NCBI RefSeq assembly: GCF_009192775.1
Contig: NZ_VTFX01000006.1
Coordinates: forward strand, 1 to 64,000
DNA: 64,000 bases
Source: Arthrobacter yangruifuii
GTDB lineage: Bacteria > Actinomycetota > Actinomycetes > Actinomycetales > Micrococcaceae
Direction of reading: 5' to 3'
Part shown: in pieces, positions 1 to 64,000 of the stretch
Layout: each line of letters starts with the position of its first letter
Position numbering within the stretch: position 1 is the first letter of the stretch
Position numbers and translations under genes: made by a program
The notes under the pieces: generated by a model
Told to the model about the DNA's origin: nothing
Databases searched by the model: none
What the model saw: only the letters and a program-made list of their open reading frames with translations

Positions 1-57
1 GGACTAAAGACCCGTGAAGCTGACCGGTACTAATAGGCCGATAACTTACACCACACC
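1..57 (+). rRNA. rrl: 23S ribosomal RNA, 3' end (partial)
   Basis: The first bases carry the conserved 3'-terminal segment of bacterial 23S rRNA, including the block around GACCGGTACTAATAGG. The rest of the gene lies upstream of the window. The exact 3' end is estimated because the 5' partner strand of the terminal helix is not in view. A spacer of about 260 bases with no gene follows before the 5S gene, as in a normal 16S-23S-5S operon on the plus strand. Confidence 0.9.
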
Positions 58-316
58 AGCACCTGGACGGACACGACTTCAAACGGTCCGTCAAAGTATA
101 AAGGGTGCTGTGATCATGCTGCTTGCGTCCACTATGTGGTTCCCGGACAACAACCCGTTGTTGGCCTGGAACACGAACCGTGTCCCCCTTGTCCGGGGGG
201 CGGGTTCACAACTTTTACCGCACTGCCGGCACCTCTTTTGGGGGGTCGGGACGTGTTGTAACCATTGTTTTCCCCACGCATACCCGGGTTTTTGGGTGTG
301 TGGTGCGGGTGGAAGG

Positions 317-435
317 GTTACGGCGGTCATAGCGTGGGGGAAACGCCCGGTCCCATTCCGAACCCGGAAGCTAAGACCCACAGCGCCGATGGTACTGCAT
401 CCGGGAGGATGTGGGAGAGTAGGTCACCGCCGGAC
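317..435 (+). rRNA. rrf: 5S ribosomal RNA (copy 1, rRNA operon)
   Basis: A 119-base sequence begins GTTACGGCGGTCATAGCG and contains the conserved CCCGGTCCCATTCCGAACC loop and the GGGAGAGTAGGTCACCGCC 3' arm. It lies about 260 bases after the 23S end in the same orientation and is the ordinary 5S gene of this rRNA operon. A strong hairpin terminator follows. An essentially identical second copy lies at 2178-2296. Confidence 0.97.
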
Positions 436-450
436 AATTTTTGTTGAGAG

Positions 451-490
451 GGTCAGGCCCCGCACCATGTGTGCGGGGCCTGACCTGTTT
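451..490 (+). terminator. rRNA operon terminator
   Basis: A perfect 15-bp stem (GGTCAGGCCCCGCAC at 451-465 with its complement at 471-485) encloses a 5-base loop and is followed by a short T-rich stretch. It starts 16 bases after 5S copy 1, so it most likely ends the rRNA operon transcript. Confidence 0.9.
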
Positions 491-591
491 AACCCGCACT
501 GTTCTTCTACCCGCAGTGGGGGAGGGAAGGGCCGGCGTCGGCTCCAGGCCAAGAGAACCCGGAGCATAGGCCCACGGCATGAGAATCCTCA

Positions 592-1473
592 CTACCTGCC
601 GAAACCGTCCAGGTCTGCGATGTCCTGCCCGGAGAGCACCACTGCTGCCCCGGCAATGTTGTCGAGAAGGTGTGCTTGGGAAGACGTTCCGGGGATCAGG
701 AGGATGTTCGGGGAACGCTGCAGTAGCCAGGCCAGCGCGACCGACAGCGGAGATGCGCCTGCGCCGGCGGCCACCCGGGAGAGGGTTTCGGACTGCAGCG
801 GTGTGAACCCGCCCAGTGGAAAGAACGGAACGTAGGCGATCTGCTCTCCGGCAAGCCGGCTGATGAGGGCGTCGTCGTGCCGGTGGGCAACGTTATACAT
901 ATTCTGGACGCAGACAATGCGGGCAATACCCTGAGCCTCGGCAACCTGCCCATCCGTGACGTTGCTGAGCCCGAGGTCGCGGATGAGTCCCTCCTGCTGG
1001 AGCTCGAGCAAGGTCTGGACCGGCTCGGCCAGGGATCCCGACCGGGGACTGGCGGCGTCACCCATCCGCAGATTAACCAGGTCCAGTCGCTCCACGCCAA
1101 GGGTCCGAAGGTTGTCGTGCACTTGCCGGCGCAGAGCCGACGGTTCCCGCGCCGTCGGCCATCCGCCCTGTGCATCACGCTCCGCCCCCACCTTGGTGGC
1201 GATGACCAGGGACTCCGGATAGGGATGGAGGGCTTCATGGATCAGCTGATTCGTGTAGTGCGGTCCGTAGGCGTCACTGGTATCGATGTGGGTAATGCCC
1301 AGATCGACGGCCTCACGCAGGACGGCCAGGGCTCCGGCGCGGTCAGCAGGCGGTCCCATCACCCCGGGGCCCGCCAACTGCATGGCGCCGTACCCGAAGC
1401 GGGAAACGGTTCGGGCCCCCAAAGCCCAGTCTCCGCCCGGCAGCAGGGTGGCGGGTGTTGTGGATGTATTCAT
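592..1473 (-). CDS. Aldo/keto reductase (YdbC/PdxI-like)
   Basis: This 293-residue protein is a soluble NADPH-dependent TIM-barrel oxidoreductase. Visible family features are the N-terminal RFGYGAMQLAG strand, the catalytic Asp/Tyr region HIDTSDAYGP, the catalytic Lys in VIATKVG and a C-terminal cofactor region LIPGTSS. The position that is His in many aldo/keto reductases reads DLVNLR, an Asn substitution also known from the E. coli YdbC (PdxI) group, so pyridoxal or another small carbonyl compound could be the substrate. The ATG is preceded by GAAAGG. The gene is transcribed away from the HxlR regulator at 1594, which probably controls it. The exact substrate is unknown. Confidence 0.88.
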   Translation of the reverse strand: MNTSTTPATLLPGGDWALGARTVSRFGYGAMQLAGPGVMGPPADRAGALAVLREAVDLGITHIDTSDAYGPHYTNQLIHEALHPYPESLVIATKVGAERDAQGGWPTAREPSALRRQVHDNLRTLGVERLDLVNLRMGDAASPRSGSLAEPVQTLLELQQEGLIRDLGLSNVTDGQVAEAQGIARIVCVQNMYNVAHRHDDALISRLAGEQIAYVPFFPLGGFTPLQSETLSRVAAGAGASPLSVALAWLLQRSPNILLIPGTSSQAHLLDNIAGAAVVLSGQDIADLDGFGR

Positions 1474-1551
1474 GATGCGCCTTTCACGAGGGAGTGGTGC
1501 TTCGGCTAGTCCTGCACCAGTATTGGAGAGCTGCTTCCTGCTGGGAAGTAG

Positions 1552-1565
1552 GCACTTTAAAGTGC
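1552..1565. promoter_or_regulatory. Palindromic operator candidate (HxlR)
   Basis: A perfect 14-bp palindrome, GCACTTTAAAGTGC, lies in the 120-base gap between the divergent reductase and HxlR genes, 28 bases before the HxlR start. HxlR/MarR-like dimers bind such palindromes in divergent promoter regions. The site could regulate both genes. Binding is inferred. Confidence 0.6.
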
Positions 1566-1593
1566 GTACCCGCCACTCAGGAAAAGAGGAGCC

Positions 1594-2109
1594 GTGACTT
1601 CAGCGAATTCCACCGGGCGGGCTGAGGCCGCCGCAAACTTCAACGCGTTCCTCGCTGTGTGCCCCAGCCGCCAACTCCTGGACCGGATATCGAATAAATG
1701 GGTGGTGCTGGTGCTCTGCGCCCTCGCCGGGGACACAGCCGGGACCACAGCCGGGAACACTGCCGGGGACACTGCCGGGAATGCGGCCGTCGGTTCCGCC
1801 TCCCCGGCCGGAGGCATGGCAATGCGGTACTCGGCCCTCTCCAGAATGCTGGCAGGCGTCAGCCAGAAGATGCTCACCCAGACCCTGCGTTCACTGGAGC
1901 GCGACGGGCTCCTGACCCGCACCGTAACGCCGACCGTACCGGTCACGGTGTCCTATGAGCTGACGGAACTGGGCCGTTCCCTGTACAACGTGGTGCAGGG
2001 CCTGCGGTACTGGGCGCAGGAGAATATGGGTGAAGTGGCCGCCCACCGCCAAAAGTACGACGACGGCGCGGACGGTGGTCAAAAGTCCTCGCAGTACGCG
2101 GTAGAATAG
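1594..2109 (+). CDS. HxlR-family transcriptional regulator with repeat insertion
   Basis: This 171-residue winged-helix regulator shows the HxlR hallmarks: an N-terminal CPSRQLLDRISNKWVVLVL helix and, further on, VSQKMLTQTLRSLERDGLLTR (recognition helix), then a wing ending in YELTELGRSL. GTG is the start, supported by GAGGAG just upstream. The usual compact loop between the first helices carries about 30 extra residues made of Gly-X-Thr-Ala repeats encoded by 12-base DNA units (1729-1788). That makes the protein longer than the usual ~110-140 residues. It is probably the regulator of the divergent aldo/keto reductase. Confidence 0.88.
   Translation: MTSANSTGRAEAAANFNAFLAVCPSRQLLDRISNKWVVLVLCALAGDTAGTTAGNTAGDTAGNAAVGSASPAGGMAMRYSALSRMLAGVSQKMLTQTLRSLERDGLLTRTVTPTVPVTVSYELTELGRSLYNVVQGLRYWAQENMGEVAAHRQKYDDGADGGQKSSQYAVE
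1729..1788 (+). repeat. Five 12-bp tandem repeats inside HxlR gene
   Basis: Five consecutive 12-base units of consensus GGGRACACWGCC encode GDTA, GTTA, GNTA, GDTA and GNAA. The unit length is a multiple of three, so copy-number changes would keep the reading frame. The insertion lies between the helices that flank the start of the DNA-binding fold. Confidence 0.9.
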
Positions 2110-2177
2110 AAGAGCAGAAACCCGAAAGGGCAGCCTGTAACCGAAGATTTCCCGCCGCGAGAGCAGCCGGGGCAAGG

Positions 2178-2296
2178 GTTACGGCGGTCATAGCGTGGGG
2201 GAAACGCCCGGTCCCATTCCGAACCCGGAAGCTAAGACCCACAGCGCCGATGGTACTGCATCCGGGAGGATGTGGGAGAGTAGGTCACCGCCGGAC
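2178..2296 (+). rRNA. rrf: 5S ribosomal RNA (copy 2, orphan)
   Basis: This is a full-length second 5S gene, apparently identical to copy 1 over all 119 bases. The flanks differ apart from about five bases upstream. No 16S or 23S gene is adjacent. It starts 69 bases after the HxlR stop codon on the same strand, so it may be transcribed from its own promoter or by read-through. It has its own hairpin terminator with a sequence different from that of copy 1. Confidence 0.96.
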
Positions 2297-2306
2297 ATAC
2301 GTTGAC

Positions 2307-2346
2307 GATAAGGATCCGCACAAAGATGTGCGGGTCCTTATCCGTT
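2307..2346 (+). terminator. Terminator of orphan 5S gene
   Basis: A 15-bp stem, GATAAGGATCCGCAC with GTGCGGGTCCTTATC (one G-T pair), and a 6-base loop are followed by CCGTTT. It starts 10 bases after 5S copy 2. Confidence 0.85.
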
Positions 2347-2396
2347 TAAGCGCTCCCGATCCTGACCCGGGGGTGGGAACAGGACACACTGGTCCC

Positions 2397-3038
2397 GTGT
2401 CGGGAAACAGTGAACACTCCCCGCGTCGGGTGGACTCCGGGCCTGATCTGGAACGCACCATGTTCTTCAGCGACGCGGTTTTTGCCATCGCCATGACCTT
2501 GGTGGCTGTGGATATCAAGGTTCCTGAGGTGCCGGCCGGCCAGCTGGGACAAGCCGTCGCCGAGCAGCTTCCGGAGTTTGCAGCCTACGTTTTGTCCTTT
2601 GCCGTGACTGCTGCCTACTGGCTGAACCACCACCGGCTCTTCCGCCTGCTGAGGGGCTTCACGGGCCGGCTGCAGCAGTTGAACCTGGTCCTGCTGCTCT
2701 TTGTGGCACTGCTGGGGTATGCCACGGATATGCTGGCCTTCTACGGGGACCAGGTGCTCGGCGTCGTGATTTACGCAGCGGCACTGGGATTGATCGGTAC
2801 GGCCAATACGGGTTTGTGGATCTACTGCCGGCACGCCCGCCTGTTCGCCGCCGACGTCGATCCCCGGCTGCCCGCCTATGCCACGGTCCGTGCCCCGGTC
2901 ACTCCCGCCGTGTTCTTCGCCTCCATTCCCGTGGCGTTCCTCTTCGGTCCGCAGGCAGCCATCCTGTCCTGGCTGGCCATCATTATCATCAGCTCCCTGC
3001 TGCATATTGCGGGAAGGCAGCACGCCGGGGCGGAGTGA
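2397..3038 (+). CDS. TMEM175/DUF1211-family membrane protein
   Basis: This integral membrane protein of about 213 residues has six predicted transmembrane segments. The first helix carries the family signature R-x-x-F-F-S-D-A-V-F-A-I-A, which in TMEM175 homologues lines a potassium-selective pore. The reading frame stays open back into the orphan 5S gene, so an upstream start is not credible. I chose GTG at 2397 (SGNSEHSPRR follows); GTG at 2373 is an alternative. Neither has a perfect ribosome binding site. A K+ channel or leak function is inferred from the family. Confidence 0.8.
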   Translation: MSGNSEHSPRRVDSGPDLERTMFFSDAVFAIAMTLVAVDIKVPEVPAGQLGQAVAEQLPEFAAYVLSFAVTAAYWLNHHRLFRLLRGFTGRLQQLNLVLLLFVALLGYATDMLAFYGDQVLGVVIYAAALGLIGTANTGLWIYCRHARLFAADVDPRLPAYATVRAPVTPAVFFASIPVAFLFGPQAAILSWLAIIIISSLLHIAGRQHAGAE

Positions 3039-3142
3039 GCCGGGCCGCTGTGGACCGGATCCAAAAAGCCCCTGGATTGCCCGATTCGTTGGTTTGGCCC
3101 TGCGTCGGGTAGTCTTATATCTGCTTCTTCGGGAGCAAGCCT

Positions 3143-3230
3143 GGAGGATTCGCCTAGCGGCCTATGGCGCACGCCTGGAACGCGTGTTGGGTTAACGCCC
3201 TCGGGGGTTCAAATCCCCCATCCTCCGCCA
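3143..3230 (+). tRNA. tRNA-Ser (anticodon GGA)
   Basis: An 88-base cloverleaf has acceptor arms GGAGGAT/ATCCTCC, anticodon stem CACGC/GCGTG with loop CTGGAAC (anticodon GGA), a long class II variable arm around TTGGGTTAACGCCC, and T arm GGGGGTTCAAATCCCCC. The 3' CCA is encoded. It reads UCC and UCU serine codons. Confidence 0.97.
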
Positions 3231-3231
3231 A

Positions 3232-3270
3232 AAAGAAACACCCCGGTCCTTTGGGCCGGGGTGTTTCTTT
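3232..3270. terminator. Bidirectional terminator after tRNA-Ser
   Basis: A perfect 15-bp stem, AAAGAAACACCCCGG with CCGGGGTGTTTCTTT, encloses a 9-base loop directly after the tRNA. A-rich and T-rich ends on both sides let it serve the tRNA (plus) and the ABC permease gene (minus), which ends at 3289. Confidence 0.88.
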
Positions 3271-3288
3271 GTCTTCGGGGTCCCGGTC

Positions 3289-5766
3289 TCACCCCTGTTT
3301 CTCCGCCCGAAGAGCCGCGTGCGTGGCCAGCGCCACCGAGCCGAACCCGATGGCAGCCGCTGCGCCCGCAATGGCCAGGTACACCCACGGCTGGATGGTC
3401 GGCAGCGGCAGCCCCGAAACGCTCACCGCGATGCCCATCAGCGGCGGTACCGCCAGGGCGGTGCCGAGGACGACGGCGGCCACCACCAGCAGCAGCGATT
3501 CCGCCCCGGTCATCCGGCGCAGCTGCCGGTCCGATGCACCGAGGGAACGCAGCAGCATCAGCTCGGGCCGGCGCCGCGCGGTGGCCATCACCAGCGAGTT
3601 CACCACGGACAGGCCCACGTAGCCCAGCAGCACCAGCATCGCCACGATGTTGACCCAGGATTCCGCCTGCCGTTCCGCAGCGCCCGCAGCACCGGCGGCG
3701 TCCCGGTCCACCGGGGAAAGGCCCAGCTCTGCCAGCTGCCCGGCGACCTCGGTGCCGTCAGCGCCGTCGGCGGCGCTCACCAGGAGATAGTCGTTCAGTC
3801 CCGCGGTGGTGTGCTGGAGCAGGGTCTCATTGGCCACCGTCACGTCACCGAACCCCAGCCCCCGGGAATAGGTAGCCACCACGACGGCGGAAGTTCCGGT
3901 TCCGTCGCCGTAGTGGAAGGCGAACCGGTCACCCACGCCGACGCCGGATTCCCGGGCCAGGTTCACGCTCAGGGCCACGGTCTCCGGATCGGACAGCCGG
4001 TGCAGGCTGCCTTCGCTCACGCCCAGGTCCAGGGTGGAGTCCAGGTTCTCCGGATCCACCCCCTGGATGCCGTAGGACTCCAGGCCGTCCTCGGTGCCCA
4101 GGAACCGCAGGTCGGCCAGGACCGCGGAATGGGCCACGGGTGTGGCGGTATCCACGGCGGGCAGGCCCGAGACCTCGTCGGCCAGGTCTGCGGAGATTCC
4201 GGCGCCCGGTGCGCTGACCATATAGTCGGCCACCATGCCGTCGCGGGACTGCCGGTCCGCTTCCGTCTCCACCGTGGTGGGCATAAACAACTGCACCGAG
4301 CCCAGGGCGATGGCCAGGGCCAGGGGAATGATGCCTCCGGCCAGCCGCCGGGGGAAGGCGGAGGCGTTGGCTTCGGCCAGGGCCAGGGACGCGGAGGGGC
4401 TGCGGCCCAGCAGAGGCCCCACCAGCAGGAGCACACCGGCGACAATCCACGGGCCCAGCATCCCTGCGGCAATGATCAGCAGCAGCACGCTGGAAGCGGC
4501 AACCGCCAGCCCGGCGGTGCCGGGAATGGCTACGGGAAGCATCGCTGCAACAATCCCCGCCGCCAGCAGGACCAAGCCGCCCAGCCGGCGGCCCCGGCCC
4601 AGCTGCGACTTCTCCGTGACGGCTTCACGCAGGGCCGTGGTGGGCGACATGCGAACGGTGCCGCGGGCCGACACCAGCGAGGCCCCTACCGCGGCGGCGA
4701 TGCTGAGGGCCACCGCAGCCAGTGCCGGCAGCGGACCGTAGGCCAGGGCGAAGTCCTCGGGAATGACGCCCCCCGCGGTGAACTGTGCGCCGAGGAAGTA
4801 CGCCAGCCCGAAGCCCGGCGCCACGCCCAGGACGGCAGCAGCACCGGAAACCAGCAGGACCTCGCGCACGATCATGCCCAGCGTCTGCCCGCTGCCGGCG
4901 CCCACGGCGCGCAGCATGGCGAATTCCCGGCGGCGGGCCAGGATGGACAGGGACAGGGTTCCGGCCGTCACGAACACGGCGGTCATCAGGGCCACCCCGG
5001 CCAGGGACCCGCTGAGCAGCAGCAATGTGGAGCGGGCAGCGGACCCGCCCAGGTTCTCCACGTCGCCGCGGCGGTCCCCGGTGTAGGTGACGACGCCGTC
5101 CACGCCGGCTTCGATGTCTGCAGCCAGTTCCTTAGGTGCCACGGACCCATCGGCAATTACGCCCACGGTGGCGAACGTATCGGCGTGCGGCCACAGGGCG
5201 GCGGCACCGGCGGAACTGAGGAACACCGCGGGGGAGCCCGAGGCCGTCTCTGCCTCCGCGATGCCGGAGACGGTGTATTCGGTAGGCTCGCCGCCGTAAG
5301 AGAGGACCAGCCGGTCACCGGGGGCGGCTCCGAAGGACCCGTCCACCACCACGTCCCTGGCGGCCCGGGGCTCCTCCCCGGACGCCAGTGTGTACGGTGC
5401 CAGCACGGCGGAGTCCCAGTCCGAGGCCGAAAGGCTCCGGCCGGCGTCGTCGGTCAGGGGAACAGTGACGGTGCCTACCGCCTGCTCCACCCCCGGCACC
5501 TCGGCTATGCGGGCCACCAGATCGGCAGGAAGCAGGACCCGCTCGGAGAGCGGAGCGTCCATGTCCTCCACGACGGGCAGGGACTGCGGGGCGCCCACCA
5601 CCACCTCGGCACCCTGCAGCCGTTCGGGGGCGGTGCCGCCGCGCAGGCCGGATTCAATCAGGACGCCCATGGCGGTGATCAGTGCAGCACACAGGAACAC
5701 GGCCACGAACACTCCGGCGAATCCGCCGCGGTGGTGCCGGATCGATTCTCTGGCGAAGGACCACAT
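3289..5766 (-). CDS. ABC transporter permease, FtsX/MacB type
   Basis: This 825-residue membrane protein has an N-terminal transmembrane helix, a large extracytoplasmic domain, a first FtsX core at roughly residues 250-390, a second extracellular domain and a C-terminal FtsX core with the typical ARRRPELMLLRSLGASDRQL stretch. The duplicated two-core layout is usual for actinobacterial exporters of this class. Its start lies two bases after the stop of the ATPase gene, so the two are co-translated as one operon. Proteins of this class expel antimicrobial peptides or lipids or work mechanically on lipoproteins. The substrate is unknown. Confidence 0.92.
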   Translation of the reverse strand: MWSFARESIRHHRGGFAGVFVAVFLCAALITAMGVLIESGLRGGTAPERLQGAEVVVGAPQSLPVVEDMDAPLSERVLLPADLVARIAEVPGVEQAVGTVTVPLTDDAGRSLSASDWDSAVLAPYTLASGEEPRAARDVVVDGSFGAAPGDRLVLSYGGEPTEYTVSGIAEAETASGSPAVFLSSAGAAALWPHADTFATVGVIADGSVAPKELAADIEAGVDGVVTYTGDRRGDVENLGGSAARSTLLLLSGSLAGVALMTAVFVTAGTLSLSILARRREFAMLRAVGAGSGQTLGMIVREVLLVSGAAAVLGVAPGFGLAYFLGAQFTAGGVIPEDFALAYGPLPALAAVALSIAAAVGASLVSARGTVRMSPTTALREAVTEKSQLGRGRRLGGLVLLAAGIVAAMLPVAIPGTAGLAVAASSVLLLIIAAGMLGPWIVAGVLLLVGPLLGRSPSASLALAEANASAFPRRLAGGIIPLALAIALGSVQLFMPTTVETEADRQSRDGMVADYMVSAPGAGISADLADEVSGLPAVDTATPVAHSAVLADLRFLGTEDGLESYGIQGVDPENLDSTLDLGVSEGSLHRLSDPETVALSVNLARESGVGVGDRFAFHYGDGTGTSAVVVATYSRGLGFGDVTVANETLLQHTTAGLNDYLLVSAADGADGTEVAGQLAELGLSPVDRDAAGAAGAAERQAESWVNIVAMLVLLGYVGLSVVNSLVMATARRRPELMLLRSLGASDRQLRRMTGAESLLLVVAAVVLGTALAVPPLMGIAVSVSGLPLPTIQPWVYLAIAGAAAAIGFGSVALATHAALRAEKQG

Positions 5767-5768
5767 GA

Positions 5769-6524
5769 TCAGCGCCCGCCCAGGTAGGCCACGTGGTCGG
5801 TGACGTCGCGGACGGTGGCGCCGGCCATACTGCCGTCCAGCTGCCCGTCCGCCAGGAAAATGACGGTGTCCGCGGAGACGGCGGCCACCGGATCATGGGT
5901 CACCATCACCACTGTCTGTCCCAGCTCCGCAACGGTCTGGCGCAGCAGGTCAAGGACCTGGCGGGCGGTGCCCGAGTCCAGGGCGCCGGTGGGCTCATCC
6001 GCGAAGACCGCTGCCGGCCGGGTGATCAGTGCCCGGGCAATGGCGGCCCGCTGCTGTTGGCCGCCGGAAAGTTCCTGCGGTTTCCGCTCGCCGAAACCGT
6101 CCAGTCCCACGGCTTCGAGCACGTAGCCGAGCCATGCCGTGTCTGTTTCGCGGCCGGCCAGCAGCAGGGGCAGGGTGACGTTGCGGGCCACGGTCAGCTG
6201 CGGCAGGAGGTTGTAGGACTGGAAGACAAACCCCACGTGGTCCCGGCGGAACCGGGTCAGGGCTTTGCCGCGCAGGCGGGAGATCTCCGTTGCGCCCAGA
6301 AACACCTCACCGCTGTCCGGGGCGTCCAGCCCGGCCGCGCACTGCAGCAGCGTGGACTTACCGGAACCGGAGGGCCCCATGACGGCGGTGAAGCTGCCCT
6401 GCGGAACGGCCAGGGAGATGTTCCGCAGGGCGGGCACGGCGGCGGGGCCGGAGCCGTAGCTTTTCGAGACGCCCCGCAGCTGCAGGGCTGCGGGGGCGGA
6501 GAATTCGTCGGCATCGGTAAACAT
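5769..6524 (-). CDS. ABC transporter ATP-binding protein, MacB/LolD type
   Basis: A 251-residue ATPase with Walker A GPSGSGKST, signature LSGGQQQR, Walker B VFADEPTGALDS and a downstream H-loop histidine in VTHDP. The frame extends upstream to 7517, but the ribosome binding site AAAGGA sits 8 bases before the ATG at 6524, and the longer frame overlaps the divergent histidine kinase gene. It partners the permease encoded just downstream. Divergent placement from a two-component system suggests that system controls its expression. Confidence 0.94.
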   Translation of the reverse strand: MFTDADEFSAPAALQLRGVSKSYGSGPAAVPALRNISLAVPQGSFTAVMGPSGSGKSTLLQCAAGLDAPDSGEVFLGATEISRLRGKALTRFRRDHVGFVFQSYNLLPQLTVARNVTLPLLLAGRETDTAWLGYVLEAVGLDGFGERKPQELSGGQQQRAAIARALITRPAAVFADEPTGALDSGTARQVLDLLRQTVAELGQTVVMVTHDPVAAVSADTVIFLADGQLDGSMAGATVRDVTDHVAYLGGR

Positions 6525-6619
6525 GGGGATCATCCTTTGATTCGGGCGGGCAAAGCTGACTGCCTTCGACGCTACGGATCGGGAAGACCGGTTCCGATAC
6601 AGCCAGGCGGCCGGTTGGG

Positions 6620-6637
6620 GGTATAGCTGGCTATACC
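6620..6637. promoter_or_regulatory. Inverted repeat between ABC operon and two-component system
   Basis: GGTATAGC and GCTATACC form a perfect 8-bp inverted repeat with a 2-base spacer in the 147-base divergent gap. It is a candidate binding site for the LuxR-type response regulator encoded at 7973. A second, imperfect dyad lies just upstream around 6577-6598. Confidence 0.55.
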
Positions 6638-6671
6638 GACACGGCCCGGCGGCTCCGGCATAATCAGGCAG

Positions 6672-7985
6672 GTGACTATCCGTGCCGGCCTCGAATCCCG
6701 CCTCCGGGATGCGCGTTTCCTGCTGCGCGAGGCCGGGCACTGGCCGGCGTCGCTGGGGGTGCTGGTGGCCGGAATAGTGCTGCTGCCCTTCCTGCCCCTG
6801 GGCGTGGGCCTGTACGCGGTGCCGCGCCTGCTGGGGACGCTGAACCGGCTGGCGGCCGGGGCACAGGGCCGGGCTGCAGCATTTACCTCTGCAGTGATCC
6901 CGTTTGACCGGCGCCGGCTTTCCGGCCGGCATTCCTTCGGCGAGCTGGCAGCTTTGGTGAGCGCCCCCGAGACCAAGCGCGATGCGGCCTGGCTGGGCTT
7001 CCACAGCGCCTTCGCCCTGCTGGCCGGTGTCCTGGCACTCGCCCTGCCCGTCGGCGGGGTCCTGTACATTCTCGTTGCCCCGTTCTGGCCCCTGTTCCCG
7101 GCGGACGCGCCGCTGGAGCTGACCCTGACCGTCCGCAGCTGGACCGACGCCGTCCTCACCATGCTTCTTGGCCTGGTGTATGTGGCGGCCGGGTGGCTGC
7201 TGCTGCCGTGGATGGCGCGGCGCGTCGGCTCGGCCACCCTCGCGATTCTCTCGCCGCGGCGCTACGCCGACCTGGCCCGCAGGATCTCCGAACTCTCCGC
7301 GGCCCGGGCCAGTGCGCTCGCCGCCCACGCCGCCGAGCTGCGCCGGATTGAGCGGGAACTGCACGACGGCGCGCAGAACCGGCTGGTTGGCGTCGTGATG
7401 ATGCTTGGGCTGGCGCAGCGTGCCGCGGAAACCGATCCCGCCGCCGCCGTGCCGTTTCTCGGCCGGGCCCAGGACGCCGCTTCCGAGGCCCTCGCCGGGC
7501 TGCGTGCCGCCGTGCATGACATCTACCCGCCCGTGCTGGATGAGCTTGGTCTGGGCGGAGCGGCGTCGGCCCTGACCAGCCGCTCATCCATTCCCTGCTC
7601 CCTGAATGTCACGGGCCTGCAGCGCGCCCCCGCAGCGGTGGAATCGGCCGCCTACTTTGTCCTCGCCGAAGCCCTCACCAACGCGGCCAAGCACTCCAAC
7701 GCGAGCCGGATCGACGTCGTGCTGCGGACGGAAGCGGCCGCACGGGAGGAGATCCTGGTGGTCCAGGTGGACGACGACGGCGACGGGGGCGCCCGGGTAG
7801 CCGACGCTCGAGTAGGCGATGCCCGGGCAGGCGATGACCTGGCTGCTGGATCCGACCGGGGCGGCTCGGGCACCGGCCTGGCCGGAATTGCCCGGCGGGC
7901 GGCGGCCTTCGGCGGCAAACTGATCCTGACTAGTCCGCCCGGCGGACCGACACACCTGCGAGTGGAGCTGCCATGCGCCTTCTGA
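6672..7985 (+). CDS. Sensor histidine kinase (NarL/DesK class)
   Basis: A 437-residue kinase with about four transmembrane segments in the first 180 residues. The HisKA_3 dimerisation helix carries RIERELHDGAQNR with phospho-acceptor His231. The HATPase domain has an N-box AEALTNAAKHS and a G-box GSGTGLAGIARR. A low-complexity acidic linker (VADARVGDARAGDD) interrupts the ATPase domain. The start is GTG at 6672. The stop overlaps the start of the response regulator by 13 bases, so the pair is translationally coupled. The short extracellular loops suggest sensing within the membrane, as in cell-envelope stress systems placed next to ABC exporters. Confidence 0.92.
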   Translation: MTIRAGLESRLRDARFLLREAGHWPASLGVLVAGIVLLPFLPLGVGLYAVPRLLGTLNRLAAGAQGRAAAFTSAVIPFDRRRLSGRHSFGELAALVSAPETKRDAAWLGFHSAFALLAGVLALALPVGGVLYILVAPFWPLFPADAPLELTLTVRSWTDAVLTMLLGLVYVAAGWLLLPWMARRVGSATLAILSPRRYADLARRISELSAARASALAAHAAELRRIERELHDGAQNRLVGVVMMLGLAQRAAETDPAAAVPFLGRAQDAASEALAGLRAAVHDIYPPVLDELGLGGAASALTSRSSIPCSLNVTGLQRAPAAVESAAYFVLAEALTNAAKHSNASRIDVVLRTEAAAREEILVVQVDDDGDGGARVADARVGDARAGDDLAAGSDRGGSGTGLAGIARRAAAFGGKLILTSPPGGPTHLRVELPCAF

Positions 7986-8617
7986 TTGCCGAGGATGACG
8001 CCCTGCTGCGTGCCGGAATGCAGCTGCTGCTGCAGAGCGAAGGTTTCGAGGTGGCGGGGGCCTGGGACAACGCGGATGACCTGCTGGCCGCCTTTGAGCC
8101 CGGCTCAGCGGACGGTGCGGTGCTGGACGTCCGGATGCCGCCCACCTTCACCAACGAAGGACTGAAGGCTGCGCTGGAACTGCGGGCCCAGGTGCCGGAT
8201 TTCCCGGTCCTGGTGCTTTCCGCGTATGTGGAGGACAGGTACGCCGGCCGGCTGCTGGGCTCCGGTGCGCAGGGGGTGGGCTACCTGTTGAAGGAGCGCG
8301 TGGGCAACGTGGGCGAGTTTGTGGACGGCCTGCGCCGCGTGCTGGACGGCGGCACGGTGATGGACCCGGAGGTGATTGCCCAGCTGTTCAGCCGCCGCAG
8401 CACCGAGGATCCCATCCGGTCCCTGACGCCGCGGGAGTTCGAAGTGCTGGGCCTGGTGGCCGAAGGGCTGGGCAACACCGCGATTGCCCAGGCCATCACG
8501 GTCTCCGAAACCGCGGTGAGCAAACACATCGGCAACATCTTCGCGAAACTCGGGCTCGCGCCGTCGGACAGCGGCCACCGCCGGGTACTGGCAACGCTGG
8601 CCTACCTGCGTTCCTAG
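7973..8617 (+). CDS. LuxR/NarL-family response regulator
   Basis: A 214-residue two-domain regulator. The receiver domain has the acidic pocket EDD near the N-terminus and phospho-acceptor Asp52 in VLDVRMPP. The C-terminal LuxR helix-turn-helix reads LTPREFEVLGLVAEG and VSETAVSKHIGNIFAKLGL. It is the cognate partner of the kinase whose 3' end it overlaps, and probably controls the divergent ABC exporter. A weak hairpin without a T-run (8625-8645) follows the gene. Confidence 0.94.
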   Translation: MRLLIAEDDALLRAGMQLLLQSEGFEVAGAWDNADDLLAAFEPGSADGAVLDVRMPPTFTNEGLKAALELRAQVPDFPVLVLSAYVEDRYAGRLLGSGAQGVGYLLKERVGNVGEFVDGLRRVLDGGTVMDPEVIAQLFSRRSTEDPIRSLTPREFEVLGLVAEGLGNTAIAQAITVSETAVSKHIGNIFAKLGLAPSDSGHRRVLATLAYLRS

Positions 8618-8741
8618 CCCGGTTACCCGCTCTCCCGCAGCGGGTGCCACGGGTCCTGGCCCGGGTTGCCCTCCGGGTCTTGTTTCCCGGCGGACTCCGG
8701 TGACAAGGTGTGAGGCACACACCGGCGCAGGAGGCATGCAC

Positions 8742-9572
8742 GTGGAACCAAGCGAGGCAAAGATCGCGCTGATCACCGGCGCCTCCCGCGGTATCGGGCG
8801 GCGGGTGGCCGAGCGTCTCGCGGGGCACGGAACCCACGTGGTGGTGAGCTACAAGCAGAACGCGGAAATGGCCAAGGAAACCGTGGCGAAGCTGCAGGAA
8901 CTGGGCGGCGGCGGCATTGCGGTGCAGGCGGACGTGGAGAATCCCGAAGACATTGTCCGCCTTTTTGATGCCGCCGTGGATGAGTACGGGCGGCTGGACT
9001 ACTTCGTCAACAACGCTGCCGCGGCTGCGTTCAAAAACGTGGTGGACCTGAAAACACATCACCTGGACCGGGCTTATGCCGTGAATGTGCGGCCGTTTGT
9101 ACTCGGCGCCCAGGAAGCGGTGAAGCTGATGGATCAGGGCGGGCGGATAGTCGCGCTGACCAGTTACGGCAGCACCCGTGCCTTCCCCACCTACGCTGCG
9201 CTGGGCTCCTACAAGGCCGCCGTGGAGTCGTTCGTCCGCTTTATGGCCGTGGAATTTGCCGGCTACGGCATCAACGTCAACGCCGTCAACGGCGGACTGA
9301 TTGACTCGGATTCACTGGACTACTTCTACTCCATGGACGGTATGGCGGCCATCGAGAGCGTGCTCGCCCGCATTCCGAAACGCCGGGCCGGCACCGTGGA
9401 TGAAATGGCCGCTGCCGTGGACTTCCTGCTCTCACCCGGCGCCGAGTACATCACCGGGCAGGTGCTGGCCGTGGACGGCGGTCTGTCCGTGATTGCCCCG
9501 CCGTTCCATTCCGAGGCTTCGGGCCCGCCGATTCAACTTCCGGACCGGCCCACCCGGGACCGCCGTCAGTAG
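8742..9572 (+). CDS. SDR oxidoreductase, FabL-like
   Basis: A 276-residue short-chain dehydrogenase with the NADP-binding motif ITGASRGIG, the NNAA motif, and the catalytic Ser...Tyr-x-x-x-Lys arranged as SYGS and then Y-x-A-L-G-S-Y-K. The C-terminal stretch INVNAVNGGLIDSDSL resembles the Bacillus enoyl-ACP reductase FabL. GTG at 8742 is preferred because AGGAGG lies 7 bases upstream; the frame opens earlier at 8700. It heads an operon with an AMP ligase and a ketosynthase, so it probably reduces an acyl-thioester intermediate. Whether it is an enoyl or a ketoacyl reductase is not settled. Confidence 0.85.
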   Translation: MEPSEAKIALITGASRGIGRRVAERLAGHGTHVVVSYKQNAEMAKETVAKLQELGGGGIAVQADVENPEDIVRLFDAAVDEYGRLDYFVNNAAAAAFKNVVDLKTHHLDRAYAVNVRPFVLGAQEAVKLMDQGGRIVALTSYGSTRAFPTYAALGSYKAAVESFVRFMAVEFAGYGINVNAVNGGLIDSDSLDYFYSMDGMAAIESVLARIPKRRAGTVDEMAAAVDFLLSPGAEYITGQVLAVDGGLSVIAPPFHSEASGPPIQLPDRPTRDRRQ

Positions 9573-9604
9573 GCGGACCCCTTAGTCAGTAGCCGGACCC
9601 CTTA
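9565..9604 (+). repeat. 20-bp tandem duplication at SDR stop codon
   Basis: Two adjacent 20-base units, GTCAGTAGGCGGACCCCTTA and a copy with one substitution, span the SDR stop codon. Each unit carries an in-frame TAG. The duplication fills most of the 44-base gap before the AMP-ligase gene. Confidence 0.85.
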
Positions 9605-9616
9605 AAGGAGCCAGAC

Positions 9617-11305
9617 GTGAGTTACGATCCAGCCCGCTACCGGAACTACTTCGAGCACTCCCTCACCTATGCCGCCGGGTTCGGGCGCAATGTGGCCCGG
9701 TACGGGGACAGCACCGCGCTGGTGGATCCGCCGTCGGGCCGCGAATGGAGCTACGCCGAGCTCGGCACCGCCGTGGATTCCGTGGCGCGGGCCCTGGCCG
9801 AACGCGGCGTCGGCCGTGGTGACCGGGTGCTGTACCAGCTCTACAACGGCGTGGAGTTCGCCCTGCTCTATCTGGCCACCCAGCGGCTGGGCGCAGTCAG
9901 CGTCCCGGTGAACTACCGGCTCGCACCGGCTGAAACCGCGCACATCCTGCGCGACAGCGACCCGACGGTGTTCGTGATCGATGCCGAGCATGCGGACGGT
10001 GCGCAGCGCGCCCTGGAACTGGCCGGGGTGTCCCCGGTGGTGCTGGTGGCAGGCGGGGACGACGCCGGACACTGGGGGATGGGGTCCGGGCACCTGGGGC
10101 AGGACTTCGACGCCGCGGTGGCCGAGGCTGCGGGCACGCTGCCGGAGCTGCCGGCGGACTTCTCCACCTTTGAGGAAAGCACCCGCTTCTATACCTCGGG
10201 CACCACCGGCATGCCCAAGGGGGTGCCGCTGCCGTCCATTGCCGAAGTGATGAGCGCGCATGACGTGATCATGCATTTCCCGCTCAGCCCGTCCGACCGG
10301 ACCCTGAACATGACCCCCTGGTTCCACCGCGGCGGCCTGCACTCCGGCGGACCCAATCCGGTGTTCTACATCGGCGGATCCGTGGTGCCGCTGCGCAGCT
10401 TCAATGCGGCCACGGTGCTGGACTGGGTGGGGGAGCAGGGACTGACCTACCTGATCGGCGCGCCCACCACGCTGGAAATGATCGCCGTTGAACAGGAAAA
10501 GAATCCGCGGAACCTGGAGTCGTTGAACGGGATTGTCACCATGGGTGCACCGCTGGACCGGGCCGCCGCCATCCGGTATCAGGAGCTGCTCACGCCCCGG
10601 ATCTTCAACGGCTACGGCACCACCGAGGGCTTCTGGAACACGTTCCTGCGGCCGGAGGATCTTCCGGCCCACGCCGGCAGTGCCGGGCGTGCGTGCACGG
10701 ACGACGACGTCGCCGTCGTCCGCGTCTTCGAAGGCCGCCGCGGGCAGCCGCACGAACTGGCCGCCCGGGACGGCAGTGAAATAGGCGAAGTGATCATGCG
10801 CTCGCCGAAATCAGGGTTCAGCTACGCCAACCTGCCGGAGGTGGAGGAGGAGAAGTTCCACGACGGCTGGCTGTATCCCGGGGACATGGCCACCTGGGAC
10901 GCCGAGGGGTACGTGACCATCATGGGCCGGACCGATGACATGATCATTTCCGGCGGCGAGAACGTGCACCCGGTGCAGGTGGAGGCCGCGCTCGCCGACC
11001 ATCCGGACGTGCTGGATTCCGTGGTGGTGGGTGTGCCCGATGGCCAGTGGGGCCAGCGCGTGGTGGCCTATGTGGTGCGCCGCGGCGAGGAGGTGGACGC
11101 GGCGGGGCTGGATGCCTTCTGCCGTGAGCATCCGGGACTGGCGGACTTCAAACGCCCGCGCGGCTACCGTTTCGTGGACGAGCTGCCCATGACCGCCACC
11201 GGCAAGAAGATGCACTACAAGGTGGCTGATTCCGCCGCCCAGGACTGGCTGGATGGCCGGATGCATGTGCCCGGCGCTGCCCGGAAGGCACCAACGGATG
11301 GCTGA
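9617..11305 (+). CDS. AMP-dependent acyl-CoA synthetase/ligase
   Basis: A 562-residue adenylating enzyme of the ANL superfamily. It has the P-loop YTSGTTGMPKG, the A5 motif FNGYGTTEG, the A7-A8 region YPGDMATWDAEGYVTIMGR followed by ISGGENVHP, and the C-terminal catalytic lysine in TATGKKMHYK. The start is GTG with AAAGGAG upstream. It would activate a carboxylic acid as the acyl-adenylate and transfer it to CoA or a carrier protein. It sits between an SDR and a KAS II enzyme, so it probably supplies a starter or fatty acid to a short lipid-type pathway. The substrate is unknown. Confidence 0.9.
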   Translation: MSYDPARYRNYFEHSLTYAAGFGRNVARYGDSTALVDPPSGREWSYAELGTAVDSVARALAERGVGRGDRVLYQLYNGVEFALLYLATQRLGAVSVPVNYRLAPAETAHILRDSDPTVFVIDAEHADGAQRALELAGVSPVVLVAGGDDAGHWGMGSGHLGQDFDAAVAEAAGTLPELPADFSTFEESTRFYTSGTTGMPKGVPLPSIAEVMSAHDVIMHFPLSPSDRTLNMTPWFHRGGLHSGGPNPVFYIGGSVVPLRSFNAATVLDWVGEQGLTYLIGAPTTLEMIAVEQEKNPRNLESLNGIVTMGAPLDRAAAIRYQELLTPRIFNGYGTTEGFWNTFLRPEDLPAHAGSAGRACTDDDVAVVRVFEGRRGQPHELAARDGSEIGEVIMRSPKSGFSYANLPEVEEEKFHDGWLYPGDMATWDAEGYVTIMGRTDDMIISGGENVHPVQVEAALADHPDVLDSVVVGVPDGQWGQRVVAYVVRRGEEVDAAGLDAFCREHPGLADFKRPRGYRFVDELPMTATGKKMHYKVADSAAQDWLDGRMHVPGAARKAPTDG

Positions 11306-12530
11306 GCGTGTTGTCATTACCGGGATGGGGGCGGTGACACCGCTCGGGAACAGCTGGCCGGACACCTGGGCGGGGCTGCTGGCCGGGCGCAGCGGGATCG
11401 ACAAGATCACCGCGTTCGACGCTTCAGAGTTCCCCACCCGGATTGCCGGGGAGGTGAAGAATTTCGACGCCGCCCAGTATCTGCCGGTCAAACGCCTGCG
11501 CCGGTCCTCCCGGGCCTCCCACCTTGCCGTCGCGGCGTCCCGCGAGGCGGTGGCCGACGCCGGACTGGGGGAATCGCTGGAGGGTACCGAAGCGGCGGTA
11601 CTGATCAACAGTGCCGTGTCCGGGTATCCGGAGATCCAGGATGCCACTGAGACGTTGGGACGCGACGGTCTGCGGCCCATCAGCCCCAGTTTTGTGGCGT
11701 CCTCCCTGACCAACATGCCGGCCTGCGAGGTGGCCATTGATCTGGCGGTGCACGGGCCCGTGAATGCCAGTGCCCTGGCCTGCGCCAGCGGAACCGCAGC
11801 CCTGCTGGAAGCCCGCCGCCTGCTGCTGGCCGGGGACGCGGACGTGGTGGTGGCCGGCGGCACGGATGCGGCCATCACCTCGGTGATGTTCGCCGGGCTT
11901 TCCGCCATGCGCGGGCTGTCCCGGAACAACGATTCCCCGCAGGAGGCCAGCCGTCCCTTCGATGCGGACCGGGACGGGTTTGTGTTCGGGGAAGGTGCGG
12001 TGGTGTGCACGCTGGAACTGCTCAGCCATGCCCGTGCCCGCGGTGCCCAGGTGTACGCCGAGCTGCTGGGCGGTGCGTTGACATCCGACGCGTTCCACAT
12101 TGTGGCTCCGGACCCCACCGGGCAGTATGCGGCGGAGGCCATCTGCCGGACTTTGGACAGGTCCCGGCTGAACCCCGCGGACGTGGACCTGGTCTGCGCC
12201 CACGGAACGTCGACCCTGGCCAATGACCGGACCGAAACCCTCGCCCTGCACACCGCCTTCGGCGAGCACGCGGCGTCGCTCGCGGTCACGGCACCCAAGT
12301 CCATGACCGGGCACCTCATCGGCGCGGCGGGCACCCTCGGATCCCTGCTGTGCGTGATGGCGATCCGTGAGGGCGTCATCCCGCCCACCTTGAACTACAG
12401 CACCCCGGATCCGGAGTGCGACCTGGACTATGTGCCTGGGACGGCCCGGGACGCAACGGTGCGGTACGCGGTGACGAATGCGTTCGGGTTCGGCGGGCAG
12501 AACGCCGTGGCGGCGTTCGGGCCGGTCTGA
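11298..12530 (+). CDS. Beta-ketoacyl-ACP synthase II (FabF-like)
   Basis: A 410-residue condensing enzyme with the N-terminal VVITGMGAVTPLG, nucleophile Cys162 in ALACASGTAAL, His302 in CAHGTST, and Lys/His339 in PKSMTGHLIGAAG, so the Cys-His-His triad is intact. ATG at 11298 overlaps the preceding ligase stop by 8 bases; the open frame extends upstream, but this start gives the normal family N-terminus. No carrier-protein gene is visible next to it. It is probably a specialised ketosynthase acting with the ligase and SDR, and not the housekeeping FabF. Confidence 0.9.
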   Translation: MAERVVITGMGAVTPLGNSWPDTWAGLLAGRSGIDKITAFDASEFPTRIAGEVKNFDAAQYLPVKRLRRSSRASHLAVAASREAVADAGLGESLEGTEAAVLINSAVSGYPEIQDATETLGRDGLRPISPSFVASSLTNMPACEVAIDLAVHGPVNASALACASGTAALLEARRLLLAGDADVVVAGGTDAAITSVMFAGLSAMRGLSRNNDSPQEASRPFDADRDGFVFGEGAVVCTLELLSHARARGAQVYAELLGGALTSDAFHIVAPDPTGQYAAEAICRTLDRSRLNPADVDLVCAHGTSTLANDRTETLALHTAFGEHAASLAVTAPKSMTGHLIGAAGTLGSLLCVMAIREGVIPPTLNYSTPDPECDLDYVPGTARDATVRYAVTNAFGFGGQNAVAAFGPV

Positions 12531-12729
12531 GCCGGGGTTTGTCCGGGGCTTTTTGGTGGGTGGGCGCCTGCGGGGCGCCTGCGGGCCCGGAACGGCGGCA
12601 ACGAAATTTCCGCGCTCGCAGAGCTCGCGGGAAATATTAAAGCCGCCTTCCTCCGGGCCCTCCGGTGCCCCTCGGTTGCCAGCCTCCCGGGACCCGGTCC
12701 GTCAGCGTGCACCGCGGCGTACCCCAGAC

Positions 12730-13809
12730 CTAGGCGCCGGTGGTCACCCGGTCCGGCTCGACGTCGGGCTCCGCCTGCGGGGTGCGCGCGGGGAAGTGCT
12801 TCCGGCCGGTCCCCACGGCTTTTGCTGCCAGCCAGACGGAGACGGCGCCGAGGGCGAATCCGGCGATCACATCAAGGACGTAGTGCCAGCCGAAGTAGAT
12901 GGTGGCCAGCATAGTGAGTGCGGTGTAGATCCACATGAGCCAGCGGGCCACCTTGGGCAGGCGGGTCAGGTGGGCCATCAGGGCCGCGGTGAAAATGATG
13001 GAGACGTGCAGGGAAGCAAACGCGGCGATACCGTGCACGTTGTCGGTGGCGAACGGGTTGGCCAGCACTTCCACCCGCTCGGCATACAGGGTGTCCTGCA
13101 GGGCGGAAACCGGGGTTTCGGGAAGATCGTAGAACGGTGTTATGTCGGCGTACACCGGGCCGAGGGCGGGCAGTGCGTAATAGCTGGCTGTACCCAGGAT
13201 CCAGTTGAAGGACAGTGCCGTGGCGTACCAGGCGCCGCGCTGGAGGTCATTGGACCAGACCAGGGCTGCGGCCAGGGACACCGGAACGAACATCATAAAC
13301 AGCATGTAGACCCCGGCCAGCACCTCCGCCATAAAGCCGGTGCCCAGCAGCCCCTGCAGCACATCGGCGGGGTAGGCGCCGCCGGCCAGCCACTTGTCGG
13401 TGTCTTCCAGCAGGGGGTCCGTCAGGCCGTCGCGGAGGAACGGCAGGAAGCTCTTAAGGTTCCGGTAGGACATGTAGGCCAGGTAGAAGGTACCCAGGCC
13501 GGCCACGGCCACGGCCAGCCGGGGTCCTGCCCAGCGGGTGCGCAGCACGGAGGTCGTGGCGGCTCCGAATCCGCCCAGGTTCCGGCGTCGGGTGAAGGCC
13601 CGCGGGAACACATCGGCGGCGATCATCAGCAGCACCATCAGCGGCAGGCGAACATAGCTCGGGCCGAGGAAACCTTCGGGGTCCCGGACGGGAAGATCGG
13701 CGACGACGGCGGTCACCAGCATCAGCACGGTGAAGGCAGCTGCAACCAGGAGAGGAACACCAAAAAGGCTCCGCCAGGCGGATCGGGCATGCCCGGCTTC
13801 GATAGTCAT
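12730..13809 (-). CDS. PAP2-superfamily membrane phosphatase/phosphotransferase
   Basis: A 359-residue polytopic membrane protein. The C-terminal half carries the PAP2 phosphatase motifs FASLHVS and GWHYVLDVIAGF, the layout of the inositol-phosphotransferase-like (Aur1/Ipt1) branch. Several transmembrane helices precede them. It ends 200 bases from the KAS II gene, with which it converges. The gap holds an imperfect hairpin around 12605-12640. Lipid phosphate turnover at the membrane is the likely role. The substrate cannot be told from sequence. Confidence 0.82.
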   Translation of the reverse strand: MTIEAGHARSAWRSLFGVPLLVAAAFTVLMLVTAVVADLPVRDPEGFLGPSYVRLPLMVLLMIAADVFPRAFTRRRNLGGFGAATTSVLRTRWAGPRLAVAVAGLGTFYLAYMSYRNLKSFLPFLRDGLTDPLLEDTDKWLAGGAYPADVLQGLLGTGFMAEVLAGVYMLFMMFVPVSLAAALVWSNDLQRGAWYATALSFNWILGTASYYALPALGPVYADITPFYDLPETPVSALQDTLYAERVEVLANPFATDNVHGIAAFASLHVSIIFTAALMAHLTRLPKVARWLMWIYTALTMLATIYFGWHYVLDVIAGFALGAVSVWLAAKAVGTGRKHFPARTPQAEPDVEPDRVTTGA

Positions 13810-13914
13810 TAGACTGTTTTACCGCATGATGGCAGCAACCAAGGGCATCAGATGCCCCCATGGTCAGCATGCTTTCGATCACACCGTAACGCCGTCTCGA
13901 CGGTGCCGGCGGGT

Positions 13915-14526
13915 CTACAGCGCGGCGAGCATCGCGTTCATGCGCTCGATTCGCGGGAACCGGTCCTGGTAAACGCTGTGAGCCACTATCAGGACCTCCT
14001 CGTTCTGTCCGCTGCCCACTTGGAGCCGGTACTTGTCGAGCGCGGCTTCGTGATGCGCTGTCATGGATTCCAGGAAAATGCGGGAGGCTTCCGCCCCCTG
14101 GGCTGCTTCCAGGGCGGTCACCTCAGACGTGCTGAGCAGGCCCTTTCCCTGGGCGGTTTCGGCATCAGGGGTGGCCTCCGCCGGCTGGTCCCGGGCTTCG
14201 AGCCAGACCGTCAGGGTCTCCATTTCCGTCCCCTGGGTCTCTTTGATTTCCCCGGCCAGCTCCGCGACGTCCGGGCTCACGCCGTCCTTGGCGAGAATCA
14301 TGTTGCTCATCTCCACTGCCCGCTGATGGTGCGGAATCATCGATTGCGCAAACAGCACATCAGCATCATTGTGGCCGAGCGGCCCGGTGGGTGCAGCGGT
14401 TTCCGGCGCAGCAGCATCCGTACAGGCGCTGACGCTAAGAACCACCGCCAGGACGAGGGCGGGAAGCAGCCTGAGCAGTGAGCGCGGGGAGCGACCCCGG
14501 GAACTGGCCTTGGACGGTGTGTTCAT
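13915..14526 (-). CDS. DUF305-family lipoprotein
   Basis: A 203-residue exported lipoprotein with lipobox VLSVSAC after a hydrophobic signal segment. The DUF305 fold shows the first helix pair DADVLFAQSMIPHHQRAVEMS and a second His-rich helix, ESMTAHHEAALDKY, in the mirrored half. Met/His-rich DUF305 proteins have been linked to copper handling. ATG at 14526 follows AGGGGGAACC; the longer open frame upstream is not needed. It lies next to a DsbA-like lipoprotein on the same strand, so a shared envelope redox or metal role is possible. Confidence 0.87.
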   Translation of the reverse strand: MNTPSKASSRGRSPRSLLRLLPALVLAVVLSVSACTDAAAPETAAPTGPLGHNDADVLFAQSMIPHHQRAVEMSNMILAKDGVSPDVAELAGEIKETQGTEMETLTVWLEARDQPAEATPDAETAQGKGLLSTSEVTALEAAQGAEASRIFLESMTAHHEAALDKYRLQVGSGQNEEVLIVAHSVYQDRFPRIERMNAMLAAL

Positions 14527-14621
14527 GGTTCCCCCTGAGGTGATGCATTGAGACCGGTGCCGCCCAGCGTATCCACCACACCAGGGTGGGGCAACGTTGG
14601 GCTGCACCGGATTCTGCGCGC

Positions 14622-15311
14622 TCAGTTCTTCAGGGTGTTGTCCAGAGGTTCGGAGATTTCGCTGTAGGCGCCGGTCTCCAGCTGTACGGCCGTCCCGTCG
14701 AGGTACAGAGTTGGGGTGCCGCGAACCTCCAGGTCCTGGGCATCCTGCAGATCCCGGGCCACGCGCTCCTTAACGGCGCCGGAAGAGTAGTCGGCTCGGA
14801 ACTGATCCATGTCCAGGCCGAGGTCCTGAGCGTACTGGCTGAAGATCTCGTCCACGTTGGACGCGCCCTTCCAATCCTGCTGGTGCTCGAAGACGGTGGT
14901 GGCCATGGCCTCCATGGCACCCTGCTCGGCGGCGGCTTCCACCGCGCGGGCAGACGGTTCCGCATTCTGGTGTTTCGGCAGCGGGTAGTTCCGCACCACG
15001 ATGCGGACCTGGTCCCCGTAGTCGGCCTTGGCCTGCTGGATCAAGGTGTCCATCATGGCGCAGTAGGGGCACTGGTAGTCGGTGAAGAGTACCAGGGTGG
15101 CCTGCGGGTCGGCCGGATCGGCGATGGTCCGGGCGTCCGCGGGGACCAGCCTGTCCATCTGGTCCGCCGGCACGGTGGCTTCTGCGGAGGGGGAGGCTGA
15201 GGCACTGGCCGAGGTATCCGGGGAGGAGGTCTCGTCCGGTGTCCCGCAGGACACCACTCCTCCGCTCACGAGCAGGCCGGCGATGATTAGCGAAGGTACA
15301 GCCCTGTGCAT
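14622..15311 (-). CDS. DsbA-family thiol-disulfide lipoprotein
   Basis: A 229-residue membrane-anchored protein with signal peptide and lipobox GGVVSC, a Ser/Thr/Ala-rich linker, then a thioredoxin-like domain with active site FTDYQCPYCAMMD (CPYC) and the cis-proline region VRGTPTLYLDG. ATG at 15311 is preceded by AAAGGAACC. It probably forms or isomerises disulfides in secreted proteins. The DUF305 gene lies 95 bases downstream in the same direction. Confidence 0.9.
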   Translation of the reverse strand: MHRAVPSLIIAGLLVSGGVVSCGTPDETSSPDTSASASASPSAEATVPADQMDRLVPADARTIADPADPQATLVLFTDYQCPYCAMMDTLIQQAKADYGDQVRIVVRNYPLPKHQNAEPSARAVEAAAEQGAMEAMATTVFEHQQDWKGASNVDEIFSQYAQDLGLDMDQFRADYSSGAVKERVARDLQDAQDLEVRGTPTLYLDGTAVQLETGAYSEISEPLDNTLKN

Positions 15312-15476
15312 GGTTCCTTTCCTGTATCGGGGAAGCGCGCTCGGGCACGCGCCAGGTACGGGTTCGGAGATGCTGTTCTTTAATTTTTCCATCGTCGCTG
15401 CGGGGTGCGAAAGGGGCTTTTCCGGCCAACCCCTGTGATCTTGAGCGAACGGGCGCGTGACGGAAGCTACTGGTGG

Positions 15477-16394
15477 CTACTGCTCGGTGAGCCGGGCAAT
15501 CCGCTCCCGCGCCGACCGCTCGCTAGGTCCCTGCGGCCCGAGCCCGAGCCGGATCACGCCCAGGACAAGTTTCACGGGAAACCTTACGGGCAGCGGAACG
15601 GGTCCCAGACGGGGAGCCCGCAATCCCAGCAGCTCCCGATGCCGAGGCTCCAGACTGGCTACGGCACCGGCAAACAGCACCCGGTAACCGAACCGCTGGT
15701 TCCGGGGCAGGGGAGGACGGCGCAGGAAGCCCAATGCCTCCTGCACGTAGTCGCTGCTGCGCAGTTGGGTGTCATACGAGGCCATCTGCTTGCGCAGCTC
15801 CGACTCGGAGCGGGGCGGATTTGGAATGCCCATCAGCTCCCCGGCCACCGCCCACTCGCCGACGTAAGCGTCCGGACCGCCGGGAATCGGCCCGCCGTAG
15901 CGCTGATGCGAGGAGAGGAAGGCATCGGTGAACGCCAGATGGACCCAGCGGGCAATCTCCGGATCGTTCGCAGAATACGGCTGCACGTCGTCGTCGGCGT
16001 CCACATAGGTGCCGTGCACCCGCTCGTGCAGGCGCAGCACCCAGTCCGACCCGGACTTCGCCGCATGCGTATCCCCGTAGGTGACGGTGAAGATCCAGCG
16101 GATGGTGCCGGCCAGCCGGCCCAGCGGATCCTCCTTGTAGTCGGAGAAATCGTGTACCCCGGCCATCGCCCCGGGATGCAGGGCCTGCAGCAGCAGGGCG
16201 CGGATGCCTGCGATGATGGGCGTCATGGACCCGTGCACCGCCCAGACTGCTGACTCGGGACCGAAGTGCCCGACGTCGTCGCCCTTCGCCAGATCGAGTT
16301 CCCACTGCGGAATTTCGGCGGCGTTGTTACTGAACGTGCCGATCAGCTGACGGCGCCAGGAATCGATGAACCGGGGAGGGGAAAGAGGACTCAT
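15477..16394 (-). CDS. DUF2236 / MpaB-type oxygenase-like protein
   Basis: A 305-residue protein with the family block GPESAVWAVHGSMTPIIAG, RALLLQALHPGAMAG with its conserved His, and RLAGTIRWIFTVTYGD. Members include the latex-clearing/MpaB-type haem-binding proteins, but biochemical function is unknown for most. The start follows GGGGAAG. It lies 46 bases downstream of jetC on the same strand, exactly where jetD would be expected, but shows no resemblance to JetD. Confidence 0.85.
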   Translation of the reverse strand: MSPLSPPRFIDSWRRQLIGTFSNNAAEIPQWELDLAKGDDVGHFGPESAVWAVHGSMTPIIAGIRALLLQALHPGAMAGVHDFSDYKEDPLGRLAGTIRWIFTVTYGDTHAAKSGSDWVLRLHERVHGTYVDADDDVQPYSANDPEIARWVHLAFTDAFLSSHQRYGGPIPGGPDAYVGEWAVAGELMGIPNPPRSESELRKQMASYDTQLRSSDYVQEALGFLRRPPLPRNQRFGYRVLFAGAVASLEPRHRELLGLRAPRLGPVPLPVRFPVKLVLGVIRLGLGPQGPSERSARERIARLTEQ

Positions 16395-16439
16395 CTTCCC
16401 CAGTCTCGGCCCGGCCGCACCGAAACGCCAGTGCGCCCG

Positions 16440-19400
16440 CTACCGCAGCAGGATGTCCACCGAGCGGGAATTGCCCAGCCCGCGCTCCAGCACACCGGAC
16501 CGGTTGGTGACGTCGTCGCGCAGGATTTCCGTGACCGACCCCAGGAACCGGGAAAGGTCCACCTTGTCCTCCGGCGCGGCAAGCAGCAGCTGGAAGCCGA
16601 ACTCGTGCAGTGCGTTGATGGACGCTTCCGCGAACGACAGCGACGACTTCACGAACGCCTCGTCCATCATCACCGTGCCGTAGGTGCTGAAGCCCTGGGA
16701 CACAATGCCCAGCTGGTAGGCCAGCGCGGAGGCCATGATGAACGCGGTGAACCGCTGGCCCTCGCCGCCGGACATCAGCGACGCCTGCAGGTTGGTGTAG
16801 GTGTGCCCGCTGGCGAGGCGGTGGGTGCAGGTGATGGTCACGTGCGAACGGACATCGAGCACCTCCGCCCGCCAGCGCTTCTCCTCCGGATCCTTCAGCC
16901 GGTCCACCAGACCCTCGAGCGCGGCGTACCGGGCGTCCATGTCCGCCTTGTCCTGCCGTGACCCCATCATCGGCAGCGCGTTCTTCAGCTCGGTGCGGAA
17001 CTTGTACGCGGCGTCGGGAACTGTGGTGGCCACCTCGATTTCCAGGTGGCTGCCGGCGGAGTATTCCACCCGGCGGAGCACGGAGTTCAGCGGCAGCAGG
17101 CGCGAGGAAATGCTGCGGCGTTCCTCATCGAGCAGCTGCAGCAGGTCGCTGAAACGCTCGTAGGTGCGGTTGTTGAAGTACTCGCGGAACTCGGCTTCGC
17201 GCTGCGGCAGGCCTTCGGAAATGATGTCCTCGAAGCGGTCCTCGTAGGCGCCGGCGGATTCCACGGACGTGCCGAAGTCCGACCCCCACTTGTCGCTGAA
17301 CGTCTCGAACGTGCGTTCCAGCTTCGCGCGGGTTTCCAGCAGGGTCTTTTCCAGCCGGCCCTGCTCGGTGATCAGGGACCGCTCGACCTCGCCGGCGGCC
17401 TCCTTCAGGCGGGCCGGATCGGTCAGGTCCCCGAAGGGTTCGAACAGCTCGGCCAACGCGGACCGCAGCCCCTCGGACAGGGCCTCGGGTGCCTTCGCCG
17501 AGAGCGCGGTGCGGCGTTCGACGGCGGCGGCGAGGTCGGCGTCGAGCCTCGCGGCGTCGCCCTTGAGCACGCCGACCTTCTCGGTGGCTGCGGTGAGGTC
17601 CAGCTCGGCGGTGTCGAGTTCGAAGCGGATCTGCTCCAGATCGGCGTTGGCATCCCGGGCCGATTCCAGCCGGTCGGTGGCGACGGCGACGGCGGCCCGT
17701 GCGGCGTCGGCCGACAGGTCCTCCCAGGTCCGCTCATCGGCGGCGATGGCGCGCACGGCGGCGAGCCGGCGGACCAGCTCGTCCTGTTCGGAGGCGTGCT
17801 GCCGGGAGAGGTTGTCCGCTTCCTCGAAGACGCCGCGCAGGGCCAGCAGCTCGTTGCCGAGCGCCGCGACGGTGTCCTTGTTGTCGAAGCCCAGGACATT
17901 GTCCGAGGCCTTGGTGTGCCGGTCGTCCTTCTCCGTGGTGCTGCGGTTGCGCTTGACCGCACCGCCCAGGCTCACGCCCTTGGCGACGTCGGCGAGCCCG
18001 GCCGGGTCCTCGACGCAGACGAAGTCGTAGTGCGCGGTGATCTTCCGGGCCACCCAGCGGCCCATCTCCGTGTCCCGGGTGATGAGCTTGGTGATCAGGT
18101 CATCGGGACCGGGTTCGGTGGGCCCGTCCACGGGGACGGAGACGTCGATGCAGCGCACGTAGCCCTGCATGTCGTTTTCGCTGAGGAAACGGGTCACCGC
18201 AGCCATGTGCTCGCCGCGGACCAGCAGGGCGGTGGCCAGGGAACGCAGGGTGCGTTCGGCCGCCGGACGCCACTGGGCGTGTTCGGCGGGCAGGTCGATC
18301 AGTTCCGCGGCAAAGGGCATGTCCGCTTCGTTGATGCCCGTGGCGGCGCAGATCCGGGCGCGCTGGTCCAGGGATTCCTGCCGGATGTTGGACTTGCGCC
18401 GACGGAAGGAGCCAATTTCGTTTTCCAGCTTCGCGATCTGCCCCTTGAGGGACCAGGCCTCTCCGTGCGCGTTGCTGCTGCGCTCCTTGACGGCGTCCAG
18501 ATCGGCGCTGAGGGACTTCACCAGCTCGGTGGCACGGCTGCGGGCGGTGACCAGCCCGGCGGGGGAGAAGTCGACGTCGATCCCCGCGGCGGCGAGCTCG
18601 TCCTTGGCGGCGTTTTCCACGGTTTCGCGGGAGCGCAGCTGCGCGGCGGCGGCGGCGAGTTCCCGTTCCAGGGTGGCGATGGCTCCGCCGCCCTCTTCGG
18701 TGTACCGGGTGCTGAGCGCATCGCGCTGGTCTTTCAGCGTGGCCCGGCGGGTTTCGGCGGCGGAGAGTTCGGAGCGGGCTGCCGTTGCGGCCTGCTCGAG
18801 TTTCTCGGCGGTGCGCTGCGCGCCTTCGAGGGCGAGGCGCTGCCGGTAGGCGGGCAGGCCTTCCTTGGCCAGGGCGCGGTTGTGGGCCAGCGCGTCCGCG
18901 GCTTCGCGGTAGCGGGTGTGCAGTTCGGGGACGGACTGCAGGTGGTCGCGCTGCTGCCGGGCGCGTTCGAGCTGGCGGCGGATGCTGCGCAGGTGGCTGA
19001 AGTCCTCCACGGCCTCTTCGGCGGCGGTGAGGGTGCGCGGGGTGTCCAGCACGTTGTTGCGGAAGAAGTCATTGACGGTGCCGCCCAGGCCCTTGCCGGT
19101 CTGCAGGATGCGCAGGAGGTTGAAGGCCTTCTCGTCCTCCACACCCAGGGCGTGGCGGTAGCGTTCGGCGAACATCTTGTGCGAATCGAACACTGCGGCG
19201 CCGGGCAGCAGGGTTTCCAGGCTTCCCTTGGTGAAGCGGCCGCGCATGCCGGCCTGCAGGGCCTGAAGGTCCAGCGGGCGGTTGTGCACCAGGTAGTAGC
19301 GGCCCAGGTTGTGTTCGGTGCCGGTGGCGGGGAGGTCCATGACTACAGAGAGGGAGGTGATCTGCCCCAGACCGTTGTCGAACGTCAGGCAGACCGCGGA

Positions 19401-19751
19401 CCAGGTGGCGCCGGGGCGCTGGTAGGCGGTGCCCGCGCCGTCGTCGGCTCCCTGGGTGCCCAGGCGTCCGCGCATGTAGGAGAACGCGTTGCGCTTTTCC
19501 TCGGCGTTGGTGCCGGAGTTGTTCTGCGCAGCCTCGTTCATCCGCGGGCGGGCGTCCATGACCTGGAGCATGGCGTCGAAGATGGTGGATTTGCCGACGC
19601 CGGAGTCGCCGGTGAGCAGGGTGCCGGCGCGGTCCACCTTGATGGTGTGCGCGCCGTCGAAGGTTCCCCAGTTGACGATCTGCACGGAGGCGAGCCGGTT
19701 CTGGCCGGGGTTGATCAGGTCTCCCATGGGGAGGGTGGTTTCGATGCTCAT
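16440..19751 (-). CDS. jetC: Wadjet SMC-like ATPase JetC (MukB/MksB-like)
   Basis: A 1103-residue SMC-type ATPase: N-terminal Walker A LLTGDSGVGKST, long coiled-coil regions flanking a central hinge (about residues 280-420 and 640-850), C-terminal signature LMSGGEGQR and Walker B TVMMDEAF. In Wadjet/MksBEF complexes this subunit loads on DNA and extrudes loops. The start overlaps the jetB stop by 4 bases (ATGA), so the operon is translationally coupled. The partner order jetA-jetB-jetC is canonical. The expected nuclease jetD does not follow. Confidence 0.94.
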   Translation of the reverse strand: MSIETTLPMGDLINPGQNRLASVQIVNWGTFDGAHTIKVDRAGTLLTGDSGVGKSTIFDAMLQVMDARPRMNEAAQNNSGTNAEEKRNAFSYMRGRLGTQGADDGAGTAYQRPGATWSAVCLTFDNGLGQITSLSVVMDLPATGTEHNLGRYYLVHNRPLDLQALQAGMRGRFTKGSLETLLPGAAVFDSHKMFAERYRHALGVEDEKAFNLLRILQTGKGLGGTVNDFFRNNVLDTPRTLTAAEEAVEDFSHLRSIRRQLERARQQRDHLQSVPELHTRYREAADALAHNRALAKEGLPAYRQRLALEGAQRTAEKLEQAATAARSELSAAETRRATLKDQRDALSTRYTEEGGGAIATLERELAAAAAQLRSRETVENAAKDELAAAGIDVDFSPAGLVTARSRATELVKSLSADLDAVKERSSNAHGEAWSLKGQIAKLENEIGSFRRRKSNIRQESLDQRARICAATGINEADMPFAAELIDLPAEHAQWRPAAERTLRSLATALLVRGEHMAAVTRFLSENDMQGYVRCIDVSVPVDGPTEPGPDDLITKLITRDTEMGRWVARKITAHYDFVCVEDPAGLADVAKGVSLGGAVKRNRSTTEKDDRHTKASDNVLGFDNKDTVAALGNELLALRGVFEEADNLSRQHASEQDELVRRLAAVRAIAADERTWEDLSADAARAAVAVATDRLESARDANADLEQIRFELDTAELDLTAATEKVGVLKGDAARLDADLAAAVERRTALSAKAPEALSEGLRSALAELFEPFGDLTDPARLKEAAGEVERSLITEQGRLEKTLLETRAKLERTFETFSDKWGSDFGTSVESAGAYEDRFEDIISEGLPQREAEFREYFNNRTYERFSDLLQLLDEERRSISSRLLPLNSVLRRVEYSAGSHLEIEVATTVPDAAYKFRTELKNALPMMGSRQDKADMDARYAALEGLVDRLKDPEEKRWRAEVLDVRSHVTITCTHRLASGHTYTNLQASLMSGGEGQRFTAFIMASALAYQLGIVSQGFSTYGTVMMDEAFVKSSLSFAEASINALHEFGFQLLLAAPEDKVDLSRFLGSVTEILRDDVTNRSGVLERGLGNSRSVDILLR

Positions 19752-20533
19752 GCCGGCTCCTCGCCGTCGTTCATTTCGTCAGCGGGGGTTTCGTCGTCGG
19801 GGGTGCCGTCCAGCTCCAGGGCGGGAGCGGCTGTGTCGTCCCCCGTGTCGTCCCCGCCGAGGGTCTGCATAAAGGTGATGATGTCGCCGATCTGGCTATA
19901 CGGCAGGGCCAGCGGCAGGGCGTTGGAAATGACCCAGACGTTGTCCAGCTCGGTGGGGAGCAGCAGGCGGCGGTCCTGCACGAGCTTGCGGATGGCGGCG
20001 TCGGCCAGGTCCTCCACGGACTTCGCGTCGCGCTGGCCCGGATCCACGTAGCCCTCGAGCACCTCGAGGATGTCCTGCCGGGCGATGGTGGCCTCATTCC
20101 CGGTGCCGGTGTGGCGGTCCAGGATCAGCCGCATGCGCAGCAGCAGCAGGGTTTCCTCGCGGGTCATTTCGCGCTGGCGCTGCAGGGCGGAGGTATGCGG
20201 CTCGGCCATCTCCACCGGGCGCAGCAGGGCGACCTTGCGGTCCTCGTCAATGACCAGGGTCAGGAACAGTTCACTCAACCGGACGCGCAGCTGCTCCTGG
20301 TTGTCCACCACGGTCTCGTACACGCTGTCGCTCGAGCTGGCGTCGAGGTACGGGCCGCGCAGCAGCCGGATGAGGGCCTGGCGCAGCTTCAGCGGCAGGG
20401 TGCCGGTGTCGCCGGGGAACAGTTCCGGGCCGTCGACGAGGAGGTCGCGCGGGGCGGGTTCAGCGTGCTCTTCTTCCCGCTCCGGGTGGAATTCCTCCGG
20501 GGCGGCGGTCAGGTCTGCGGTGGTCTCGCTCAT
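19748..20533 (-). CDS. jetB: Wadjet accessory subunit JetB (DUF4194, MksE-like)
   Basis: A 261-residue DUF4194 protein; the central part includes TLPLKLRQALIRLLRGPYLD and a winged-helix-like region ending RDILEVLEGYVDP. The tail is acidic and low-complexity. It is the KITE/MksE-type regulator of the SMC ATPase. The start overlaps the jetA stop and the stop overlaps the jetC start, so the three form one tight operon. Confidence 0.92.
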   Translation of the reverse strand: MSETTADLTAAPEEFHPEREEEHAEPAPRDLLVDGPELFPGDTGTLPLKLRQALIRLLRGPYLDASSSDSVYETVVDNQEQLRVRLSELFLTLVIDEDRKVALLRPVEMAEPHTSALQRQREMTREETLLLLRMRLILDRHTGTGNEATIARQDILEVLEGYVDPGQRDAKSVEDLADAAIRKLVQDRRLLLPTELDNVWVISNALPLALPYSQIGDIITFMQTLGGDDTGDDTAAPALELDGTPDDETPADEMNDGEEPA

Positions 20534-21975
20534 TTTTCGGGGGCTTTCGCGACGGCGACGTCGGGCAGCAGCGCGGTGCGCTCGCTGCCGTCGATCTGGG
20601 TAAAGATGACGGATTCAAGGGTGTCGCCGGCAGCTGAGCCGCCGGCGAGCAGGGCACGGATGCTGTTCAGGTGCCGGTGTTCGGGCGGCAGCTGCTCGAA
20701 CACCTGGGCCACGGTGGCGCTGGCGCGGGTCGCCGTCGCCCGGGAGACGGCGTCGGCCAGCACCCGCCGGTCCGCGCGCGGAGTGCGGACCGAGCGGTGG
20801 ATGTCCGCCTCGGTGAACTGCGGCGGTTCGGGCAGGGTACGCGGGGCCGCGTGGTCCTCGGGGTTGTAGACCCGGACCATGCTGAGGGATTCGAAGCCCG
20901 AGCCGTGCAGCTGCGGTGCGGGGACGACGGCGGCGCGGCGGCGTCCGCGCGGTGCCTTGTGGATGGCGGTTTCGGCGGCGCGGATGAGCTGGCGCAGCTG
21001 CACGGATTCCCGGTACTCGTCGCTCTGCACGTAGGTGTGCATGGATTCGGAGAGCCGGCCGTAGATGCGGTGGATTTCGGTGGCTTGGTCCCGCATGTCG
21101 CTGATCAGCCGGTACAGGCTCTGCCGGTCCTCGGGGCTCATGTCATCGGCGAAATCCCGTTCCAGCACCTCCGCGATGGCGGCGCGGAAGCGGGCCTGCT
21201 GGTCGGCGTCGTTCAGGAACGCGGTGAAGCCCTCGTAGGTGCGGCCCTCGGCGGTGCTGCGCAGCTTCTTGTCCGCTTCGAGGATTTCGCCCATGGTCAG
21301 GCCCTTGGCGGCGTTGGATTCCACCATTTCCTGGCGCAGGTCATGCAGCATCTTTTCCAGGCCGTCGCGCATGCGTTTGAAGTCGGCGGGCAGGGCGGCG
21401 GCGAGGTCGAGGATGTCGCGGGCGGCTTCGACGGCGGTGTCGTCCGGCAGGGGCGGGGGAGCCTCGCCGGATTCCAGGGCACGGATCATTTCCTCGCGGC
21501 GGGCGACCTCTTCCTTGAGGACCGCGATGCGGGCGGCCGGGTCCGGGTTGGATTCCTGCGCGAGGTTCTCCACCCGGTCCAGCAGGGTGGCCAGGCGGGA
21601 TGAGTTCAGGGACGTTTTGTCGCTGGTGTAGCCGTCCAGGTAGGAGAGGAAGCGGGCGGAGGATTCGGTGAGTTCGTAGACGAACTTTCCGTCGGCACGG
21701 GGGCGGGCGAGGAAGCGGCGGGCCACCCAGTCATCGGCGTAGTTCCGGCCGGTCCAGTCTTCGCGCAGCTGCACGCCGTCCATGCGGAGCCGGGTCAGGA
21801 AGGAGTCCGTCATCGCGTGGAAGTCGTCCAGCGGAACCCGCGGCCGGGTGCGGGTGAAGGCCTCGCGGAAGAGCGCCGGGACCCAGGCGTTGGCGTTGGT
21901 CAGTTTCCAGCCGGGGGAGGCCTGGAGCCGCTGCAGTTCGGCCCAGCGGGCAACGGCGTTCTCGATGAAGGACAT
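20530..21975 (-). CDS. jetA: Wadjet subunit JetA (DUF3375, kleisin/MksF-like)
   Basis: A 481-residue DUF3375 protein, the kleisin-type subunit that bridges the SMC heads. Features are the N-terminal MSFIENAVARWAELQ, the PRVPLDDFHAMTDSFLTRL motif and a long helical central region. It is the first gene of the jetABC operon. In Wadjet systems the complex recognises and restricts small circular plasmids. ATG at 21975 has only a weak ribosome binding site. Confidence 0.93.
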   Translation of the reverse strand: MSFIENAVARWAELQRLQASPGWKLTNANAWVPALFREAFTRTRPRVPLDDFHAMTDSFLTRLRMDGVQLREDWTGRNYADDWVARRFLARPRADGKFVYELTESSARFLSYLDGYTSDKTSLNSSRLATLLDRVENLAQESNPDPAARIAVLKEEVARREEMIRALESGEAPPPLPDDTAVEAARDILDLAAALPADFKRMRDGLEKMLHDLRQEMVESNAAKGLTMGEILEADKKLRSTAEGRTYEGFTAFLNDADQQARFRAAIAEVLERDFADDMSPEDRQSLYRLISDMRDQATEIHRIYGRLSESMHTYVQSDEYRESVQLRQLIRAAETAIHKAPRGRRRAAVVPAPQLHGSGFESLSMVRVYNPEDHAAPRTLPEPPQFTEADIHRSVRTPRADRRVLADAVSRATATRASATVAQVFEQLPPEHRHLNSIRALLAGGSAAGDTLESVIFTQIDGSERTALLPDVAVAKAPEK

Positions 21976-22319
21976 TCTGCGCTTTCCGCCCGTGCGGTGG
22001 GGGTGAAACGGGCCTCCTCGATTTTAGCCGGGCGGGAGGCTGGGGCGGGTCAGCGGCGTGCGGTGTCGGGGGCTGGTGGGTGTTGCGACTCGAGTATGGA
22101 GCGGCTCCTCGGCAAATCCGGCATTTTTCCGGGTTGCCGCCCCTCCTCTATAGCCGCTTCTCGAGCTGGCGCTTTCTCGCTCGGTCCGAAGGACTTGGAT
22201 GCGAGGGTGATTCGCTAGTTCCTTTTGTCGACCATCGCGAGTTGGATGAAGTCTTCAGCCGCCAGCGGCGTAGGTCCACCAGGATTGCGGGTGTTATGAA
22301 CTGTGCTATCCCGTTCCCG
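21976..22319. other. Intergenic gap between jetA and MarR gene
   Basis: About 345 bases without a supportable gene. The minus-strand promoter of jetABC should lie at the left end. Base composition drops noticeably from here into the MarR/ABC island, so this gap may contain the island boundary. No tRNA, integrase or clear direct repeat was seen. Confidence 0.5.
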
Positions 22320-22883
22320 CTATGCGGTTTCCCGAGCCTGGCCCACTTCATGGATGAGCTCCTGGTCAAACTCTCTCAGGTTCTGCAGATTGTCGGTGGC
22401 ACGGCCGAGATAGCCCATGAACTCCGCGGTTTCGGCGTCGCTGAACCCCTTTAGGAGCTCTTGGAGCCGCCGTCTGGACAAGGGTACGATCTGCCTCTGA
22501 ATGCTCACGCCGACATTCGTCAGGTACAGACGCTTCGCGCCGACCTCCCGTTCAATAATGATGAGTTTGTTTTTCTCGAGAGAGCTTACGGTTCGGGAGA
22601 TGACACCCTTGTCTAGGCCTAGGGCAGTGGCGATCTCAGTGGCGACCGCTCCTGGCCTTGCGGCCAAGGTGTTCATTACTCGCCATTCGTTGATGCGCAC
22701 GCCGAACTTTTGGAAGTAAACACGGCTTCCTCCATACATAAACGAGTTCGCAATGGAGGTTATGAGCGACGGGGCGTATGCGGCTCGGACGATTGCATCA
22801 GTTAAGGGTTCTCGCTGCACAGTTGTTGCTCCTCCTGGGGGAAGGGCAGAGGAAGCCCTTTGGTCACAAGCCGACTCGGCCAT
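22320..22883 (-). CDS. MarR-family transcriptional regulator
   Basis: A 187-residue winged-helix protein. INEWRVMNTLAARPGAVATE, then IATALGLDKGVISRTVSSLE (recognition helix) and the wing REVGAKRLYLTNVG form the DNA-binding domain; C-terminal helices dimerise. ATG follows AGGAGAATTAG. It is transcribed divergently from the ABC importer/decarboxylase genes, the usual arrangement for MarR proteins that sense aromatic acids. The effector is inferred, not known. Confidence 0.9.
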   Translation of the reverse strand: MAESACDQRASSALPPGGATTVQREPLTDAIVRAAYAPSLITSIANSFMYGGSRVYFQKFGVRINEWRVMNTLAARPGAVATEIATALGLDKGVISRTVSSLEKNKLIIIEREVGAKRLYLTNVGVSIQRQIVPLSRRRLQELLKGFSDAETAEFMGYLGRATDNLQNLREFDQELIHEVGQARETA

Positions 22884-22914
22884 CTAATTCTCCTCACTTA
22901 ATTACCTGTTAAGA

Positions 22915-22950
22915 ACATCTTGCGCTACGAGAGTTGACAGAGCAAGATGT
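22915..22950. promoter_or_regulatory. Inverted repeat, MarR operator candidate
   Basis: ACATCTTGC at 22915-22923 and its exact complement GCAAGATGT at 22942-22950 are separated by 18 bases that include TTGACA. It lies in the divergent MarR/ABC intergenic region and could be bound by the MarR dimer to control both directions. Confidence 0.5.
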
Positions 22951-22998
22951 GACATGCCGCACAACTTGCTATATCAACTGCTTGAACTTGTGGGGAGT

Positions 22999-23024
22999 TT
23001 CAGCTCCGCGCCCGTGGAGCTGAA
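22999..23024 (+). promoter_or_regulatory. Leader hairpin before ABC ATPase gene
   Basis: TTCAGCTCC and GGAGCTGAA form a perfect 9-bp stem around an 8-base loop, 30 bases before the GTG start at 23055. No T-run follows, so it is an operator or an mRNA leader structure and not a terminator. Confidence 0.5.
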
Positions 23025-23054
23025 TAGGAATATTGTCATGGTCGAGGGGTACCG

Positions 23055-23879
23055 GTGAAAGCCAATATGGGGATACCAGGGGAGCGCACAGCCACGGAGG
23101 ACGTGGCTCCTATTGTCCGACTAAACAGGGTTACAAAAACATTCGTTGCCAAACGGGGCACAGCAGTCACTGCTCTGAAGGGTGTGGATCTATCCATTCA
23201 ATCTGGGGAGGTTGTGACACTTGTTGGTCCCAGTGGCTGCGGAAAGACCACGCTGCTCAAGGTCCTTGCTGGACTCATAAAGCCGAGCGAAGGATCTTTG
23301 ACGCTGGCCGGTGAACAGCATCTGGGGCCCAGTCGAAAGATCGGCGTGGTCTATCAGCAGCCGCTTCTTCTTCCTTGGAAATCTGTGTTGGATAACGTAC
23401 TGATTCCCATCAAGGTTCAAAAGCGCGATCCACGAGCGTTCCAGAAGGTCGCGGAAGACCTTCTGGAAACGATGGGGCTCTCAGACTTTGCCCAAAGCTA
23501 CCCGCACCAGCTCTCAGGCGGCATGCAGCAACGCGTCGGTATCGCCAGGGCTTTGGTTCAAGACCCCGAAATTCTCCTCATGGACGAGCCCTTCGGCGCC
23601 TTGGACGCGATGACCCGGGACCAGCTGACCATGGAACTGCTGAGGGTTCAAAGTGAGTTCCGGAAGACCCTCATTTTCGTGACCCACAGCATCGTCGAGT
23701 CGGTCCTACTGGCCGACCGCGTGGCCGTTATGACCCCTCGTCCAGGGAAGATCAGCGATGTAATCGACGTAAATCTATCCCGCCCGAGAACTCTTGGCGT
23801 AGTCAATACCCCCGAGTTCGGTGCGTATGCAGCCAAAGTAAGGCAAGTACTCGAGGACAATAACCCCGAGGAGGGCTAA
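23055..23879 (+). CDS. ABC transporter ATPase, NitT/TauT (SsuB/TauB) type
   Basis: A 274-residue import ATPase: Walker A GPSGCGKTT, Q-loop QQPLLLPWKSV typical of the nitrate/sulfonate/taurine group, signature LSGGMQQR, Walker B ILLMDEPFGALD and H-loop VTHSI. GTG start with GAGGGG upstream. It energises the permease at 23882 and the binding protein at 24752. Codon use is less GC-rich than the flanking core genes, which suggests acquisition by transfer. Confidence 0.93.
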   Translation: MKANMGIPGERTATEDVAPIVRLNRVTKTFVAKRGTAVTALKGVDLSIQSGEVVTLVGPSGCGKTTLLKVLAGLIKPSEGSLTLAGEQHLGPSRKIGVVYQQPLLLPWKSVLDNVLIPIKVQKRDPRAFQKVAEDLLETMGLSDFAQSYPHQLSGGMQQRVGIARALVQDPEILLMDEPFGALDAMTRDQLTMELLRVQSEFRKTLIFVTHSIVESVLLADRVAVMTPRPGKISDVIDVNLSRPRTLGVVNTPEFGAYAAKVRQVLEDNNPEEG

Positions 23880-23881
23880 AT

Positions 23882-24724
23882 ATGTCCAGCACCATTCGTA
23901 ATGTTTCTTCCCCGCTTGCCCCCGCGGGACGCGAAACCGTAAGGCAGCGCTTCCTGAGCAACGGCGGACCGTTCATCGTTCTCGTTGTTACTCTGCTCCT
24001 GGTTTGGGAAGTTTCGGTATGGATGCTCCGTGTTCCCGAATATATTTTGCCTGCCCCGACAAAAATTGCCGTCTCCCTTGTGTCCGGTTTCTCTAACGGT
24101 ACATTTATCCCGCATACATGGACGACCTTGCAGGAGGTACTTCTTGGGTTTGCCGGTGCAATTTTGGCTGCCCTCATCGTGGCCGCCGGCGTCACGAGAT
24201 GGACGTGGGCAGAAAAAAGCGTCCTGCCCTTGGTGGTAGCCCTTCAGACGGTACCAAAGGTTGCGTTGGCACCGCTCTTGCTTACCTGGTTTGGGTTCGG
24301 AATGACATCGAAAATTGTTACGACAGCACTGCTGGCGTTCTTTCCGCTGCTAATCAACGTCATCACCGGCCTGCAATCCGCAGACAAAGATCGGGTTGAG
24401 ATGTTCAAAGCAATGGGAGCATCCGAATGGCAGATCTTCACTATGTTGCGACTGCCGAATGCCCTGCCGTACTTCTTTGCAGGTTTGAAGATTGCCGTCA
24501 CCTTCAGCATCATTGGCGCCATTGTGGCCGAATTTGTCGGCGCCCAGTCAGGCCTTGGTTACCTTATCCAGGCCTCGTCGACGTCACTCGACGTCTCCAC
24601 GACCTTTGCGGTGCTGGTCATCCTTTCGACTATCGGAATGATTATGTCCACTGCCGTCAGTTGGCTCAGCACCAAAGTCGTTTTCTGGCAGGGCAAAGGC
24701 CTCGATGCAATTTCCGGGCAGTAA
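23882..24724 (+). CDS. ABC transporter permease, NitT/TauT (SsuC/TauC) type
   Basis: A 280-residue inner-membrane protein with six or more helices and the conserved EAA-type loop DRVEMFKAMGASEWQIFTML. It starts two bases after the ATPase stop, with AGGAGG 7 bases before the ATG. It forms the channel for the compound delivered by the lipoprotein encoded downstream. Confidence 0.93.
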   Translation: MSSTIRNVSSPLAPAGRETVRQRFLSNGGPFIVLVVTLLLVWEVSVWMLRVPEYILPAPTKIAVSLVSGFSNGTFIPHTWTTLQEVLLGFAGAILAALIVAAGVTRWTWAEKSVLPLVVALQTVPKVALAPLLLTWFGFGMTSKIVTTALLAFFPLLINVITGLQSADKDRVEMFKAMGASEWQIFTMLRLPNALPYFFAGLKIAVTFSIIGAIVAEFVGAQSGLGYLIQASSTSLDVSTTFAVLVILSTIGMIMSTAVSWLSTKVVFWQGKGLDAISGQ

Positions 24725-24751
24725 CCATCGCACCAAGCAAAGGAACGCACC

Positions 24752-25879
24752 GTGAGAAAAACCAGTCACACACACGTATCCAATCGAAAAAGCTTCAAAA
24801 CGGCAATTCTGGCCCTGGCCGGCGCGTTGGCTTTGAGCGCATGCAGCGGATCGGCCACATCTGCCGGTGGAAACCCGGGAAGCGGAGGAGAACTCCAAAA
24901 GGTTAAGTTCATTGTGACCCAGGCTGCGTGGAGCCCCAGCTATGCACCCTTGGCTGCTGCTAAGCAGTTGGGGTACTTCGAAGCTGAAGGGTACGACGTT
25001 GAATTCATCAACCTTGCCGGCGGGACAACAACAGCCACGCAGTTGGAGCAAGGAGTCGCGGACATCGCCGTCATGTCACCCGAGCCCGTCGTAATCGGTC
25101 GCTCTCAAGGCAGCTTCGACGCGGAGTATTTTGCCCTCATGATGCGCAGATCCCACTTCGGCGTGGCTATCCCAAGCGGATCCACGGTGAGTTCGGCTCA
25201 AGGCCTGGCTGGTAAGAAGATTGGCGTCGTCAGCTTGGCCAGTGCCGGCGTCCAGATCGCCAAGGGCGTTGCCGCAGAAGCTGGCATCGATCCCAATACT
25301 CTCCAGTTCATCGAGATAGGTGCCGGTGCTCAGGCAATAGCAGCAGTCCGGCAAGGAACCGTCGACGCACTGTCGATGTACGACTCGCAGTATCAGGTCA
25401 TGCGGAACAACGACCTTGACGTGCAGGAGCTCGAATCTGAGTTTGTTAACGGCCTCAATGCCGGCGGCTTGGCGGCATTGCCGGAGAAGATTGATGCTGA
25501 CCCTGACATGTACATCGGAGTCGCCCGGGCAATTTTCAAGGGCATCCACTACTGCGACACGGACCCGGAAGGCTGTGTCCGGCACCTCTGGGACATGGAA
25601 CCTTCCACGAAGGCCAACAATTTGCCCGAAGACCAGGCTCTCGCGAACGACGTAAGCGTTCTCAAAGTCCGCATGGAGGGAAGTTACGTGCTGGAGGACG
25701 GAGAAGACCAGTGGGGTGCGTTCCCGGATGGAACGTGGCAGCGCTTTGTCCAATATATGAAGGACTCAGAACAGGTCAAGGCTGACGTCGATCCTCAAAG
25801 CCTTTATACGGATCAACTCATCTCACAGATCAATGATTTCGACCGGGCCGCGGTCGAAGCTGATGCCCAGGATAACTAA
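24752..25879 (+). CDS. ABC substrate-binding lipoprotein, NMT1/SsuA type
   Basis: A 375-residue lipoprotein with lipobox LALSAC and a periplasmic-binding fold of the NMT1/THI5-like group (SYAPLAAAKQLGYFEAEGYDVEF, then GLAGKKIGVVSLASAG). GTG start after AAAGGA. Binding proteins of this group serve sulfonates, pyrimidine precursors and aromatic acids. The linked decarboxylase points to an aromatic carboxylate, but the ligand cannot be read from the sequence. Confidence 0.9.
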   Translation: MRKTSHTHVSNRKSFKTAILALAGALALSACSGSATSAGGNPGSGGELQKVKFIVTQAAWSPSYAPLAAAKQLGYFEAEGYDVEFINLAGGTTTATQLEQGVADIAVMSPEPVVIGRSQGSFDAEYFALMMRRSHFGVAIPSGSTVSSAQGLAGKKIGVVSLASAGVQIAKGVAAEAGIDPNTLQFIEIGAGAQAIAAVRQGTVDALSMYDSQYQVMRNNDLDVQELESEFVNGLNAGGLAALPEKIDADPDMYIGVARAIFKGIHYCDTDPEGCVRHLWDMEPSTKANNLPEDQALANDVSVLKVRMEGSYVLEDGEDQWGAFPDGTWQRFVQYMKDSEQVKADVDPQSLYTDQLISQINDFDRAAVEADAQDN

Positions 25880-25893
25880 GACCAGGAGCAAAA

Positions 25894-26967
25894 ATGACTG
25901 ACGTTCAGAATACCTTCGAGGCACCCAAGACCCTCGCATTCAGCAGTGACTACAAGCGTATCGCGGTCGAGGAAGCATGGGCGCCCCAACAACTACTCGA
26001 TCTCTATCGCACCGAGCTCGCAGCAGGAAACATCACTGATCCGGGATTCAAAAGCCTGTGGGGCTACTATTTGGGCGATAGTCAACGAGCATCACTGTTG
26101 GCCGAGCGCATTGTCGAAGCCGGTCCAAACCGTATCGCAGCAATGGACGCCGCCGGCGTAGACGTCCAGATTTTGTCCCTAACCTGCCCAGGAGTCCAAA
26201 TCCTGAAAGCAGACATTGCGAAGCCAATGGCAGAGGACGCCAACGACATCTTAAAACAAACCGTTGAGGCCAACCCGGACCGTTTTTACGGTCTCACCGC
26301 CATCGCTCCGCAGGACCCCGAGCATGCCGCACAGGAGATCCGTCGAGGCCACGACAAGCTTGGCTTCAAGGGAGTAATCATTAACTCTCACACGCAAGGT
26401 GAGTATCTGGACGATAAAAAGTTCTGGCCGATATTCGAGGCGGCCGAAAGTCTGGACACACCCATCTATCTGCACCCAAACACCCCATCGGCCCAGATGA
26501 TTCAGCCTTACGTCGAGGCTGGTCTGGACGGCGCCATATTCGGCTTCTCAGCCGAGACAGGATTGCACCTGCTGCGCATCATCACTAGCGGGGTATTCGA
26601 TCGATTCCCCAACCTGAAGATTGTCGTCGGGCATCTCGGTGAAGCCCTTCCGTACTGGATGTGGCGCATCGACTTTATGCACGATACAGCGGTGAGGACC
26701 AAACGATACGACGCGATCAAACCACTCAAGATGCGCCCAAGCGATTACCTCAAACGCAACATTTGGTACACCTCCAGCGGTATGCCATGGGCACCTGCGC
26801 TAGACTTCGTCCGCAACGTTGTGGGCAAGGAAAGGGTCATGTTCGCATGGGATTACCCTTACCAGTGGAGCCCCAAGGAAGTTGCTGACACTGACGCTAT
26901 TGCATGGCCCTTGGTAGACAAGAAGGAATTCTTCCAGGGGACGGCTGCGCAGGTCTTTCGCCTCTGA
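25894..26967 (+). CDS. Amidohydrolase-family aromatic acid decarboxylase (DHBD-like)
   Basis: A 357-residue metal-dependent TIM-barrel enzyme of the ACMSD branch, closest in layout to 2,3-dihydroxybenzoate and gamma-resorcylate decarboxylases. Candidate metal and catalytic residues are Glu26 in VEEAW, His194 in IYLHPN, His247 in VVGHLGE and Asp320 in FAWDYP. The second N-terminal ligand position is Ala28, as in fungal 2,3-dihydroxybenzoate decarboxylase, and not His as in gamma-resorcylate decarboxylase. It follows the importer genes by 14 bases with AGGAG upstream, so the imported substrate is probably a hydroxylated aromatic acid that is decarboxylated at once. Confidence 0.85.
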   Translation: MTDVQNTFEAPKTLAFSSDYKRIAVEEAWAPQQLLDLYRTELAAGNITDPGFKSLWGYYLGDSQRASLLAERIVEAGPNRIAAMDAAGVDVQILSLTCPGVQILKADIAKPMAEDANDILKQTVEANPDRFYGLTAIAPQDPEHAAQEIRRGHDKLGFKGVIINSHTQGEYLDDKKFWPIFEAAESLDTPIYLHPNTPSAQMIQPYVEAGLDGAIFGFSAETGLHLLRIITSGVFDRFPNLKIVVGHLGEALPYWMWRIDFMHDTAVRTKRYDAIKPLKMRPSDYLKRNIWYTSSGMPWAPALDFVRNVVGKERVMFAWDYPYQWSPKEVADTDAIAWPLVDKKEFFQGTAAQVFRL

Positions 26968-27698
26968 AGAGGCGGGCACACTCCACTTACCCATCTAATC
27001 AAAAATGATGGGTAGGGTCGCACATGTAGGTGAGCTAGTTACTAGTCCATTCAGTACGGCCGAAGTTCTTGTGCGAGTAAGTGTTGTTCGTCCAAGTTTC
27101 TGTCTAGATGTGAGAACTAAGGATGCTATATACACGCGACGCGGCAGAGTGACAAAAAGACCTCCGGGTGAGGTTGTACTTTTCGAGAGCACACCAACCC
27201 GGAGGTCTTCCTTTTCCTCGTGCTAATGCCACCCGCACGCCGCGTGTCCGGCTGAACTCGCTGCGCTTCCGTCGACCGGTCACAAGCGCAAAGAAGCCCA
27301 GGGAATCTATCCTCCGGCTAAGCCTCGACGTGGCCACCGTAGCTCGTGACATTGAGTCACTGGCAGCCAGCGCCGAGGATGATCCTGGCGGGACTTCGTT
27401 GTGCTGGGGGCAGTCGATCGCCCACCGTCGCAGCGAGGTTTTCTGCCCGCACCGTGCATCTACCTGCGAGCCTCGATCGCCTTCTCTCATTGGTCATTAC
27501 CGATGACGCGGGGCTCCACCAGGTCATCAACACCCGCCGCTCCCCCGAAACAACCACTTTAGAGGTGTCAGAAACTAGGCCAACCCACAAGATTCCTCCG
27601 ACGTAACCCGCACTGCTTCATTTACTCCGCCCTCAAAAGCGTACAGCGATGGATCCGCTTGCGGACAGCAGAAGGGCGGCATCAATGGAGCACTAAAC
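26968..27698. other. Non-coding or decayed stretch after the importer island
   Basis: Apart from the 27157-27209 hairpin, no reading frame here has a recognisable family, a credible ribosome binding site and consistent codon use. Overlapping short frames on both strands around 27104-27606 look like chance or decayed sequence. This may be a relic junction at the right end of the low-GC island. Confidence 0.4.
27157..27209. terminator. Long hairpin, probable terminator
   Basis: AAGACCTCCGGGT and ACCCGGAGGTCTT form a perfect 13-bp stem around a 27-base loop, with A-rich bases before and CCTTTTCC after. It lies about 190 bases past the decarboxylase stop. It probably ends the importer operon transcript, although the large loop is also compatible with a mobile-element end. 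Confidence 0.55.
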
Positions 27699-27986
27699 CT
27701 AAACCGGCACCGGGACGCCGAGTTCAGTCGACGTGGTAGTCATCGAGTGTTCCCCATCATCGTCTTTCCATGCGATCCGGAGAATACTCTCGCCACCACC
27801 GAAGGTATAGAAGGTATTTACGTGCCGTGTTTGCCCATGATGGATGACTGTTGGCTCTTCGGAATTACTCAGATGCATCGATGTAGGCTGTCCGGTCGAT
27901 GAAAATGTCGCTCCTAGCCCAGCCTGGTCACGGGTACGGCGGCGGGGTGAAGAGGCAATGACGCGACCCATTGACCAAGCACGCAC
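27699..27986 (-). CDS. Small hypothetical protein (possible gene remnant)
   Basis: A 95-residue frame whose C-terminal 55 residues look protein-like (EEPTVIHHGQTRHVNTFYTF, then SILRIAWKDDDGEHS); the N-terminal part is Arg/Ser-rich and may be untranslated. GTG at 27986 has a G-rich stretch upstream; ATG at 27878 is an alternative. No family is recognised. The ILRIAWKDDDGEH pattern recurs at C-termini of various nuclease and TIR-type proteins, so it may be the tail of a lost larger gene. Confidence 0.35.
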   Translation of the reverse strand: MRAWSMGRVIASSPRRRTRDQAGLGATFSSTGQPTSMHLSNSEEPTVIHHGQTRHVNTFYTFGGGESILRIAWKDDDGEHSMTTTSTELGVPVPV

Positions 27987-28066
27987 TCCCCCCCCACCTC
28001 TGGCACAGCCCGATCCCGCCGCCTAGACTGACGGGGCCGTCTGAACGCATCAAACAGAGGAGCAGC

Positions 28067-29785
28067 ATGCCCACGATCGCCGAGACCGTTGTCCACAACC
28101 TCGCCGCCAACGGGATCCAGCGGATCTGGGGAGTTCCCGGTGACTCCCTGAACGCGGTGACCGAGGCCATCCGCCGGGAGAAGGGCATCGAGTGGATGCT
28201 GACCCGGCATGAGGAGGAGGCCGCGTTCGCCGCCGCCGGGGAGGCGGCGCTGACGGGTGAGCTCGCGGTGTGCGCGGGCAGCTGCGGGCCCGGCAACATG
28301 CACCTGATCAACGGGCTCTACGACGCGCACCGCAGCCGGGTTCCCGTGCTCGCGATCGCCTCTCACATCCCGAGCGACGAGATCGGCAGCCAGTACTTCC
28401 AGGAGACCCGGCCCACCGAACTGTTCCGTGACTGCACGGTCTTCTGCGAGATGGTCCTGAGCGCCGACCAGATGCCGCGGCTGCTGGAAATCGCCATGCG
28501 GACGGCCATCGAAAAGCGGGGCGTCGCCGTGCTCATAATGGCAGGCGACACCGCGCTGGAAGACGCCGCGGACGAGCGCGTCTTCACGGTCCGCCGCACC
28601 GACCCGGTCACCGTGCCCTCCCCGGCAGAGCTGCAGGAGGCCGCCACCACGCTGAACTCCTGCGAAAAGGTCACCATCCTGGCGGGCGCCGGCGTCGAGG
28701 GGGCACGCGAGGAGGTCCTCGCCCTCGCCGACGCCCTGGGTGCGCCGATTGTGCATGCCCTCCGCGGCAAGGAATTCATCGAACACGACAATCCGTTCGA
28801 CGTCGGCATGACCGGGCTCCTGGGCTTCGCATCCGGCTACCGGGCGATGGAGGACTGCGACGCCCTGTTGATGCTCGGCACCGACTTCCCGTACCAGCAG
28901 TTCTACCCGAAGCACGCGAAGATCCTGCAGGTCGACATCCGCGGCGAACAGCTCGGCCGCCGCGTGCCGCTTACCCAGGGCCTGGTCGGCGGAGTGCGCG
29001 AGACGGCGGCCGCGCTGCTTCCCCTGCTCGAGCGGAAGTCCATCCGCACCCACCTCGAGAAGTCGCTGGACCACTACCGCCGCACCCGCGCGCAGCTCGA
29101 TGGCCTGCAGAAGCAGGGTCCGGGCGCCATCCACCCGCAGCACCTCGCCCACCTGATCGACGAGCTCGCCGCCGACGACGCGGTCTTCCTGCCCGACGTC
29201 GGCACTCCCGTCATCTGGGCGTCCCGGCACCTGCACATCGGCGCGCGACGGCGGCTGATCGGTTCCTTCTGGCACGGCACCATGGCGGCGGCCACCCCGC
29301 TGGGCCTGGGTGCCCAGGCGGTGGACCGCAACCGGCAGGTGGTGGTCCTGGCCGGCGACGGCGGCCTGGCGATGATGCTCGGCGAGCTGCTGACGGCGGT
29401 GCAGCACAATCTGCCGATCAAGATCGTGGTGTTCGACAACGCGGCGCTCAGCTTCGTGGAGGTGGAGATGAAGGCGGCGGGCATCGTCAACTTCGGCACC
29501 GGACTGGAGAACCCGGACTTCGGCAAGGTGGCGCAGGCGGTGGGGATGCACGGCGAGAGCGTGACGCGTCCGGAGGACCTCGAGGGCGCCCTGCGCCGGG
29601 CGTTCGCGTACGACGGACCGGCGCTTGTCTCCGTTGCGGTGGAGCGGCAGGAGCTGTCCATGCCGCCGAAGATCGACGCGAAGCAGGCCACGGGCTTTGC
29701 GGTCTACGCGATGCGCACGGTGCTCGCCGGGAACGGCCGCGAGCTCATCGACCTGGCAAAGGCTAACGCGCGCCAGCTGCTCTGA
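28067..29785 (+). CDS. poxB: Pyruvate oxidase / pyruvate:quinone dehydrogenase PoxB
   Basis: A 572-residue thiamine-diphosphate flavoenzyme, the same length as E. coli PoxB. It has IWGVPGDSLN near the N-terminus, catalytic Glu in LTRHEEEAAFAA, GSCGPGNMHLINGLYDAHR, the ThDP motif GDGGLAMMLGELLTAVQHN, and the C-terminal membrane-associating tail. It converts pyruvate to acetate and CO2, passing electrons to quinone. ATG at 28067 follows AGAGGAG; the upstream extension of the frame is not needed. The gene is high-GC, so it probably belongs to the core genome, between two accessory regions. Confidence 0.94.
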   Translation: MPTIAETVVHNLAANGIQRIWGVPGDSLNAVTEAIRREKGIEWMLTRHEEEAAFAAAGEAALTGELAVCAGSCGPGNMHLINGLYDAHRSRVPVLAIASHIPSDEIGSQYFQETRPTELFRDCTVFCEMVLSADQMPRLLEIAMRTAIEKRGVAVLIMAGDTALEDAADERVFTVRRTDPVTVPSPAELQEAATTLNSCEKVTILAGAGVEGAREEVLALADALGAPIVHALRGKEFIEHDNPFDVGMTGLLGFASGYRAMEDCDALLMLGTDFPYQQFYPKHAKILQVDIRGEQLGRRVPLTQGLVGGVRETAAALLPLLERKSIRTHLEKSLDHYRRTRAQLDGLQKQGPGAIHPQHLAHLIDELAADDAVFLPDVGTPVIWASRHLHIGARRRLIGSFWHGTMAAATPLGLGAQAVDRNRQVVVLAGDGGLAMMLGELLTAVQHNLPIKIVVFDNAALSFVEVEMKAAGIVNFGTGLENPDFGKVAQAVGMHGESVTRPEDLEGALRRAFAYDGPALVSVAVERQELSMPPKIDAKQATGFAVYAMRTVLAGNGRELIDLAKANARQLL

Positions 29786-29807
29786 GGGTTGCATTTGCTT
29801 GGGCTGA

Positions 29808-29824
29808 TGCGGCCCTTCGCCGCA
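29808..29824. terminator. Weak hairpin between poxB and the lysine block
   Basis: TGCGGC/GCCGCA form a 6-bp stem around CCTTC in the 200-base convergent gap. No T-run follows. It is the only hairpin noticed there. Confidence 0.3.
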
Positions 29825-29984
29825 CGGCTCTGAACAGCTTCGACCTGCGCAAGTCGTTCGGCTTCATCACCATGCAGGGGCAACGACGGGCGCATCACTG
29901 CGGATTGATACCCCGGACGAGTCCATTAGCCCCGTCGTCGCGTTCTCCTGTTCTAAACCACAGTTATGCAGCGCATCCGGGCGT

Positions 29985-32963
29985 TCACATGGACCTGCCG
30001 ATCGGGTCATTAATTTTCGGGCGTGCATCCGGCTTAAGGGCGTCTGCGATCACCTGGACCAGATGCCGCGCGTCGAGCCCGGCGAGATCAGCTACCTGGG
30101 TGCGGCAGCTGAAACCATCGGCCAAAATGGTGCGGTCCGGGGCCAAGGCGGCTTTACGAAGAATGCCTTCCTGCGCAATTTTGGCCGAAATCTCGTAGTG
30201 TCCCTGCTCCATGCCGAAATTCCCGGCGAGGCCGCAGCAGCCGCTGGAAACCTCGACGTCGCAGCCCATGTCTGAGAGCAGAGCCAGATCTTCCTGATAA
30301 CCCATGACTGAGTGGTGGTGGCAGTGCGGCTGAACCAACAGTCTTTCCGATGTGGGTGGCGGGGTCCAATCAATGGAACGGAGGAACTCGGCCACGGTTT
30401 TTGTCGCTTGGGACACCTCGGCTGATCGTGGGTCGTCGGGCAGCAGCTCCACTAAGTCTGACCGCAAAACGGCAGTGCACGAGGGTTCCAGTCCTACGAC
30501 GGTCCTGCCCGCCGCGACATGCGGGTACAGGATGTCCATGGTCTTAGTCAGCTTGACCTTGGCCGCGGTTAGTTGGCCCGTGGTGATTAGCGTCAGTCCG
30601 CAACAAGCTCCCGGGCTGGCAAGTTGTACATCGCAGCCGGCCGCACGGAGCACCTCCAATGCCGCAAATGCGACATTGGGGCTCATAGCGTCGGAAAACG
30701 AATCCACCCACAGCAAGACAGGATGGCCCCCCACGAGTCCCATCGCAGGCCCTTGAGGAATATTCTGTACACGCCTCTCCACCGCTATCCGCGGTTTTTC
30801 GTGAGTCGACGTGGCCTGCGCCCGGAAGGGCCTGGTGGGGAACGCCGGAAGGCTGCGGCGCGGGTCCGCACCAGCGATCCGCATCATCATCCGACGCACC
30901 GCGCCGACCTTGGCAACCGCGTTGATCAGCGGTCCGAATGGTCCGACCAGCCGCAGCCACTGCGGCAATCTTCCAAAGGTGTAATGCGTCAGAGGCCGGA
31001 GCTTGCCCTTATAGGTTTGGTGCAACGCCTCAGACTTGAACATTGCCATATCGATGCCGGTGGGGCAGTCGTTCGCGCACGCTTTACAGCTCAGGCACAG
31101 GTCCAAGGCATCGTGGACCTCGGGGGAGGACCAGCCCAAGGTCACGATCCCTCCGTTGAGCATCTCCTGCAACACACGCGCCCGCCCCCGGGTGGAATGC
31201 TCCTCGTCTCGAGTCGCTTGGAAGGATGGGCACATAAAGCCACCCTGCTCGCTTAGGTCCGCGCGGCACTTACCAACGCCGACACAGCGGTGTAACGAGT
31301 CGGTGACATTGCCGGCATCGTGGGTGAACGCGAATCCATCGCTCGCGTGCAGTTCCACCGCGTGTGGCCGGCGCAAAGAGGCGTCCATTGGTTCCGCGTC
31401 CACCACCACGCCCGGGTTAAGCACATTGTGCGGATCGAACAGCGCCTTGAAACCGGAGAACGCTGCGATAGCTTGGGACGAATACATGGTGGGCAACAGC
31501 TCGCTGCGGGCTCGCCCGTCTCCGTGTTCGCCTGACAGCGAGCCGCCATAACGGGCCACGAGATCCGCTGCTGCTTCAAGGAAGGAACGCATGGCTGCGC
31601 CGTCTTGGCCCAGCGGAAAATCGATTCGCAGGTGTACGCAGCCGTCACCGAAGTGTCCGTAGGCCAAGCCTGAGAGCTGGCGTGCATCCATAAGCGCCGT
31701 GAGGTCACGTAAGTAATTGCCAAGATGCTCGGGCGGGACGGCGGAGTCCTCCCAACCAGGCCAAGCCTGAGCGCCGGTGGCGGTGCGGCCGGCCAACCCA
31801 GCGCCGTCGGCGCGAATTTGCCACAGCCTGGTGGCCTCGCGACCAGAAGGCAGCACGACAGCTTCCAAGGCGCCCGCGTCCACTACCATCGCTTGTGCCG
31901 CAGCGAGGGCCTCTGCGTCCGTGGCCCCGCCTACCTCCACCATCAACCATCCTCCCCCCGCGGGCAAGGCCGGCATGGACTCGCCGCTCGACGAACGACG
32001 CACGACTTCTACGAGTGCCGCGTCCAGACCTTCAAGGGCGAGCGGCCGGTGCCTCAGCAGAGCTGGGACGGCGTCGGCCGCGCTGGCCATGTCCGGGTAT
32101 CCAAGTACCGCTAAGGCCGGGGCGGCGGAACGCGGGACTAGGTCCAGCTCCGCCTCCAGTATGATCCCGCAGGTACCCTCGGTTCCGGTGAGTGCGGCGG
32201 CTAGGTTGCGGCCGTTTTCCGGCAGCAGATGCTCCAAGCTGTAACCGGAGATCTGCCGGCCGAACCGGCCGAACTCGGTGCGGATGGTCCCAAGGTTGGC
32301 GAGCATGAATTGTTCCAGTCCTGGAACAGCGTCCATAGAGTCGCGGCCGACACCGAGATCCAGGACTTCCCCGGTACCAGTCAGCCAGCGTAGCCGGCGC
32401 ACATTGTCTGCGGTCCGGCCGTAGGCAAGCCCATGAGGTCCACAGGCGTTGTTGCCGATCATCCCGCCGAGCGTGCAGCGCGTCGAGGTGGAGGGATCCG
32501 GTCCAAAGCGCAGCCCGTACACCGCTGCTGCAGCCTGCAGATCAGCGAGCACGACACCAGGTTGCACGATGGCGGTGCGCGCCTCCGGATTGATCGACAC
32601 GATCCGATTCAGATACCGGCTTACATCCAGTACCAAGCCGGGCCCGACTGCATTTCCGGCACAGGAGGTACCGCCTCCCCGGACTGTGACGGGCAGCCCA
32701 TACCGCGCAGCGATACGCACGGCGGAGACGGCATCCTGTTCCGTGCGCGGCATCGCAACCACTTGCGGGGGGACCCTGTAGTTGGAAGCGTCGCTCGTGT
32801 ATTGAGCCAGCCGTACGGGACTGGCATCAACCTCGCCCTCCAGCGCTGCGCTAAGCTCGCTGACGATGGCGTCCATGTCTGGCCGCCGAGCAGGCCACGC
32901 AGGATTGCCGCTTGCTTTCGGTCGACCGTCACCGGAGGACGTGGCTTCCCCACTGCTCGTCAC
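29985..32963 (-). CDS. FAD/Fe-S D-2-hydroxyglutarate dehydrogenase (YdiJ-like)
   Basis: A 992-residue fusion. The N-terminal VAO-type FAD domain has VTVRGGGTSCAGNAVG and the FAD loop TLGGMIGNNACGPHG. A FAD-oxidase C-terminal domain includes YGHFGDGCVHLRID and GSLSGEHGDG. The GlpC/LutA-like half has the 4Fe-4S motif CLSCKACANDCP and CCG motifs (LEPSCTAVL; SGCCGLAGNFG). E. coli YdiJ, of similar size and layout, oxidises D-2-hydroxyglutarate to 2-oxoglutarate. GTG start with AAGGAG 7 bases upstream. As the last gene of the block that also encodes HglS, it would complete lysine breakdown. D-lactate is an alternative substrate. Confidence 0.85.
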   Translation of the reverse strand: MTSSGEATSSGDGRPKASGNPAWPARRPDMDAIVSELSAALEGEVDASPVRLAQYTSDASNYRVPPQVVAMPRTEQDAVSAVRIAARYGLPVTVRGGGTSCAGNAVGPGLVLDVSRYLNRIVSINPEARTAIVQPGVVLADLQAAAAVYGLRFGPDPSTSTRCTLGGMIGNNACGPHGLAYGRTADNVRRLRWLTGTGEVLDLGVGRDSMDAVPGLEQFMLANLGTIRTEFGRFGRQISGYSLEHLLPENGRNLAAALTGTEGTCGIILEAELDLVPRSAAPALAVLGYPDMASAADAVPALLRHRPLALEGLDAALVEVVRRSSSGESMPALPAGGGWLMVEVGGATDAEALAAAQAMVVDAGALEAVVLPSGREATRLWQIRADGAGLAGRTATGAQAWPGWEDSAVPPEHLGNYLRDLTALMDARQLSGLAYGHFGDGCVHLRIDFPLGQDGAAMRSFLEAAADLVARYGGSLSGEHGDGRARSELLPTMYSSQAIAAFSGFKALFDPHNVLNPGVVVDAEPMDASLRRPHAVELHASDGFAFTHDAGNVTDSLHRCVGVGKCRADLSEQGGFMCPSFQATRDEEHSTRGRARVLQEMLNGGIVTLGWSSPEVHDALDLCLSCKACANDCPTGIDMAMFKSEALHQTYKGKLRPLTHYTFGRLPQWLRLVGPFGPLINAVAKVGAVRRMMMRIAGADPRRSLPAFPTRPFRAQATSTHEKPRIAVERRVQNIPQGPAMGLVGGHPVLLWVDSFSDAMSPNVAFAALEVLRAAGCDVQLASPGACCGLTLITTGQLTAAKVKLTKTMDILYPHVAAGRTVVGLEPSCTAVLRSDLVELLPDDPRSAEVSQATKTVAEFLRSIDWTPPPTSERLLVQPHCHHHSVMGYQEDLALLSDMGCDVEVSSGCCGLAGNFGMEQGHYEISAKIAQEGILRKAALAPDRTILADGFSCRTQVADLAGLDARHLVQVIADALKPDARPKINDPIGRSM

Positions 32964-32997
32964 TTTTTGACTCCTTCTGCCAACGTGGATGCGTGGT

Positions 32998-34143
32998 TCA
33001 AGCGTTCACTGGTAGCGGCTTGCCGCGTAGCTGCATAGCTTGCTTAACTCGTTCCTGGGCCAAAGATCGAGCGGCGTCGTGGCTGGTTCCGCCGCGACGT
33101 TGGGTCTCTTCCAACACCTGTATGGTGTTCGCCCGCAACTTCGTCGAGACTGCCTCGAAGATCTGTCCCGTTTCCGGTCGAAAAGCGGAGTGCCGGGCAT
33201 CCATGGCGAACGCGGCGGAGACAACGCCGCCGGCGTTGGCAATGAAGTCCGGGATTACGGTGACCCCTGCGGCGCGCAGCACAGCCTGGGCCTCCACAGT
33301 TGTGGGCAGGTTGGCACCCTCGACGAGCAGCCGTCCCTTTATGTTTCCGGCATTGGAGACATCGATGACGTCCTGCAAAGCAGCGGGCACCACGATATCC
33401 GCGTCGACGAACAACTCGGTTCCGGATTCGATCTTCAACTCCGGTAGCGCGCTGACGAACGCATCGCCGAGCTCCCGACGCAGCCCTAGCAGCGTAGGGA
33501 TGTCCAAGCCATTCGGGTCGTGCAACGCCCCGGCGGCGGTAGACACGGATACCACCTGATAGCCCAAGGCATGCAGCCGCTCGGCAGCTGCATGCCCAAC
33601 GGCTCCGAATCCCTGCAGGGCAACGCGACGTCCAGCCAAAGCGGTGGTCGCGACAGCCTGGTCAACGGCTTCGGCCACCCCGTACCCGGTGATCCCAAGC
33701 TGGTCGTAAGGGATCCCGCCAAGCTCATACGGCGTGCCGACGGCGGCACCGCGGGTCCCGAGCTCGTCATTGATGATGGCAGCATCGTTCTCCGTCAGAC
33801 CCATGTCGAGCCCAAAGACATACTCCTCCGGGACCTCGTTGCGTAGGCGACGGACGAAAGCTCTTAGGATCTCTTCCTTGTAGGGAGAGACAGGGTCTGC
33901 CTGGATGCCTGCCTTGGCGCCTCCGTAGAAGAGATCCACGCTGGCCCACTTCCATGTCATCACGCGGGCCAGGCGGGCTATCTCATCCACGGACACTGTG
34001 GGCTGCATCCGTGTGCCTCCCTTACCGATGCCACGGGCGGTATTGTCAATGACCAGAACACCTTTCATGCCCGTCTTCGCATCGCTCACGGCGACGATCT
34101 TTTCCGGTCCCCACTCGTCCATCAGGTCGAACACATTATTCAC
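32998..34143 (-). CDS. Glu/Leu/Phe/Val dehydrogenase family (2-aminoadipate deaminase candidate)
   Basis: A 381-residue NAD(P)-dependent amino-acid dehydrogenase. Catalytic Lys77 lies in YGGAKAGI and catalytic Asp113 in FGLDMG; the dinucleotide fold has GFGAVGHAAAE, and the C-terminal IANAGGVVSA motif is normal. The usual substrate-binding G-P-A-K-G-G-x-R is G-I-G-K-G-G-T-R here. GTG start after AAGGAG. It lies between the D-2-hydroxyglutarate dehydrogenase and the aminoadipate-semialdehyde dehydrogenase, so it is a good candidate for deaminating L-2-aminoadipate to 2-oxoadipate, a step done by an aminotransferase in Pseudomonas. Plain glutamate dehydrogenase is the alternative. Confidence 0.85.
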   Translation of the reverse strand: MNNVFDLMDEWGPEKIVAVSDAKTGMKGVLVIDNTARGIGKGGTRMQPTVSVDEIARLARVMTWKWASVDLFYGGAKAGIQADPVSPYKEEILRAFVRRLRNEVPEEYVFGLDMGLTENDAAIINDELGTRGAAVGTPYELGGIPYDQLGITGYGVAEAVDQAVATTALAGRRVALQGFGAVGHAAAERLHALGYQVVSVSTAAGALHDPNGLDIPTLLGLRRELGDAFVSALPELKIESGTELFVDADIVVPAALQDVIDVSNAGNIKGRLLVEGANLPTTVEAQAVLRAAGVTVIPDFIANAGGVVSAAFAMDARHSAFRPETGQIFEAVSTKLRANTIQVLEETQRRGGTSHDAARSLAQERVKQAMQLRGKPLPVNA

Positions 34144-34313
34144 GCTGGTTACTCCTTGATAGCACTGGCATACTCGTTGCGTTGCTCAGGTGGCCTGCAG
34201 ACCAGCGGTGGTAGAGGTAAGACGGCGCGCCAGCCAGCTTAGGGGCGCACCGTCTGCCACCTGAAGACGGAGCCTCTTGGCCTCCAGACCGTTGAGATGG
34301 CGGACCCGGATCG

Positions 34314-35843
34314 CTAGATGAACTTCACGCCTTGGGCGAGAGGCAGCTGGCCGGAGTAGTTCACGGTGTTAGTGGCCTGACGCATGTAAGCTTTCCAGGA
34401 ATCCGAGCCAGACTCGCGTCCACCGCCGGTCTCCTTCTCACCACCGAACGCACCACCAATCTCGGCGCCGGAGGTACCGATGTTGACATTGGCGATGCCG
34501 CAATCGGAGCCGGAGGCGGAGATGAATCGCTCGGCTTCGGCCTGATCCTGGGTAAAGATCGCCGAGGACAGCCCCTGCGGGACGGCGTTGTGCGTCGCGA
34601 TCGCTTCGTCAAGATCCGTGTACGTCATGACGTAGAGGATGGGAGCGAACGTCTCATTGTGGACCACGGCGCTCTGTTCCGACATCCGCACGATTGCTGG
34701 CTCGACGTAATAGGCCTCAGGGAATTCGTCCGTCAGCACACGGTTTCCGCCGGTGAGCACCGTGCCGCCCTGAGCCTGAGCGTCGGCCAGCGCCTGCTGC
34801 ATAGCCTCGTAGCTGCCCTCGTTGATCAACGGACCGACGAGATTCTCTTCCTTCAGCGGGGTACCGATGCTTAGCGTGCCGTAGGCCGTGACGAGTTTCT
34901 CGGTGAGCTGGTCGACGACGGATTCATGAACGATAAGCCGTCGCATTGAGGTGCAGCGCTGCCCTGCAGTGCCGACGGCGGCGAACACGATTCCGCGCAG
35001 TGCCAGATCCAAATCGGCGCTGGGGGTGATGACGGCGGCGTTGTTGCCGCCCAGTTCCAAGATCACGCGTCCGAAGCGTTCAGCGACCTGCGGAGCGATC
35101 TCGCGGCCCATGCGCACCGAGCCGGTGGCGGAGACAAGAGCAACGCGAGGGTCCTTGACGAGCCTTTGTCCGCCTGCGCGGTCGGTGACCACGAGCCGGT
35201 GAATGTCCTTCGGGGCACCGGATTCAGCGACCGCGCGGGCCAGCAGGGCATCCGCAGCCAGCGCGGAGAGGAACGTGATGCCAGAAGGCTTCCAGACCAC
35301 GGTGTCTCCGGCAATCAAGGCCAGCGCGGTGTTCCAGGAGTACACGGCGACCGGGAAATTGAATGCTGAGATGATGCCGACAACGCCCAGGGGGTGCCAG
35401 GTCTCCATCAAGCGATGTCCGGGGCGCTCGGAGGGCATGGTCTTGCCATACAACATGCGGGACTGTCCGACAGCGAAGTCGCAGATATCAATCATCTCCT
35501 GTACCTCGCCGAGTGCCTCGGAGGTGATTTTGCCGGCTTCGGCTTGCACGATGTTCGCTAGGTCCTGTTTGTGCTCAGTGAGTAACTCCCCCCAGCGCTT
35601 GACGACGTTGCCGCGCAACGGAGCAGGAACGTCCCGCCAGGTCTTAAACGCCTCAGCGGCTGCGGCGATTGCCGCATCCACATCCTCATTCGTGGCAGTA
35701 CGCAGTCCGGCGAGGCGTTCGCCGGTGAGCGGGGAAAAAGCGTCGTGGTCGGTCCCGTAGGCGGACTCCGTGACACCACAGGCGGTGAGGGAGGCGCGGA
35801 CGCTGGAGGCGAGTTCCGTGATTTCGGTCTGGGTCAACGGCAT
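34314..35843 (-). CDS. amaB: L-aminoadipate-semialdehyde dehydrogenase (AmaB/ALDH7-type)
   Basis: A 509-residue aldehyde dehydrogenase of the ALDH7 (antiquitin) group. It has FNFPVAVYSWNTALALIAGD, catalytic Glu in VILELGGNNA, nucleophile Cys297 in GTAGQRCTSMRR, and the diagnostic tail NVNIGTSGAEIGGAFGGEKE followed by SWKAYMRQATNTVNYS. ALDH7 enzymes oxidise alpha-aminoadipate semialdehyde (the open form of piperideine-6-carboxylate) to 2-aminoadipate. ATG after AAGGAG. The pathway neighbours (HglS, pipecolate-oxidase-like enzyme) support the lysine role. Confidence 0.92.
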   Translation of the reverse strand: MPLTQTEITELASSVRASLTACGVTESAYGTDHDAFSPLTGERLAGLRTATNEDVDAAIAAAAEAFKTWRDVPAPLRGNVVKRWGELLTEHKQDLANIVQAEAGKITSEALGEVQEMIDICDFAVGQSRMLYGKTMPSERPGHRLMETWHPLGVVGIISAFNFPVAVYSWNTALALIAGDTVVWKPSGITFLSALAADALLARAVAESGAPKDIHRLVVTDRAGGQRLVKDPRVALVSATGSVRMGREIAPQVAERFGRVILELGGNNAAVITPSADLDLALRGIVFAAVGTAGQRCTSMRRLIVHESVVDQLTEKLVTAYGTLSIGTPLKEENLVGPLINEGSYEAMQQALADAQAQGGTVLTGGNRVLTDEFPEAYYVEPAIVRMSEQSAVVHNETFAPILYVMTYTDLDEAIATHNAVPQGLSSAIFTQDQAEAERFISASGSDCGIANVNIGTSGAEIGGAFGGEKETGGGRESGSDSWKAYMRQATNTVNYSGQLPLAQGVKFI

Positions 35844-35898
35844 TTGGTGCTCCTTGTTTCGAATACGGTTAGTCGGAGGTTCGTCCGGTCGATTCGGA

Positions 35899-37317
35899 CT
35901 AGTGGGAGGAGATCGCTGCCGAGGCAGGGGAAATCTCGACGCCGAGGTCCTTGGCGAGTTCTGTCACGGAGACGTCCTGCTGGGCCTGATAGAGGTTATT
36001 GGGGTCTAGTACTTCACGGCCGATGATGCGGCTCATCCGATCAATGTCATACGCGGTGGCTTGTTCGGCGTCGTTCTTCGTTCCCCCGTCGGTGAGGTTG
36101 GACTGGAAGATTCCAGCCGCAGAGCGCGGCAGAAAGTCCTCGTAAACGATCGGTTCGGGGACAGCGGCTCCGGAGACGATCAGTTCCGTTAGGGTGATGG
36201 GTCCGGCCGGGCGCCCGGCAATGACCTCGGGATGTGGTTTGAAGGTGAAGTAGGCCAAACCCTGGGCGGCGAGTTCCGCTTCGGTGTTCGGAAGATTCTC
36301 CTCCCACACAGTTCGGGCAACATCTTGCCGTACCACGTCCGCGTCGGCGGCAAGTCGGGCGTCAACTTCGGCGACCATGCGATCGTACACATCCCGGCCT
36401 GCCGGGGTGAGTGCGATGCCGCGCGCTTCGACCTCACCGAAACGTACCCGCAGCTCTCCAGGCCTCACGGAGCCGTCAGAATGGCGAAACATCCGTTTTT
36501 CTCCGAGAGCCTTGAAAGAGGTCTGGCGGAGCAACACGTCGGGTCCGTCCCAACGCGGCGGGCCCTGAATCTCGTCGATCATAGTGATGCCCAGGGCCTC
36601 CATGCCGGCGTACAGCGCATCGATGTCCAATACTCGGGGGGTGAGGTGGTTGATGTGGGTAGTTGTGACGCCGCCGATGTCCGAGGCCACCGCGGAGATC
36701 GCCTCGAGCCGGCGGTACCAGTCGTAGTCCACCGGTTCGGCGGACAGCTCGAACGCTCTCGTGGCGAGCTCCAGGAGTCGCTTCGCTTCCGCGTCCGGGA
36801 GCCCCCCCGCGGCGGCCGCGCGATCGGCGAGTTCCAGAAGCTCGGGGCCAAAGAGCTCTCGGCGGTTGAAGAAGTCATCGAGTTCCCGCTGCAGCTGCGC
36901 GTCGAAGAATCGCGGGTCTTCTACGGCGAGCATCGAGGTGAAAACCCGAAACGGATTTTTGGCTAGCTCGTCGGCGTCGATGGGGCGGAAGGCTGTGGAT
37001 ACGACCGGCACGGCGGAGGACGCCGCGTCTCGCAGGTCGTAAAAGCCCACCGGGTGCATGCCGAAGGCCGCAAAGACTCGAGCCACTTGGGACAGTTCCC
37101 GCTCGGAGCCCACGCGGATAGCACCGTGCCGCTCAGCGGTGACGCGGCTGATGCTGCCCAACCGCTCAGCGTCCGCGCCGTGCTGGCGCAGGTGCTCCTG
37201 GTTCACCTTTGTAGAAACCTCTACCAAGGTGTTGTAGGCCGGTACCTCAGTGCCGTACATGGTTGAGAGGCTTCGGGCGAACGCGGCCCGCAATTCCCAC
37301 AGGCTCTGGAAACTCAT
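35899..37317 (-). CDS. hglS: 2-oxoadipate dioxygenase/decarboxylase HglS (DUF1338)
   Basis: A 472-residue DUF1338 protein. In Pseudomonas putida the family member HglS is a non-haem Fe(II) enzyme that converts 2-oxoadipate to D-2-hydroxyglutarate. Candidate metal and substrate residues by motif are His64 and Arg68 in RHGAIRVG, His221/His224 in TTTHINHLTPRVLD and Glu295 in VRFGEVEARGIAL, at spacings close to those described for HglS. The C-terminal IVYEDFLPRSAAGIFQSNL and RMSIIGREVLDPNNLY-like blocks are family-typical. ATG is preceded by AAAGGA. It sits between amaB and the pipecolate-oxidase-like gene. Confidence 0.92.
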   Translation of the reverse strand: MSFQSLWELRAAFARSLSTMYGTEVPAYNTLVEVSTKVNQEHLRQHGADAERLGSISRVTAERHGAIRVGSERELSQVARVFAAFGMHPVGFYDLRDAASSAVPVVSTAFRPIDADELAKNPFRVFTSMLAVEDPRFFDAQLQRELDDFFNRRELFGPELLELADRAAAAGGLPDAEAKRLLELATRAFELSAEPVDYDWYRRLEAISAVASDIGGVTTTHINHLTPRVLDIDALYAGMEALGITMIDEIQGPPRWDGPDVLLRQTSFKALGEKRMFRHSDGSVRPGELRVRFGEVEARGIALTPAGRDVYDRMVAEVDARLAADADVVRQDVARTVWEENLPNTEAELAAQGLAYFTFKPHPEVIAGRPAGPITLTELIVSGAAVPEPIVYEDFLPRSAAGIFQSNLTDGGTKNDAEQATAYDIDRMSRIIGREVLDPNNLYQAQQDVSVTELAKDLGVEISPASAAISSH

Positions 37318-37356
37318 GGATTAGTCCTTTCAGGGGGCGTGTGACTTTGGCGGTGT

Positions 37357-38547
37357 TCAGATGATGTGGACTTCGCGGACCAGCGCCGCGTCATTGTTGA
37401 AACGCTCGGCGGAGAACGTGGAAAGGTCGATGAACCCATCCCGGCCCAGATATAGATCGCGAACCAGTTCCCCGACGGCGGGCCCCTGGAGGAAACCGTG
37501 GCCGGAAAACCCCGTGGCGTAGAAGAACCCGGAGACTTCCTCGGACGCACCGATGAGTGCGTTGTGGTCCGGCGTGTTCTCATACAGCCCCGCCCAGCCG
37601 AACTCGAGGTCCGGTTCAGCGAGGGACGGGGCGCAGATCCGGGCGGCTGCGGAGAACTCAGCGACCCATCCGTAGGTGAAGTCCCGCTCGAAACCGGGGG
37701 ATTGCTGGTTGGAGACACCTAGGAGCATGCCATTGCGGTAGTTGTGGAAGTACATGGTGGTCGAGAGATCCAAGGTGAACGGGACGTCCGGGTACGGCAT
37801 GGGCTGCTGCCGCGTCATACCGATCTGGCGGCGCACTGGGGTGACGGGCAGTTCGACGCCGACCATCTGGCCCACGTGCCGTGACCATGCGCCGGCTGCG
37901 CAGACCACCGCATCGGTATGGATGGTGCCACGGTTGGTGGTCACGGACTGGATGGCTCCGGCGGCGGTCTCCACCGAGAGCACCTCGGTGTAGGTCAGGA
38001 ACACGACCCCCGCTGCCTTTGCAGCATGTGCGTAGGCCTCTACGGCCTTGGCTGGCTCAGCGAAGCCGTCATCCGGTGAGTACGAGGCCGCCTGCAGTAC
38101 GGCGGGGTTCAGGAACGGATTGATAGCTGCTGCCTCAGCGGGGGAGATCATCCGACTGTTGCTGCCGAAGTGGTTCTGAACGATCACGCTGGCTTCGCAG
38201 TCAGCAACCTCAGCAACGCTGCGGCAGAGAAAAAGATAACCGACCCGTCGCAGTCCGATGTCCACGCCGAAGCGTTGGCCGAAGCGGCCGTAGGCGTCCA
38301 GACTGCGTTTGCCCAGCGCAACGTTCGCGGGGTCCGAAAAAGTGGCACGGACACCGCCCAGCGGTTTAGCGGAAGAACCAGTGCCGAGGCCGGAACGCTC
38401 GATCACCACGATGTTGCGCACACCGGCCTCAGCCAGGTGAAAGGCGGCGCTGACACCCATGATGCCACCACCGACGATGACGACATCGGCGTCTTTCGGC
38501 TGGGCAGTGCCGTCGGGAAGGGCGAGGGAAACCACCTGGTTCGCCAA
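37357..38547 (-). CDS. FAD-dependent amine oxidase, L-pipecolate oxidase candidate
   Basis: A 396-residue DAO/sarcosine-oxidase-like flavoenzyme with dinucleotide motif VVIVGGGIMGVSAAFHLAEAG, GLGTGSSAKPLGGVRATFSD and C-terminal FAD contact YATGFSGHGFLQGPAVGE. I chose TTG at 38547 because AGGAGG lies 6 bases upstream; the upstream ATG at 38574 has no ribosome binding site of its own. As first gene of the block encoding AmaB and HglS it probably oxidises L-pipecolate to piperideine-6-carboxylate, as AmaA does in Pseudomonas. Sarcosine or another secondary amine remains possible. Confidence 0.8.
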   Translation of the reverse strand: MANQVVSLALPDGTAQPKDADVVIVGGGIMGVSAAFHLAEAGVRNIVVIERSGLGTGSSAKPLGGVRATFSDPANVALGKRSLDAYGRFGQRFGVDIGLRRVGYLFLCRSVAEVADCEASVIVQNHFGSNSRMISPAEAAAINPFLNPAVLQAASYSPDDGFAEPAKAVEAYAHAAKAAGVVFLTYTEVLSVETAAGAIQSVTTNRGTIHTDAVVCAAGAWSRHVGQMVGVELPVTPVRRQIGMTRQQPMPYPDVPFTLDLSTTMYFHNYRNGMLLGVSNQQSPGFERDFTYGWVAEFSAAARICAPSLAEPDLEFGWAGLYENTPDHNALIGASEEVSGFFYATGFSGHGFLQGPAVGELVRDLYLGRDGFIDLSTFSAERFNNDAALVREVHII

Positions 38548-38598
38548 GGCGGACCTCCTATGTGATGACAACATGCGTGAATGATCATCGGTAATGGG

Positions 38599-38608
38599 TT
38601 ATATACAA
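38599..38608. promoter_or_regulatory. GntR/FCD-type operator candidate
   Basis: TTATATACAA on the plus strand (TTGTATATAA on the other) is one base from the TTGTATACAA palindrome bound by several FCD-type GntR regulators. It lies about 50 bases upstream of the first gene of the minus-strand catabolic block, where an operator or -10 box is expected. Confidence 0.4.
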
Positions 38609-39281
38609 GCAGCCTAAGCGCAATGTGATCTAGGTCAAGTTAAATTTCATGAGCAAAAGCTCTAAGCACTCCTAAATGGACGGTCATGCCGGGGATTTCA
38701 CCTCCGCAAACACTGTCTGAGGGGCAGGAGCAGGCAGAAAAGTTAGGCGGCACCGCGGGCCATGGGATGAAATTCGCATGCCGACCACCCAGCAGATGGG
38801 AGGCCACGCGAGGCAGGGCATCGGTTATTCGTCAGGAGCGGGTCGCTGGACCCATAGGGCATCAAGTTGTCATACCCCTGAGTGACGGGCGCGGCGTCGA
38901 GTCTGTCTCTCTGCTGAGTGCGGTGCCGCATTTGGTGGACGGTAGACCTGTGGCAAGTGATGCGCCGGCCTCGGGTCGCTGCGTCGTGGTTCCAGGCAGC
39001 GGTGTGACACTGCGCTTCGTGGTCATTGGCGGCGCAGATTGGCTCTTCCCGCATGGTCGGCCGGGGCTGGGTGCGGCAGCGAGTATGGGGCTTGCGACGA
39101 ACTCTTTAGAAGTGGAGTACGGCACCGGTCCCGCGTTAGCCATCGAATCGGCATGGGTTGGCTTCGGCTTGAGAGATGCTGCAGGTGGGGCCTTCCTCCC
39201 TACGCGCCGGACCCATTCCGCCGTCACCCGGCGGTCGGCAGCGTGGGGTGGTTTCGGCACTGAGGTGCACCGAGAGCGAGG
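38609..39281. other. Spacer between catabolic block and regulator; unrecognised frame
   Basis: A plus-strand frame at 38686-39297 (203 residues, ATG) stays open across the spacer, but it has no recognised family, no clear ribosome binding site at its first ATG and overlaps the regulator 3' end. Minus-strand frames overlap it. It may be a decayed gene or chance in GC-rich DNA. The left end must contain the promoter for the minus-strand block. Confidence 0.3.
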
Positions 39282-39950
39282 CTACGGCCTGGCATAATCC
39301 AGATGCTGGACCATCAGGGCGTGGAGGTGCTCGGTGTCACCGGCCACGAGCGCCTCCACGATCGGCAGGTGTTCTTCGGCGCTCTGCCGCAGAACTCCAC
39401 GTTCTGCCAGACGGTAGGAGCCACGAACCCGGCTCTTATCTCGGAGGTTTTCGACGATGTCATTGAGCCGGCGATTGCGGAGGAGCCCAACTATTCCCAT
39501 ATGGAATGCCTGATCAGCATCGAGGTATTCCGGCAGGCGGTCAGGCTGGGCAGCTTCGACTGTCGCCTGGGCTAGATGCCGGACAGTTTCCTGCTGCTCG
39601 TGCGTCAGCCCCTTGCCCGCAACCTTCATGACGGCGGGGACTTCGATCATCATGCGCAGATCGTAGACCTCCTGCCGGTCCGCGTCGCTCATCTCCACCA
39701 CCCGGAAACCGCGATTTCTTACCACTTCCAGGAGACCCTTCACCGCGAGTTCCATCATCGCCTCGCGTACCGGGCTATTCGAGACGCCGAGTTGAGTGGC
39801 GAGGGAGTTGGCCGAATAGATTTGCCCGGGCTTCATTTCCCCCGACAACAGGGCAGAGCGCACGACGCCGAGTGCCTCATCCTTTAGCGTCCCCCTCCGG
39901 AGCCGCAAGGCGTGGACGCCGACTATTTCCCTCACATTGCTCTCCTGCAT
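39282..39950 (-). CDS. GntR-family regulator, FCD (FadR/VanR) subfamily
   Basis: A 222-residue regulator. The N-terminal winged helix has YSANSLATQLGVSNSPVREA and LLEVVRNRGFRV. The C-terminal FCD domain has the Asp/His ligand pattern (DLRMMIEVPAV; DADQAFHMGI; SAEEHLPIVEAL) that binds a metal and an organic-acid effector. ATG at 39950 is preferred because AAGGAG is 7 bases upstream; the ATG at 39956 is too close. It lies between the two halves of the lysine/pipecolate cluster and is the obvious candidate regulator for both. Confidence 0.9.
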   Translation of the reverse strand: MQESNVREIVGVHALRLRRGTLKDEALGVVRSALLSGEMKPGQIYSANSLATQLGVSNSPVREAMMELAVKGLLEVVRNRGFRVVEMSDADRQEVYDLRMMIEVPAVMKVAGKGLTHEQQETVRHLAQATVEAAQPDRLPEYLDADQAFHMGIVGLLRNRRLNDIVENLRDKSRVRGSYRLAERGVLRQSAEEHLPIVEALVAGDTEHLHALMVQHLDYARP

Positions 39951-40143
39951 GGGCATGCTCCTTCTCAGCGAGATTACATTTCACAATAGGCCAGCGTTCA
40001 GAGCCATTGCATGATCGTCCGTGTTCCGCTCCTGCCCCGTGTGCCCGGATGATGTCCGCGGGAACGCTACATGACCTGTCAACAACTACTTTTGAATCGC
40101 CTCAAGGAACCATGGGTGCCCTTGACAGAATCCCATCGACTCT

Positions 40144-40171
40144 TGACAGGAACCGATTCCACCCTAAGAGT
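40144..40171 (+). promoter_or_regulatory. Promoter candidate for the importer operon
   Basis: TTGACA at 40144-40149 and TAAGAG at 40166-40171 are spaced by 16 bases, 58 bases before the first gene. A second TTGACA lies 21 bases upstream (40123-40128) in a partial direct repeat with the context CTTGACAGRA. Confidence 0.45.
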
Positions 40172-40228
40172 AATCGACAACCGGTTACAGATCACTTGCT
40201 CCCCCGAGTTCCTACCGAAGGATGATCC

Positions 40229-41077
40229 ATGACATACCGTTCAGTTCTCGCTATAGGTGCTTCCGCTACTTTCGCCGCTCTGGCGTTGAGTTCGTGCAGC
40301 GGACAGACGAACGCCACCTCCGTGGCCGATGACTGTGTCCCGCAGAGTGAGGTCAAGACTCTTCAGGAAGGCGTCCTAACCGTAGCTGCCCCCGAGTTTC
40401 CTCCGTTCTCGTCGATATCCGATGGGGAGGCGACTGGAGCGGACGCCGACATTATCAAGCAGTTCGCGGAAGACAACTGTCTTGAGATCCGGATGGAACC
40501 TACGTCCTATGCAGGCACCATCCCCGCCGTACAGAGCAAACGCGCAGACGTCGCCATCGGCTGTTACTACCGCACTGCGCAGCGTGCGGAGATTGTGGAC
40601 CTTTCCGCTCCCGTCTACACGGATGACATGGGTGTGGTCTCCACCGACGGCGTCACCTCGATCCGCGCCATGGAGCAGCTTAAAGTCGGCACTGTGGATG
40701 GGTACCTATGGGTGGCCGATATGAAGGCGGTCCTCGGCGATAAGCTGACCGTTTATCCGAGCGCCGTGGAAATGCAGGCGGACCTCAAGGCAGGTCGCAT
40801 CCAGGTCGGTCTCGACGGGTTCGGCTCTGCAGCCCAAATGTATAAGGACAGCCCCGACTACAAGGTCCTTGTGGTGGAGCCTGACGAACGGGTGGTTGCC
40901 TCCACTGAGCCGGCGCAGATCGGCTTCCCGCATACCAAGGGCAACACCAGCCTGACCCAGGCTCTGGACGCCAGTATCGAGTCCATGAAAGCCGATGACA
41001 AGATCGTTGAGATCCTCACTGCCAACGGCCTGCCGGAGACAGCCGCGGAGACCGGCGAGCCCCGGCTCATCAAGTAA
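40229..41077 (+). CDS. Amino-acid ABC transporter substrate-binding lipoprotein
   Basis: A 282-residue SBP_bac_3-type lipoprotein with lipobox ALSSC and the fold signature GVLTVAAPEFPPFSSI and RADVAIGCYYRTAQRAEIVD. ATG follows GAAGGATGATCC. The cluster encodes enzymes for D-lysine/pipecolate breakdown, so the ligand is probably D-lysine, pipecolate or a related cationic or cyclic amino acid. This is inference from context. Confidence 0.88.
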   Translation: MTYRSVLAIGASATFAALALSSCSGQTNATSVADDCVPQSEVKTLQEGVLTVAAPEFPPFSSISDGEATGADADIIKQFAEDNCLEIRMEPTSYAGTIPAVQSKRADVAIGCYYRTAQRAEIVDLSAPVYTDDMGVVSTDGVTSIRAMEQLKVGTVDGYLWVADMKAVLGDKLTVYPSAVEMQADLKAGRIQVGLDGFGSAAQMYKDSPDYKVLVVEPDERVVASTEPAQIGFPHTKGNTSLTQALDASIESMKADDKIVEILTANGLPETAAETGEPRLIK

Positions 41078-41100
41078 TGCCGGGCGGAAGGGATACCGCT

Positions 41101-42126
41101 ATGAATGAGGTGGACGCCAAGGGGGAGCGTACCCGAACTGTGTTCATTGACGGCGAGGAAATCCGCGCAGTCCTGTCTCCCGCCGGCGCGCTCGAGGCGC
41201 TCGAAGAGACCCTGCGAGCCGGATTCGATCCCGAGCAGGATGCTCCCCGTACTCGGGTAGATACAACAACCGGGCAATTTTTGCAGATGCCTTCGGCTTG
41301 GAACGGCGCGGTCGGCACGAAGCTGTTGACGATCACCCCGGGCAACGCCAATCTCGGCGCACCGGTCATCCAGGGCCTGTACGCCCTCTTTGGCGGACCG
41401 GTCAAGGCGCCGCTAGCGGTGCTCGACGGGATCGAATTGACTAATCTGCGGACATCCGCGGTGTCAGCGCTCGGCGCCCGTCTGTTGTTGGGTGCTCGGG
41501 GCCAGGACCATGCAGACGCCCCGGCAGCGGATGGTGGTCTGCACTTGGTGCTGTTCGGCACCGGCGTCCAGGCGTGGCAGCACATCCTGACGTTCCACAA
41601 CGTTTTCACCCTCGGCAGGGTAACGGTGGTGGGGCGCAATCCCACCGCCGCGGCCAGACTGGCGGCACAGGCCCGTAGCAAGCTGGGTTTGCCGACTTCC
41701 GTGGGGGACGCTTCTGCCGTGGTAGGTGCGGATCTTGTGGTGTGTTGCACAGCTGCCCGGCAGCCACTTTTCGACGGGGCGCTGGTGCCGGACTCTGGGG
41801 TCGTCATTGCCATCGGATCTCACTCCCAAACGAGCCGCGAACTGGACGACACACTGATGGCGCGCGCGGCAGTAATCGTTGAATCTCGAGACTCGGCTTT
41901 GCGAGAGGCCGGCGAGGTGGTGCAGGCCCTGAAATCCGGCGCCATCTCCGGCCCGGAGGAGCTCCACACGCTGGCAGAAGTCGTGTCGGGCGGATGGGGG
42001 CGCCAGACCGGACGTCCAGCAGTTTTCAAGACCACGGGGATGCCGTGGGAGGATCTGGCCGTCGCCCGAGCCGTTGTCGCCGCCCGCCTATCCATTCCCG
42101 CGAACGGCCTGAATCCCGGCTGCTGA
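41101..42126 (+). CDS. Ornithine cyclodeaminase/mu-crystallin family; ketimine reductase candidate
   Basis: A 341-residue NAD(P)-binding protein with [29 protein letters not shown], Rossmann motif [10 protein letters not shown] and [15 protein letters not shown], the OCD/mu-crystallin layout. ATG at 41101 follows GGAAGGG at 7-8 bases; an ATG at 41077 overlapping the previous stop has no ribosome binding site. Mammalian mu-crystallin reduces cyclic ketimines including piperideine-2-carboxylate, so this enzyme probably makes L-pipecolate from the product of the DadA-like dehydrogenase at 44234, in place of the unrelated DpkA of Pseudomonas. True ornithine cyclodeaminase is the alternative. Confidence 0.82.
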
Positions 42127-42155
42127 GGCGGCCCGCTCCCGAAGGATTGCACACC

Positions 42156-42929
42156 ATGGTACAACCAGCATCCACCACTACCGAGAATGTCATCCAGGTG
42201 CGTCACTTGGCTAAGTCCTACGGGGATACTGTCGTTCTCCGCGACGTATCGCTGGCGGTACCGGAAGGATCCGTCACAGCGATGATCGGCCCCAGCGGAG
42301 CCGGCAAGAGCACCGTGCTGCGCTGTATGAACCTCCTTGAGAAGCCTGACAGCGGGGAGATCGAAATCGACGGCCATGCCATCAACGCCGGGGAAAAAAT
42401 CTCGCCAAAGAACCTTGCCGCGCTGCGCCGCAGTGCCGGCATGGTGTTCCAACATTTCAATCTCTTTCCGCACATGACCGTGCTGCGCAACATCAGTCTT
42501 CCCCAGGAACGCGTGCTCGGCCGCAACAAGGACGAGGCCAACACCAAGTCCATGGAGCTGCTGACCCGCATGGGCCTGGCCGACAAGGCGGACCATTACC
42601 CGGCGCGCTGCTCGGGCGGACAGCAGCAGCGCATCGCGATCGCCCGGGCTCTAGCTCTCGGTCCGCGTGTGATGCTCTTCGACGAGCCCACGTCCGCGCT
42701 GGACCCTGAGGTCGGCGTTGAAGTTCTGGAGGTCATGAAGGAGCTTGCATCCGAGGGCATGACCATGGTGGTGGTCACACATGAGATGGGCTTCGCAGCC
42801 AACGTCTCGGATGAGCTGGTGGTTATGGCTGATGGGGGGATTATCGAATCCGGTGACCCGCACCAGATAATGAGCGATCCGCAGCATGAGCGGACCCGTC
42901 GCTTCCTGCGCGCTGTGCTGGAGCGATGA
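42156..42929 (+). CDS. Amino-acid ABC transporter ATP-binding protein (GlnQ-like)
   Basis: A 257-residue PAAT-family ATPase with Walker [26 protein letters not shown], signature CSGGQQQR (Cys in place of the usual Leu), Walker [15 protein letters not shown] and [11 protein letters not shown] at 42156 was chosen; the frame extends upstream into the previous gene but the family N-terminus begins here. Its stop overlaps the first permease start by 4 bases. Confidence 0.93.
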
Positions 42930-43573
42930 TCGGCATGCAGATGTTGCACGCCGTTGCACTGGGCCTACCGTTGACGATCCTCGTTACTGTGCTCTCTCTC
43001 GGCCTCGGCACGGTGCTCGCGCTGCCGCTGGTTGCCGGGCTGCGCAGCGGGAACCGTGCCGTCTGGCTGTTCACCCGAGGAATTGTGGATCTGCTGCGCG
43101 GTATCCCGCCCGTGGTGTGGCTGTTCATTCTCTACTACGGAGTCTCTCTGGGCGCCTTGCGGATGTCCGCGCTGCAGGCTGCCGTCATCGGGCTCGGTTT
43201 GGTGTCTGCTGCATACCTGGCGGAGATTTTTCGTGGGGCCATTGGCTCAGTGCACCAGGGTCAGTGGGAGGCGAGTTCTGCGCTCGGCTTCCGCAGGGGT
43301 GCCTTGTGGGCCCGAATTATCGGTCCCCAAGCATGGCGTACCGCCATCCCCGCGTATACAGCCTACGGAATCGGGTTGCTCAAGGACTCCTCGATCGCCT
43401 CCACCATTGGCGTTGCGGAGATAGTCTTCTTCTCCAACCAGTACGCACGGCAATCCGGGGAGGGAATTTTCGTCTTCTTCATCGCCGCCGGTGTCTACAT
43501 CCTCCTCAGCATGCCGCTGGGCATGCTCTCCCGGCACCTTGACACCAAACTGCGGAAGGCGGTCGCCCGATGA
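42926..43573 (+). CDS. Amino-acid ABC transporter permease 1 (HisMQ family)
   Basis: A 215-residue membrane protein with about five helices. The HisMQ motif is visible as [23 protein letters not shown] overlaps the ATPase stop; its own stop overlaps the second permease start (ATGA), so the three genes are translationally coupled. It pairs with the next gene product to form the channel. Confidence 0.92.
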
Positions 43574-44226
43574 AGGGCCTGTTCCCAGACGTCGCCTCAA
43601 TCCTGCCCACACTGTTCGGCGGTTTGCAGGTCAGTCTGACGCTCACGTTCCTCAGCCTCCTGTTCGGGCTGCCCCTCGGCCTGTTGTTCTCCTTTGGTGT
43701 CATCGCCCAGAACAGGGCCTTCCGTTATGTGTCCGTCTTCTTCGTGGAGGTGGGCCGCGGCGCCCCGGCCTTGGTCTTGCTTCAGTTGATGTACTACGGG
43801 CTGCCGAATGTTGAAATCACGCTCTCTTCACTGGCTTCTGCCTGCCTGGCACTGGTCTGGACGACGGCTGCATACACCGCTGAACTCATTCGCGGTGGCA
43901 TTCAAGCGGTGCCCGCTGCCGAGATTGAAGGTTCCGACGCCTTGGGTATGAGCATGCGCGACCGGCTGCGGTTCATTGAGATTCCGCAGGGGCTGCGCAT
44001 TGCCCTGCCGTCACTCATGGGCTTCGCCGTTCTGCTATTCCAGGCCACATCGCTCGCCTACACCGTGGCCGTGCCGGAGTTGATGAGCCAGGCCTATTCG
44101 ACCGGCTCCTCCACGTTTAAGTACCTCCCCGCTTTCGTCGCTGCGGGTTTGCTCTATCTGGCTATCTCCGTACCTGCCACGTGGCTTTCAGTGCTCGCTG
44201 AGAAGCGCCTCAGCCGTCATCTTTAG
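43570..44226 (+). CDS. Amino-acid ABC transporter permease 2 (HisMQ family)
   Basis: A 218-residue membrane protein with the HisMQ loop TAELIRGGIQAVPAAEIEGS and about five transmembrane helices. It forms a heterodimeric channel with permease 1. The start overlaps the previous stop by 4 bases; the DadA-like gene starts 7 bases after its stop. Confidence 0.92.
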   Translation: MKGLFPDVASILPTLFGGLQVSLTLTFLSLLFGLPLGLLFSFGVIAQNRAFRYVSVFFVEVGRGAPALVLLQLMYYGLPNVEITLSSLASACLALVWTTAAYTAELIRGGIQAVPAAEIEGSDALGMSMRDRLRFIEIPQGLRIALPSLMGFAVLLFQATSLAYTVAVPELMSQAYSTGSSTFKYLPAFVAAGLLYLAISVPATWLSVLAEKRLSRHL

Positions 44227-44233
44227 GAGAACC

Positions 44234-45478
44234 ATGTCTGGATCAGTATCTCCCCCCAACAGCGTGATCGTGATCGGCGGAGGCATAGTCGGTCTCTCCA
44301 CGGCGTGGTACCTACAGGAACACGGAATCGAGGTCACCGTCGTAGACCGCGGGCCTGTAGGAGGCGGAGCCAGCTGGGGTAATGCTGGCTGGGTCGTTCC
44401 CGGGCTAGTTACTCCGCTGGCCGAGCCCGGCGGCTGGAAGCACGGCGTTGAGGCCTTGTTCCGCAAGGATGCGCCGGTGTCCATTCCGCCGCGCTTCGAC
44501 CCTGCCTTGTGGCGCTTCCTCGCCAGATTCTCCCGCAATATGACGGCCGGGCGATGGCGCCGTACCGTGGAGTGTCTGCAGCCCTTGGTCGCCCGAGCCC
44601 TGGACGCGTTCGGCGAGTTGCATGCCGCAGGCGCGGCCCCAGCCGTTATCGAGGCGCCGTACTCTGTCGGTTTCCGCTCCCCGGCCGCTGCCGACCACTA
44701 CCGGAACCATCTGGAGGAACTCCGCGGCATGGGGCAACCTGTGGAGTACGTTAACGGCTTCTCCATACCTCAGTTCTCAGCGGAAGTCACGGACTCCTTA
44801 CGGGTGATGGGGCAGGGTTTCATTGATCCAGGGGCATATGTAGTCAACCTGGCTGCTTCGGTCAAGCAGCGTGGCGGTAGGATCCTGGAGAATTGGCCGA
44901 TTCACGGTGTCGCAGACACGGGCAGCGGCCTTGGGGTGAGTGTCGTCTCCGCCGACGGAGGCACTGAAGTGGCGGACGCTGTAGTGCTCGCCACGGGTGC
45001 CTCCATACCGAGGCTTGGCCGGGCGTGGGGTCTACGGACGCCGCTGCAGCCGGGGCGCGGTTACTCGTTCACCGTGGACTGCGAGCTACCGCTGGATGGA
45101 CCGCTCTACCTGCCGGCTGAGCGGGTTGTCTTGACGCCCTATGCCGGGGCCGTTCGGGTCGCTGGGACCATGGAGTTTGCGGGATTCGACGACCCGCTGA
45201 ACACTGCCCGATTGGACTCTGTGGCCGCCGCGGCCAAGCCGATGGTGCGTGGCATCGACTGGTCTACATGGCGCGATTTCTGGGTCGGCCCACGGCCCGT
45301 GACCGCCGACGGATTGCCAGTGCTGGGTGCACTCCGTTCTCCTCGGATCTTTGCTAACGGCGGCCACGGTATGTGGGGGATCGTACTGGGACCAGTGAGC
45401 GGTCGCCTGCTCGCCGGACTCATAGCCGAGGGCTGCACTCCGATCGATCTGGCCCCCTTCAACCCGCTGCGGCGATAG
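44234..45478 (+). CDS. dadA: D-amino-acid dehydrogenase (DadA-like); D-lysine candidate
   Basis: A 414-residue FAD enzyme of the DadA group: VIVIGGGIVGLSTAWYLQEH, GGGASWGNAGWVVPGLVTPL, and the C-terminal block GPRPVTADGLPVLG and ANGGHGMWGIVLGPVSGRL. It oxidatively deaminates D-amino acids, passing electrons to the respiratory chain. It is the last gene of the importer operon and follows the permease by 7 bases with AGGAG upstream, so it is expected to act on the imported compound. D-lysine would give a keto acid that cyclises to piperideine-2-carboxylate. Confidence 0.88.
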   Translation: MSGSVSPPNSVIVIGGGIVGLSTAWYLQEHGIEVTVVDRGPVGGGASWGNAGWVVPGLVTPLAEPGGWKHGVEALFRKDAPVSIPPRFDPALWRFLARFSRNMTAGRWRRTVECLQPLVARALDAFGELHAAGAAPAVIEAPYSVGFRSPAAADHYRNHLEELRGMGQPVEYVNGFSIPQFSAEVTDSLRVMGQGFIDPGAYVVNLAASVKQRGGRILENWPIHGVADTGSGLGVSVVSADGGTEVADAVVLATGASIPRLGRAWGLRTPLQPGRGYSFTVDCELPLDGPLYLPAERVVLTPYAGAVRVAGTMEFAGFDDPLNTARLDSVAAAAKPMVRGIDWSTWRDFWVGPRPVTADGLPVLGALRSPRIFANGGHGMWGIVLGPVSGRLLAGLIAEGCTPIDLAPFNPLRR

Positions 45479-45788
45479 CAGGCCAGCGGTCGTGGCTCTC
45501 TTCGCCGCCCGAGCTTTGCGAACAGCTCATGTCCACGTCGAATTCCATTCATGTAGCAATTGGTGAGACAAACTGATGCTGAAAATCCAGGTGGCGCATT
45601 ATGCGCTTATTCGAAACCAGCGGGGCAGCGATTCTGTGTGATGTTTTATGGCGCTTTTGCTGATGACCCACTTCTTGGTGGGATGATCGCTATAGTGCGG
45701 CCGACCGGGCCGTACGGGGATTTCTGGTGTCGTCTTGATCGGCGACGTAGTCCGCGAATCCCTCTGTCCATATTCCTTAGAACAGAGG
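45479..45788. other. Spacer before the decayed SCO1664-like/DUF3090 copy
   Basis: About 310 bases with no supportable gene. No strong terminator follows dadA. Base composition is lower than in the neighbours, and the sequence shows no clear relation to the intact locus near 51.7 kb. Confidence 0.45.
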
Positions 45789-46336
45789 TTAGGGCACCGC
45801 AGGCATGCCACCGATCGCAACTTCCTCGGCACTCAACGCATCACCGATCCAGCCCCACAGCACCGTCCGCAGCTTGTGTTCCCGGTGGAAGGTCAGGCCG
45901 TGGTCCACCCCGTAGCGGTGCCCGCCGGCCATGGCCAGCACGTGGTCGCCCTTGCGGTCGGCGTTGTTCACCAGCACGTCGACACTGCCATCCGCCGCAG
46001 CGCCGCGGTGTCCTCGTGAATGAGGGAGACGATCCACCCGTTTTCGTCCTGGCCCTGCAGGACCTCTTTCCACCCGGTGTCCGGCACGTCCTCCTCCGGC
46101 ACCAGATCTACCGCGTTCTGCTCCGGGTCGGTTTCCTGCCAGAGCTGGACCATGCCTTCACCGAACCGTCCGTCCCGCAGCCAGGTGCGCGGCACGATGT
46201 TCCAGCCCAGCCTTTCGGACACCAGATAAGCGGCAACCTCCCGGTGGGCCAGGCAGCCGTCGGGGAAATCCCAGAGCGGCTTCTCGCCGGCGATCGGTTT
46301 GTAGACCACGGCGGTGACCAGGTCGGGTGCCGGCAT
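45789..46336 (-). pseudogene. Decayed copy of the SCO1664-like gene
   Basis: This stretch is closely similar to the intact gene at 51741-52508. Compared with it, the copy has lost 24 codons (72 bases, in frame) near the start, is frameshifted after the RRMAV block so that VLVNNADRKGDHVLAM continues in another frame, and lacks about 45 codons before the final MPAVP. It cannot make the full protein. It is followed upstream by a matching piece of DUF3090, as in the intact locus, so the duplication covered both genes. Confidence 0.88.
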
Positions 46337-46533
46337 CAGGCCTCGGGGAAGGTGCAGGTGTGCCCGTCGGGGTCGATCGGCTGACCGCAGATCACGCAGA
46401 TCGGACGCCCGGTGCCCACTACTTCGCGGGTGCGCTTGGCGAAGGCCCGGGCGGTGCCCACGGGCATGCTGACCCGTAGCACCTCGGCGGGGTGGGCGTC
46501 GTCGTCCTCCTCAAGGAATCCATCCACGTCCAC
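46336..46533 (-). pseudogene. DUF3090 gene fragment, C-terminal part
   Basis: Encodes roughly the last 65 residues of DUF3090, including PVGTARAFAKRTREVV and the zinc-type C-x-x-C end CVICGQPIDPDGHTC, nearly identical to the intact gene at 52508-53068. The homology stops near 46530, where unrelated sequence begins; the next part of the gene reappears at 48885-49016. Confidence 0.88.
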
Positions 46534-46695
46534 ACTCAGGGTTGGTTTTGGTCAGTTTTCAGTCTGGTCGGCGCACATCAATCAGGTTTGAGGAAACAAG
46601 ACACGGCCTTATGCATAAAACATCGGTTTATATAAACAACTGGGAATTCTTCGCAATGAAGCCGTGATTTGTGTTTCCTTTGTTATGTTGTGTCC

Positions 46696-47058
46696 ATGAA
46701 ACGGTTCACGGCTACAGCATCTTTGCTAATCGCCACTCTATTGGTAAGCGGGTGTGTCCCGCTTTTTGGCTCTGGATATCAAGAGCTTGACGACAATACC
46801 CCCAGCGATGACGTACCCGATTCGTACTGGGAACCGGACCAAGATGAGATCCGCAGGCTGATGAATGACGTCCCTGAAGCCCCCGGATGGACTTGTCGGT
46901 ACAGTGAAACGTTCAACTACGACTGGCATGACGACGTCGTTTGTAGCAACGGGATGGAATCACACCGCCCCTATCTTCTGGAGGGATACGATTTCGTCAC
47001 CTATGACGACATCATGGCAGCGGCGGCCGACTACGAACTGTATCTGAACTCCCAGTAG
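46696..47058 (+). CDS. Hypothetical lipoprotein
   Basis: A 120-residue protein with a clear lipoprotein signal (KRFTATASLLIATLLVSGC) and an acidic mature part rich in Asp and Tyr (DDVPDSYWEPDQDEIRR). Two cysteines in the mature region could form a disulfide. ATG at 46696 begins the signal peptide; no strong ribosome binding site is seen. No family is recognised. It is the first gene of the cargo that interrupts the DUF3090 copy. Confidence 0.6.
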   Translation: MKRFTATASLLIATLLVSGCVPLFGSGYQELDDNTPSDDVPDSYWEPDQDEIRRLMNDVPEAPGWTCRYSETFNYDWHDDVVCSNGMESHRPYLLEGYDFVTYDDIMAAAADYELYLNSQ

Positions 47059-47182
47059 GACGGATTTAGCAGCCGGTGTTTTGCCGTCACGCCAAGGTGA
47101 CCCCGAATAACCGGCATGGCACGACGGCTCCACTTGGACGGTGGGATAGGCTGAGCCGGTTGTCATCTTCAGGGGGAAACTA

Positions 47183-47428
47183 ATGAAGCGCCCGCACCCG
47201 GTCGCCGGAATGTTCGCCGCCACGCTGGTGCTGTGGCTTGTATCTGTCGGCTGCACACTATTTGCCGCGTTCACCGTTGGGATCGACCTGGGCGCCGGAC
47301 TGGCGGGGCAGCAGTCGCTGCTGGCAGTCCTTGCCGCTGTTGCCGCCGTAGGAGCAGGCATCTTTGCCATATGGACTGGATGGCGGGCCTGCCGGGCTTT
47401 GGATTATCTGGTGCGCACCGCGAGGTGA
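47183..47428 (+). CDS. Small two-helix membrane protein
   Basis: An 81-residue hydrophobic protein with two predicted transmembrane helices (about residues 8-32 and 43-66) and a short basic tail ending LDYLVRTAR. GGGGGAAACTA precedes the ATG. No family is recognised. Confidence 0.6.
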   Translation: MKRPHPVAGMFAATLVLWLVSVGCTLFAAFTVGIDLGAGLAGQQSLLAVLAAVAAVGAGIFAIWTGWRACRALDYLVRTAR

Positions 47429-47461
47429 CCTGGGTGGGGAGCTTGGGTCCGGCACCGTAAA

Positions 47462-48265
47462 CTACTTGATGCCGAAATCGAACCCGCCCTGCTGCTGGCC
47501 GAACCGCTCCCGTAGGAAGTCTCCGGTGCTGGTCAGGTCCCTGGATGTCTGGCGGTGGCGACTGGCGTGTAACGTTTCAGCCTGCCGGGAGAGTAGCTGC
47601 AGCTGCTCGACCAGTTCCTCGTTGGCGGTCCGCCCGTTCGCCTGCCGAGTGTCCACCATGCTCGGCGGGATGGCCAGGTAGCCCCGGACGACGGCCGGCA
47701 GGTACTCCCGCACTGTGGCTGTCAGCTCGTACTCAAATTGGGGGTCACCCAGCGGCTGGCGCGCTTCCGCATCGATGACCGCGTCCAGTGTGTGGCAGGT
47801 TTCCAAAATGCTGACATACCCGTCCGCAGGAAGACGGTTCTTGCTCTGTTTGGCCTGCGTGGTGACCCATGCCAATGACTGCGACAAGTGTTCCGTGGAG
47901 GGGGCCATCGGCTCCGCCACCGCAGACGGGTGCGTTGCAGACGGCCACGCTGTATTGGGCTGAGAAGTGACGTTCCGTCCCGTGCCCTTAGCCTTTCGAC
48001 TGAGCCAAAGATCTCGAAGCATGTAGAACCGTACGGCTGATACAACGATGGAACCGAGACCAACAAAGGCGGACAAAGTGCTAAGCGAGCTCTCCGTGTC
48101 GATTGACAAAGCGGCTACGAAGAGGACGGAGTAAAGGACTCCCTCTGCGATTACTTTCCAGTTCTTTTTGACCATGCCGAGAATTGGCACGATGAAGGGC
48201 ATAAAAATTAAAAAGGCGATAGCAAGGGTGACCTTGACGATGTTCGCAACGGTGTACCGGGACAT
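47462..48265 (-). CDS. Hypothetical membrane protein
   Basis: A 267-residue protein with about three transmembrane helices in the first 85 residues, then a soluble, mostly helical region with a low-complexity Pro/Ser/Ala stretch (about residues 100-125). The C-terminus is Gln-rich. No family is recognised. It converges with the small membrane protein gene. It is part of the cargo between two DUF3090 fragments. Confidence 0.65.
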   Translation of the reverse strand: MSRYTVANIVKVTLAIAFLIFMPFIVPILGMVKKNWKVIAEGVLYSVLFVAALSIDTESSLSTLSAFVGLGSIVVSAVRFYMLRDLWLSRKAKGTGRNVTSQPNTAWPSATHPSAVAEPMAPSTEHLSQSLAWVTTQAKQSKNRLPADGYVSILETCHTLDAVIDAEARQPLGDPQFEYELTATVREYLPAVVRGYLAIPPSMVDTRQANGRTANEELVEQLQLLSRQAETLHASRHRQTSRDLTSTGDFLRERFGQQQGGFDFGIK

Positions 48266-48481
48266 CGTTATCCTCTCGAGCGATGGGGGCGGTCAGAACT
48301 GATGTTTCTGAGCCGGAAGACATTTGTGACCGCATGGTCCCTGTGGCTGGCCTAAGCGGAACTGCAGTTTAGCCGCCGAACTTGGAGACGGATGAAATAG
48401 TCCAACTCCAGCAGAATGATCACTTGCAGCATCGAGTATGGTTGCCCTCAATTAGCCATCCATTGGAAGGGTATAGCACAA

Positions 48482-48691
48482 ATGCCGCACTACGTCGTTT
48501 TACAGGTGATCCTGAAAGAGAAACTGTTCGGGACCGGCTCGGGGAATCTGACCGCCGTGGAGAAAGCCATCAATGATCAAGCCGCGAAAGGCTACCGGCT
48601 TCACACCATCACTACAGCCAGTAGTGGCAGCAAGGGTCTTGGCGGTGGGGACCGTATCCAGGCGACCATGGTGTTCGAAAGCCTTCGTTGA
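48482..48691 (+). CDS. DUF4177-like small protein
   Basis: A 69-residue protein starting MPHYVVLQVILKEK, with LTAVEKAINDQAAKGYRLHT and an RIQATMVFES C-terminal strand, the pattern of DUF4177-type single-domain proteins. The frame extends upstream to 48416 but the domain starts at 48482; GGAAGGG lies about 10 bases before. Function unknown. Confidence 0.6.
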   Translation: MPHYVVLQVILKEKLFGTGSGNLTAVEKAINDQAAKGYRLHTITTASSGSKGLGGGDRIQATMVFESLR

Positions 48692-48884
48692 AGGTCGGGC
48701 CGTAACGGAATCGATTGAAGCAGCGGGGCGTCTTTCCTGCGGCGCTTGTCAGCATGGTGCTTACCGAACGCAGGCGGCGCAGCCGTGATGCAGGCGAGTG
48801 ACGCTGCCCTGACTCCCCGTGGCCTCCGGCCGCCGACGCGCCAAGTACGTCTGGGCTACGAGGCACTCGTGTCCGCGGCGTGGC

Positions 48885-49016
48885 CGTCGGGAGTGCCTTC
48901 GAGGTGCTGTCAAAGGCAGTCGTCGGATCCATCCGAGCCCAGGCTCACCACGCCGGCACGGAATTGTTCCACCACAGCGTCGAGATCGTCATAGACGACC
49001 AGCTCGCCGGCGGTGC
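48885..49016 (-). pseudogene. DUF3090 gene fragment, middle part
   Basis: The sequence matches the intact gene around 52725-52850 at roughly 80% identity and encodes ELVVYDDLDAVVEQFRAGVV against LELVDNDDLDTVEEQFRAGV in the intact protein. It supplies the part missing upstream of the 46336-46533 fragment. The match ends at 49016/49017, exactly where the acyltransferase reading frame ends. The N-terminal 60-70 residues of this copy are absent. Confidence 0.8.
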
Positions 49017-51200
49017 TCAATCCTCCGCCGGCCCGAGTATGGCATCGGATAGGACGGGTGCCAGCTTCGTCGAAAATTCTGGTGTTATGTGTTGCGGGTC
49101 TGCGAATATCGGGGTGGTCCCGGAAAATGCAGGGCACGAGACTGAACCACAAAACCACGGTACGGTCGAAACGAAATGGGTACCCTCCACGCCCTCCGAC
49201 GCAGTTTTCTCCGCGTTGACCGTGCTGACGTACCTATCCATGTCGTCAGCCGCAACCGCGCAGTCGCTCGGTTCACTCACTTTGGTGGCACACTCGAGCA
49301 GGTTTTTGCCGGTCGCGGCGACCGACATCAATACGATCTTCGCATCCGTGACGCCTCCAACTTTCGTTAGCGTTCGGGTTGTCGCTTCGGACCAGAGTGA
49401 AAGGGCTTCGTCTTTTTTGGGCGCTCCCACGAGACGGTCACGCGTATTGAGGGCACTGGATACGATCACCATGTCAGGCTTGATCTCGGCTATCTTCATC
49501 ATGGACCACTGTTGGTGTGCGATGCATTCATCCGCAAAACCCGCCTTTTTATCGGACCGCTCAACGCGCAGCTCTATGGCAGGGCATTGCTCCTTGGTTA
49601 GCAACTGGATCTTCCAACCCTGTTTTCCCAGTGATTCGCGTAGCCCCGGCATCCAGCTGATGGCCACGGAATCACCGATGACGACTGCCGTTTTTGTAGC
49701 CGCGAGGTCCCCATAGATGCACTGGCTGACGTTTGCGTCGGTGACATTCATGCATTTATCGACCGTCCACTCGGGGACGAATGACAACTCATCCAGAGAT
49801 GGCGCTAGTTCCGGCCAGGACGTTGACGCACTGGCCGCCTCTATCTCGGCGGATAGTCTGCCCGCCGCGGTGTCCGGTTGTGTTTCAGGAGCCGCACCAT
49901 CCTGGTCGGAGATCGAAGCAGGTGCCCGTTGTACGGAAAGCGACTGTTCCGTCGCAGCTGTCCTCGTCATGGCGAGAATGACCACTAAAGCTGCCACTGT
50001 AACGAGAACACCCATGGCGGCCTGCTTGGACGACTGGTCAATGCGGACAGGCCGCTTCTTCCTTTGGGGACGGGTCGAGGGGTCCAGCCACGAGGATTTC
50101 CGGATGGGATCCTCTATAAAATGGTAGGAAGCAATTGATAAGGCGACCATTCCCAGTACCGCGACTATCGACGCGGTCAGATTCTCCTGCGGGACAACCG
50201 AACCCATCAGGATGATTACCGGGAAGTGCCATAGATACAGCGAGTACGAGATGTTGCCAATATAGTTGCTCACTCGGTTGGTCAGGGGATACAGGTAGGG
50301 CTGGTTCCCCTTTATGCCGGCGCCGATAACCAGCGCTGTAGACAATACGGGTACGGCGGCCCACGGTCCGGGGAATGACATTTCAGGAGTGACATATATT
50401 ATGCTCCAGATGATGCCGGCGAGCCCCGCATAGCCCAAGGTGGTCCTCATTGTCACGCTAAGAGTTGGAAGGCTGTTGGCCGTCGCTGCGAGCAGCGCCC
50501 CGACTGCTAATTCCCAGGTCCGTGACGTTGTGGAAAAGTACGCGACCGTTGGCCGCGCTGCGGTTTCCCATAGGGAAAAAGTAAACGATGCCACAATAAC
50601 AAGTCCGAAAACCCCGGCCAGGAGGCGGCGAGCAGCAGCCGTAGAAAGATGGAGTCTGGGCGCGAGTACACCCATCACGAGAACAATTAGCCATGGCCAG
50701 AAAACATAAAACTGTTCTTCAACAGCGAGGGACCAGAAATGCTGAAGCGGCGACACCGGTCCGCCAGCCTGCATGTAGTCCGTGCCGGCAGCAGCATAGT
50801 GCCAATTTGCACCAAAGATCAGAGCATATATGCCGTCCCATGTGATACTTTCGGCCCGCGTTCGTTGGAAAAGGAACCAGGATAGAACGATTGTCGTCAT
50901 GATGACAATCAGTGCAGCGGGGATAATTCTCTTGATGCGGCGCCGATAGAACCCGCGGAAGGAGATTCGTGTGCTTCTTTCGTGTTCGCGCAATAACAGT
51001 CCAGTAATAAGGAATCCGGAAATCACGAAGAAGACGTCCACTCCAACGAATCCGCCGAACGGATAGCCAAGCAAATGATCGGAGATAACGGCAAGGACGG
51101 CGATTGTCCGTAGTCCCTGAATGTCCAAGCGTGCGGAGTTGGTGGATGGACGATGAACCCTTTGCGTCGGAGCAGGAAGGGCGACGTCAAGTACGGGCAT
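49017..51200 (-). CDS. Acyltransferase 3 with SGNH domain (OafA/YrhL type)
   Basis: A 727-residue membrane protein. The acyltransferase-3 part starts RLDIQGLRTIAVLAVISDHL and has FGGFVGVDVFFVISGFLIT, LQHFWSLAVEEQFYVFWPWL and about ten transmembrane helices (to residue ~400). A linker leads to an extracellular SGNH esterase-like domain with VVIGDSVAISW and the C-terminal D-x-x-H in ADPQHIT. Such enzymes O-acetylate surface polysaccharides or peptidoglycan. The stop codon lies at the edge of a DUF3090 relic. Codon use is less GC-rich than in core genes, which suggests transfer. Confidence 0.88.
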   Translation of the reverse strand: MPVLDVALPAPTQRVHRPSTNSARLDIQGLRTIAVLAVISDHLLGYPFGGFVGVDVFFVISGFLITGLLLREHERSTRISFRGFYRRRIKRIIPAALIVIMTTIVLSWFLFQRTRAESITWDGIYALIFGANWHYAAAGTDYMQAGGPVSPLQHFWSLAVEEQFYVFWPWLIVLVMGVLAPRLHLSTAAARRLLAGVFGLVIVASFTFSLWETAARPTVAYFSTTSRTWELAVGALLAATANSLPTLSVTMRTTLGYAGLAGIIWSIIYVTPEMSFPGPWAAVPVLSTALVIGAGIKGNQPYLYPLTNRVSNYIGNISYSLYLWHFPVIILMGSVVPQENLTASIVAVLGMVALSIASYHFIEDPIRKSSWLDPSTRPQRKKRPVRIDQSSKQAAMGVLVTVAALVVILAMTRTAATEQSLSVQRAPASISDQDGAAPETQPDTAAGRLSAEIEAASASTSWPELAPSLDELSFVPEWTVDKCMNVTDANVSQCIYGDLAATKTAVVIGDSVAISWMPGLRESLGKQGWKIQLLTKEQCPAIELRVERSDKKAGFADECIAHQQWSMMKIAEIKPDMVIVSSALNTRDRLVGAPKKDEALSLWSEATTRTLTKVGGVTDAKIVLMSVAATGKNLLECATKVSEPSDCAVAADDMDRYVSTVNAEKTASEGVEGTHFVSTVPWFCGSVSCPAFSGTTPIFADPQHITPEFSTKLAPVLSDAILGPAED

Positions 51201-51314
51201 TTAGTTGTTCCCCCATCGGCATAAGCGCGCGAAATTTTCACACAGTGTAGTGCTCGCGGGTGCAATCGGGTAGAGAGTCAGCCACTCTAATGAATCAGTA
51301 CGTGGTTCGAGTAA

Positions 51315-51716
51315 AACGGCGAGATCGATGGCGAAGTCGGCGGCATCGAGCAGGGCTTTGAGACGGTAACGACTGGGGGTGCGGCGCTGATCCTCGCCGA
51401 AAACCCGTATAACGAGGTCGAGAATGAAGACCATCCAAGTGCGGATGCTGGTGAACCGATGTCTCCAACAGCATCTGTTGTGCCGGTATTCATTGGCAGC
51501 GGCGGACAGATTTACGACATATGGAACGACGACAACTCAGCCGCCGTAATGGAAGAGGACTGGATCGGACAGCCCGACATCATTGCCAAGACAGGGATTG
51601 AATCGACCGGCCGCTTCGCTATCCAGGTGCCAAGTGCTGCTATCTCAGGAGGCCAGTTCGCGATACGTAATGAGGTCAATGGAACGGTTCTCTACTTCGG
51701 GGAACCCATTAAGTAA
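51315..51716 (+). pseudogene. C-terminal fragment of an unknown gene
   Basis: The plus frame is open from 51315 (after a stop at 51312) to 51716 with coding-like composition (IEQGFETVTTGGAALILAEN, VVPVFIGSGGQIYDIW). The first ATG is only at 51459, well inside that coding-like stretch. It therefore looks like the tail of a larger gene that lost its start when the acyltransferase segment arrived. A minus frame over the same bases (51201-51434) is less convincing. No family is recognised. Confidence 0.45.
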
Positions 51717-51740
51717 ATCAGCGTCTGGCCGTTGTTCTGC

Positions 51741-52508
51741 CTAAAACAGGGGCCAGGGGACGGCAGGCATGTCGCCGCTCGGCTCCGGGAACCGCGCCGT
51801 CGAGCGCAACCGGGCGCAGCGGGCGGCAAACGCCTCAATCTCCTCGGCGGTAAGCAGCTTCGCCAGTTGCTGGCCCAGCTCACCGTCCAGTCCTGAGAGC
51901 ACCCGGTCAACACCCGCAACTTCCTCGGCGCTCAGCTCGTCACCGATCCAGCCCCACAGCACCGTCCGCAGCTTGTGCTCGCTGTGGAAGGTCAGCCCGT
52001 GGTCCACCCCGTACCGGTGCCCGCCGGGCATGGCCAGCACGTGGTCGCCCTTGCGGTCGGCATTGTTCACCAGGACATCGAACACCGCCATCCGCCGCAG
52101 CGCCGGAGTGTCCTCATGAATCAGGGAGACGATCCGCCCGGCGTCGTCCTGGCCCTGGAGGACTTCTTTCCAGCCGGTGGCCGGCACGTCCTCCTCCGGC
52201 ACCAGGTCCACGGCGTTTTGTTCCGGGTCGGTCTCCTGCCAGAGCTGGACCATGCCCTCACCGAACCGTCCGTCCCGCAGCCAGGTGCGCGGCACGATGT
52301 TCCAGCCCAACACCTCCGACACCAGGTAGGCGGCAACCTCCCGGTGGGCCAGGCAGCCGTCGGGGAAATCCCAGAGCGGCTGCTCCCCGGCGATCGGTTT
52401 GTAGACCACGGCGGCGTCGCCGATGCTGCCCAGGAAGGTGGCGTTGGACGCCGTCGTGAGGCGGCCGGTGAGCGTCAGCTCGGCGGTGACCAGGTCGGGT
52501 TCCGGCAT
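51741..52508 (-). CDS. SCO1664-like family protein
   Basis: A 255-residue actinobacterial protein with VVYKPIAGEQPLWDFPDG, GWNIVPRTWLRDGRFGEGMV and VNNADRKGDHVLAMPGGHRY plus GVDHGLTFH, which resemble the ATP-binding and catalytic loops of a PI3/4-kinase-like or HipA-type kinase fold. Function is not established. The start overlaps the DUF3090 stop by one base, and with the phosphatase gene it forms the conserved trio seen in many actinobacteria. Confidence 0.88.
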   Translation of the reverse strand: MPEPDLVTAELTLTGRLTTASNATFLGSIGDAAVVYKPIAGEQPLWDFPDGCLAHREVAAYLVSEVLGWNIVPRTWLRDGRFGEGMVQLWQETDPEQNAVDLVPEEDVPATGWKEVLQGQDDAGRIVSLIHEDTPALRRMAVFDVLVNNADRKGDHVLAMPGGHRYGVDHGLTFHSEHKLRTVLWGWIGDELSAEEVAGVDRVLSGLDGELGQQLAKLLTAEEIEAFAARCARLRSTARFPEPSGDMPAVPWPLF

Positions 52509-53068
52509 CAGGCCTCGGGGAAGGTGCAGGTGTGCCCGTCGGGGTCGATCGGCTGCCCGCAGATCACGCAGATCGGACGCCCGGCGCCCACTACTTCTCG
52601 GGTGCGCTTGGCGAAGGCCCGGGCCGTGCCGACCGGCATCCGCACCCGCAGCACCTCTTCGGCGTCGCCGGTCTCGTCGTCGTCATCCTCGAGGAAGCCG
52701 TCGTCGTCCTCATCCACCTCGCCGAGAGGGTAGGCCTCGATGACCACCTGCGCCGTCGTCGGATCCCAGCCCAGGCTCATCACGCCGGCACGGAACTGTT
52801 CCTCCACAGTGTCGAGATCGTCATTGTCCACAAGCTCCAGCGGAGTGCTTGCGGGAACGTGGAAGGGGTTGCCGTCGACGGTCATCAGCTGGTCGAGGAT
52901 CTCGTCGATCTTCTCGGCAAGCTGGGCGGACTGCAGTTTCTCCAGGGCGATACTGACAATCTGCTTCCCGGTGCGTACCTGCAGATAGAAGGTGCGCTGG
53001 CCCGGGACGCCGACGGTGCCGACGACAACGCGGTCCGGCCAGTCGAAATCGTGAACAGTTGTAGGCAT
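52508..53068 (-). CDS. DUF3090 family protein
   Basis: A 186-residue protein starting MPTTVHDFDWPDRVVVGTVG, with GQRTFYLQVRTGKQIVSIAL and a C-terminal zinc-ribbon-like CVICGQPIDPDGHTC. The acidic stretch around residues 120-140 is low-complexity. DUF3090 is a conserved actinobacterial family of unknown role usually linked to the SCO1664-like and phosphatase genes. Pieces of a second copy lie at 46336-46533 and 48885-49016. Confidence 0.92.
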   Translation of the reverse strand: MPTTVHDFDWPDRVVVGTVGVPGQRTFYLQVRTGKQIVSIALEKLQSAQLAEKIDEILDQLMTVDGNPFHVPASTPLELVDNDDLDTVEEQFRAGVMSLGWDPTTAQVVIEAYPLGEVDEDDDGFLEDDDDETGDAEEVLRVRMPVGTARAFAKRTREVVGAGRPICVICGQPIDPDGHTCTFPEA

Positions 53069-53077
53069 AGAACTACT

Positions 53078-53785
53078 CTAGGCTCCTTGGGCCGGAGGCG
53101 CCGTATGTCCGGCGCCGCCGCCCACCGGCGCATCCTCCGCAGCGGGAGCGGCCGCCAGCCAGGACAGGTCCCCGGCGTCGGTGTTGGTGGCGAACACGGT
53201 GGGCCGTCCCTTGCCGTAGTGCACGATCGACACGGAGGCCGGACCCACGTGGAGGCGCTGGAACAGGTCCAGGTGCATTCCGAGGGCGTCGGCGAGGACG
53301 GACTTGATAATGTCGCCGTGGCTCACCGCCGCCCAGACGGCACCGGGCCCGTGTTCGGCTTCAAACGCGGCGTCGTGGCGCCGGATCGCCGCCACCGAGC
53401 GGGCCTGCATCGCGGCCATGGACTCCCCGCCGGGGAAGGTGACGGCGGAGGGCTGGGACTGCACCGTCTTCCACAGCTCTTCCTTCGCCAGCTCCTCCAG
53501 CGTGCGGTTTTGCCAGGAGCCGTAATCGCACTCCGTCAGCCCAGCCTCGACCGGGGTATGCGGGGCGGCCTTCTGCCGGTCCAGAATGAATTGCGCGGTC
53601 TGCCGGCAGCGCTCGAGCGGACTGGAGACCACACCGACCAGGGGGACGACGGCGAGCCGGTCACCGGTGGCGGCGGCCTGGTCTCGGCCGGCCTGGTCGA
53701 GTTCGACGCCGGGGGTGCGGCCGGCCAGCAGCCCGGAGGCGTTGGCGGTGGTGCGGCCGTGCCGCACGAGGATTACTGTTGCCAT
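53078..53785 (-). CDS. Histidine phosphatase (MSMEG_4193-like)
   Basis: A 235-residue phosphoglycerate-mutase-type phosphatase with catalytic RHGRTTANASG, the second-shell SSPLERCRQTAQ, the acid residue in GLTECDYGSW, and VSHGDIIK carrying the second His. It ends 9 bases before the DUF3090 start on the same strand. The C-terminus is Gly/Ala-rich. Its substrate is unknown. Confidence 0.9.
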   Translation of the reverse strand: MATVILVRHGRTTANASGLLAGRTPGVELDQAGRDQAAATGDRLAVVPLVGVVSSPLERCRQTAQFILDRQKAAPHTPVEAGLTECDYGSWQNRTLEELAKEELWKTVQSQPSAVTFPGGESMAAMQARSVAAIRRHDAAFEAEHGPGAVWAAVSHGDIIKSVLADALGMHLDLFQRLHVGPASVSIVHYGKGRPTVFATNTDAGDLSWLAAAPAAEDAPVGGGAGHTAPPAQGA

Positions 53786-53846
53786 GCCCCCAGCCTAGTC
53801 ATGCGGCCGGAGCGGTGCGGACGGTGAGTGGGGCCGGCGTCGTACG

Positions 53847-54041
53847 TTAGCTGCCTGTGGGGCGTGTTCGTTGAACGATGCGGTACACCGTACTTCGAGC
53901 GACTTTGAAGAGTTCGGCGATCTCGGAGGTGGTATGTTCCCCTGCGTTGTATAGGGAGACCACGTGTGCTTCCTGCAGCTTCGAGAGTTTGGGCTGCTTA
54001 CCGCGAAGCCTGCCCTTGGCTTTGGCAACCTGCATGTTCCA
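53847..54041 (-). pseudogene. Serine recombinase/resolvase C-terminal remnant
   Basis: Encodes the last ~65 residues of a resolvase/invertase-type serine recombinase: the linker WNMQVAKAKGRLRGKQPKLS and a helix-turn-helix EIAELFKVARSTVYRIVQR. The catalytic N-terminal domain is missing: about 54042-54060 the sequence changes to a LysR fragment on the other strand. It is a relic of a mobile element. Confidence 0.85.
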
Positions 54042-54060
54042 GCGCCGGTGGGCCGCTTCT

Positions 54061-54579
54061 TTCCCGCACAGTGACCTGCGCCTGATCAGGACCAACACAT
54101 CCACTGCAGGACTGCTCGAAGGAACCAGTGACCTGGCGATTCTGCGCCGCATTCCCGCTACGACAGCCCTGGAACTGACTCCTATCGGCGAAGAGAAACG
54201 TTACTGCGCAATGGCCGTCACTGACCCGTTGGCACACAGGCGCAGCGTCACCCTTGCCCAGGTCGCGCCTCTGCCCCTGGCAGTGGACCAACGCACCGGC
54301 AGCACCCGGCTGGATCTCTGGCCTGAAGGGGAGCAACCAAAGCAAACGATTAGCACCGACGACGTGGACGATTGGCTCACCGTCATCAGCAGCGGCACAG
54401 CCCGCGGGATTACCGCTGAGTCAACCGCGCACCAATACCGCCGCCAAGGCCTCGTGTACCGGCCCGTCAGAGACGCACCACCCGTTCCCATCTACGCAGC
54501 GTGGATCAAGACAGACCCGCCCCACGCGCGGCAGGGGATTATCGCGCTCCTCAAAGGCCTGTACCGCGGATCCCTATAG
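54061..54579 (+). pseudogene. LysR-family regulator fragment (effector domain)
   Basis: Encodes about 170 residues of a LysR-type substrate-binding domain, starting FPHSDLRLIRTNTSTAGLLE and continuing GTSDLAILRRIPATT to the stop. The N-terminal helix-turn-helix is missing because the frame runs back into the recombinase remnant. The longer open frame from 53878 mixes antisense recombinase sequence and is not a gene. The two relics abut, which marks a rearrangement junction. Confidence 0.75.
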
Positions 54580-55184
54580 ATGGGATGGAATGTAGCAAAT
54601 CGACTTCGGGGTCTCAACGGGCGGGAACAAGGCGGTCGCCCGAGCCAGCTCGGTTCGAGAATCTAATGGGTGATCCTTCAAAAGGGGCCTGAAGTTGTCC
54701 GTAACCTGTCGGCTTATGAGACTAGGCAATCGGCGACAAAGCGCTGCAAGAAAATGCTTGGTTACCGCTGCGACTCACAAATGGAGATTTTTGTGGTGGG
54801 TCGGATTGGAGAACGGAACTGGTTGGTCAAGCCACAAAGCGTTGCTCAAACCTTGCGGCTTGCCGCCGTAACTCACACGCAGCGCGTTGACCACTCCAGG
54901 CTATTTTGTGATCAATTTATATCCAACGTAGGAGTCAAGATGACCATACCCCTATTCGATAACCGAAGCTGCCGGGTGATAACTGCTGCCTTGGTATAGG
55001 GCTGCTCTAGCCACCAGAGGCTTCTACAGTGTCGAGGTGGGGGCTCCCTAACGAATGAAGCTCCTTAGGACGTAGACGGCCATGCACAGAATCACAGCTG
55101 TGGTGGTTCTGCTCAACGGCAATCAGTATGGTCCGCCATTTGATATTTTGAAGAAGTAACTAGTCTGAGTCCGATGGGGGACCA
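54580..55184. other. Spacer without recognised gene
   Basis: About 600 bases. The only longer frame (54670-54999, plus, 109 residues) has no family, no clear ribosome binding site and atypical composition, so it is not called. The right end must hold the promoter of the lipoprotein gene at 55185. Confidence 0.45.
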
Positions 55185-56540
55185 ATGCGGTCGAAAACGA
55201 AAAACTACGTCGTAGCCGGAGTCATAACGTTTGCCATAGCCTTTTCAGCATCCGCGTGTGCGAGTGACGAACCTGCCGCGGAAACCGCGACGCCTAGCAG
55301 CTCGAGGCCAAGCAGCAGCGCGTCCGCAGCGACGTCAGCTACTGCGTTGCCGTCTCTCGGGAAACCTCTAGCATTCCTCGATCCCGCGGACTACACCAGC
55401 GGAGTTCTTCCTGCGCCCTGGTCCGGTGGAGCCGGCTGGCGCGCCGGGCTCCTCGGCGAAGGATCAGAAATCACCAGCACTCTTGCCGCCTACACCGCCA
55501 AGGTACCTGATGGTGACCAAACTTTGGCTGTGACTAACGGAGACGGGGATATTGTCTACCAATCTCCGTCTCTGGGCCTTGACCCCGAGCAGAGCGTTAA
55601 GCCTTCTCTCTACCGCGTATTGCAGAACGGTAAGGAGTTCTTCGTCTTCTATCAGATCGGCGTCCCACTTGAGGCAGCTTCCGCTCAGGAAGCTGGCAAA
55701 CCTGTCGCGCAGCTCATCGTCGTGGATTCCTCAGGTCGTGCAACTCCTGTTGAGGAAGACGTGACCCGGTACCGACCGGTCCCGGCTGATGACGTTGACA
55801 GTGCAGTGTCCTTCACCGCCACCGATGGCGGCCTGGCCATGCACGAAAACCCAAAGGTGAACGCACAGGACACCAACTACGTTCGGGTGCTGAATCCCGA
55901 GACCGCCACACTGGAGCCTATCCCCGAGCTCCAGGGGCAGACCTGGCTGACCAGGATCGATGGAGTCGACATCTTCCGTTCACCGAATTCCGGTGATCCT
56001 GAGGTTGGTGCGACGATCGGAACACGCGAATGGTCCACGCCGTTCGCCGACCGACCGACGGACGGTTCTGTCTTCTTCGGTCCGACGTTCATGACCGTAC
56101 AAAAACCCGACGACACCTGTGAGTCCTTTGACCTGCACACAGGGCAGACGCTCACATTCCAGGGCGCCCTCAATGGTTGTGCCTTCCCAGGAGGTAACCT
56201 CCACAGCTATGACAGTGCGAGCAGCCCCAACGGGCAACTCGTCCTCATGCGATGGAACGACAGTCAGAACGTTGAGTCACGATGGATCGTTAATCTCACA
56301 ACAGGAGAACAACAGCAGATCGACCCGGCTTTCGATTTCCATCCCTCGGTCATATCCAATGCCGGCGATGTCTACGGAACAAGCTCAGACGGCCGGACCG
56401 GGCACCTGAAGTTCCCAGACCACATGGAACCGCAGTTCGACGACGTACCTCACGATCTGCCATCCGGGATCACAGATGACGGGCTCGCCCTGTTCAAGGA
56501 CGAATTCCTCCCAGCCTTCTTCGGTGTGCCCCTGAAGTGA
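55185..56540 (+). CDS. Hypothetical lipoprotein, propeller-like
   Basis: A 451-residue exported lipoprotein: signal YVVAGVITFAIAFSASAC, a Ser/Ala/Thr-rich linker to residue ~55, then a large soluble domain with repeated beta-strand patterns (DIVYQSPSLG; VVDSSGRATPV; SWNLTTG-like RWIVNLTTGEQQQI) suggestive of a beta-propeller. GGGGG lies upstream of the ATG. No family can be named and no function is assigned. Confidence 0.75.
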   Translation: MRSKTKNYVVAGVITFAIAFSASACASDEPAAETATPSSSRPSSSASAATSATALPSLGKPLAFLDPADYTSGVLPAPWSGGAGWRAGLLGEGSEITSTLAAYTAKVPDGDQTLAVTNGDGDIVYQSPSLGLDPEQSVKPSLYRVLQNGKEFFVFYQIGVPLEAASAQEAGKPVAQLIVVDSSGRATPVEEDVTRYRPVPADDVDSAVSFTATDGGLAMHENPKVNAQDTNYVRVLNPETATLEPIPELQGQTWLTRIDGVDIFRSPNSGDPEVGATIGTREWSTPFADRPTDGSVFFGPTFMTVQKPDDTCESFDLHTGQTLTFQGALNGCAFPGGNLHSYDSASSPNGQLVLMRWNDSQNVESRWIVNLTTGEQQQIDPAFDFHPSVISNAGDVYGTSSDGRTGHLKFPDHMEPQFDDVPHDLPSGITDDGLALFKDEFLPAFFGVPLK

Positions 56541-57089
56541 GGCCGGAGAGCAACAGCGAACCGGCCATTCCTCAAAAAGATCCGAGCGCGATTTCACGTA
56601 GTGGAAAATGAAAATGCTGCGGACCGCCTTTACATGGTGATGCAGGCAATCGGCTTCGGAAATAGGGGGAAGCAGGAACAGCCACATTTGGGCTGCCCGT
56701 TGGATCAGGCCGGTGCGGCTGGTCAGTGTGGTTGAGACGTGTTGTACTCCGATGAAGACCCCACATAGCAGGCAAAGGTTCTCGACGTTGATGCCGGCAC
56801 CAGCTCGCACGCGGCGGCCGCCCGGCCAAGTAATGCGTCAAACGTTCGTATGGCATCCGGGTAGGGCTGGTCACGCGGTTCGCCCAGGAGGACTCCTTCA
56901 TGGTGAGCCTGTAAGCAGCCCGCACAAAAGGTTCTTCAGCGATGCTGTGAGTAAGCGTCCGCAAAAGTGTCAGGTGGTTTGGCTCTTCGCTACGCTGTCC
57001 GGGCGGCAAATGTCAGCGTCAGAAGAAAGGTCATGGGCAGCGGTTGGCACTTGACGGCACTGGGCCGGGCAGAATCTCGCGGAATCTCC
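56541..57089. other. Spacer, possible gene relics
   Basis: About 550 bases with overlapping short frames on both strands. A minus-strand stretch near 56725-56912 reads plausibly as protein (QPYPDAIRTFDALLGRAAAA) but has no start and no recognised family, so no gene is called. Confidence 0.4.
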
Positions 57090-58175
57090 TCAGCAGGTGG
57101 CTTGGGGACGCCAGAGCATGTCAGAGGTGATGTCTCGGATCGTGTTGGCACCGATAGCGGCCATGGTCAGGCGCAGTTCCTCGGTGAAGCGTTCGAGCAC
57201 GGCCGCCGCGCCGTCTTCGCCTCCGGTGGCTAGTCCCCACATCACCGGCCTCCCTACAAAAACCGCCCGGGCGCCCATGGCCAGGGCAGCAGCGACGTGG
57301 TCCCCGGTCCGGATACCGCTGTCAACATACACCTCGCAGTCGTTTCCCACGGCCTGAACCACTTCGGGCAAAGCCTGCATGGAAGTGACTGATTTGCCCA
57401 GACGCCGACCCCCGTGGGTAGACACCAAGACGCCGGCGGCCCCCGCGTCTACGGCCCTCCGGGCGTCGTCACCGCGCAGAATACCTTTAACTATGACCTC
57501 AATTCCCGATCGTTCACGTAGTTCGCCGATAATGTCGAGTGTCAGATCCTCCGCTCCCCGGGTTGCATCCTCCGAAAGTCCAGACAGGTCCTCTTCGAGC
57601 AGGTTGGCAAGCCTCCGTTTTCCCGGCGTCTCAGGCCACAGCTGAGGGTCAATAACCAACTCACTCGACGCGAGCCGTGTCGTGTCTACCGTAAGAACCA
57701 GTGCCTTCGCCTCGGCGGCAGCAGCTCGCTCGACCAGGGCACTGGACAAACCCCTGTCTTTCATGACATAAACCTGAAACCACCACGGCGCACCTTCTGC
57801 GGCGATCTGGGAGAACGGTACTGAGGTATTGGTTGAAACTCCCAGCAGTGATCCTGCGCGGCGGACGGCACGTGCCGTGGCGATTTCCGCCAGCGGCGTG
57901 GCTGCGTTCTGGTGGGCCATCGGGGCTGCCAAAACAGGTGTCCGTAGCTGAGTTCCCAAGATGGACGTTCTTGTTAGTCCCTCAGATGTGTTGGTGAATG
58001 CCTTCGGACGGAATCGAACAGCGTCCCAGTGCGCGGCGGCATCCTGCACGGACTCCCCGCCCCCGGCTGTGCCAGCGAAATAGCCATACACATAATCCGG
58101 AAGCTCCGCTTTTGCCTTCATCTCCAATTCATCTGCGTATGACTGTGCCGCCTCCCTTTGCATCCTGCTCCTCAA
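57090..58175 (-). CDS. FMN-dependent alpha-hydroxyacid oxidase (lactate oxidase-like)
   Basis: A 361-residue TIM-barrel flavoenzyme. It has PVLAAPMAHQNAATPLAEIA, FQVYVMKDRG, catalytic Lys in VIVKGILRGDDARRAVDAG, the active-site His in STHGGRRLG and a C-terminal FMN-phosphate loop DSGIRTGDHVAAALAMGA. The usual S-N-H-G-G is S-T-H-G-G here. It would oxidise lactate, glycolate or a related 2-hydroxyacid to the 2-oxoacid. It stands alone, facing the lipoprotein gene. Confidence 0.88.
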   Translation of the reverse strand: MRSRMQREAAQSYADELEMKAKAELPDYVYGYFAGTAGGGESVQDAAAHWDAVRFRPKAFTNTSEGLTRTSILGTQLRTPVLAAPMAHQNAATPLAEIATARAVRRAGSLLGVSTNTSVPFSQIAAEGAPWWFQVYVMKDRGLSSALVERAAAAEAKALVLTVDTTRLASSELVIDPQLWPETPGKRRLANLLEEDLSGLSEDATRGAEDLTLDIIGELRERSGIEVIVKGILRGDDARRAVDAGAAGVLVSTHGGRRLGKSVTSMQALPEVVQAVGNDCEVYVDSGIRTGDHVAAALAMGARAVFVGRPVMWGLATGGEDGAAAVLERFTEELRLTMAAIGANTIRDITSDMLWRPQATC

Positions 58176-58404
58176 CCTAATCGGTCCATCAAGTAATCTC
58201 GCTAATTTGCGTCATCCTATGGGAACGCGAGCTCTGCAGGTCGTCATTTCCTTGGATGATTCGGCTCTGGAGAGCAGCGAGAGGTGTTCGTTGAACGATC
58301 GACCTGCGGGCGGCACAGCATGCAGGGGTTGTGCTGTACCTCGACCTATAAAAGGGATCCGCTAAGCACTGGGTGAAGCTTGTTCTACAGCACCCGCAGC
58401 AGCC

Positions 58405-58434
58405 AGGAGGGCCTATGCAAAGATAACTCCATGA
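58405..58434 (+). promoter_or_regulatory. Ribosome binding site with three-codon leader ORF
   Basis: AGGAGG (58405-58410) is followed after 4 bases by ATG CAA AGA TAA (58415-58426) and then, 4 bases later, by the GrpB ATG. The strong ribosome binding site is 20 bases from the GrpB start, so ribosomes may first translate the three-codon frame and then reinitiate. Confidence 0.45.
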
Positions 58435-58937
58435 CACCCGATCAGCCTGTTTTCCTCGTTCCGAGCCGCTACTCCGAATGGACGGGAATGGCGGCTGAAA
58501 TGATGGACAAGATCCGTCAACAGGTCCCCGGTGTCCATCTGGAGCACATTGGTTCCACTGCCGTGCCTGATCTTCCCGCCAAGGATGTTGTGGACATCCT
58601 TGCTGGTGTCGAAGCAGATAGAGTCAGCAGCGTTTCACAGCATCTCGCCACGATCGGGTTCGATCTTGAAGGTGAACGCGATCATCATTGTTGGCTTAGT
58701 CATCCTTCCAGATCATCCCGTACCTACATCCTTCATGTAGTGGAATACGAAAGCCTGCCGTGGCGCAGGCGCATTAGCTTTCGTGATCTACTCAGGTCCG
58801 ACGAAAGCGCCCGTGCTGAATACCTTCGTACCAAGATCCGCTCCGCAAAAGCAGCAAGAAACTGGGATGACTACACGCAGTCCAAGACCTCTATTGTTTC
58901 CAACTTGCTGTCTGGTAGTGCCTCCGAAAAAAACTAA
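58431..58937 (+). CDS. GrpB family protein (copy 1)
   Basis: A 168-residue UPF0157/GrpB protein of the nucleotidyltransferase-like fold: YSEWTGMAAEMMDKIRQQ, the hallmark HIGSTAVPDLPAKDVVDILAG, then HVVEYESLPWRRRISFRDLL and a C-terminal helix ending YTQSKTSIVSNLL. Biochemical function is unknown; some members carry dephospho-CoA-kinase fusions. ATG at 58431 was chosen; the upstream ribosome binding site belongs to a tiny leader frame. A second GrpB gene lies at 60101. Confidence 0.85.
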   Translation: MTPDQPVFLVPSRYSEWTGMAAEMMDKIRQQVPGVHLEHIGSTAVPDLPAKDVVDILAGVEADRVSSVSQHLATIGFDLEGERDHHCWLSHPSRSSRTYILHVVEYESLPWRRRISFRDLLRSDESARAEYLRTKIRSAKAARNWDDYTQSKTSIVSNLLSGSASEKN

Positions 58938-58975
58938 ATACTCAATCGACACAGGTGTCCCAGAAAGGCTGGGCT

Positions 58976-59371
58976 TCAACTCCAGGAACGTGTGGACAGG
59001 ACAACGACATAGCCGTCGGGATCGATGATCGTGACCCCATGCTCGTCCCAGTACGGATTACGTGCGCTCACCCGTCGTCCGCCTGCATTCTGAATGCTCT
59101 CCAGAAGATCTTCCTCAACCGGACCTTCAAGATATAAAACAAGAAGGTCCTCCTCGCTCGGTGCGGGCACAATCTGCCGGTCCAGAACTAACTCGAGGTG
59201 CCAGTTCCCGCCCGGCCAGCCGATAAAAGCTATCTCTTCCAGCGTGCCGGTTTCGCCAGGCTTCCGCCCTTCCAGGGTCATGCCGAATCCTTCTACCCAG
59301 AAGCGTATTGCGGCATCCATATCCCTGGTCGGGCGGGCAATTCTTATGTGGGCGGCCGAGAGGGAAGTCAT
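58976..59371 (-). CDS. VOC-family protein (YycE-like)
   Basis: A 131-residue glyoxalase-fold protein with the two beta-alpha-beta-beta-beta halves: AAHIRIARPTRDMDAAIRFW, NWHLELVLDR, and the C-terminal GVTIIDPDGYVVVL metal-binding strand. Typical for small VOC proteins acting on, or resisting, small molecules. Converges with GrpB copy 1. The substrate is unknown. Confidence 0.85.
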   Translation of the reverse strand: MTSLSAAHIRIARPTRDMDAAIRFWVEGFGMTLEGRKPGETGTLEEIAFIGWPGGNWHLELVLDRQIVPAPSEEDLLVLYLEGPVEEDLLESIQNAGGRRVSARNPYWDEHGVTIIDPDGYVVVLSTRSWS

Positions 59372-59596
59372 ATATGCAGGCTACCAAGTGACATGATGCA
59401 GTTCGGGCGGACCTGGGCACCCTCCGCCGATCCCTTAGAAAAGCGGGGGTAGCAAGGCCTTACTGCTGCACTTACCGTCGGGTTGCGTCCGGCGTCGCGG
59501 CTTGAGGAAGTGTTAGCCCGGCGACCGATGGAACCAAATGAGTCATGCTGAGGAATTGACCGGAATAACCGCAGTTCCCATCAGGAGGAAGCAGCT

Positions 59597-60019
59597 TTGA
59601 AAAGGTTCTATGTTGGGTCGAGCTTCAAAAATATCGCCAACGTCCGGTACGTCGCGCAGACTCTGGAAAGCAAGGGCTACGTCAACGCGTACGACTGGAC
59701 CCAGAACGCCTCGGCACGCGATGCGGGCACAGCAGCCCTCGAGGATCTGCGCTCTATCGGGCAGCAGGAGAGAGACGCAGTGATGCGGGCCGACGTCGTC
59801 GTTATCCTGCTTCCAGGCGGGAAGGGCACGCATGTTGAGCTTGGCATCGCCATAGCTCAGGGCAGAAGAACAATCCTGCATTCGGCGGACCAGGACATCA
59901 ACAACCCGGCGACCACCAGCACGTTCTACCACCTGCCCGAGGTGGAGAAGTGCCACGGAACTCTGGATGACCTCCTGGCTATGATCGTCGGCCGCGACGT
60001 GCCCGCCGCCTCGGCCTGA
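59597..60019 (+). CDS. Nucleoside 2-deoxyribosyltransferase-like protein
   Basis: A 140-residue protein with the N-terminal strand KRFYVGSSFKNIANVRYVAQ, DADVVVILLPGGKG-like RADVVVILLPGGKGTHVELG and IAIAQGRRTIL, the fold of nucleoside 2-deoxyribosyltransferases and related base-exchange or signalling enzymes. The start is TTG at 59597, supported by AGGAGG 8-9 bases upstream. It could be a catalytic enzyme or a phage-type nucleotide-fold protein. Confidence 0.75.
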   Translation: MKRFYVGSSFKNIANVRYVAQTLESKGYVNAYDWTQNASARDAGTAALEDLRSIGQQERDAVMRADVVVILLPGGKGTHVELGIAIAQGRRTILHSADQDINNPATTSTFYHLPEVEKCHGTLDDLLAMIVGRDVPAASA

Positions 60020-60100
60020 CTCGATCCTGCCGCAGCGAGGGGCCGGCTTGCAGGGCGCAGAGTTTCGTCGGCAGTTGGCCTGCTCTGCAAAGATACATAC

Positions 60101-60676
60101 GTGAAAAGGAACCGGAAGCCGCGCCGTCCAGACGTCACATCAGTCGAGATCGTCGGTGGTCCTGAGAAGCTCTCGCTTGGGCTCTGCAGCCACGACGATA
60201 AATGGGCGGACACTTATCTCGATCACCGACGGCGGATTAGTGAGGCTCTGGGAGGTGAGGACATTGAGATCGAACATATCGGTTCCACCTCTGTGCCGGG
60301 ATTGGCAGCCAAGCCAATCATCGACATCGTGGTCGCAGTGGAGGACATCACGGCCGAGGAAGACTACCTCGACCCGCTTCTGGCAGCCGGGTACGAACTG
60401 CGGGTCCGGGAACCGCGGCACCGGCTAGTACGCACGCCGGAGCGCGACGTCCACGTTCATTTATATGAACGAGATGATCCTGCAATCGCTGAGTACCTCC
60501 TTCTTCGCGATCATTTGCGCCGCAATGTCGACGACCGTGTCCTCTACGAAAGGACCAAGAGGGCCTTGCTCGATAAGGCGTGGGACGACATGAATGACTA
60601 CGCCGATGCCAAGGCCGAAGTCATTGTGGCGATCAAGGCGCGCGCAAGGCAGTCTGCAGGCCTTGACGCTATGTGA
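60101..60676 (+). CDS. GrpB family protein (copy 2)
   Basis: A 191-residue GrpB/UPF0157 protein with signature IEHIGSTSVPGLAAKPIIDI, PRHRLVRTPERDVHVHLYE and AIAEYLLLRDHLRRN. Sequence similarity to copy 1 is confined to the core motif, so the two are old paralogues or separate acquisitions and not a recent duplication. GTG start; AAAGATACATAC precedes it. Confidence 0.85.
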   Translation: MKRNRKPRRPDVTSVEIVGGPEKLSLGLCSHDDKWADTYLDHRRRISEALGGEDIEIEHIGSTSVPGLAAKPIIDIVVAVEDITAEEDYLDPLLAAGYELRVREPRHRLVRTPERDVHVHLYERDDPAIAEYLLLRDHLRRNVDDRVLYERTKRALLDKAWDDMNDYADAKAEVIVAIKARARQSAGLDAM

Positions 60677-60784
60677 GCGGCACAGACCGGGCGTGCTGCG
60701 GTAGCGAGCCCCAAGCCAAGTGTTGATGCTGCCGCAGGCCTCGCGCATACTCGGGGCTACGGCAGGAATGAACCTAGGAGTGAC

Positions 60785-61081
60785 ATGTCCCGTGGAGCAG
60801 CGAAGACCGCACTGAGGCGTGGCACAAGGTTTGGTGTCGCAGCGGCGGTCCTGCTCGTTCTGGGGCCGTTCATCAACAGGAACTTCGGCGTAGCGGACAG
60901 CCTGAGTTCGATGCCGCTTTCCGCAGTCTGGGAAACGGCGCCGGTTGCGGTGCTGGTAACGGCGGCCTATCTGGTCCTGCTGCTGACATCGGTGCTGCTT
61001 TGCGCCGTCCTCGTCACCGTCTCCCTCACCACCCGCTCAACGTCCCGATGGCTCGGGACCCACCACCAGGCAGGTGCTTGA
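60785..61081 (+). CDS. Small membrane protein
   Basis: A 98-residue protein with two predicted transmembrane helices (about 15-32 and 55-83) and a basic C-terminal tail. ATG lies behind TAGGAGTGAC. Its 3' end overlaps the convergent PaaI gene by 45 bases. No family is recognised. Confidence 0.65.
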   Translation: MSRGAAKTALRRGTRFGVAAAVLLVLGPFINRNFGVADSLSSMPLSAVWETAPVAVLVTAAYLVLLLTSVLLCAVLVTVSLTTRSTSRWLGTHHQAGA

Positions 61082-61549
61082 CGCGGTAGCGAGAACCCGG
61101 CCGGCGGCGTCGCGCAGGTCCGCTTCGACAAACGCCGCGTTGCGCCCCGCCTTGGTCACCCATCCGTGGGCGGTGACCGTGCCCGTGTCCGCGGTGGCGG
61201 GCCGAAGGAAGGACACCTTGAGCTCGAGGCTGGTGTAGCCGGCACCCGCCGGCAGTGTCGAGTGCACGGCACAGCCGCAGGCGGAGTCCAGGACGGTGGC
61301 GAAAAAACCGCCGTGGACGGACCCGATCGGGTTGTAATGCGATTCGTCGGGCTCCGCCGTCATCACGACGTCGCCCTCACTCACGCTGACGATGCGCAGC
61401 CCCACATGGCTGCTGATCGGCGGGCCGGGAACCTCGCCGGCGGCCAGTGCCTGCAGGTGCTCGAGTCCGGTCCGCGAGAATATGCGTGCGACGTCCCGTT
61501 CTGCAGGGGAGTATTCAAGCGTTTTCGAACGCATTTCGGAAGCGGTCAT
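61037..61549 (-). CDS. PaaI-family hotdog thioesterase
   Basis: A 170-residue hotdog protein with the family motif SHYNPIGSVHGGFFATVLDSACGCAV (Asp-containing active-site helix), YTSLELKVSFLRPA and AFVEADLRDAAGRVLATASS. It hydrolyses acyl- or aryl-CoA thioesters. ATG at 61549 follows AAGGAGCCCCG; the longer upstream frame overlaps the divergent regulator region. Divergent from the ArsR-like regulator at 61689, which may control it. Confidence 0.87.
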   Translation of the reverse strand: MTASEMRSKTLEYSPAERDVARIFSRTGLEHLQALAAGEVPGPPISSHVGLRIVSVSEGDVVMTAEPDESHYNPIGSVHGGFFATVLDSACGCAVHSTLPAGAGYTSLELKVSFLRPATADTGTVTAHGWVTKAGRNAAFVEADLRDAAGRVLATASSTCLVVGPEPSGR

Positions 61550-61688
61550 CGGGGCTCCTTCAGGGCTGGTGAGTGCTGGGATTCCTACACACAGTAATGC
61601 AGGCCACTCAGGGGCGTGTGGTTGTCCAATGGGCCCGACATGCAAAGAACTGTTTGCAAATAAACCTTTGCACTGTCATGCTGGGTCC

Positions 61689-62309
61689 ATGACCGCAGAT
61701 CCCAGCCCCGCACAGCAGCCGACCCACGCCGGAGACCGCGTCCTCGACGGTCCCGTCCTCAAGGCCCTCGCCCACCCGCTCCGGGTGCAGCTGCTGGACA
61801 TCTTGTCCCAGTACGGGCCCCAGACAGCGAGCAGCATGGGAAAACGGGTGGGGGAATCGAGCGGAGCCACCAGCTACCACCTTCGGCAACTGGCCCGGCA
61901 CGGCCTGGTCCGCGAAATCGAGAACCGGGGCTCGGGGCGCGAGCGGTGGTGGGAACGACCGCACGGCTCCCTGATCCTCAGTACCTCCACGCCGGAACAA
62001 GACCCGGCCGTCCGGGAGGCGGCCCGCCAGGTCAACCGGCACTTCGTCCAGGGGCGTGCGGAGGCCCTGGCCGCGTTTACGGCGAGCAACCCGTCCGAGC
62101 TGCCGGCAGAGTGGGCGGACGCCGCCATGCTCAGCACGCTCAACGCCCAGTTCACCGCGGACCAGCTCAAGGCGTTCACCGGCGAGATGGAAGCGATCCT
62201 GCGCGAAAAGCTCGAGGCCTACCGGAGCGAGCCCGGAACCCCCGGAGCCCGCCCCGTCCAACTGCACTTCAACGCCTTTCCCCTCATCGACTTCCAGGAG
62301 CAGCCATGA
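61689..62309 (+). CDS. ArsR-like helix-turn-helix regulator
   Basis: A 206-residue protein with an N-terminal winged helix: VLKALAHPLRVQLLDILSQ, then SSGATSYHLRQLARHGLV and ENRGSGRERWWERPHG. The C-terminal ~110 residues are helical and unlike classical ArsR metal sensors; no metal-binding Cys pair is seen. ATG at 61689 was chosen because the helix-turn-helix starts soon after; the open frame extends back to 61392. Its stop overlaps the next small gene by 4 bases (ATGA). Confidence 0.85.
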   Translation: MTADPSPAQQPTHAGDRVLDGPVLKALAHPLRVQLLDILSQYGPQTASSMGKRVGESSGATSYHLRQLARHGLVREIENRGSGRERWWERPHGSLILSTSTPEQDPAVREAARQVNRHFVQGRAEALAAFTASNPSELPAEWADAAMLSTLNAQFTADQLKAFTGEMEAILREKLEAYRSEPGTPGARPVQLHFNAFPLIDFQEQP

Positions 62310-62524
62310 GTTCTGCCAGCCTCGTGTACTACCCGTCCGCCCCCGCCGCCGTCCACGCAGGATTCACGTCCCGCGCCCTGATCCGCCTCGGCACGGCCTT
62401 CATCGCCGCCGGCTCCAGGCTCGCCCAGCCCGAAGGACCGGAAGTGGCCCTCTTCAGGGAGCATCTGGAGCGCCGGACCGATGCACGGGCCATCGCGCAC
62501 AGCGGCCTCCACCTGATGTTGTAG
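62306..62524 (+). CDS. Small hypothetical protein coupled to the regulator
   Basis: A 72-residue protein whose ATG overlaps the regulator stop (ATGA), so it is translationally coupled. It is Ala/Leu-rich with a possible amphipathic helix (HAGFTSRALIRLGTAFIAAG). No family is recognised. Coupling to an ArsR-like regulator hints at a shared job. Confidence 0.6.
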   Translation: MSSASLVYYPSAPAAVHAGFTSRALIRLGTAFIAAGSRLAQPEGPEVALFREHLERRTDARAIAHSGLHLML

Positions 62525-62541
62525 GACAGCGCCCCGGGGCC

Positions 62542-63693
62542 TTAGTCCTCAGCCGGAAGAAGCCAGGCACGATCCTGTTCGAAGGACACCTGCACGAAGG
62601 TCCCGGCCTGCAGAATGTCCCCCGGCGCGGGGTCGTAGCTGACCGCGGTGACGTTTCCAGCCATCGTCTCGATCTCGTACTCGACCCACGCGCCGTAGAA
62701 AACGGACTTGAGCACACGTCCCTGGTTGCCGGAGACCTCCACGGCTTCCGGGGCCGCTGACAGGAGGACGGATTCCGGCCGCACCATCAGGCAGACGTGG
62801 CTGTTGGCCTGGAGGGCATCGTGGGCAGGTACGGCATACGAGGCCCCGAGGGCATGCACGGAAGCCCGTGTGCCCTCGGCGCCTGGAATGAGTTCGCCAA
62901 TCGAGGTGTCAATGAAGTTTGCCCGGCCAATGAAGTCGGCTACAAAGACCGACGCCGGCTGGCGGTACACCACCTCGGGCGTCGCCACCTGTTCGATCCG
63001 GCCCTGGCGCATCACAACAATGCGGTCGGACAGGCTCATGGCCTCGTCCTGATCGTGTGTGACGTACACGCTGGTGATCCCGAGTTTGTGCTGCAGGGCC
63101 CGGATTTCGGTGCGCATCTGGACACGGAGCTTTGCATCGAGGTTGGACAGTGGCTCGTCGAAGAGCAGCACCTTCGGCTTCATTACCATCGCGCGTGCCA
63201 GGGCCACACGCTGCTGCTGGCCGCCGGAGAGCTGGTTCGGCGCCCGGTCCGCAAGCTTGGTGAGACTCATGGAGGTCAGGGCGAAATTTACCTCTTCCTC
63301 AACGCGTTTCTTGGGGAACTTCTGCAGTCTTAAGCCGTAGGCGACGTTGTCGAACACGCTCATGTGCGGAAAGAGGGCATAGGACTGGAACACCATCGCC
63401 ATCGGGCGCTTGTCCGGGGTGAGTTCCAGCATATCTTCGCCGTCGAGGGTCAGTTTTCCGGCAGACGGGGTCTCGAACCCGGCGATCATGCGCAGGGTGG
63501 TGGTTTTGCCGCACCCGGACGGGCCAAGGAGGGTGAGGAATTCACCCGGGAGGATATCGAGGTTGATGCCTGCGACGGCGGGTTCAGCGCTGGCCCCGCC
63601 GGGGTACTGCTTGACGAGGTTATCCAGGTGCAGGCTCCCGGACGGGAGTTCTGTACCGATGGTCTTGCTGGTGGTGCTGAGGGCTGTTGCCAT
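62542..63693 (-). CDS. ABC transporter ATP-binding protein, PotA/FbpC/PhnT type
   Basis: A 383-residue import ATPase: Walker A GPSGCGKTT, FQSYALFPHMSVFDNVAYGL, signature LSGGQQQR, Walker B VLLFDEPLSNLDAKL, VTHDQDEAMSL and a C-terminal TOBE domain (from about residue 285). It belongs to the iron/polyamine/2-aminoethylphosphonate importer group. ATG at 63693 was chosen because GGAGAACACC precedes it; the open frame extends further upstream. The permease partner precedes it on the same strand. Confidence 0.9.
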   Translation of the reverse strand: MATALSTTSKTIGTELPSGSLHLDNLVKQYPGGASAEPAVAGINLDILPGEFLTLLGPSGCGKTTTLRMIAGFETPSAGKLTLDGEDMLELTPDKRPMAMVFQSYALFPHMSVFDNVAYGLRLQKFPKKRVEEEVNFALTSMSLTKLADRAPNQLSGGQQQRVALARAMVMKPKVLLFDEPLSNLDAKLRVQMRTEIRALQHKLGITSVYVTHDQDEAMSLSDRIVVMRQGRIEQVATPEVVYRQPASVFVADFIGRANFIDTSIGELIPGAEGTRASVHALGASYAVPAHDALQANSHVCLMVRPESVLLSAAPEAVEVSGNQGRVLKSVFYGAWVEYEIETMAGNVTAVSYDPAPGDILQAGTFVQVSFEQDRAWLLPAED

Positions 63694-63725
63694 GGTGTTC
63701 TCCAGGGTTATGCGGGAAGCGGAGG

Positions 63726-64000
63726 TCAATTGAGCCGCGTCGGTGCGCTGCGGTCGCGGATGAGGAGGTTCATCAAACCGATCACTCCGAGCACGATGGC
63801 GATGAGGATAGTGCAGTACGCGAAAGCGTTGCCGAAGCGGCCGGAGTCAACTTCGGAGAGGATCTGGGACGTCATGATCTTTGTCTGCGGGGTGGTGATG
63901 AAGATGATGGGGGACAACGTGGTCATCGCACGGGCAAAGGCGTAGGTCAGGCCGGAGAGCAGTGCAGGACGGATCAGCGGAAGCGTGATGCTCCTGAAGG
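63726..64000 (-). CDS. ABC transporter permease, 3' end (partial)
   Basis: The C-terminal ~90 residues of a binding-protein-dependent permease of the FbpB/PhnU type: LPLIRPALLSGLTYAFARAM, the family motif MTTLSPIIFI and a final hydrophobic helix, then MNLLIRDRSAPTRLN. The gene continues beyond the window. It ends 32 bases before the ATPase start, so the two form one importer operon. Confidence 0.85.
   Translation of the reverse strand, partial: FRSITLPLIRPALLSGLTYAFARAMTTLSPIIFITTPQTKIMTSQILSEVDSGRFGNAFAYCTILIAIVLGVIGLMNLLIRDRSAPTRLN

Follow-up and report, generated by a model that had tools for sequence, protein, structure and literature searches.

The question raised by this locus is whether one stretch of an actinobacterial genome can hold a complete route from a lysine-type amino acid to 2-oxoglutarate. 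In the window (the whole stretch of 64,000 nucleotides from Arthrobacter yangruifuii that was analyzed), a preliminary description had placed an importer, a set of catabolic enzymes and one GntR regulator, and had proposed that D-lysine is taken up and degraded there with one gene for each step. Examination of open reading frames and Pfam domains showed that all 12 genes are open at the coordinates given and belong to the families named (Table 1). The GntR gene is flanked by two divergent, neighboring operons, and the spacing calculated from the coordinates is operon-like on both strands, with intergenic distances of 39, 55, 170 and 34 bases on the minus strand; on the plus strand, adjacent genes overlap or are separated by 7 and ~29 bases. 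The open frame of the ABC ATPase extends back to 41994; since its homology to the related loci L032 and L034 begins at residue 54, the adjacent Met was selected as the start. In both of these relatives a LysR gene occupies the interval between the GntR and flavin oxidase genes; no LysR remnant was found there in the window by tblastn, and a search of positions 27000-47500 for RNA families gave no hit.

Table 1. Genes and predicted regulator sites of the locus (positions in the window)
Feature	Position	Strand	Evidence
FAD- and Fe-S-binding dehydrogenase, 992 aa; proposed D-2-hydroxyglutarate dehydrogenase	29985..32963	-	Pfam FAD_binding_4, FAD-oxidase_C, Fer4_8, CCG; NF049975; tree
Glu/Leu/Phe/Val-family (ELFV) dehydrogenase, 381 aa; proposed L-2-aminoadipate dehydrogenase	32998..34143	-	Pfam ELFV_dehydrog; distribution; pocket residues; part swaps
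L-piperidine-6-carboxylate (P6C) / aminoadipate-semialdehyde dehydrogenase (AmaB, Pcd, ALDH7 type)	34314..35843	-	NF050084; 6rtr
HglS, 2-oxoadipate dioxygenase/decarboxylase	35899..37317	-	NF050083; active-site residues
DAO-family flavin oxidoreductase; proposed L-pipecolate oxidase/dehydrogenase	37357..38574	-	Pfam DAO; 1y56_B; co-occurrence with P6C dehydrogenase near HglS
Predicted regulator site, promoter of minus-strand operon	38587..38600	+	Exact match to ATCGRYAAYSGRTT; counterparts in relatives
GntR/FCD-family regulator	39282..39956	-	Pfam GntR, FCD
Predicted regulator site, divergent GntR / importer promoter	40173..40186	+	Exact match to ATCGRYAAYSGRTT; counterparts in relatives
Family-3 solute-binding lipoprotein of amino-acid importer	40229..41077	+	Pfam SBP_bac_3
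OCD/mu-crystallin-family enzyme; proposed piperideine-2-carboxylate (P2C) reductase	41077..42126	+	Pfam OCD_Mu_crystall; NF004793 below cut-off; 4bv8
Polar amino-acid ABC ATPase	42156..42929	+	Pfam ABC_tran; start aligned to L032, L034
ABC permease 1	42926..43573	+	Pfam BPD_transp_1
ABC permease 2	43570..44226	+	Pfam BPD_transp_1
DadA-like flavin D-amino-acid dehydrogenase; proposed D-lysine or D-pipecolate dehydrogenase	44234..45478	+	Pfam DAO; NF001933 below cut-off

Our main reading, with a probability of roughly 0.7, is that the locus forms one regulon through which a C6 cyclic or basic amino acid is imported and fully oxidized, L-pipecolate being the hub. The importer would take up D-lysine or D/L-pipecolate; the D form would be converted by DadA to piperideine-2-carboxylate, which the OCD-family enzyme would reduce to L-pipecolate. 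The DAO-family flavoenzyme would oxidize L-pipecolate to piperideine-6-carboxylate, and the ALDH7-type enzyme would turn this into L-2-aminoadipate. The Glu/Leu-type dehydrogenase, replacing an aminotransferase, would carry out the NAD(P)+-dependent deamination of L-2-aminoadipate to 2-oxoadipate, HglS (Fe2+, O2) would then form D-2-hydroxyglutarate, and the FAD/Fe-S dehydrogenase would finally yield 2-oxoglutarate. The chain from pipecolate or P6C through 2-aminoadipate, 2-oxoadipate and D-2-hydroxyglutarate to 2-oxoglutarate, with one gene per step, is well supported, and the D-lysine entry is not secured.

Among the route enzymes, only HglS and the P6C dehydrogenase exceed curated family cut-offs; the substrates of the others are predicted. 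HglS passes the NCBIfam equivalog NF050083 (724.8 bits, cut-off 600) and scores 392.3 under a second model, NF049974 (cut-off 550). Its metal triad His64, His224 and Glu295 and its substrate-binding Arg68 correspond to His70, His226, Glu294 and Arg74 of P. putida HglS. The aldehyde dehydrogenase passes NF050084, the L-piperidine-6-carboxylate dehydrogenase model (813.1, cut-off 730), and its closest solved structure is 6rtr, Semialdehyde dehydrogenase Pcd (E 1e-217). In P. putida, the corresponding genes are spread over several loci, with amaA, amaB and hglS close together, and YdiJ is a further enzyme of the Pseudomonas 2-aminoadipate branch. The order of intermediates is the same here as in that D-lysine branch, as outlined for AmaD, DpkA, AmaA, AmaB and HglS (PMC12930750; PMC7286885), and the P6C dehydrogenase and HglS families are shared. 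The analogy to Pseudomonas drawn previously therefore holds at the family level for these two enzymes, whereas most other steps are alike by role only: the enzymes proposed for pipecolate oxidation, P2C reduction and the final dehydrogenation score below the cut-offs of the AmaA, P2C-reductase and YdiJ models, and the 2-aminoadipate step would fall to an ELFV dehydrogenase. The locus would be a variant of a known pathway, in which the shared promoter site, the Glu/Leu-type dehydrogenase and the exchange of parts among relatives appear to be new.

The genes also cluster elsewhere. Among the best 80 of 176 HglS loci, which served as the related loci, 64 have the P6C dehydrogenase and 59 the flavin oxidase, and 55 have both of these near HglS; the FAD/Fe-S dehydrogenase was counted in 25 loci and the Glu/Leu-type dehydrogenase in 24. 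All five catabolic genes lie inside ~10 kb in 15 loci. A neighbor was counted if one aligned piece covered >35% of the query at a minimum identity of 30% (GntR), 40% (FAD/Fe-S dehydrogenase, flavin oxidase, binding protein, OCD enzyme, DadA), 45% (permeases), 50% (Glu/Leu-type), 55% (P6C dehydrogenase) or 60% (ATPase), so that OCD matches in L050 (30%), L084 (30%) and G094 (27%) and a DadA match in L050 (29%) remained uncounted. When 12 other reading frames of the window were searched in these 80 loci as a control, at 40% identity and 35% coverage, ten had no match, and the other two, both ABC ATPases by Pfam, matched in 6 and 2 loci. The gene arrangement is not due to chance. The claim of a self-contained actinobacterial cluster is thus borne out, and such clusters are not confined to one genome. 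Within a sample of 198 genomes of the order, HglS was found in 29 and the flavin oxidase in 37, 18 of which have no HglS. The locus was probably acquired horizontally.

With regard to regulation, ATCGRYAAYSGRTT occurs in three exact copies in the genome, two of which are located at the two operon promoters of the locus. The site of the minus-strand operon has counterparts in L034 (one mismatch), L035 and L040, and that of the GntR / importer promoter has exact counterparts in L032, L034, L035 and L040; allowing up to one mismatch, L032 has a match at the importer promoter only. Of 168 loci scanned, only four besides the window's own contain the exact site. The third genomic copy sits between short-spaced reading frames and was taken as a chance occurrence. 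A single GntR gene and the same conserved site at both promoters are consistent with one regulon, and we infer that the site is an operator bound by GntR. This protein would repress both operons through one type of operator per promoter and be released by an intermediate.

Two of the flavoenzymes differ from their Pseudomonas counterparts. The FAD/Fe-S dehydrogenase had been called YdiJ-like, which holds only for its domain make-up; membership of the YdiJ family was rejected (NF049975, 427.7 bits, cut-off 1350). Like YdiJ of E. coli and Pantoea, as outlined in PMC9504171, it joins an FAD domain and a GlpC-like Fe-S portion in one protein, but it and YdiJ lie far apart in the tree, on a long branch. 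In this tree of linked and unlinked copies, the HglS-linked copies scatter over several groups. Linked rows required a single aligned piece of >800 residues, so that 22 of the 25 counted loci were included. L112 and L113, which are fragments of the window itself, were omitted, as was the raw E. coli hit L126, which the tree has once as YdiJ; unlinked rows represent 19 of 20 stretches, the remaining one being the G094 locus, and two of their genomes (G078, G101) carry HglS elsewhere. Because the FAD/Fe-S family is far commoner than HglS in the order sample (125 vs 29 of 198 genomes), it is not route-specific. Assignment of the flavin oxidase to the AmaA (L-pipecolate oxidase) family was also rejected (NF050086, 70.5, cut-off 600). 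Its closest solved relative is 1y56_B (E 5.3e-62), which we take to be a proline dehydrogenase subunit, i.e., an enzyme for a ring amino acid; the structure record says sarcosine oxidase.

D-lysine, the substrate named in the preliminary description, is not well supported as the entry compound, because the DadA-like gene was counted at only two of the best 80 of 176 HglS loci (L032 and L040) and pipecolate fits the same genes equally well. The DadA-like enzyme scores 189.9 against a subfamily cut-off of 383 (NF001933), and no importer specificity was readable from an alignment of the solute-binding protein with E. coli ArgT and HisJ. The true substrate might instead be D- and L-pipecolate of plant or peptide origin, with DadA and the OCD enzyme inverting D- to L-pipecolate and the rest of the route unchanged, to which we give somewhat less than an even chance. 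Such a substrate accords with the OCD enzyme being counted near the core in 8 of these 80 loci vs 2 for DadA, with the loci of Paeniglutamicibacter and Zafaria (L034, L035), which retain importer and OCD-family reductase but have no DadA-like gene, and with the presumed ring amino acid relative of the flavin oxidase; on the other hand, the window does encode a DadA-like enzyme, for which D-lysine would be an equally possible substrate.

Returning to the proposed regulon around L-pipecolate, we infer that the 2-aminoadipate step is performed by the Glu/Leu-type enzyme, which is probably an L-2-aminoadipate dehydrogenase, likely of an undescribed kind. Its gene is rare: at E 1e-60, only 4 of the 198 genomes sampled from the order have it. 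All four carry it in one locus together with P6C dehydrogenase and flavin oxidase genes, and three also with HglS; at this threshold none of the 198 genomes has the gene without such a locus. It is present in only 3 of the 29 HglS genomes of the sample, and thus other enzymes are needed for that step elsewhere. Alignment showed that Lys41, presumably the residue reading the side-chain carboxylate, is retained in the window gene and 25 other loci, and that Ala replaces the Ser of glutamate dehydrogenase; the window gene and 27 of 27 locus rows have Ala, although the window gene itself accounts for two of these rows. We assume this position to be that of Ser380 of Clostridium glutamate dehydrogenase, at the side-chain carboxylate. 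The enzyme is unlikely to be an ordinary glutamate dehydrogenase that accompanies the locus by coincidence and serves to regenerate 2-oxoglutarate or ammonia. The closest solved relatives are indeed glutamate dehydrogenases, the fold family is the same, and the active-site Lys and Asp are kept; however, the window protein is shorter and, in the order sample, confined to such loci, the genome already has another, longer ELFV-family dehydrogenase of glutamate dehydrogenase type that keeps the Ser, and at L033 a trio of HglS, Glu/Leu-type and FAD/Fe-S dehydrogenase genes is preceded by oxoprolinase A/B genes, with no evident need for a Glu/Leu-type enzyme other than 2-aminoadipate. We moderately favor a natural, dedicated L-2-aminoadipate (homoglutamate) dehydrogenase, which together with HglS and the FAD/Fe-S dehydrogenase would form a portable 2-aminoadipate-to-2-oxoglutarate module in actinobacteria. 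Its 2-aminoadipate could come from pipecolate, from D-lysine or perhaps from 6-oxopipecolate after ring opening by an oxoprolinase, and it would have two possible ends, D-2-hydroxyglutarate or glutaryl-CoA.

A lysine cyclodeaminase function of the OCD enzyme (L-lysine to L-pipecolate in one step, with an L-lysine importer and DadA as a bystander) is improbable: such enzymes fall in the OCD family and are known from Streptomyces (PMC9854754), but ketimine reductase (106.6 bits) and pyrroline-2-carboxylate reductase (89.7) score above lysine cyclodeaminase (53.8), and the catalytic Asp of cyclodeaminases was not seen at the corresponding stretch of the window protein, in an alignment that included no characterized cyclodeaminase. 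The closest solved relative of the OCD enzyme is a ketimine reductase (4bv8), and the OCD enzyme falls below the P2C/pyrroline-2-carboxylate reductase models NF004793 (the best NCBIfam match; 163.4 vs 322) and NF045512 (104.8 vs 400). Entry via lysine 6-aminotransferase was rejected for this genome, in which no such enzyme exceeded the cut-off (best 138.9 bits vs 520.8). The locus shares a Pcd-type P6C dehydrogenase with the actinobacterial lysine 6-aminotransferase / Pcd route to 2-aminoadipate outlined in PMC9854754, whereas P6C is proposed to arise here from pipecolate.

If the main reading is correct, soil actinobacteria would gain a complete, self-regulated route for pipecolate and D-lysine; pipecolate serves plants as an immune signal (PMC7286885). 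The Glu/Leu-type enzyme would add a probable new amino-acid dehydrogenase specificity of use in the production of 2-aminoadipate, for which an engineered phenylalanine dehydrogenase has already been used (PMC8967036). Relatives exchange parts around the same intermediates, namely an aminotransferase, E1-type and acyl-CoA dehydrogenase genes, or oxoprolinase-like genes before the trio, and from these swaps follows, for every intermediate, a prediction that can be tested directly. Two of the three Corynebacterium loci have a class I aminotransferase gene near the core, and no Glu/Leu-type gene was found in them; in the third (L048), HglS adjoins a Glu/Leu-type gene, and flavin oxidase and P6C dehydrogenase were not counted. 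The G094 locus has E1-type and acyl-CoA dehydrogenase genes and no HglS, and in both G094 and G101 an OCD-type gene and an importer also adjoin the core.

All twelve genes that the preliminary description had assigned to a complete D-lysine/pipecolate to 2-oxoglutarate route were found at positions 29985-45478 of the window, which is the beginning of contig 6 of the 3.5 Mb genome. We regard the locus as a new actinobacterial form of the 2-aminoadipate branch known from Pseudomonas, and one enzyme specificity in it is probably new. Among the matches listed from the open literature (subscription papers being mostly outside this scope), no description of an actinobacterial cluster of this kind was found, nor did the phrase '2-aminoadipate dehydrogenase' occur in the open literature searched; the shorter 'aminoadipate dehydrogenase' is used in three papers. 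The HglS and P6C dehydrogenase (ALDH) families already have names in NCBIfam.

Genes of the locus, with the minus-strand genes in reading order
Product	Position	Strand	Reading order
DAO-family flavoenzyme (flavin oxidase)	37357-38574	-	1
HglS	35899-37317	-	2
ALDH	34314-35843	-	3
Glu/Leu/Phe/Val-type dehydrogenase (ELFV)	32998-34143	-	4
FAD/Fe-S dehydrogenase	29985-32963	-	5
GntR/FCD regulator	39282-39956		
Solute-binding protein, OCD-family enzyme, ABC ATPase, two permeases, DadA-like enzyme	40229-45478	+	

Placement against characterised families, as proposed earlier, was favorable for two enzymes: HglS exceeded the cut-off of NF050083 (724.8 vs 600) and the ALDH that of NF050084, L-piperidine-6-carboxylate dehydrogenase (813.1 vs 730), with Pcd (6rtr, E 1e-217) as its closest solved structure. 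An Arg in HglS reads the distal carboxylate of 2-oxoadipate, alongside a metal triad (PMC7286885); in the window protein these residues are Arg68 and His64, His224 and Glu295, respectively. The remaining four enzymes scored below the cut-offs. The FAD/Fe-S enzyme was rejected as a YdiJ family member (427.7 vs 1350) and the flavin oxidase as an AmaA family member (70.5 vs 600); the corresponding values were 163.4 vs 322 for the OCD enzyme and 189.9 vs 383 for the DadA-like enzyme. The flavin oxidase is closest to 1y56_B (E 5.3e-62), which is deposited as sarcosine oxidase and which we take to be an L-proline dehydrogenase subunit. The OCD enzyme is closest to ketimine reductase (106.6 bits), the match to lysine cyclodeaminase being weaker (53.8).

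Conserved clustering in other actinobacterial genomes, suggested earlier as a check, was indeed observed. A search of one genome per species gave 176 HglS relatives; the analysis used the best 80, a sample biased to close relatives. Near HglS in these 80 loci are P6C dehydrogenase (64), flavin oxidase (59), FAD/Fe-S (25), ELFV (24), GntR (14), OCD (8), importer genes (5 each) and DadA (2). For the 59 of the 80 loci with at least 9 kb on either side of HglS, the counts are 52, 47, 18, 18, 14, 8, 5 and 2, and three of the 59 lack all four HglS partners. Flavin oxidase and P6C dehydrogenase occur jointly in 55 of the best 80 loci, and all five catabolic genes lie inside about 10 kb in 15, the genera with all five being Arthrobacter, Paeniglutamicibacter, Zafaria, Streptomyces, Nocardiopsis, Kytococcus and Saccharopolyspora. 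The distance of ELFV and FAD/Fe-S from HglS reaches 8 kb in Streptomyces. Of 12 other window reading frames searched as a control, 10 had no match in the 80 loci, and the remaining two, both ABC ATPases, matched 6 and 2 of them. Arthrobacter sp. Edens01 and A. wenxiniae also carry the complete twelve-gene locus; in Paeniglutamicibacter and Zafaria everything except DadA is present, and their DadA matches are located away from the locus.

We also examined 198 genomes of the same order (limits E 1e-3 for HglS, 1e-25 for OCD and 1e-60 for ELFV, flavin oxidase and FAD/Fe-S), in which HglS was detected in 29, ELFV in 4, flavin oxidase in 37, FAD/Fe-S in 125 and OCD in 34. ELFV occurs in the genome of the window and in G078, G094 and G101; it shares one locus with flavin oxidase and P6C dehydrogenase in all four, and with HglS in three. 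In G094 and G101 an OCD-type gene (27% and 43%, respectively) and importer genes adjoin the core, and neither was found beside the core of G078 within the 19 kb examined. This sample also holds counter-evidence: ELFV occurs in just 3 of the 29 HglS genomes, HglS is absent from 18 of the 37 flavin-oxidase genomes, and the FAD/Fe-S family is much more frequent than HglS.

The pathway proposed in the preliminary description is largely right from pipecolate onward. D-lysine is a possible entry compound; DadA is rare at the locus (2 of the best 80 of 176), and the binding protein, aligned with E. coli ArgT and HisJ, points to no particular substrate. Entry as D-pipecolate, which DadA and the OCD enzyme would convert to L-pipecolate, is equally plausible. 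A sodium:alanine symporter-type gene was observed in four loci without the window-type ABC importer (L045, 14299-15813; L038; L044; L084), which suggests importer exchange among loci; L044 additionally has its own binding-protein gene.

For the ELFV step, we aligned 27 locus rows, two of which are the window gene again, leaving 25 others. Lys41, Lys65, Lys77 and Asp113 are retained. Lys41 corresponds to Lys89 of the Clostridium glutamate dehydrogenase, which reads the glutamate side-chain carboxylate, and Ser380 of that enzyme marks the side-chain carboxylate position; the latter position is Ala in all ELFV locus rows and Ser in the other gene of the same family that this genome carries. The retained Lys together with the Ser-to-Ala change would fit, short of proof, a diacid with one more carbon than glutamate.

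A probable role of ELFV at the 2-aminoadipate step is also favoured by three natural exchanges of genes around this intermediate. First, in Arthrobacter sp. VKM Ac-2550 (L033:5693-15572), HglS, ELFV and FAD/Fe-S form a contiguous trio immediately downstream of hydantoinase/oxoprolinase A and B genes, and flavin oxidase and P6C dehydrogenase were not found within 19.2 kb; a lactam opener could supply 2-aminoadipate from 6-oxopipecolate. The trio is also present in Streptomyces viridosporus (L077), at a contig edge. Second, two Corynebacterium loci (L041 and L044) have a class I aminotransferase near the core, and ELFV was found in neither, L041 containing 1677 unread bases; a third (L048) has ELFV and lacks the aminotransferase. 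Third, G094 carries a fused E1-type 2-oxoacid dehydrogenase gene between ELFV and flavin oxidase and an acyl-CoA dehydrogenase after P6C dehydrogenase, and a genome search at E 1e-3 found no HglS match; such an arrangement would direct 2-oxoadipate to glutaryl-CoA. The E1 gene is under all NCBIfam cut-offs, and the acyl-CoA dehydrogenase reaches 203.9 bits against the glutaryl-CoA dehydrogenase model (cut-off 470), two other acyl-CoA models scoring higher. This pipecolate/aminoadipate-type locus (L166, G094:C1:2780000-2799000) adjoins histidine ammonia-lyase and urocanase genes.

In G101, a GlcD-like FAD protein occupies the expected place of the FAD/Fe-S gene, a copy of which is on a different contig. 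In a FastTree tree of 43 FAD/Fe-S proteins, for which the program flagged long branches, the 23 HglS-linked copies fall into several groups with 4 label changes (shuffled mean 14.5), at least 3 of them required by well supported branches. Repeated recruitment beside HglS would fit this pattern; a single gain followed by losses could also have produced it. The grouping supports the D-2-hydroxyglutarate dehydrogenase role without YdiJ membership.

The locus was likely acquired horizontally, judging from composition and distribution. Third-position GC, by which the frames were partly chosen, is 0.71-0.77 in the listed locus genes vs 0.75-0.91 in the 14 frames within 3.3-22 kb, with 11 of the latter above 0.8. 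HglS, ELFV, flavin oxidase and OCD were found in none of 14 listed same-genus/family genomes (E 1e-3 for HglS, 1e-25 for OCD, 1e-60 for the others), and the closest HglS relatives among the best 80 of 176 are Micrococcaceae. Just downstream of DadA (45816-46513), stretches of 167, 300 and 205 bases have counterparts of 90-92% identity some 6.1 kb farther along (51915-52685), one of these stretches containing a shorter copy of reading frame 51741-52508; these repeats may represent a duplication or an insertion edge of the acquired region. Next to the locus lies a low-GC block (22320-26967, third-position GC 0.63-0.65) that encodes an amidohydrolase and an NMT1-type ABC importer and appears to be another acquired catabolic island.

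Promoter alignment of five loci revealed a single site common to both operons, ATCGRYAAYSGRTT, which is exact at 38587-38600, ahead of the flavin oxidase, and, in the stretch separating GntR from the binding protein, at 40173-40186. If one mismatch is tolerated, the window has 3 matches vs 0.29 expected (at least 3 in 0 of 100 shuffles), a count that is not independent since the pattern was taken from these very sites; the third match lies on the opposite strand, overlapping the second site. The whole genome has 3 exact matches, two being the locus sites, and none to the reversed pattern. Exact sites occur in 6 of 168 loci scanned, two of the six being the window itself: L035 and L040 have them at both promoters. 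In L034 and L032 the importer promoter carries one, and the second promoter of L034 has a one-mismatch site. Kocuria loci L037-L039 have one-mismatch sites roughly where the flavin oxidase is expected to start, and in a scan of 17 loci 7 had no site. The GntR protein may bind this predicted site. A LysR gene between GntR and flavin oxidase, looked for and not found in the window, is present in L032 (7679-8554) and L034 (7678-8622), and LysR relatives occupy a comparable position in many Streptomyces loci.
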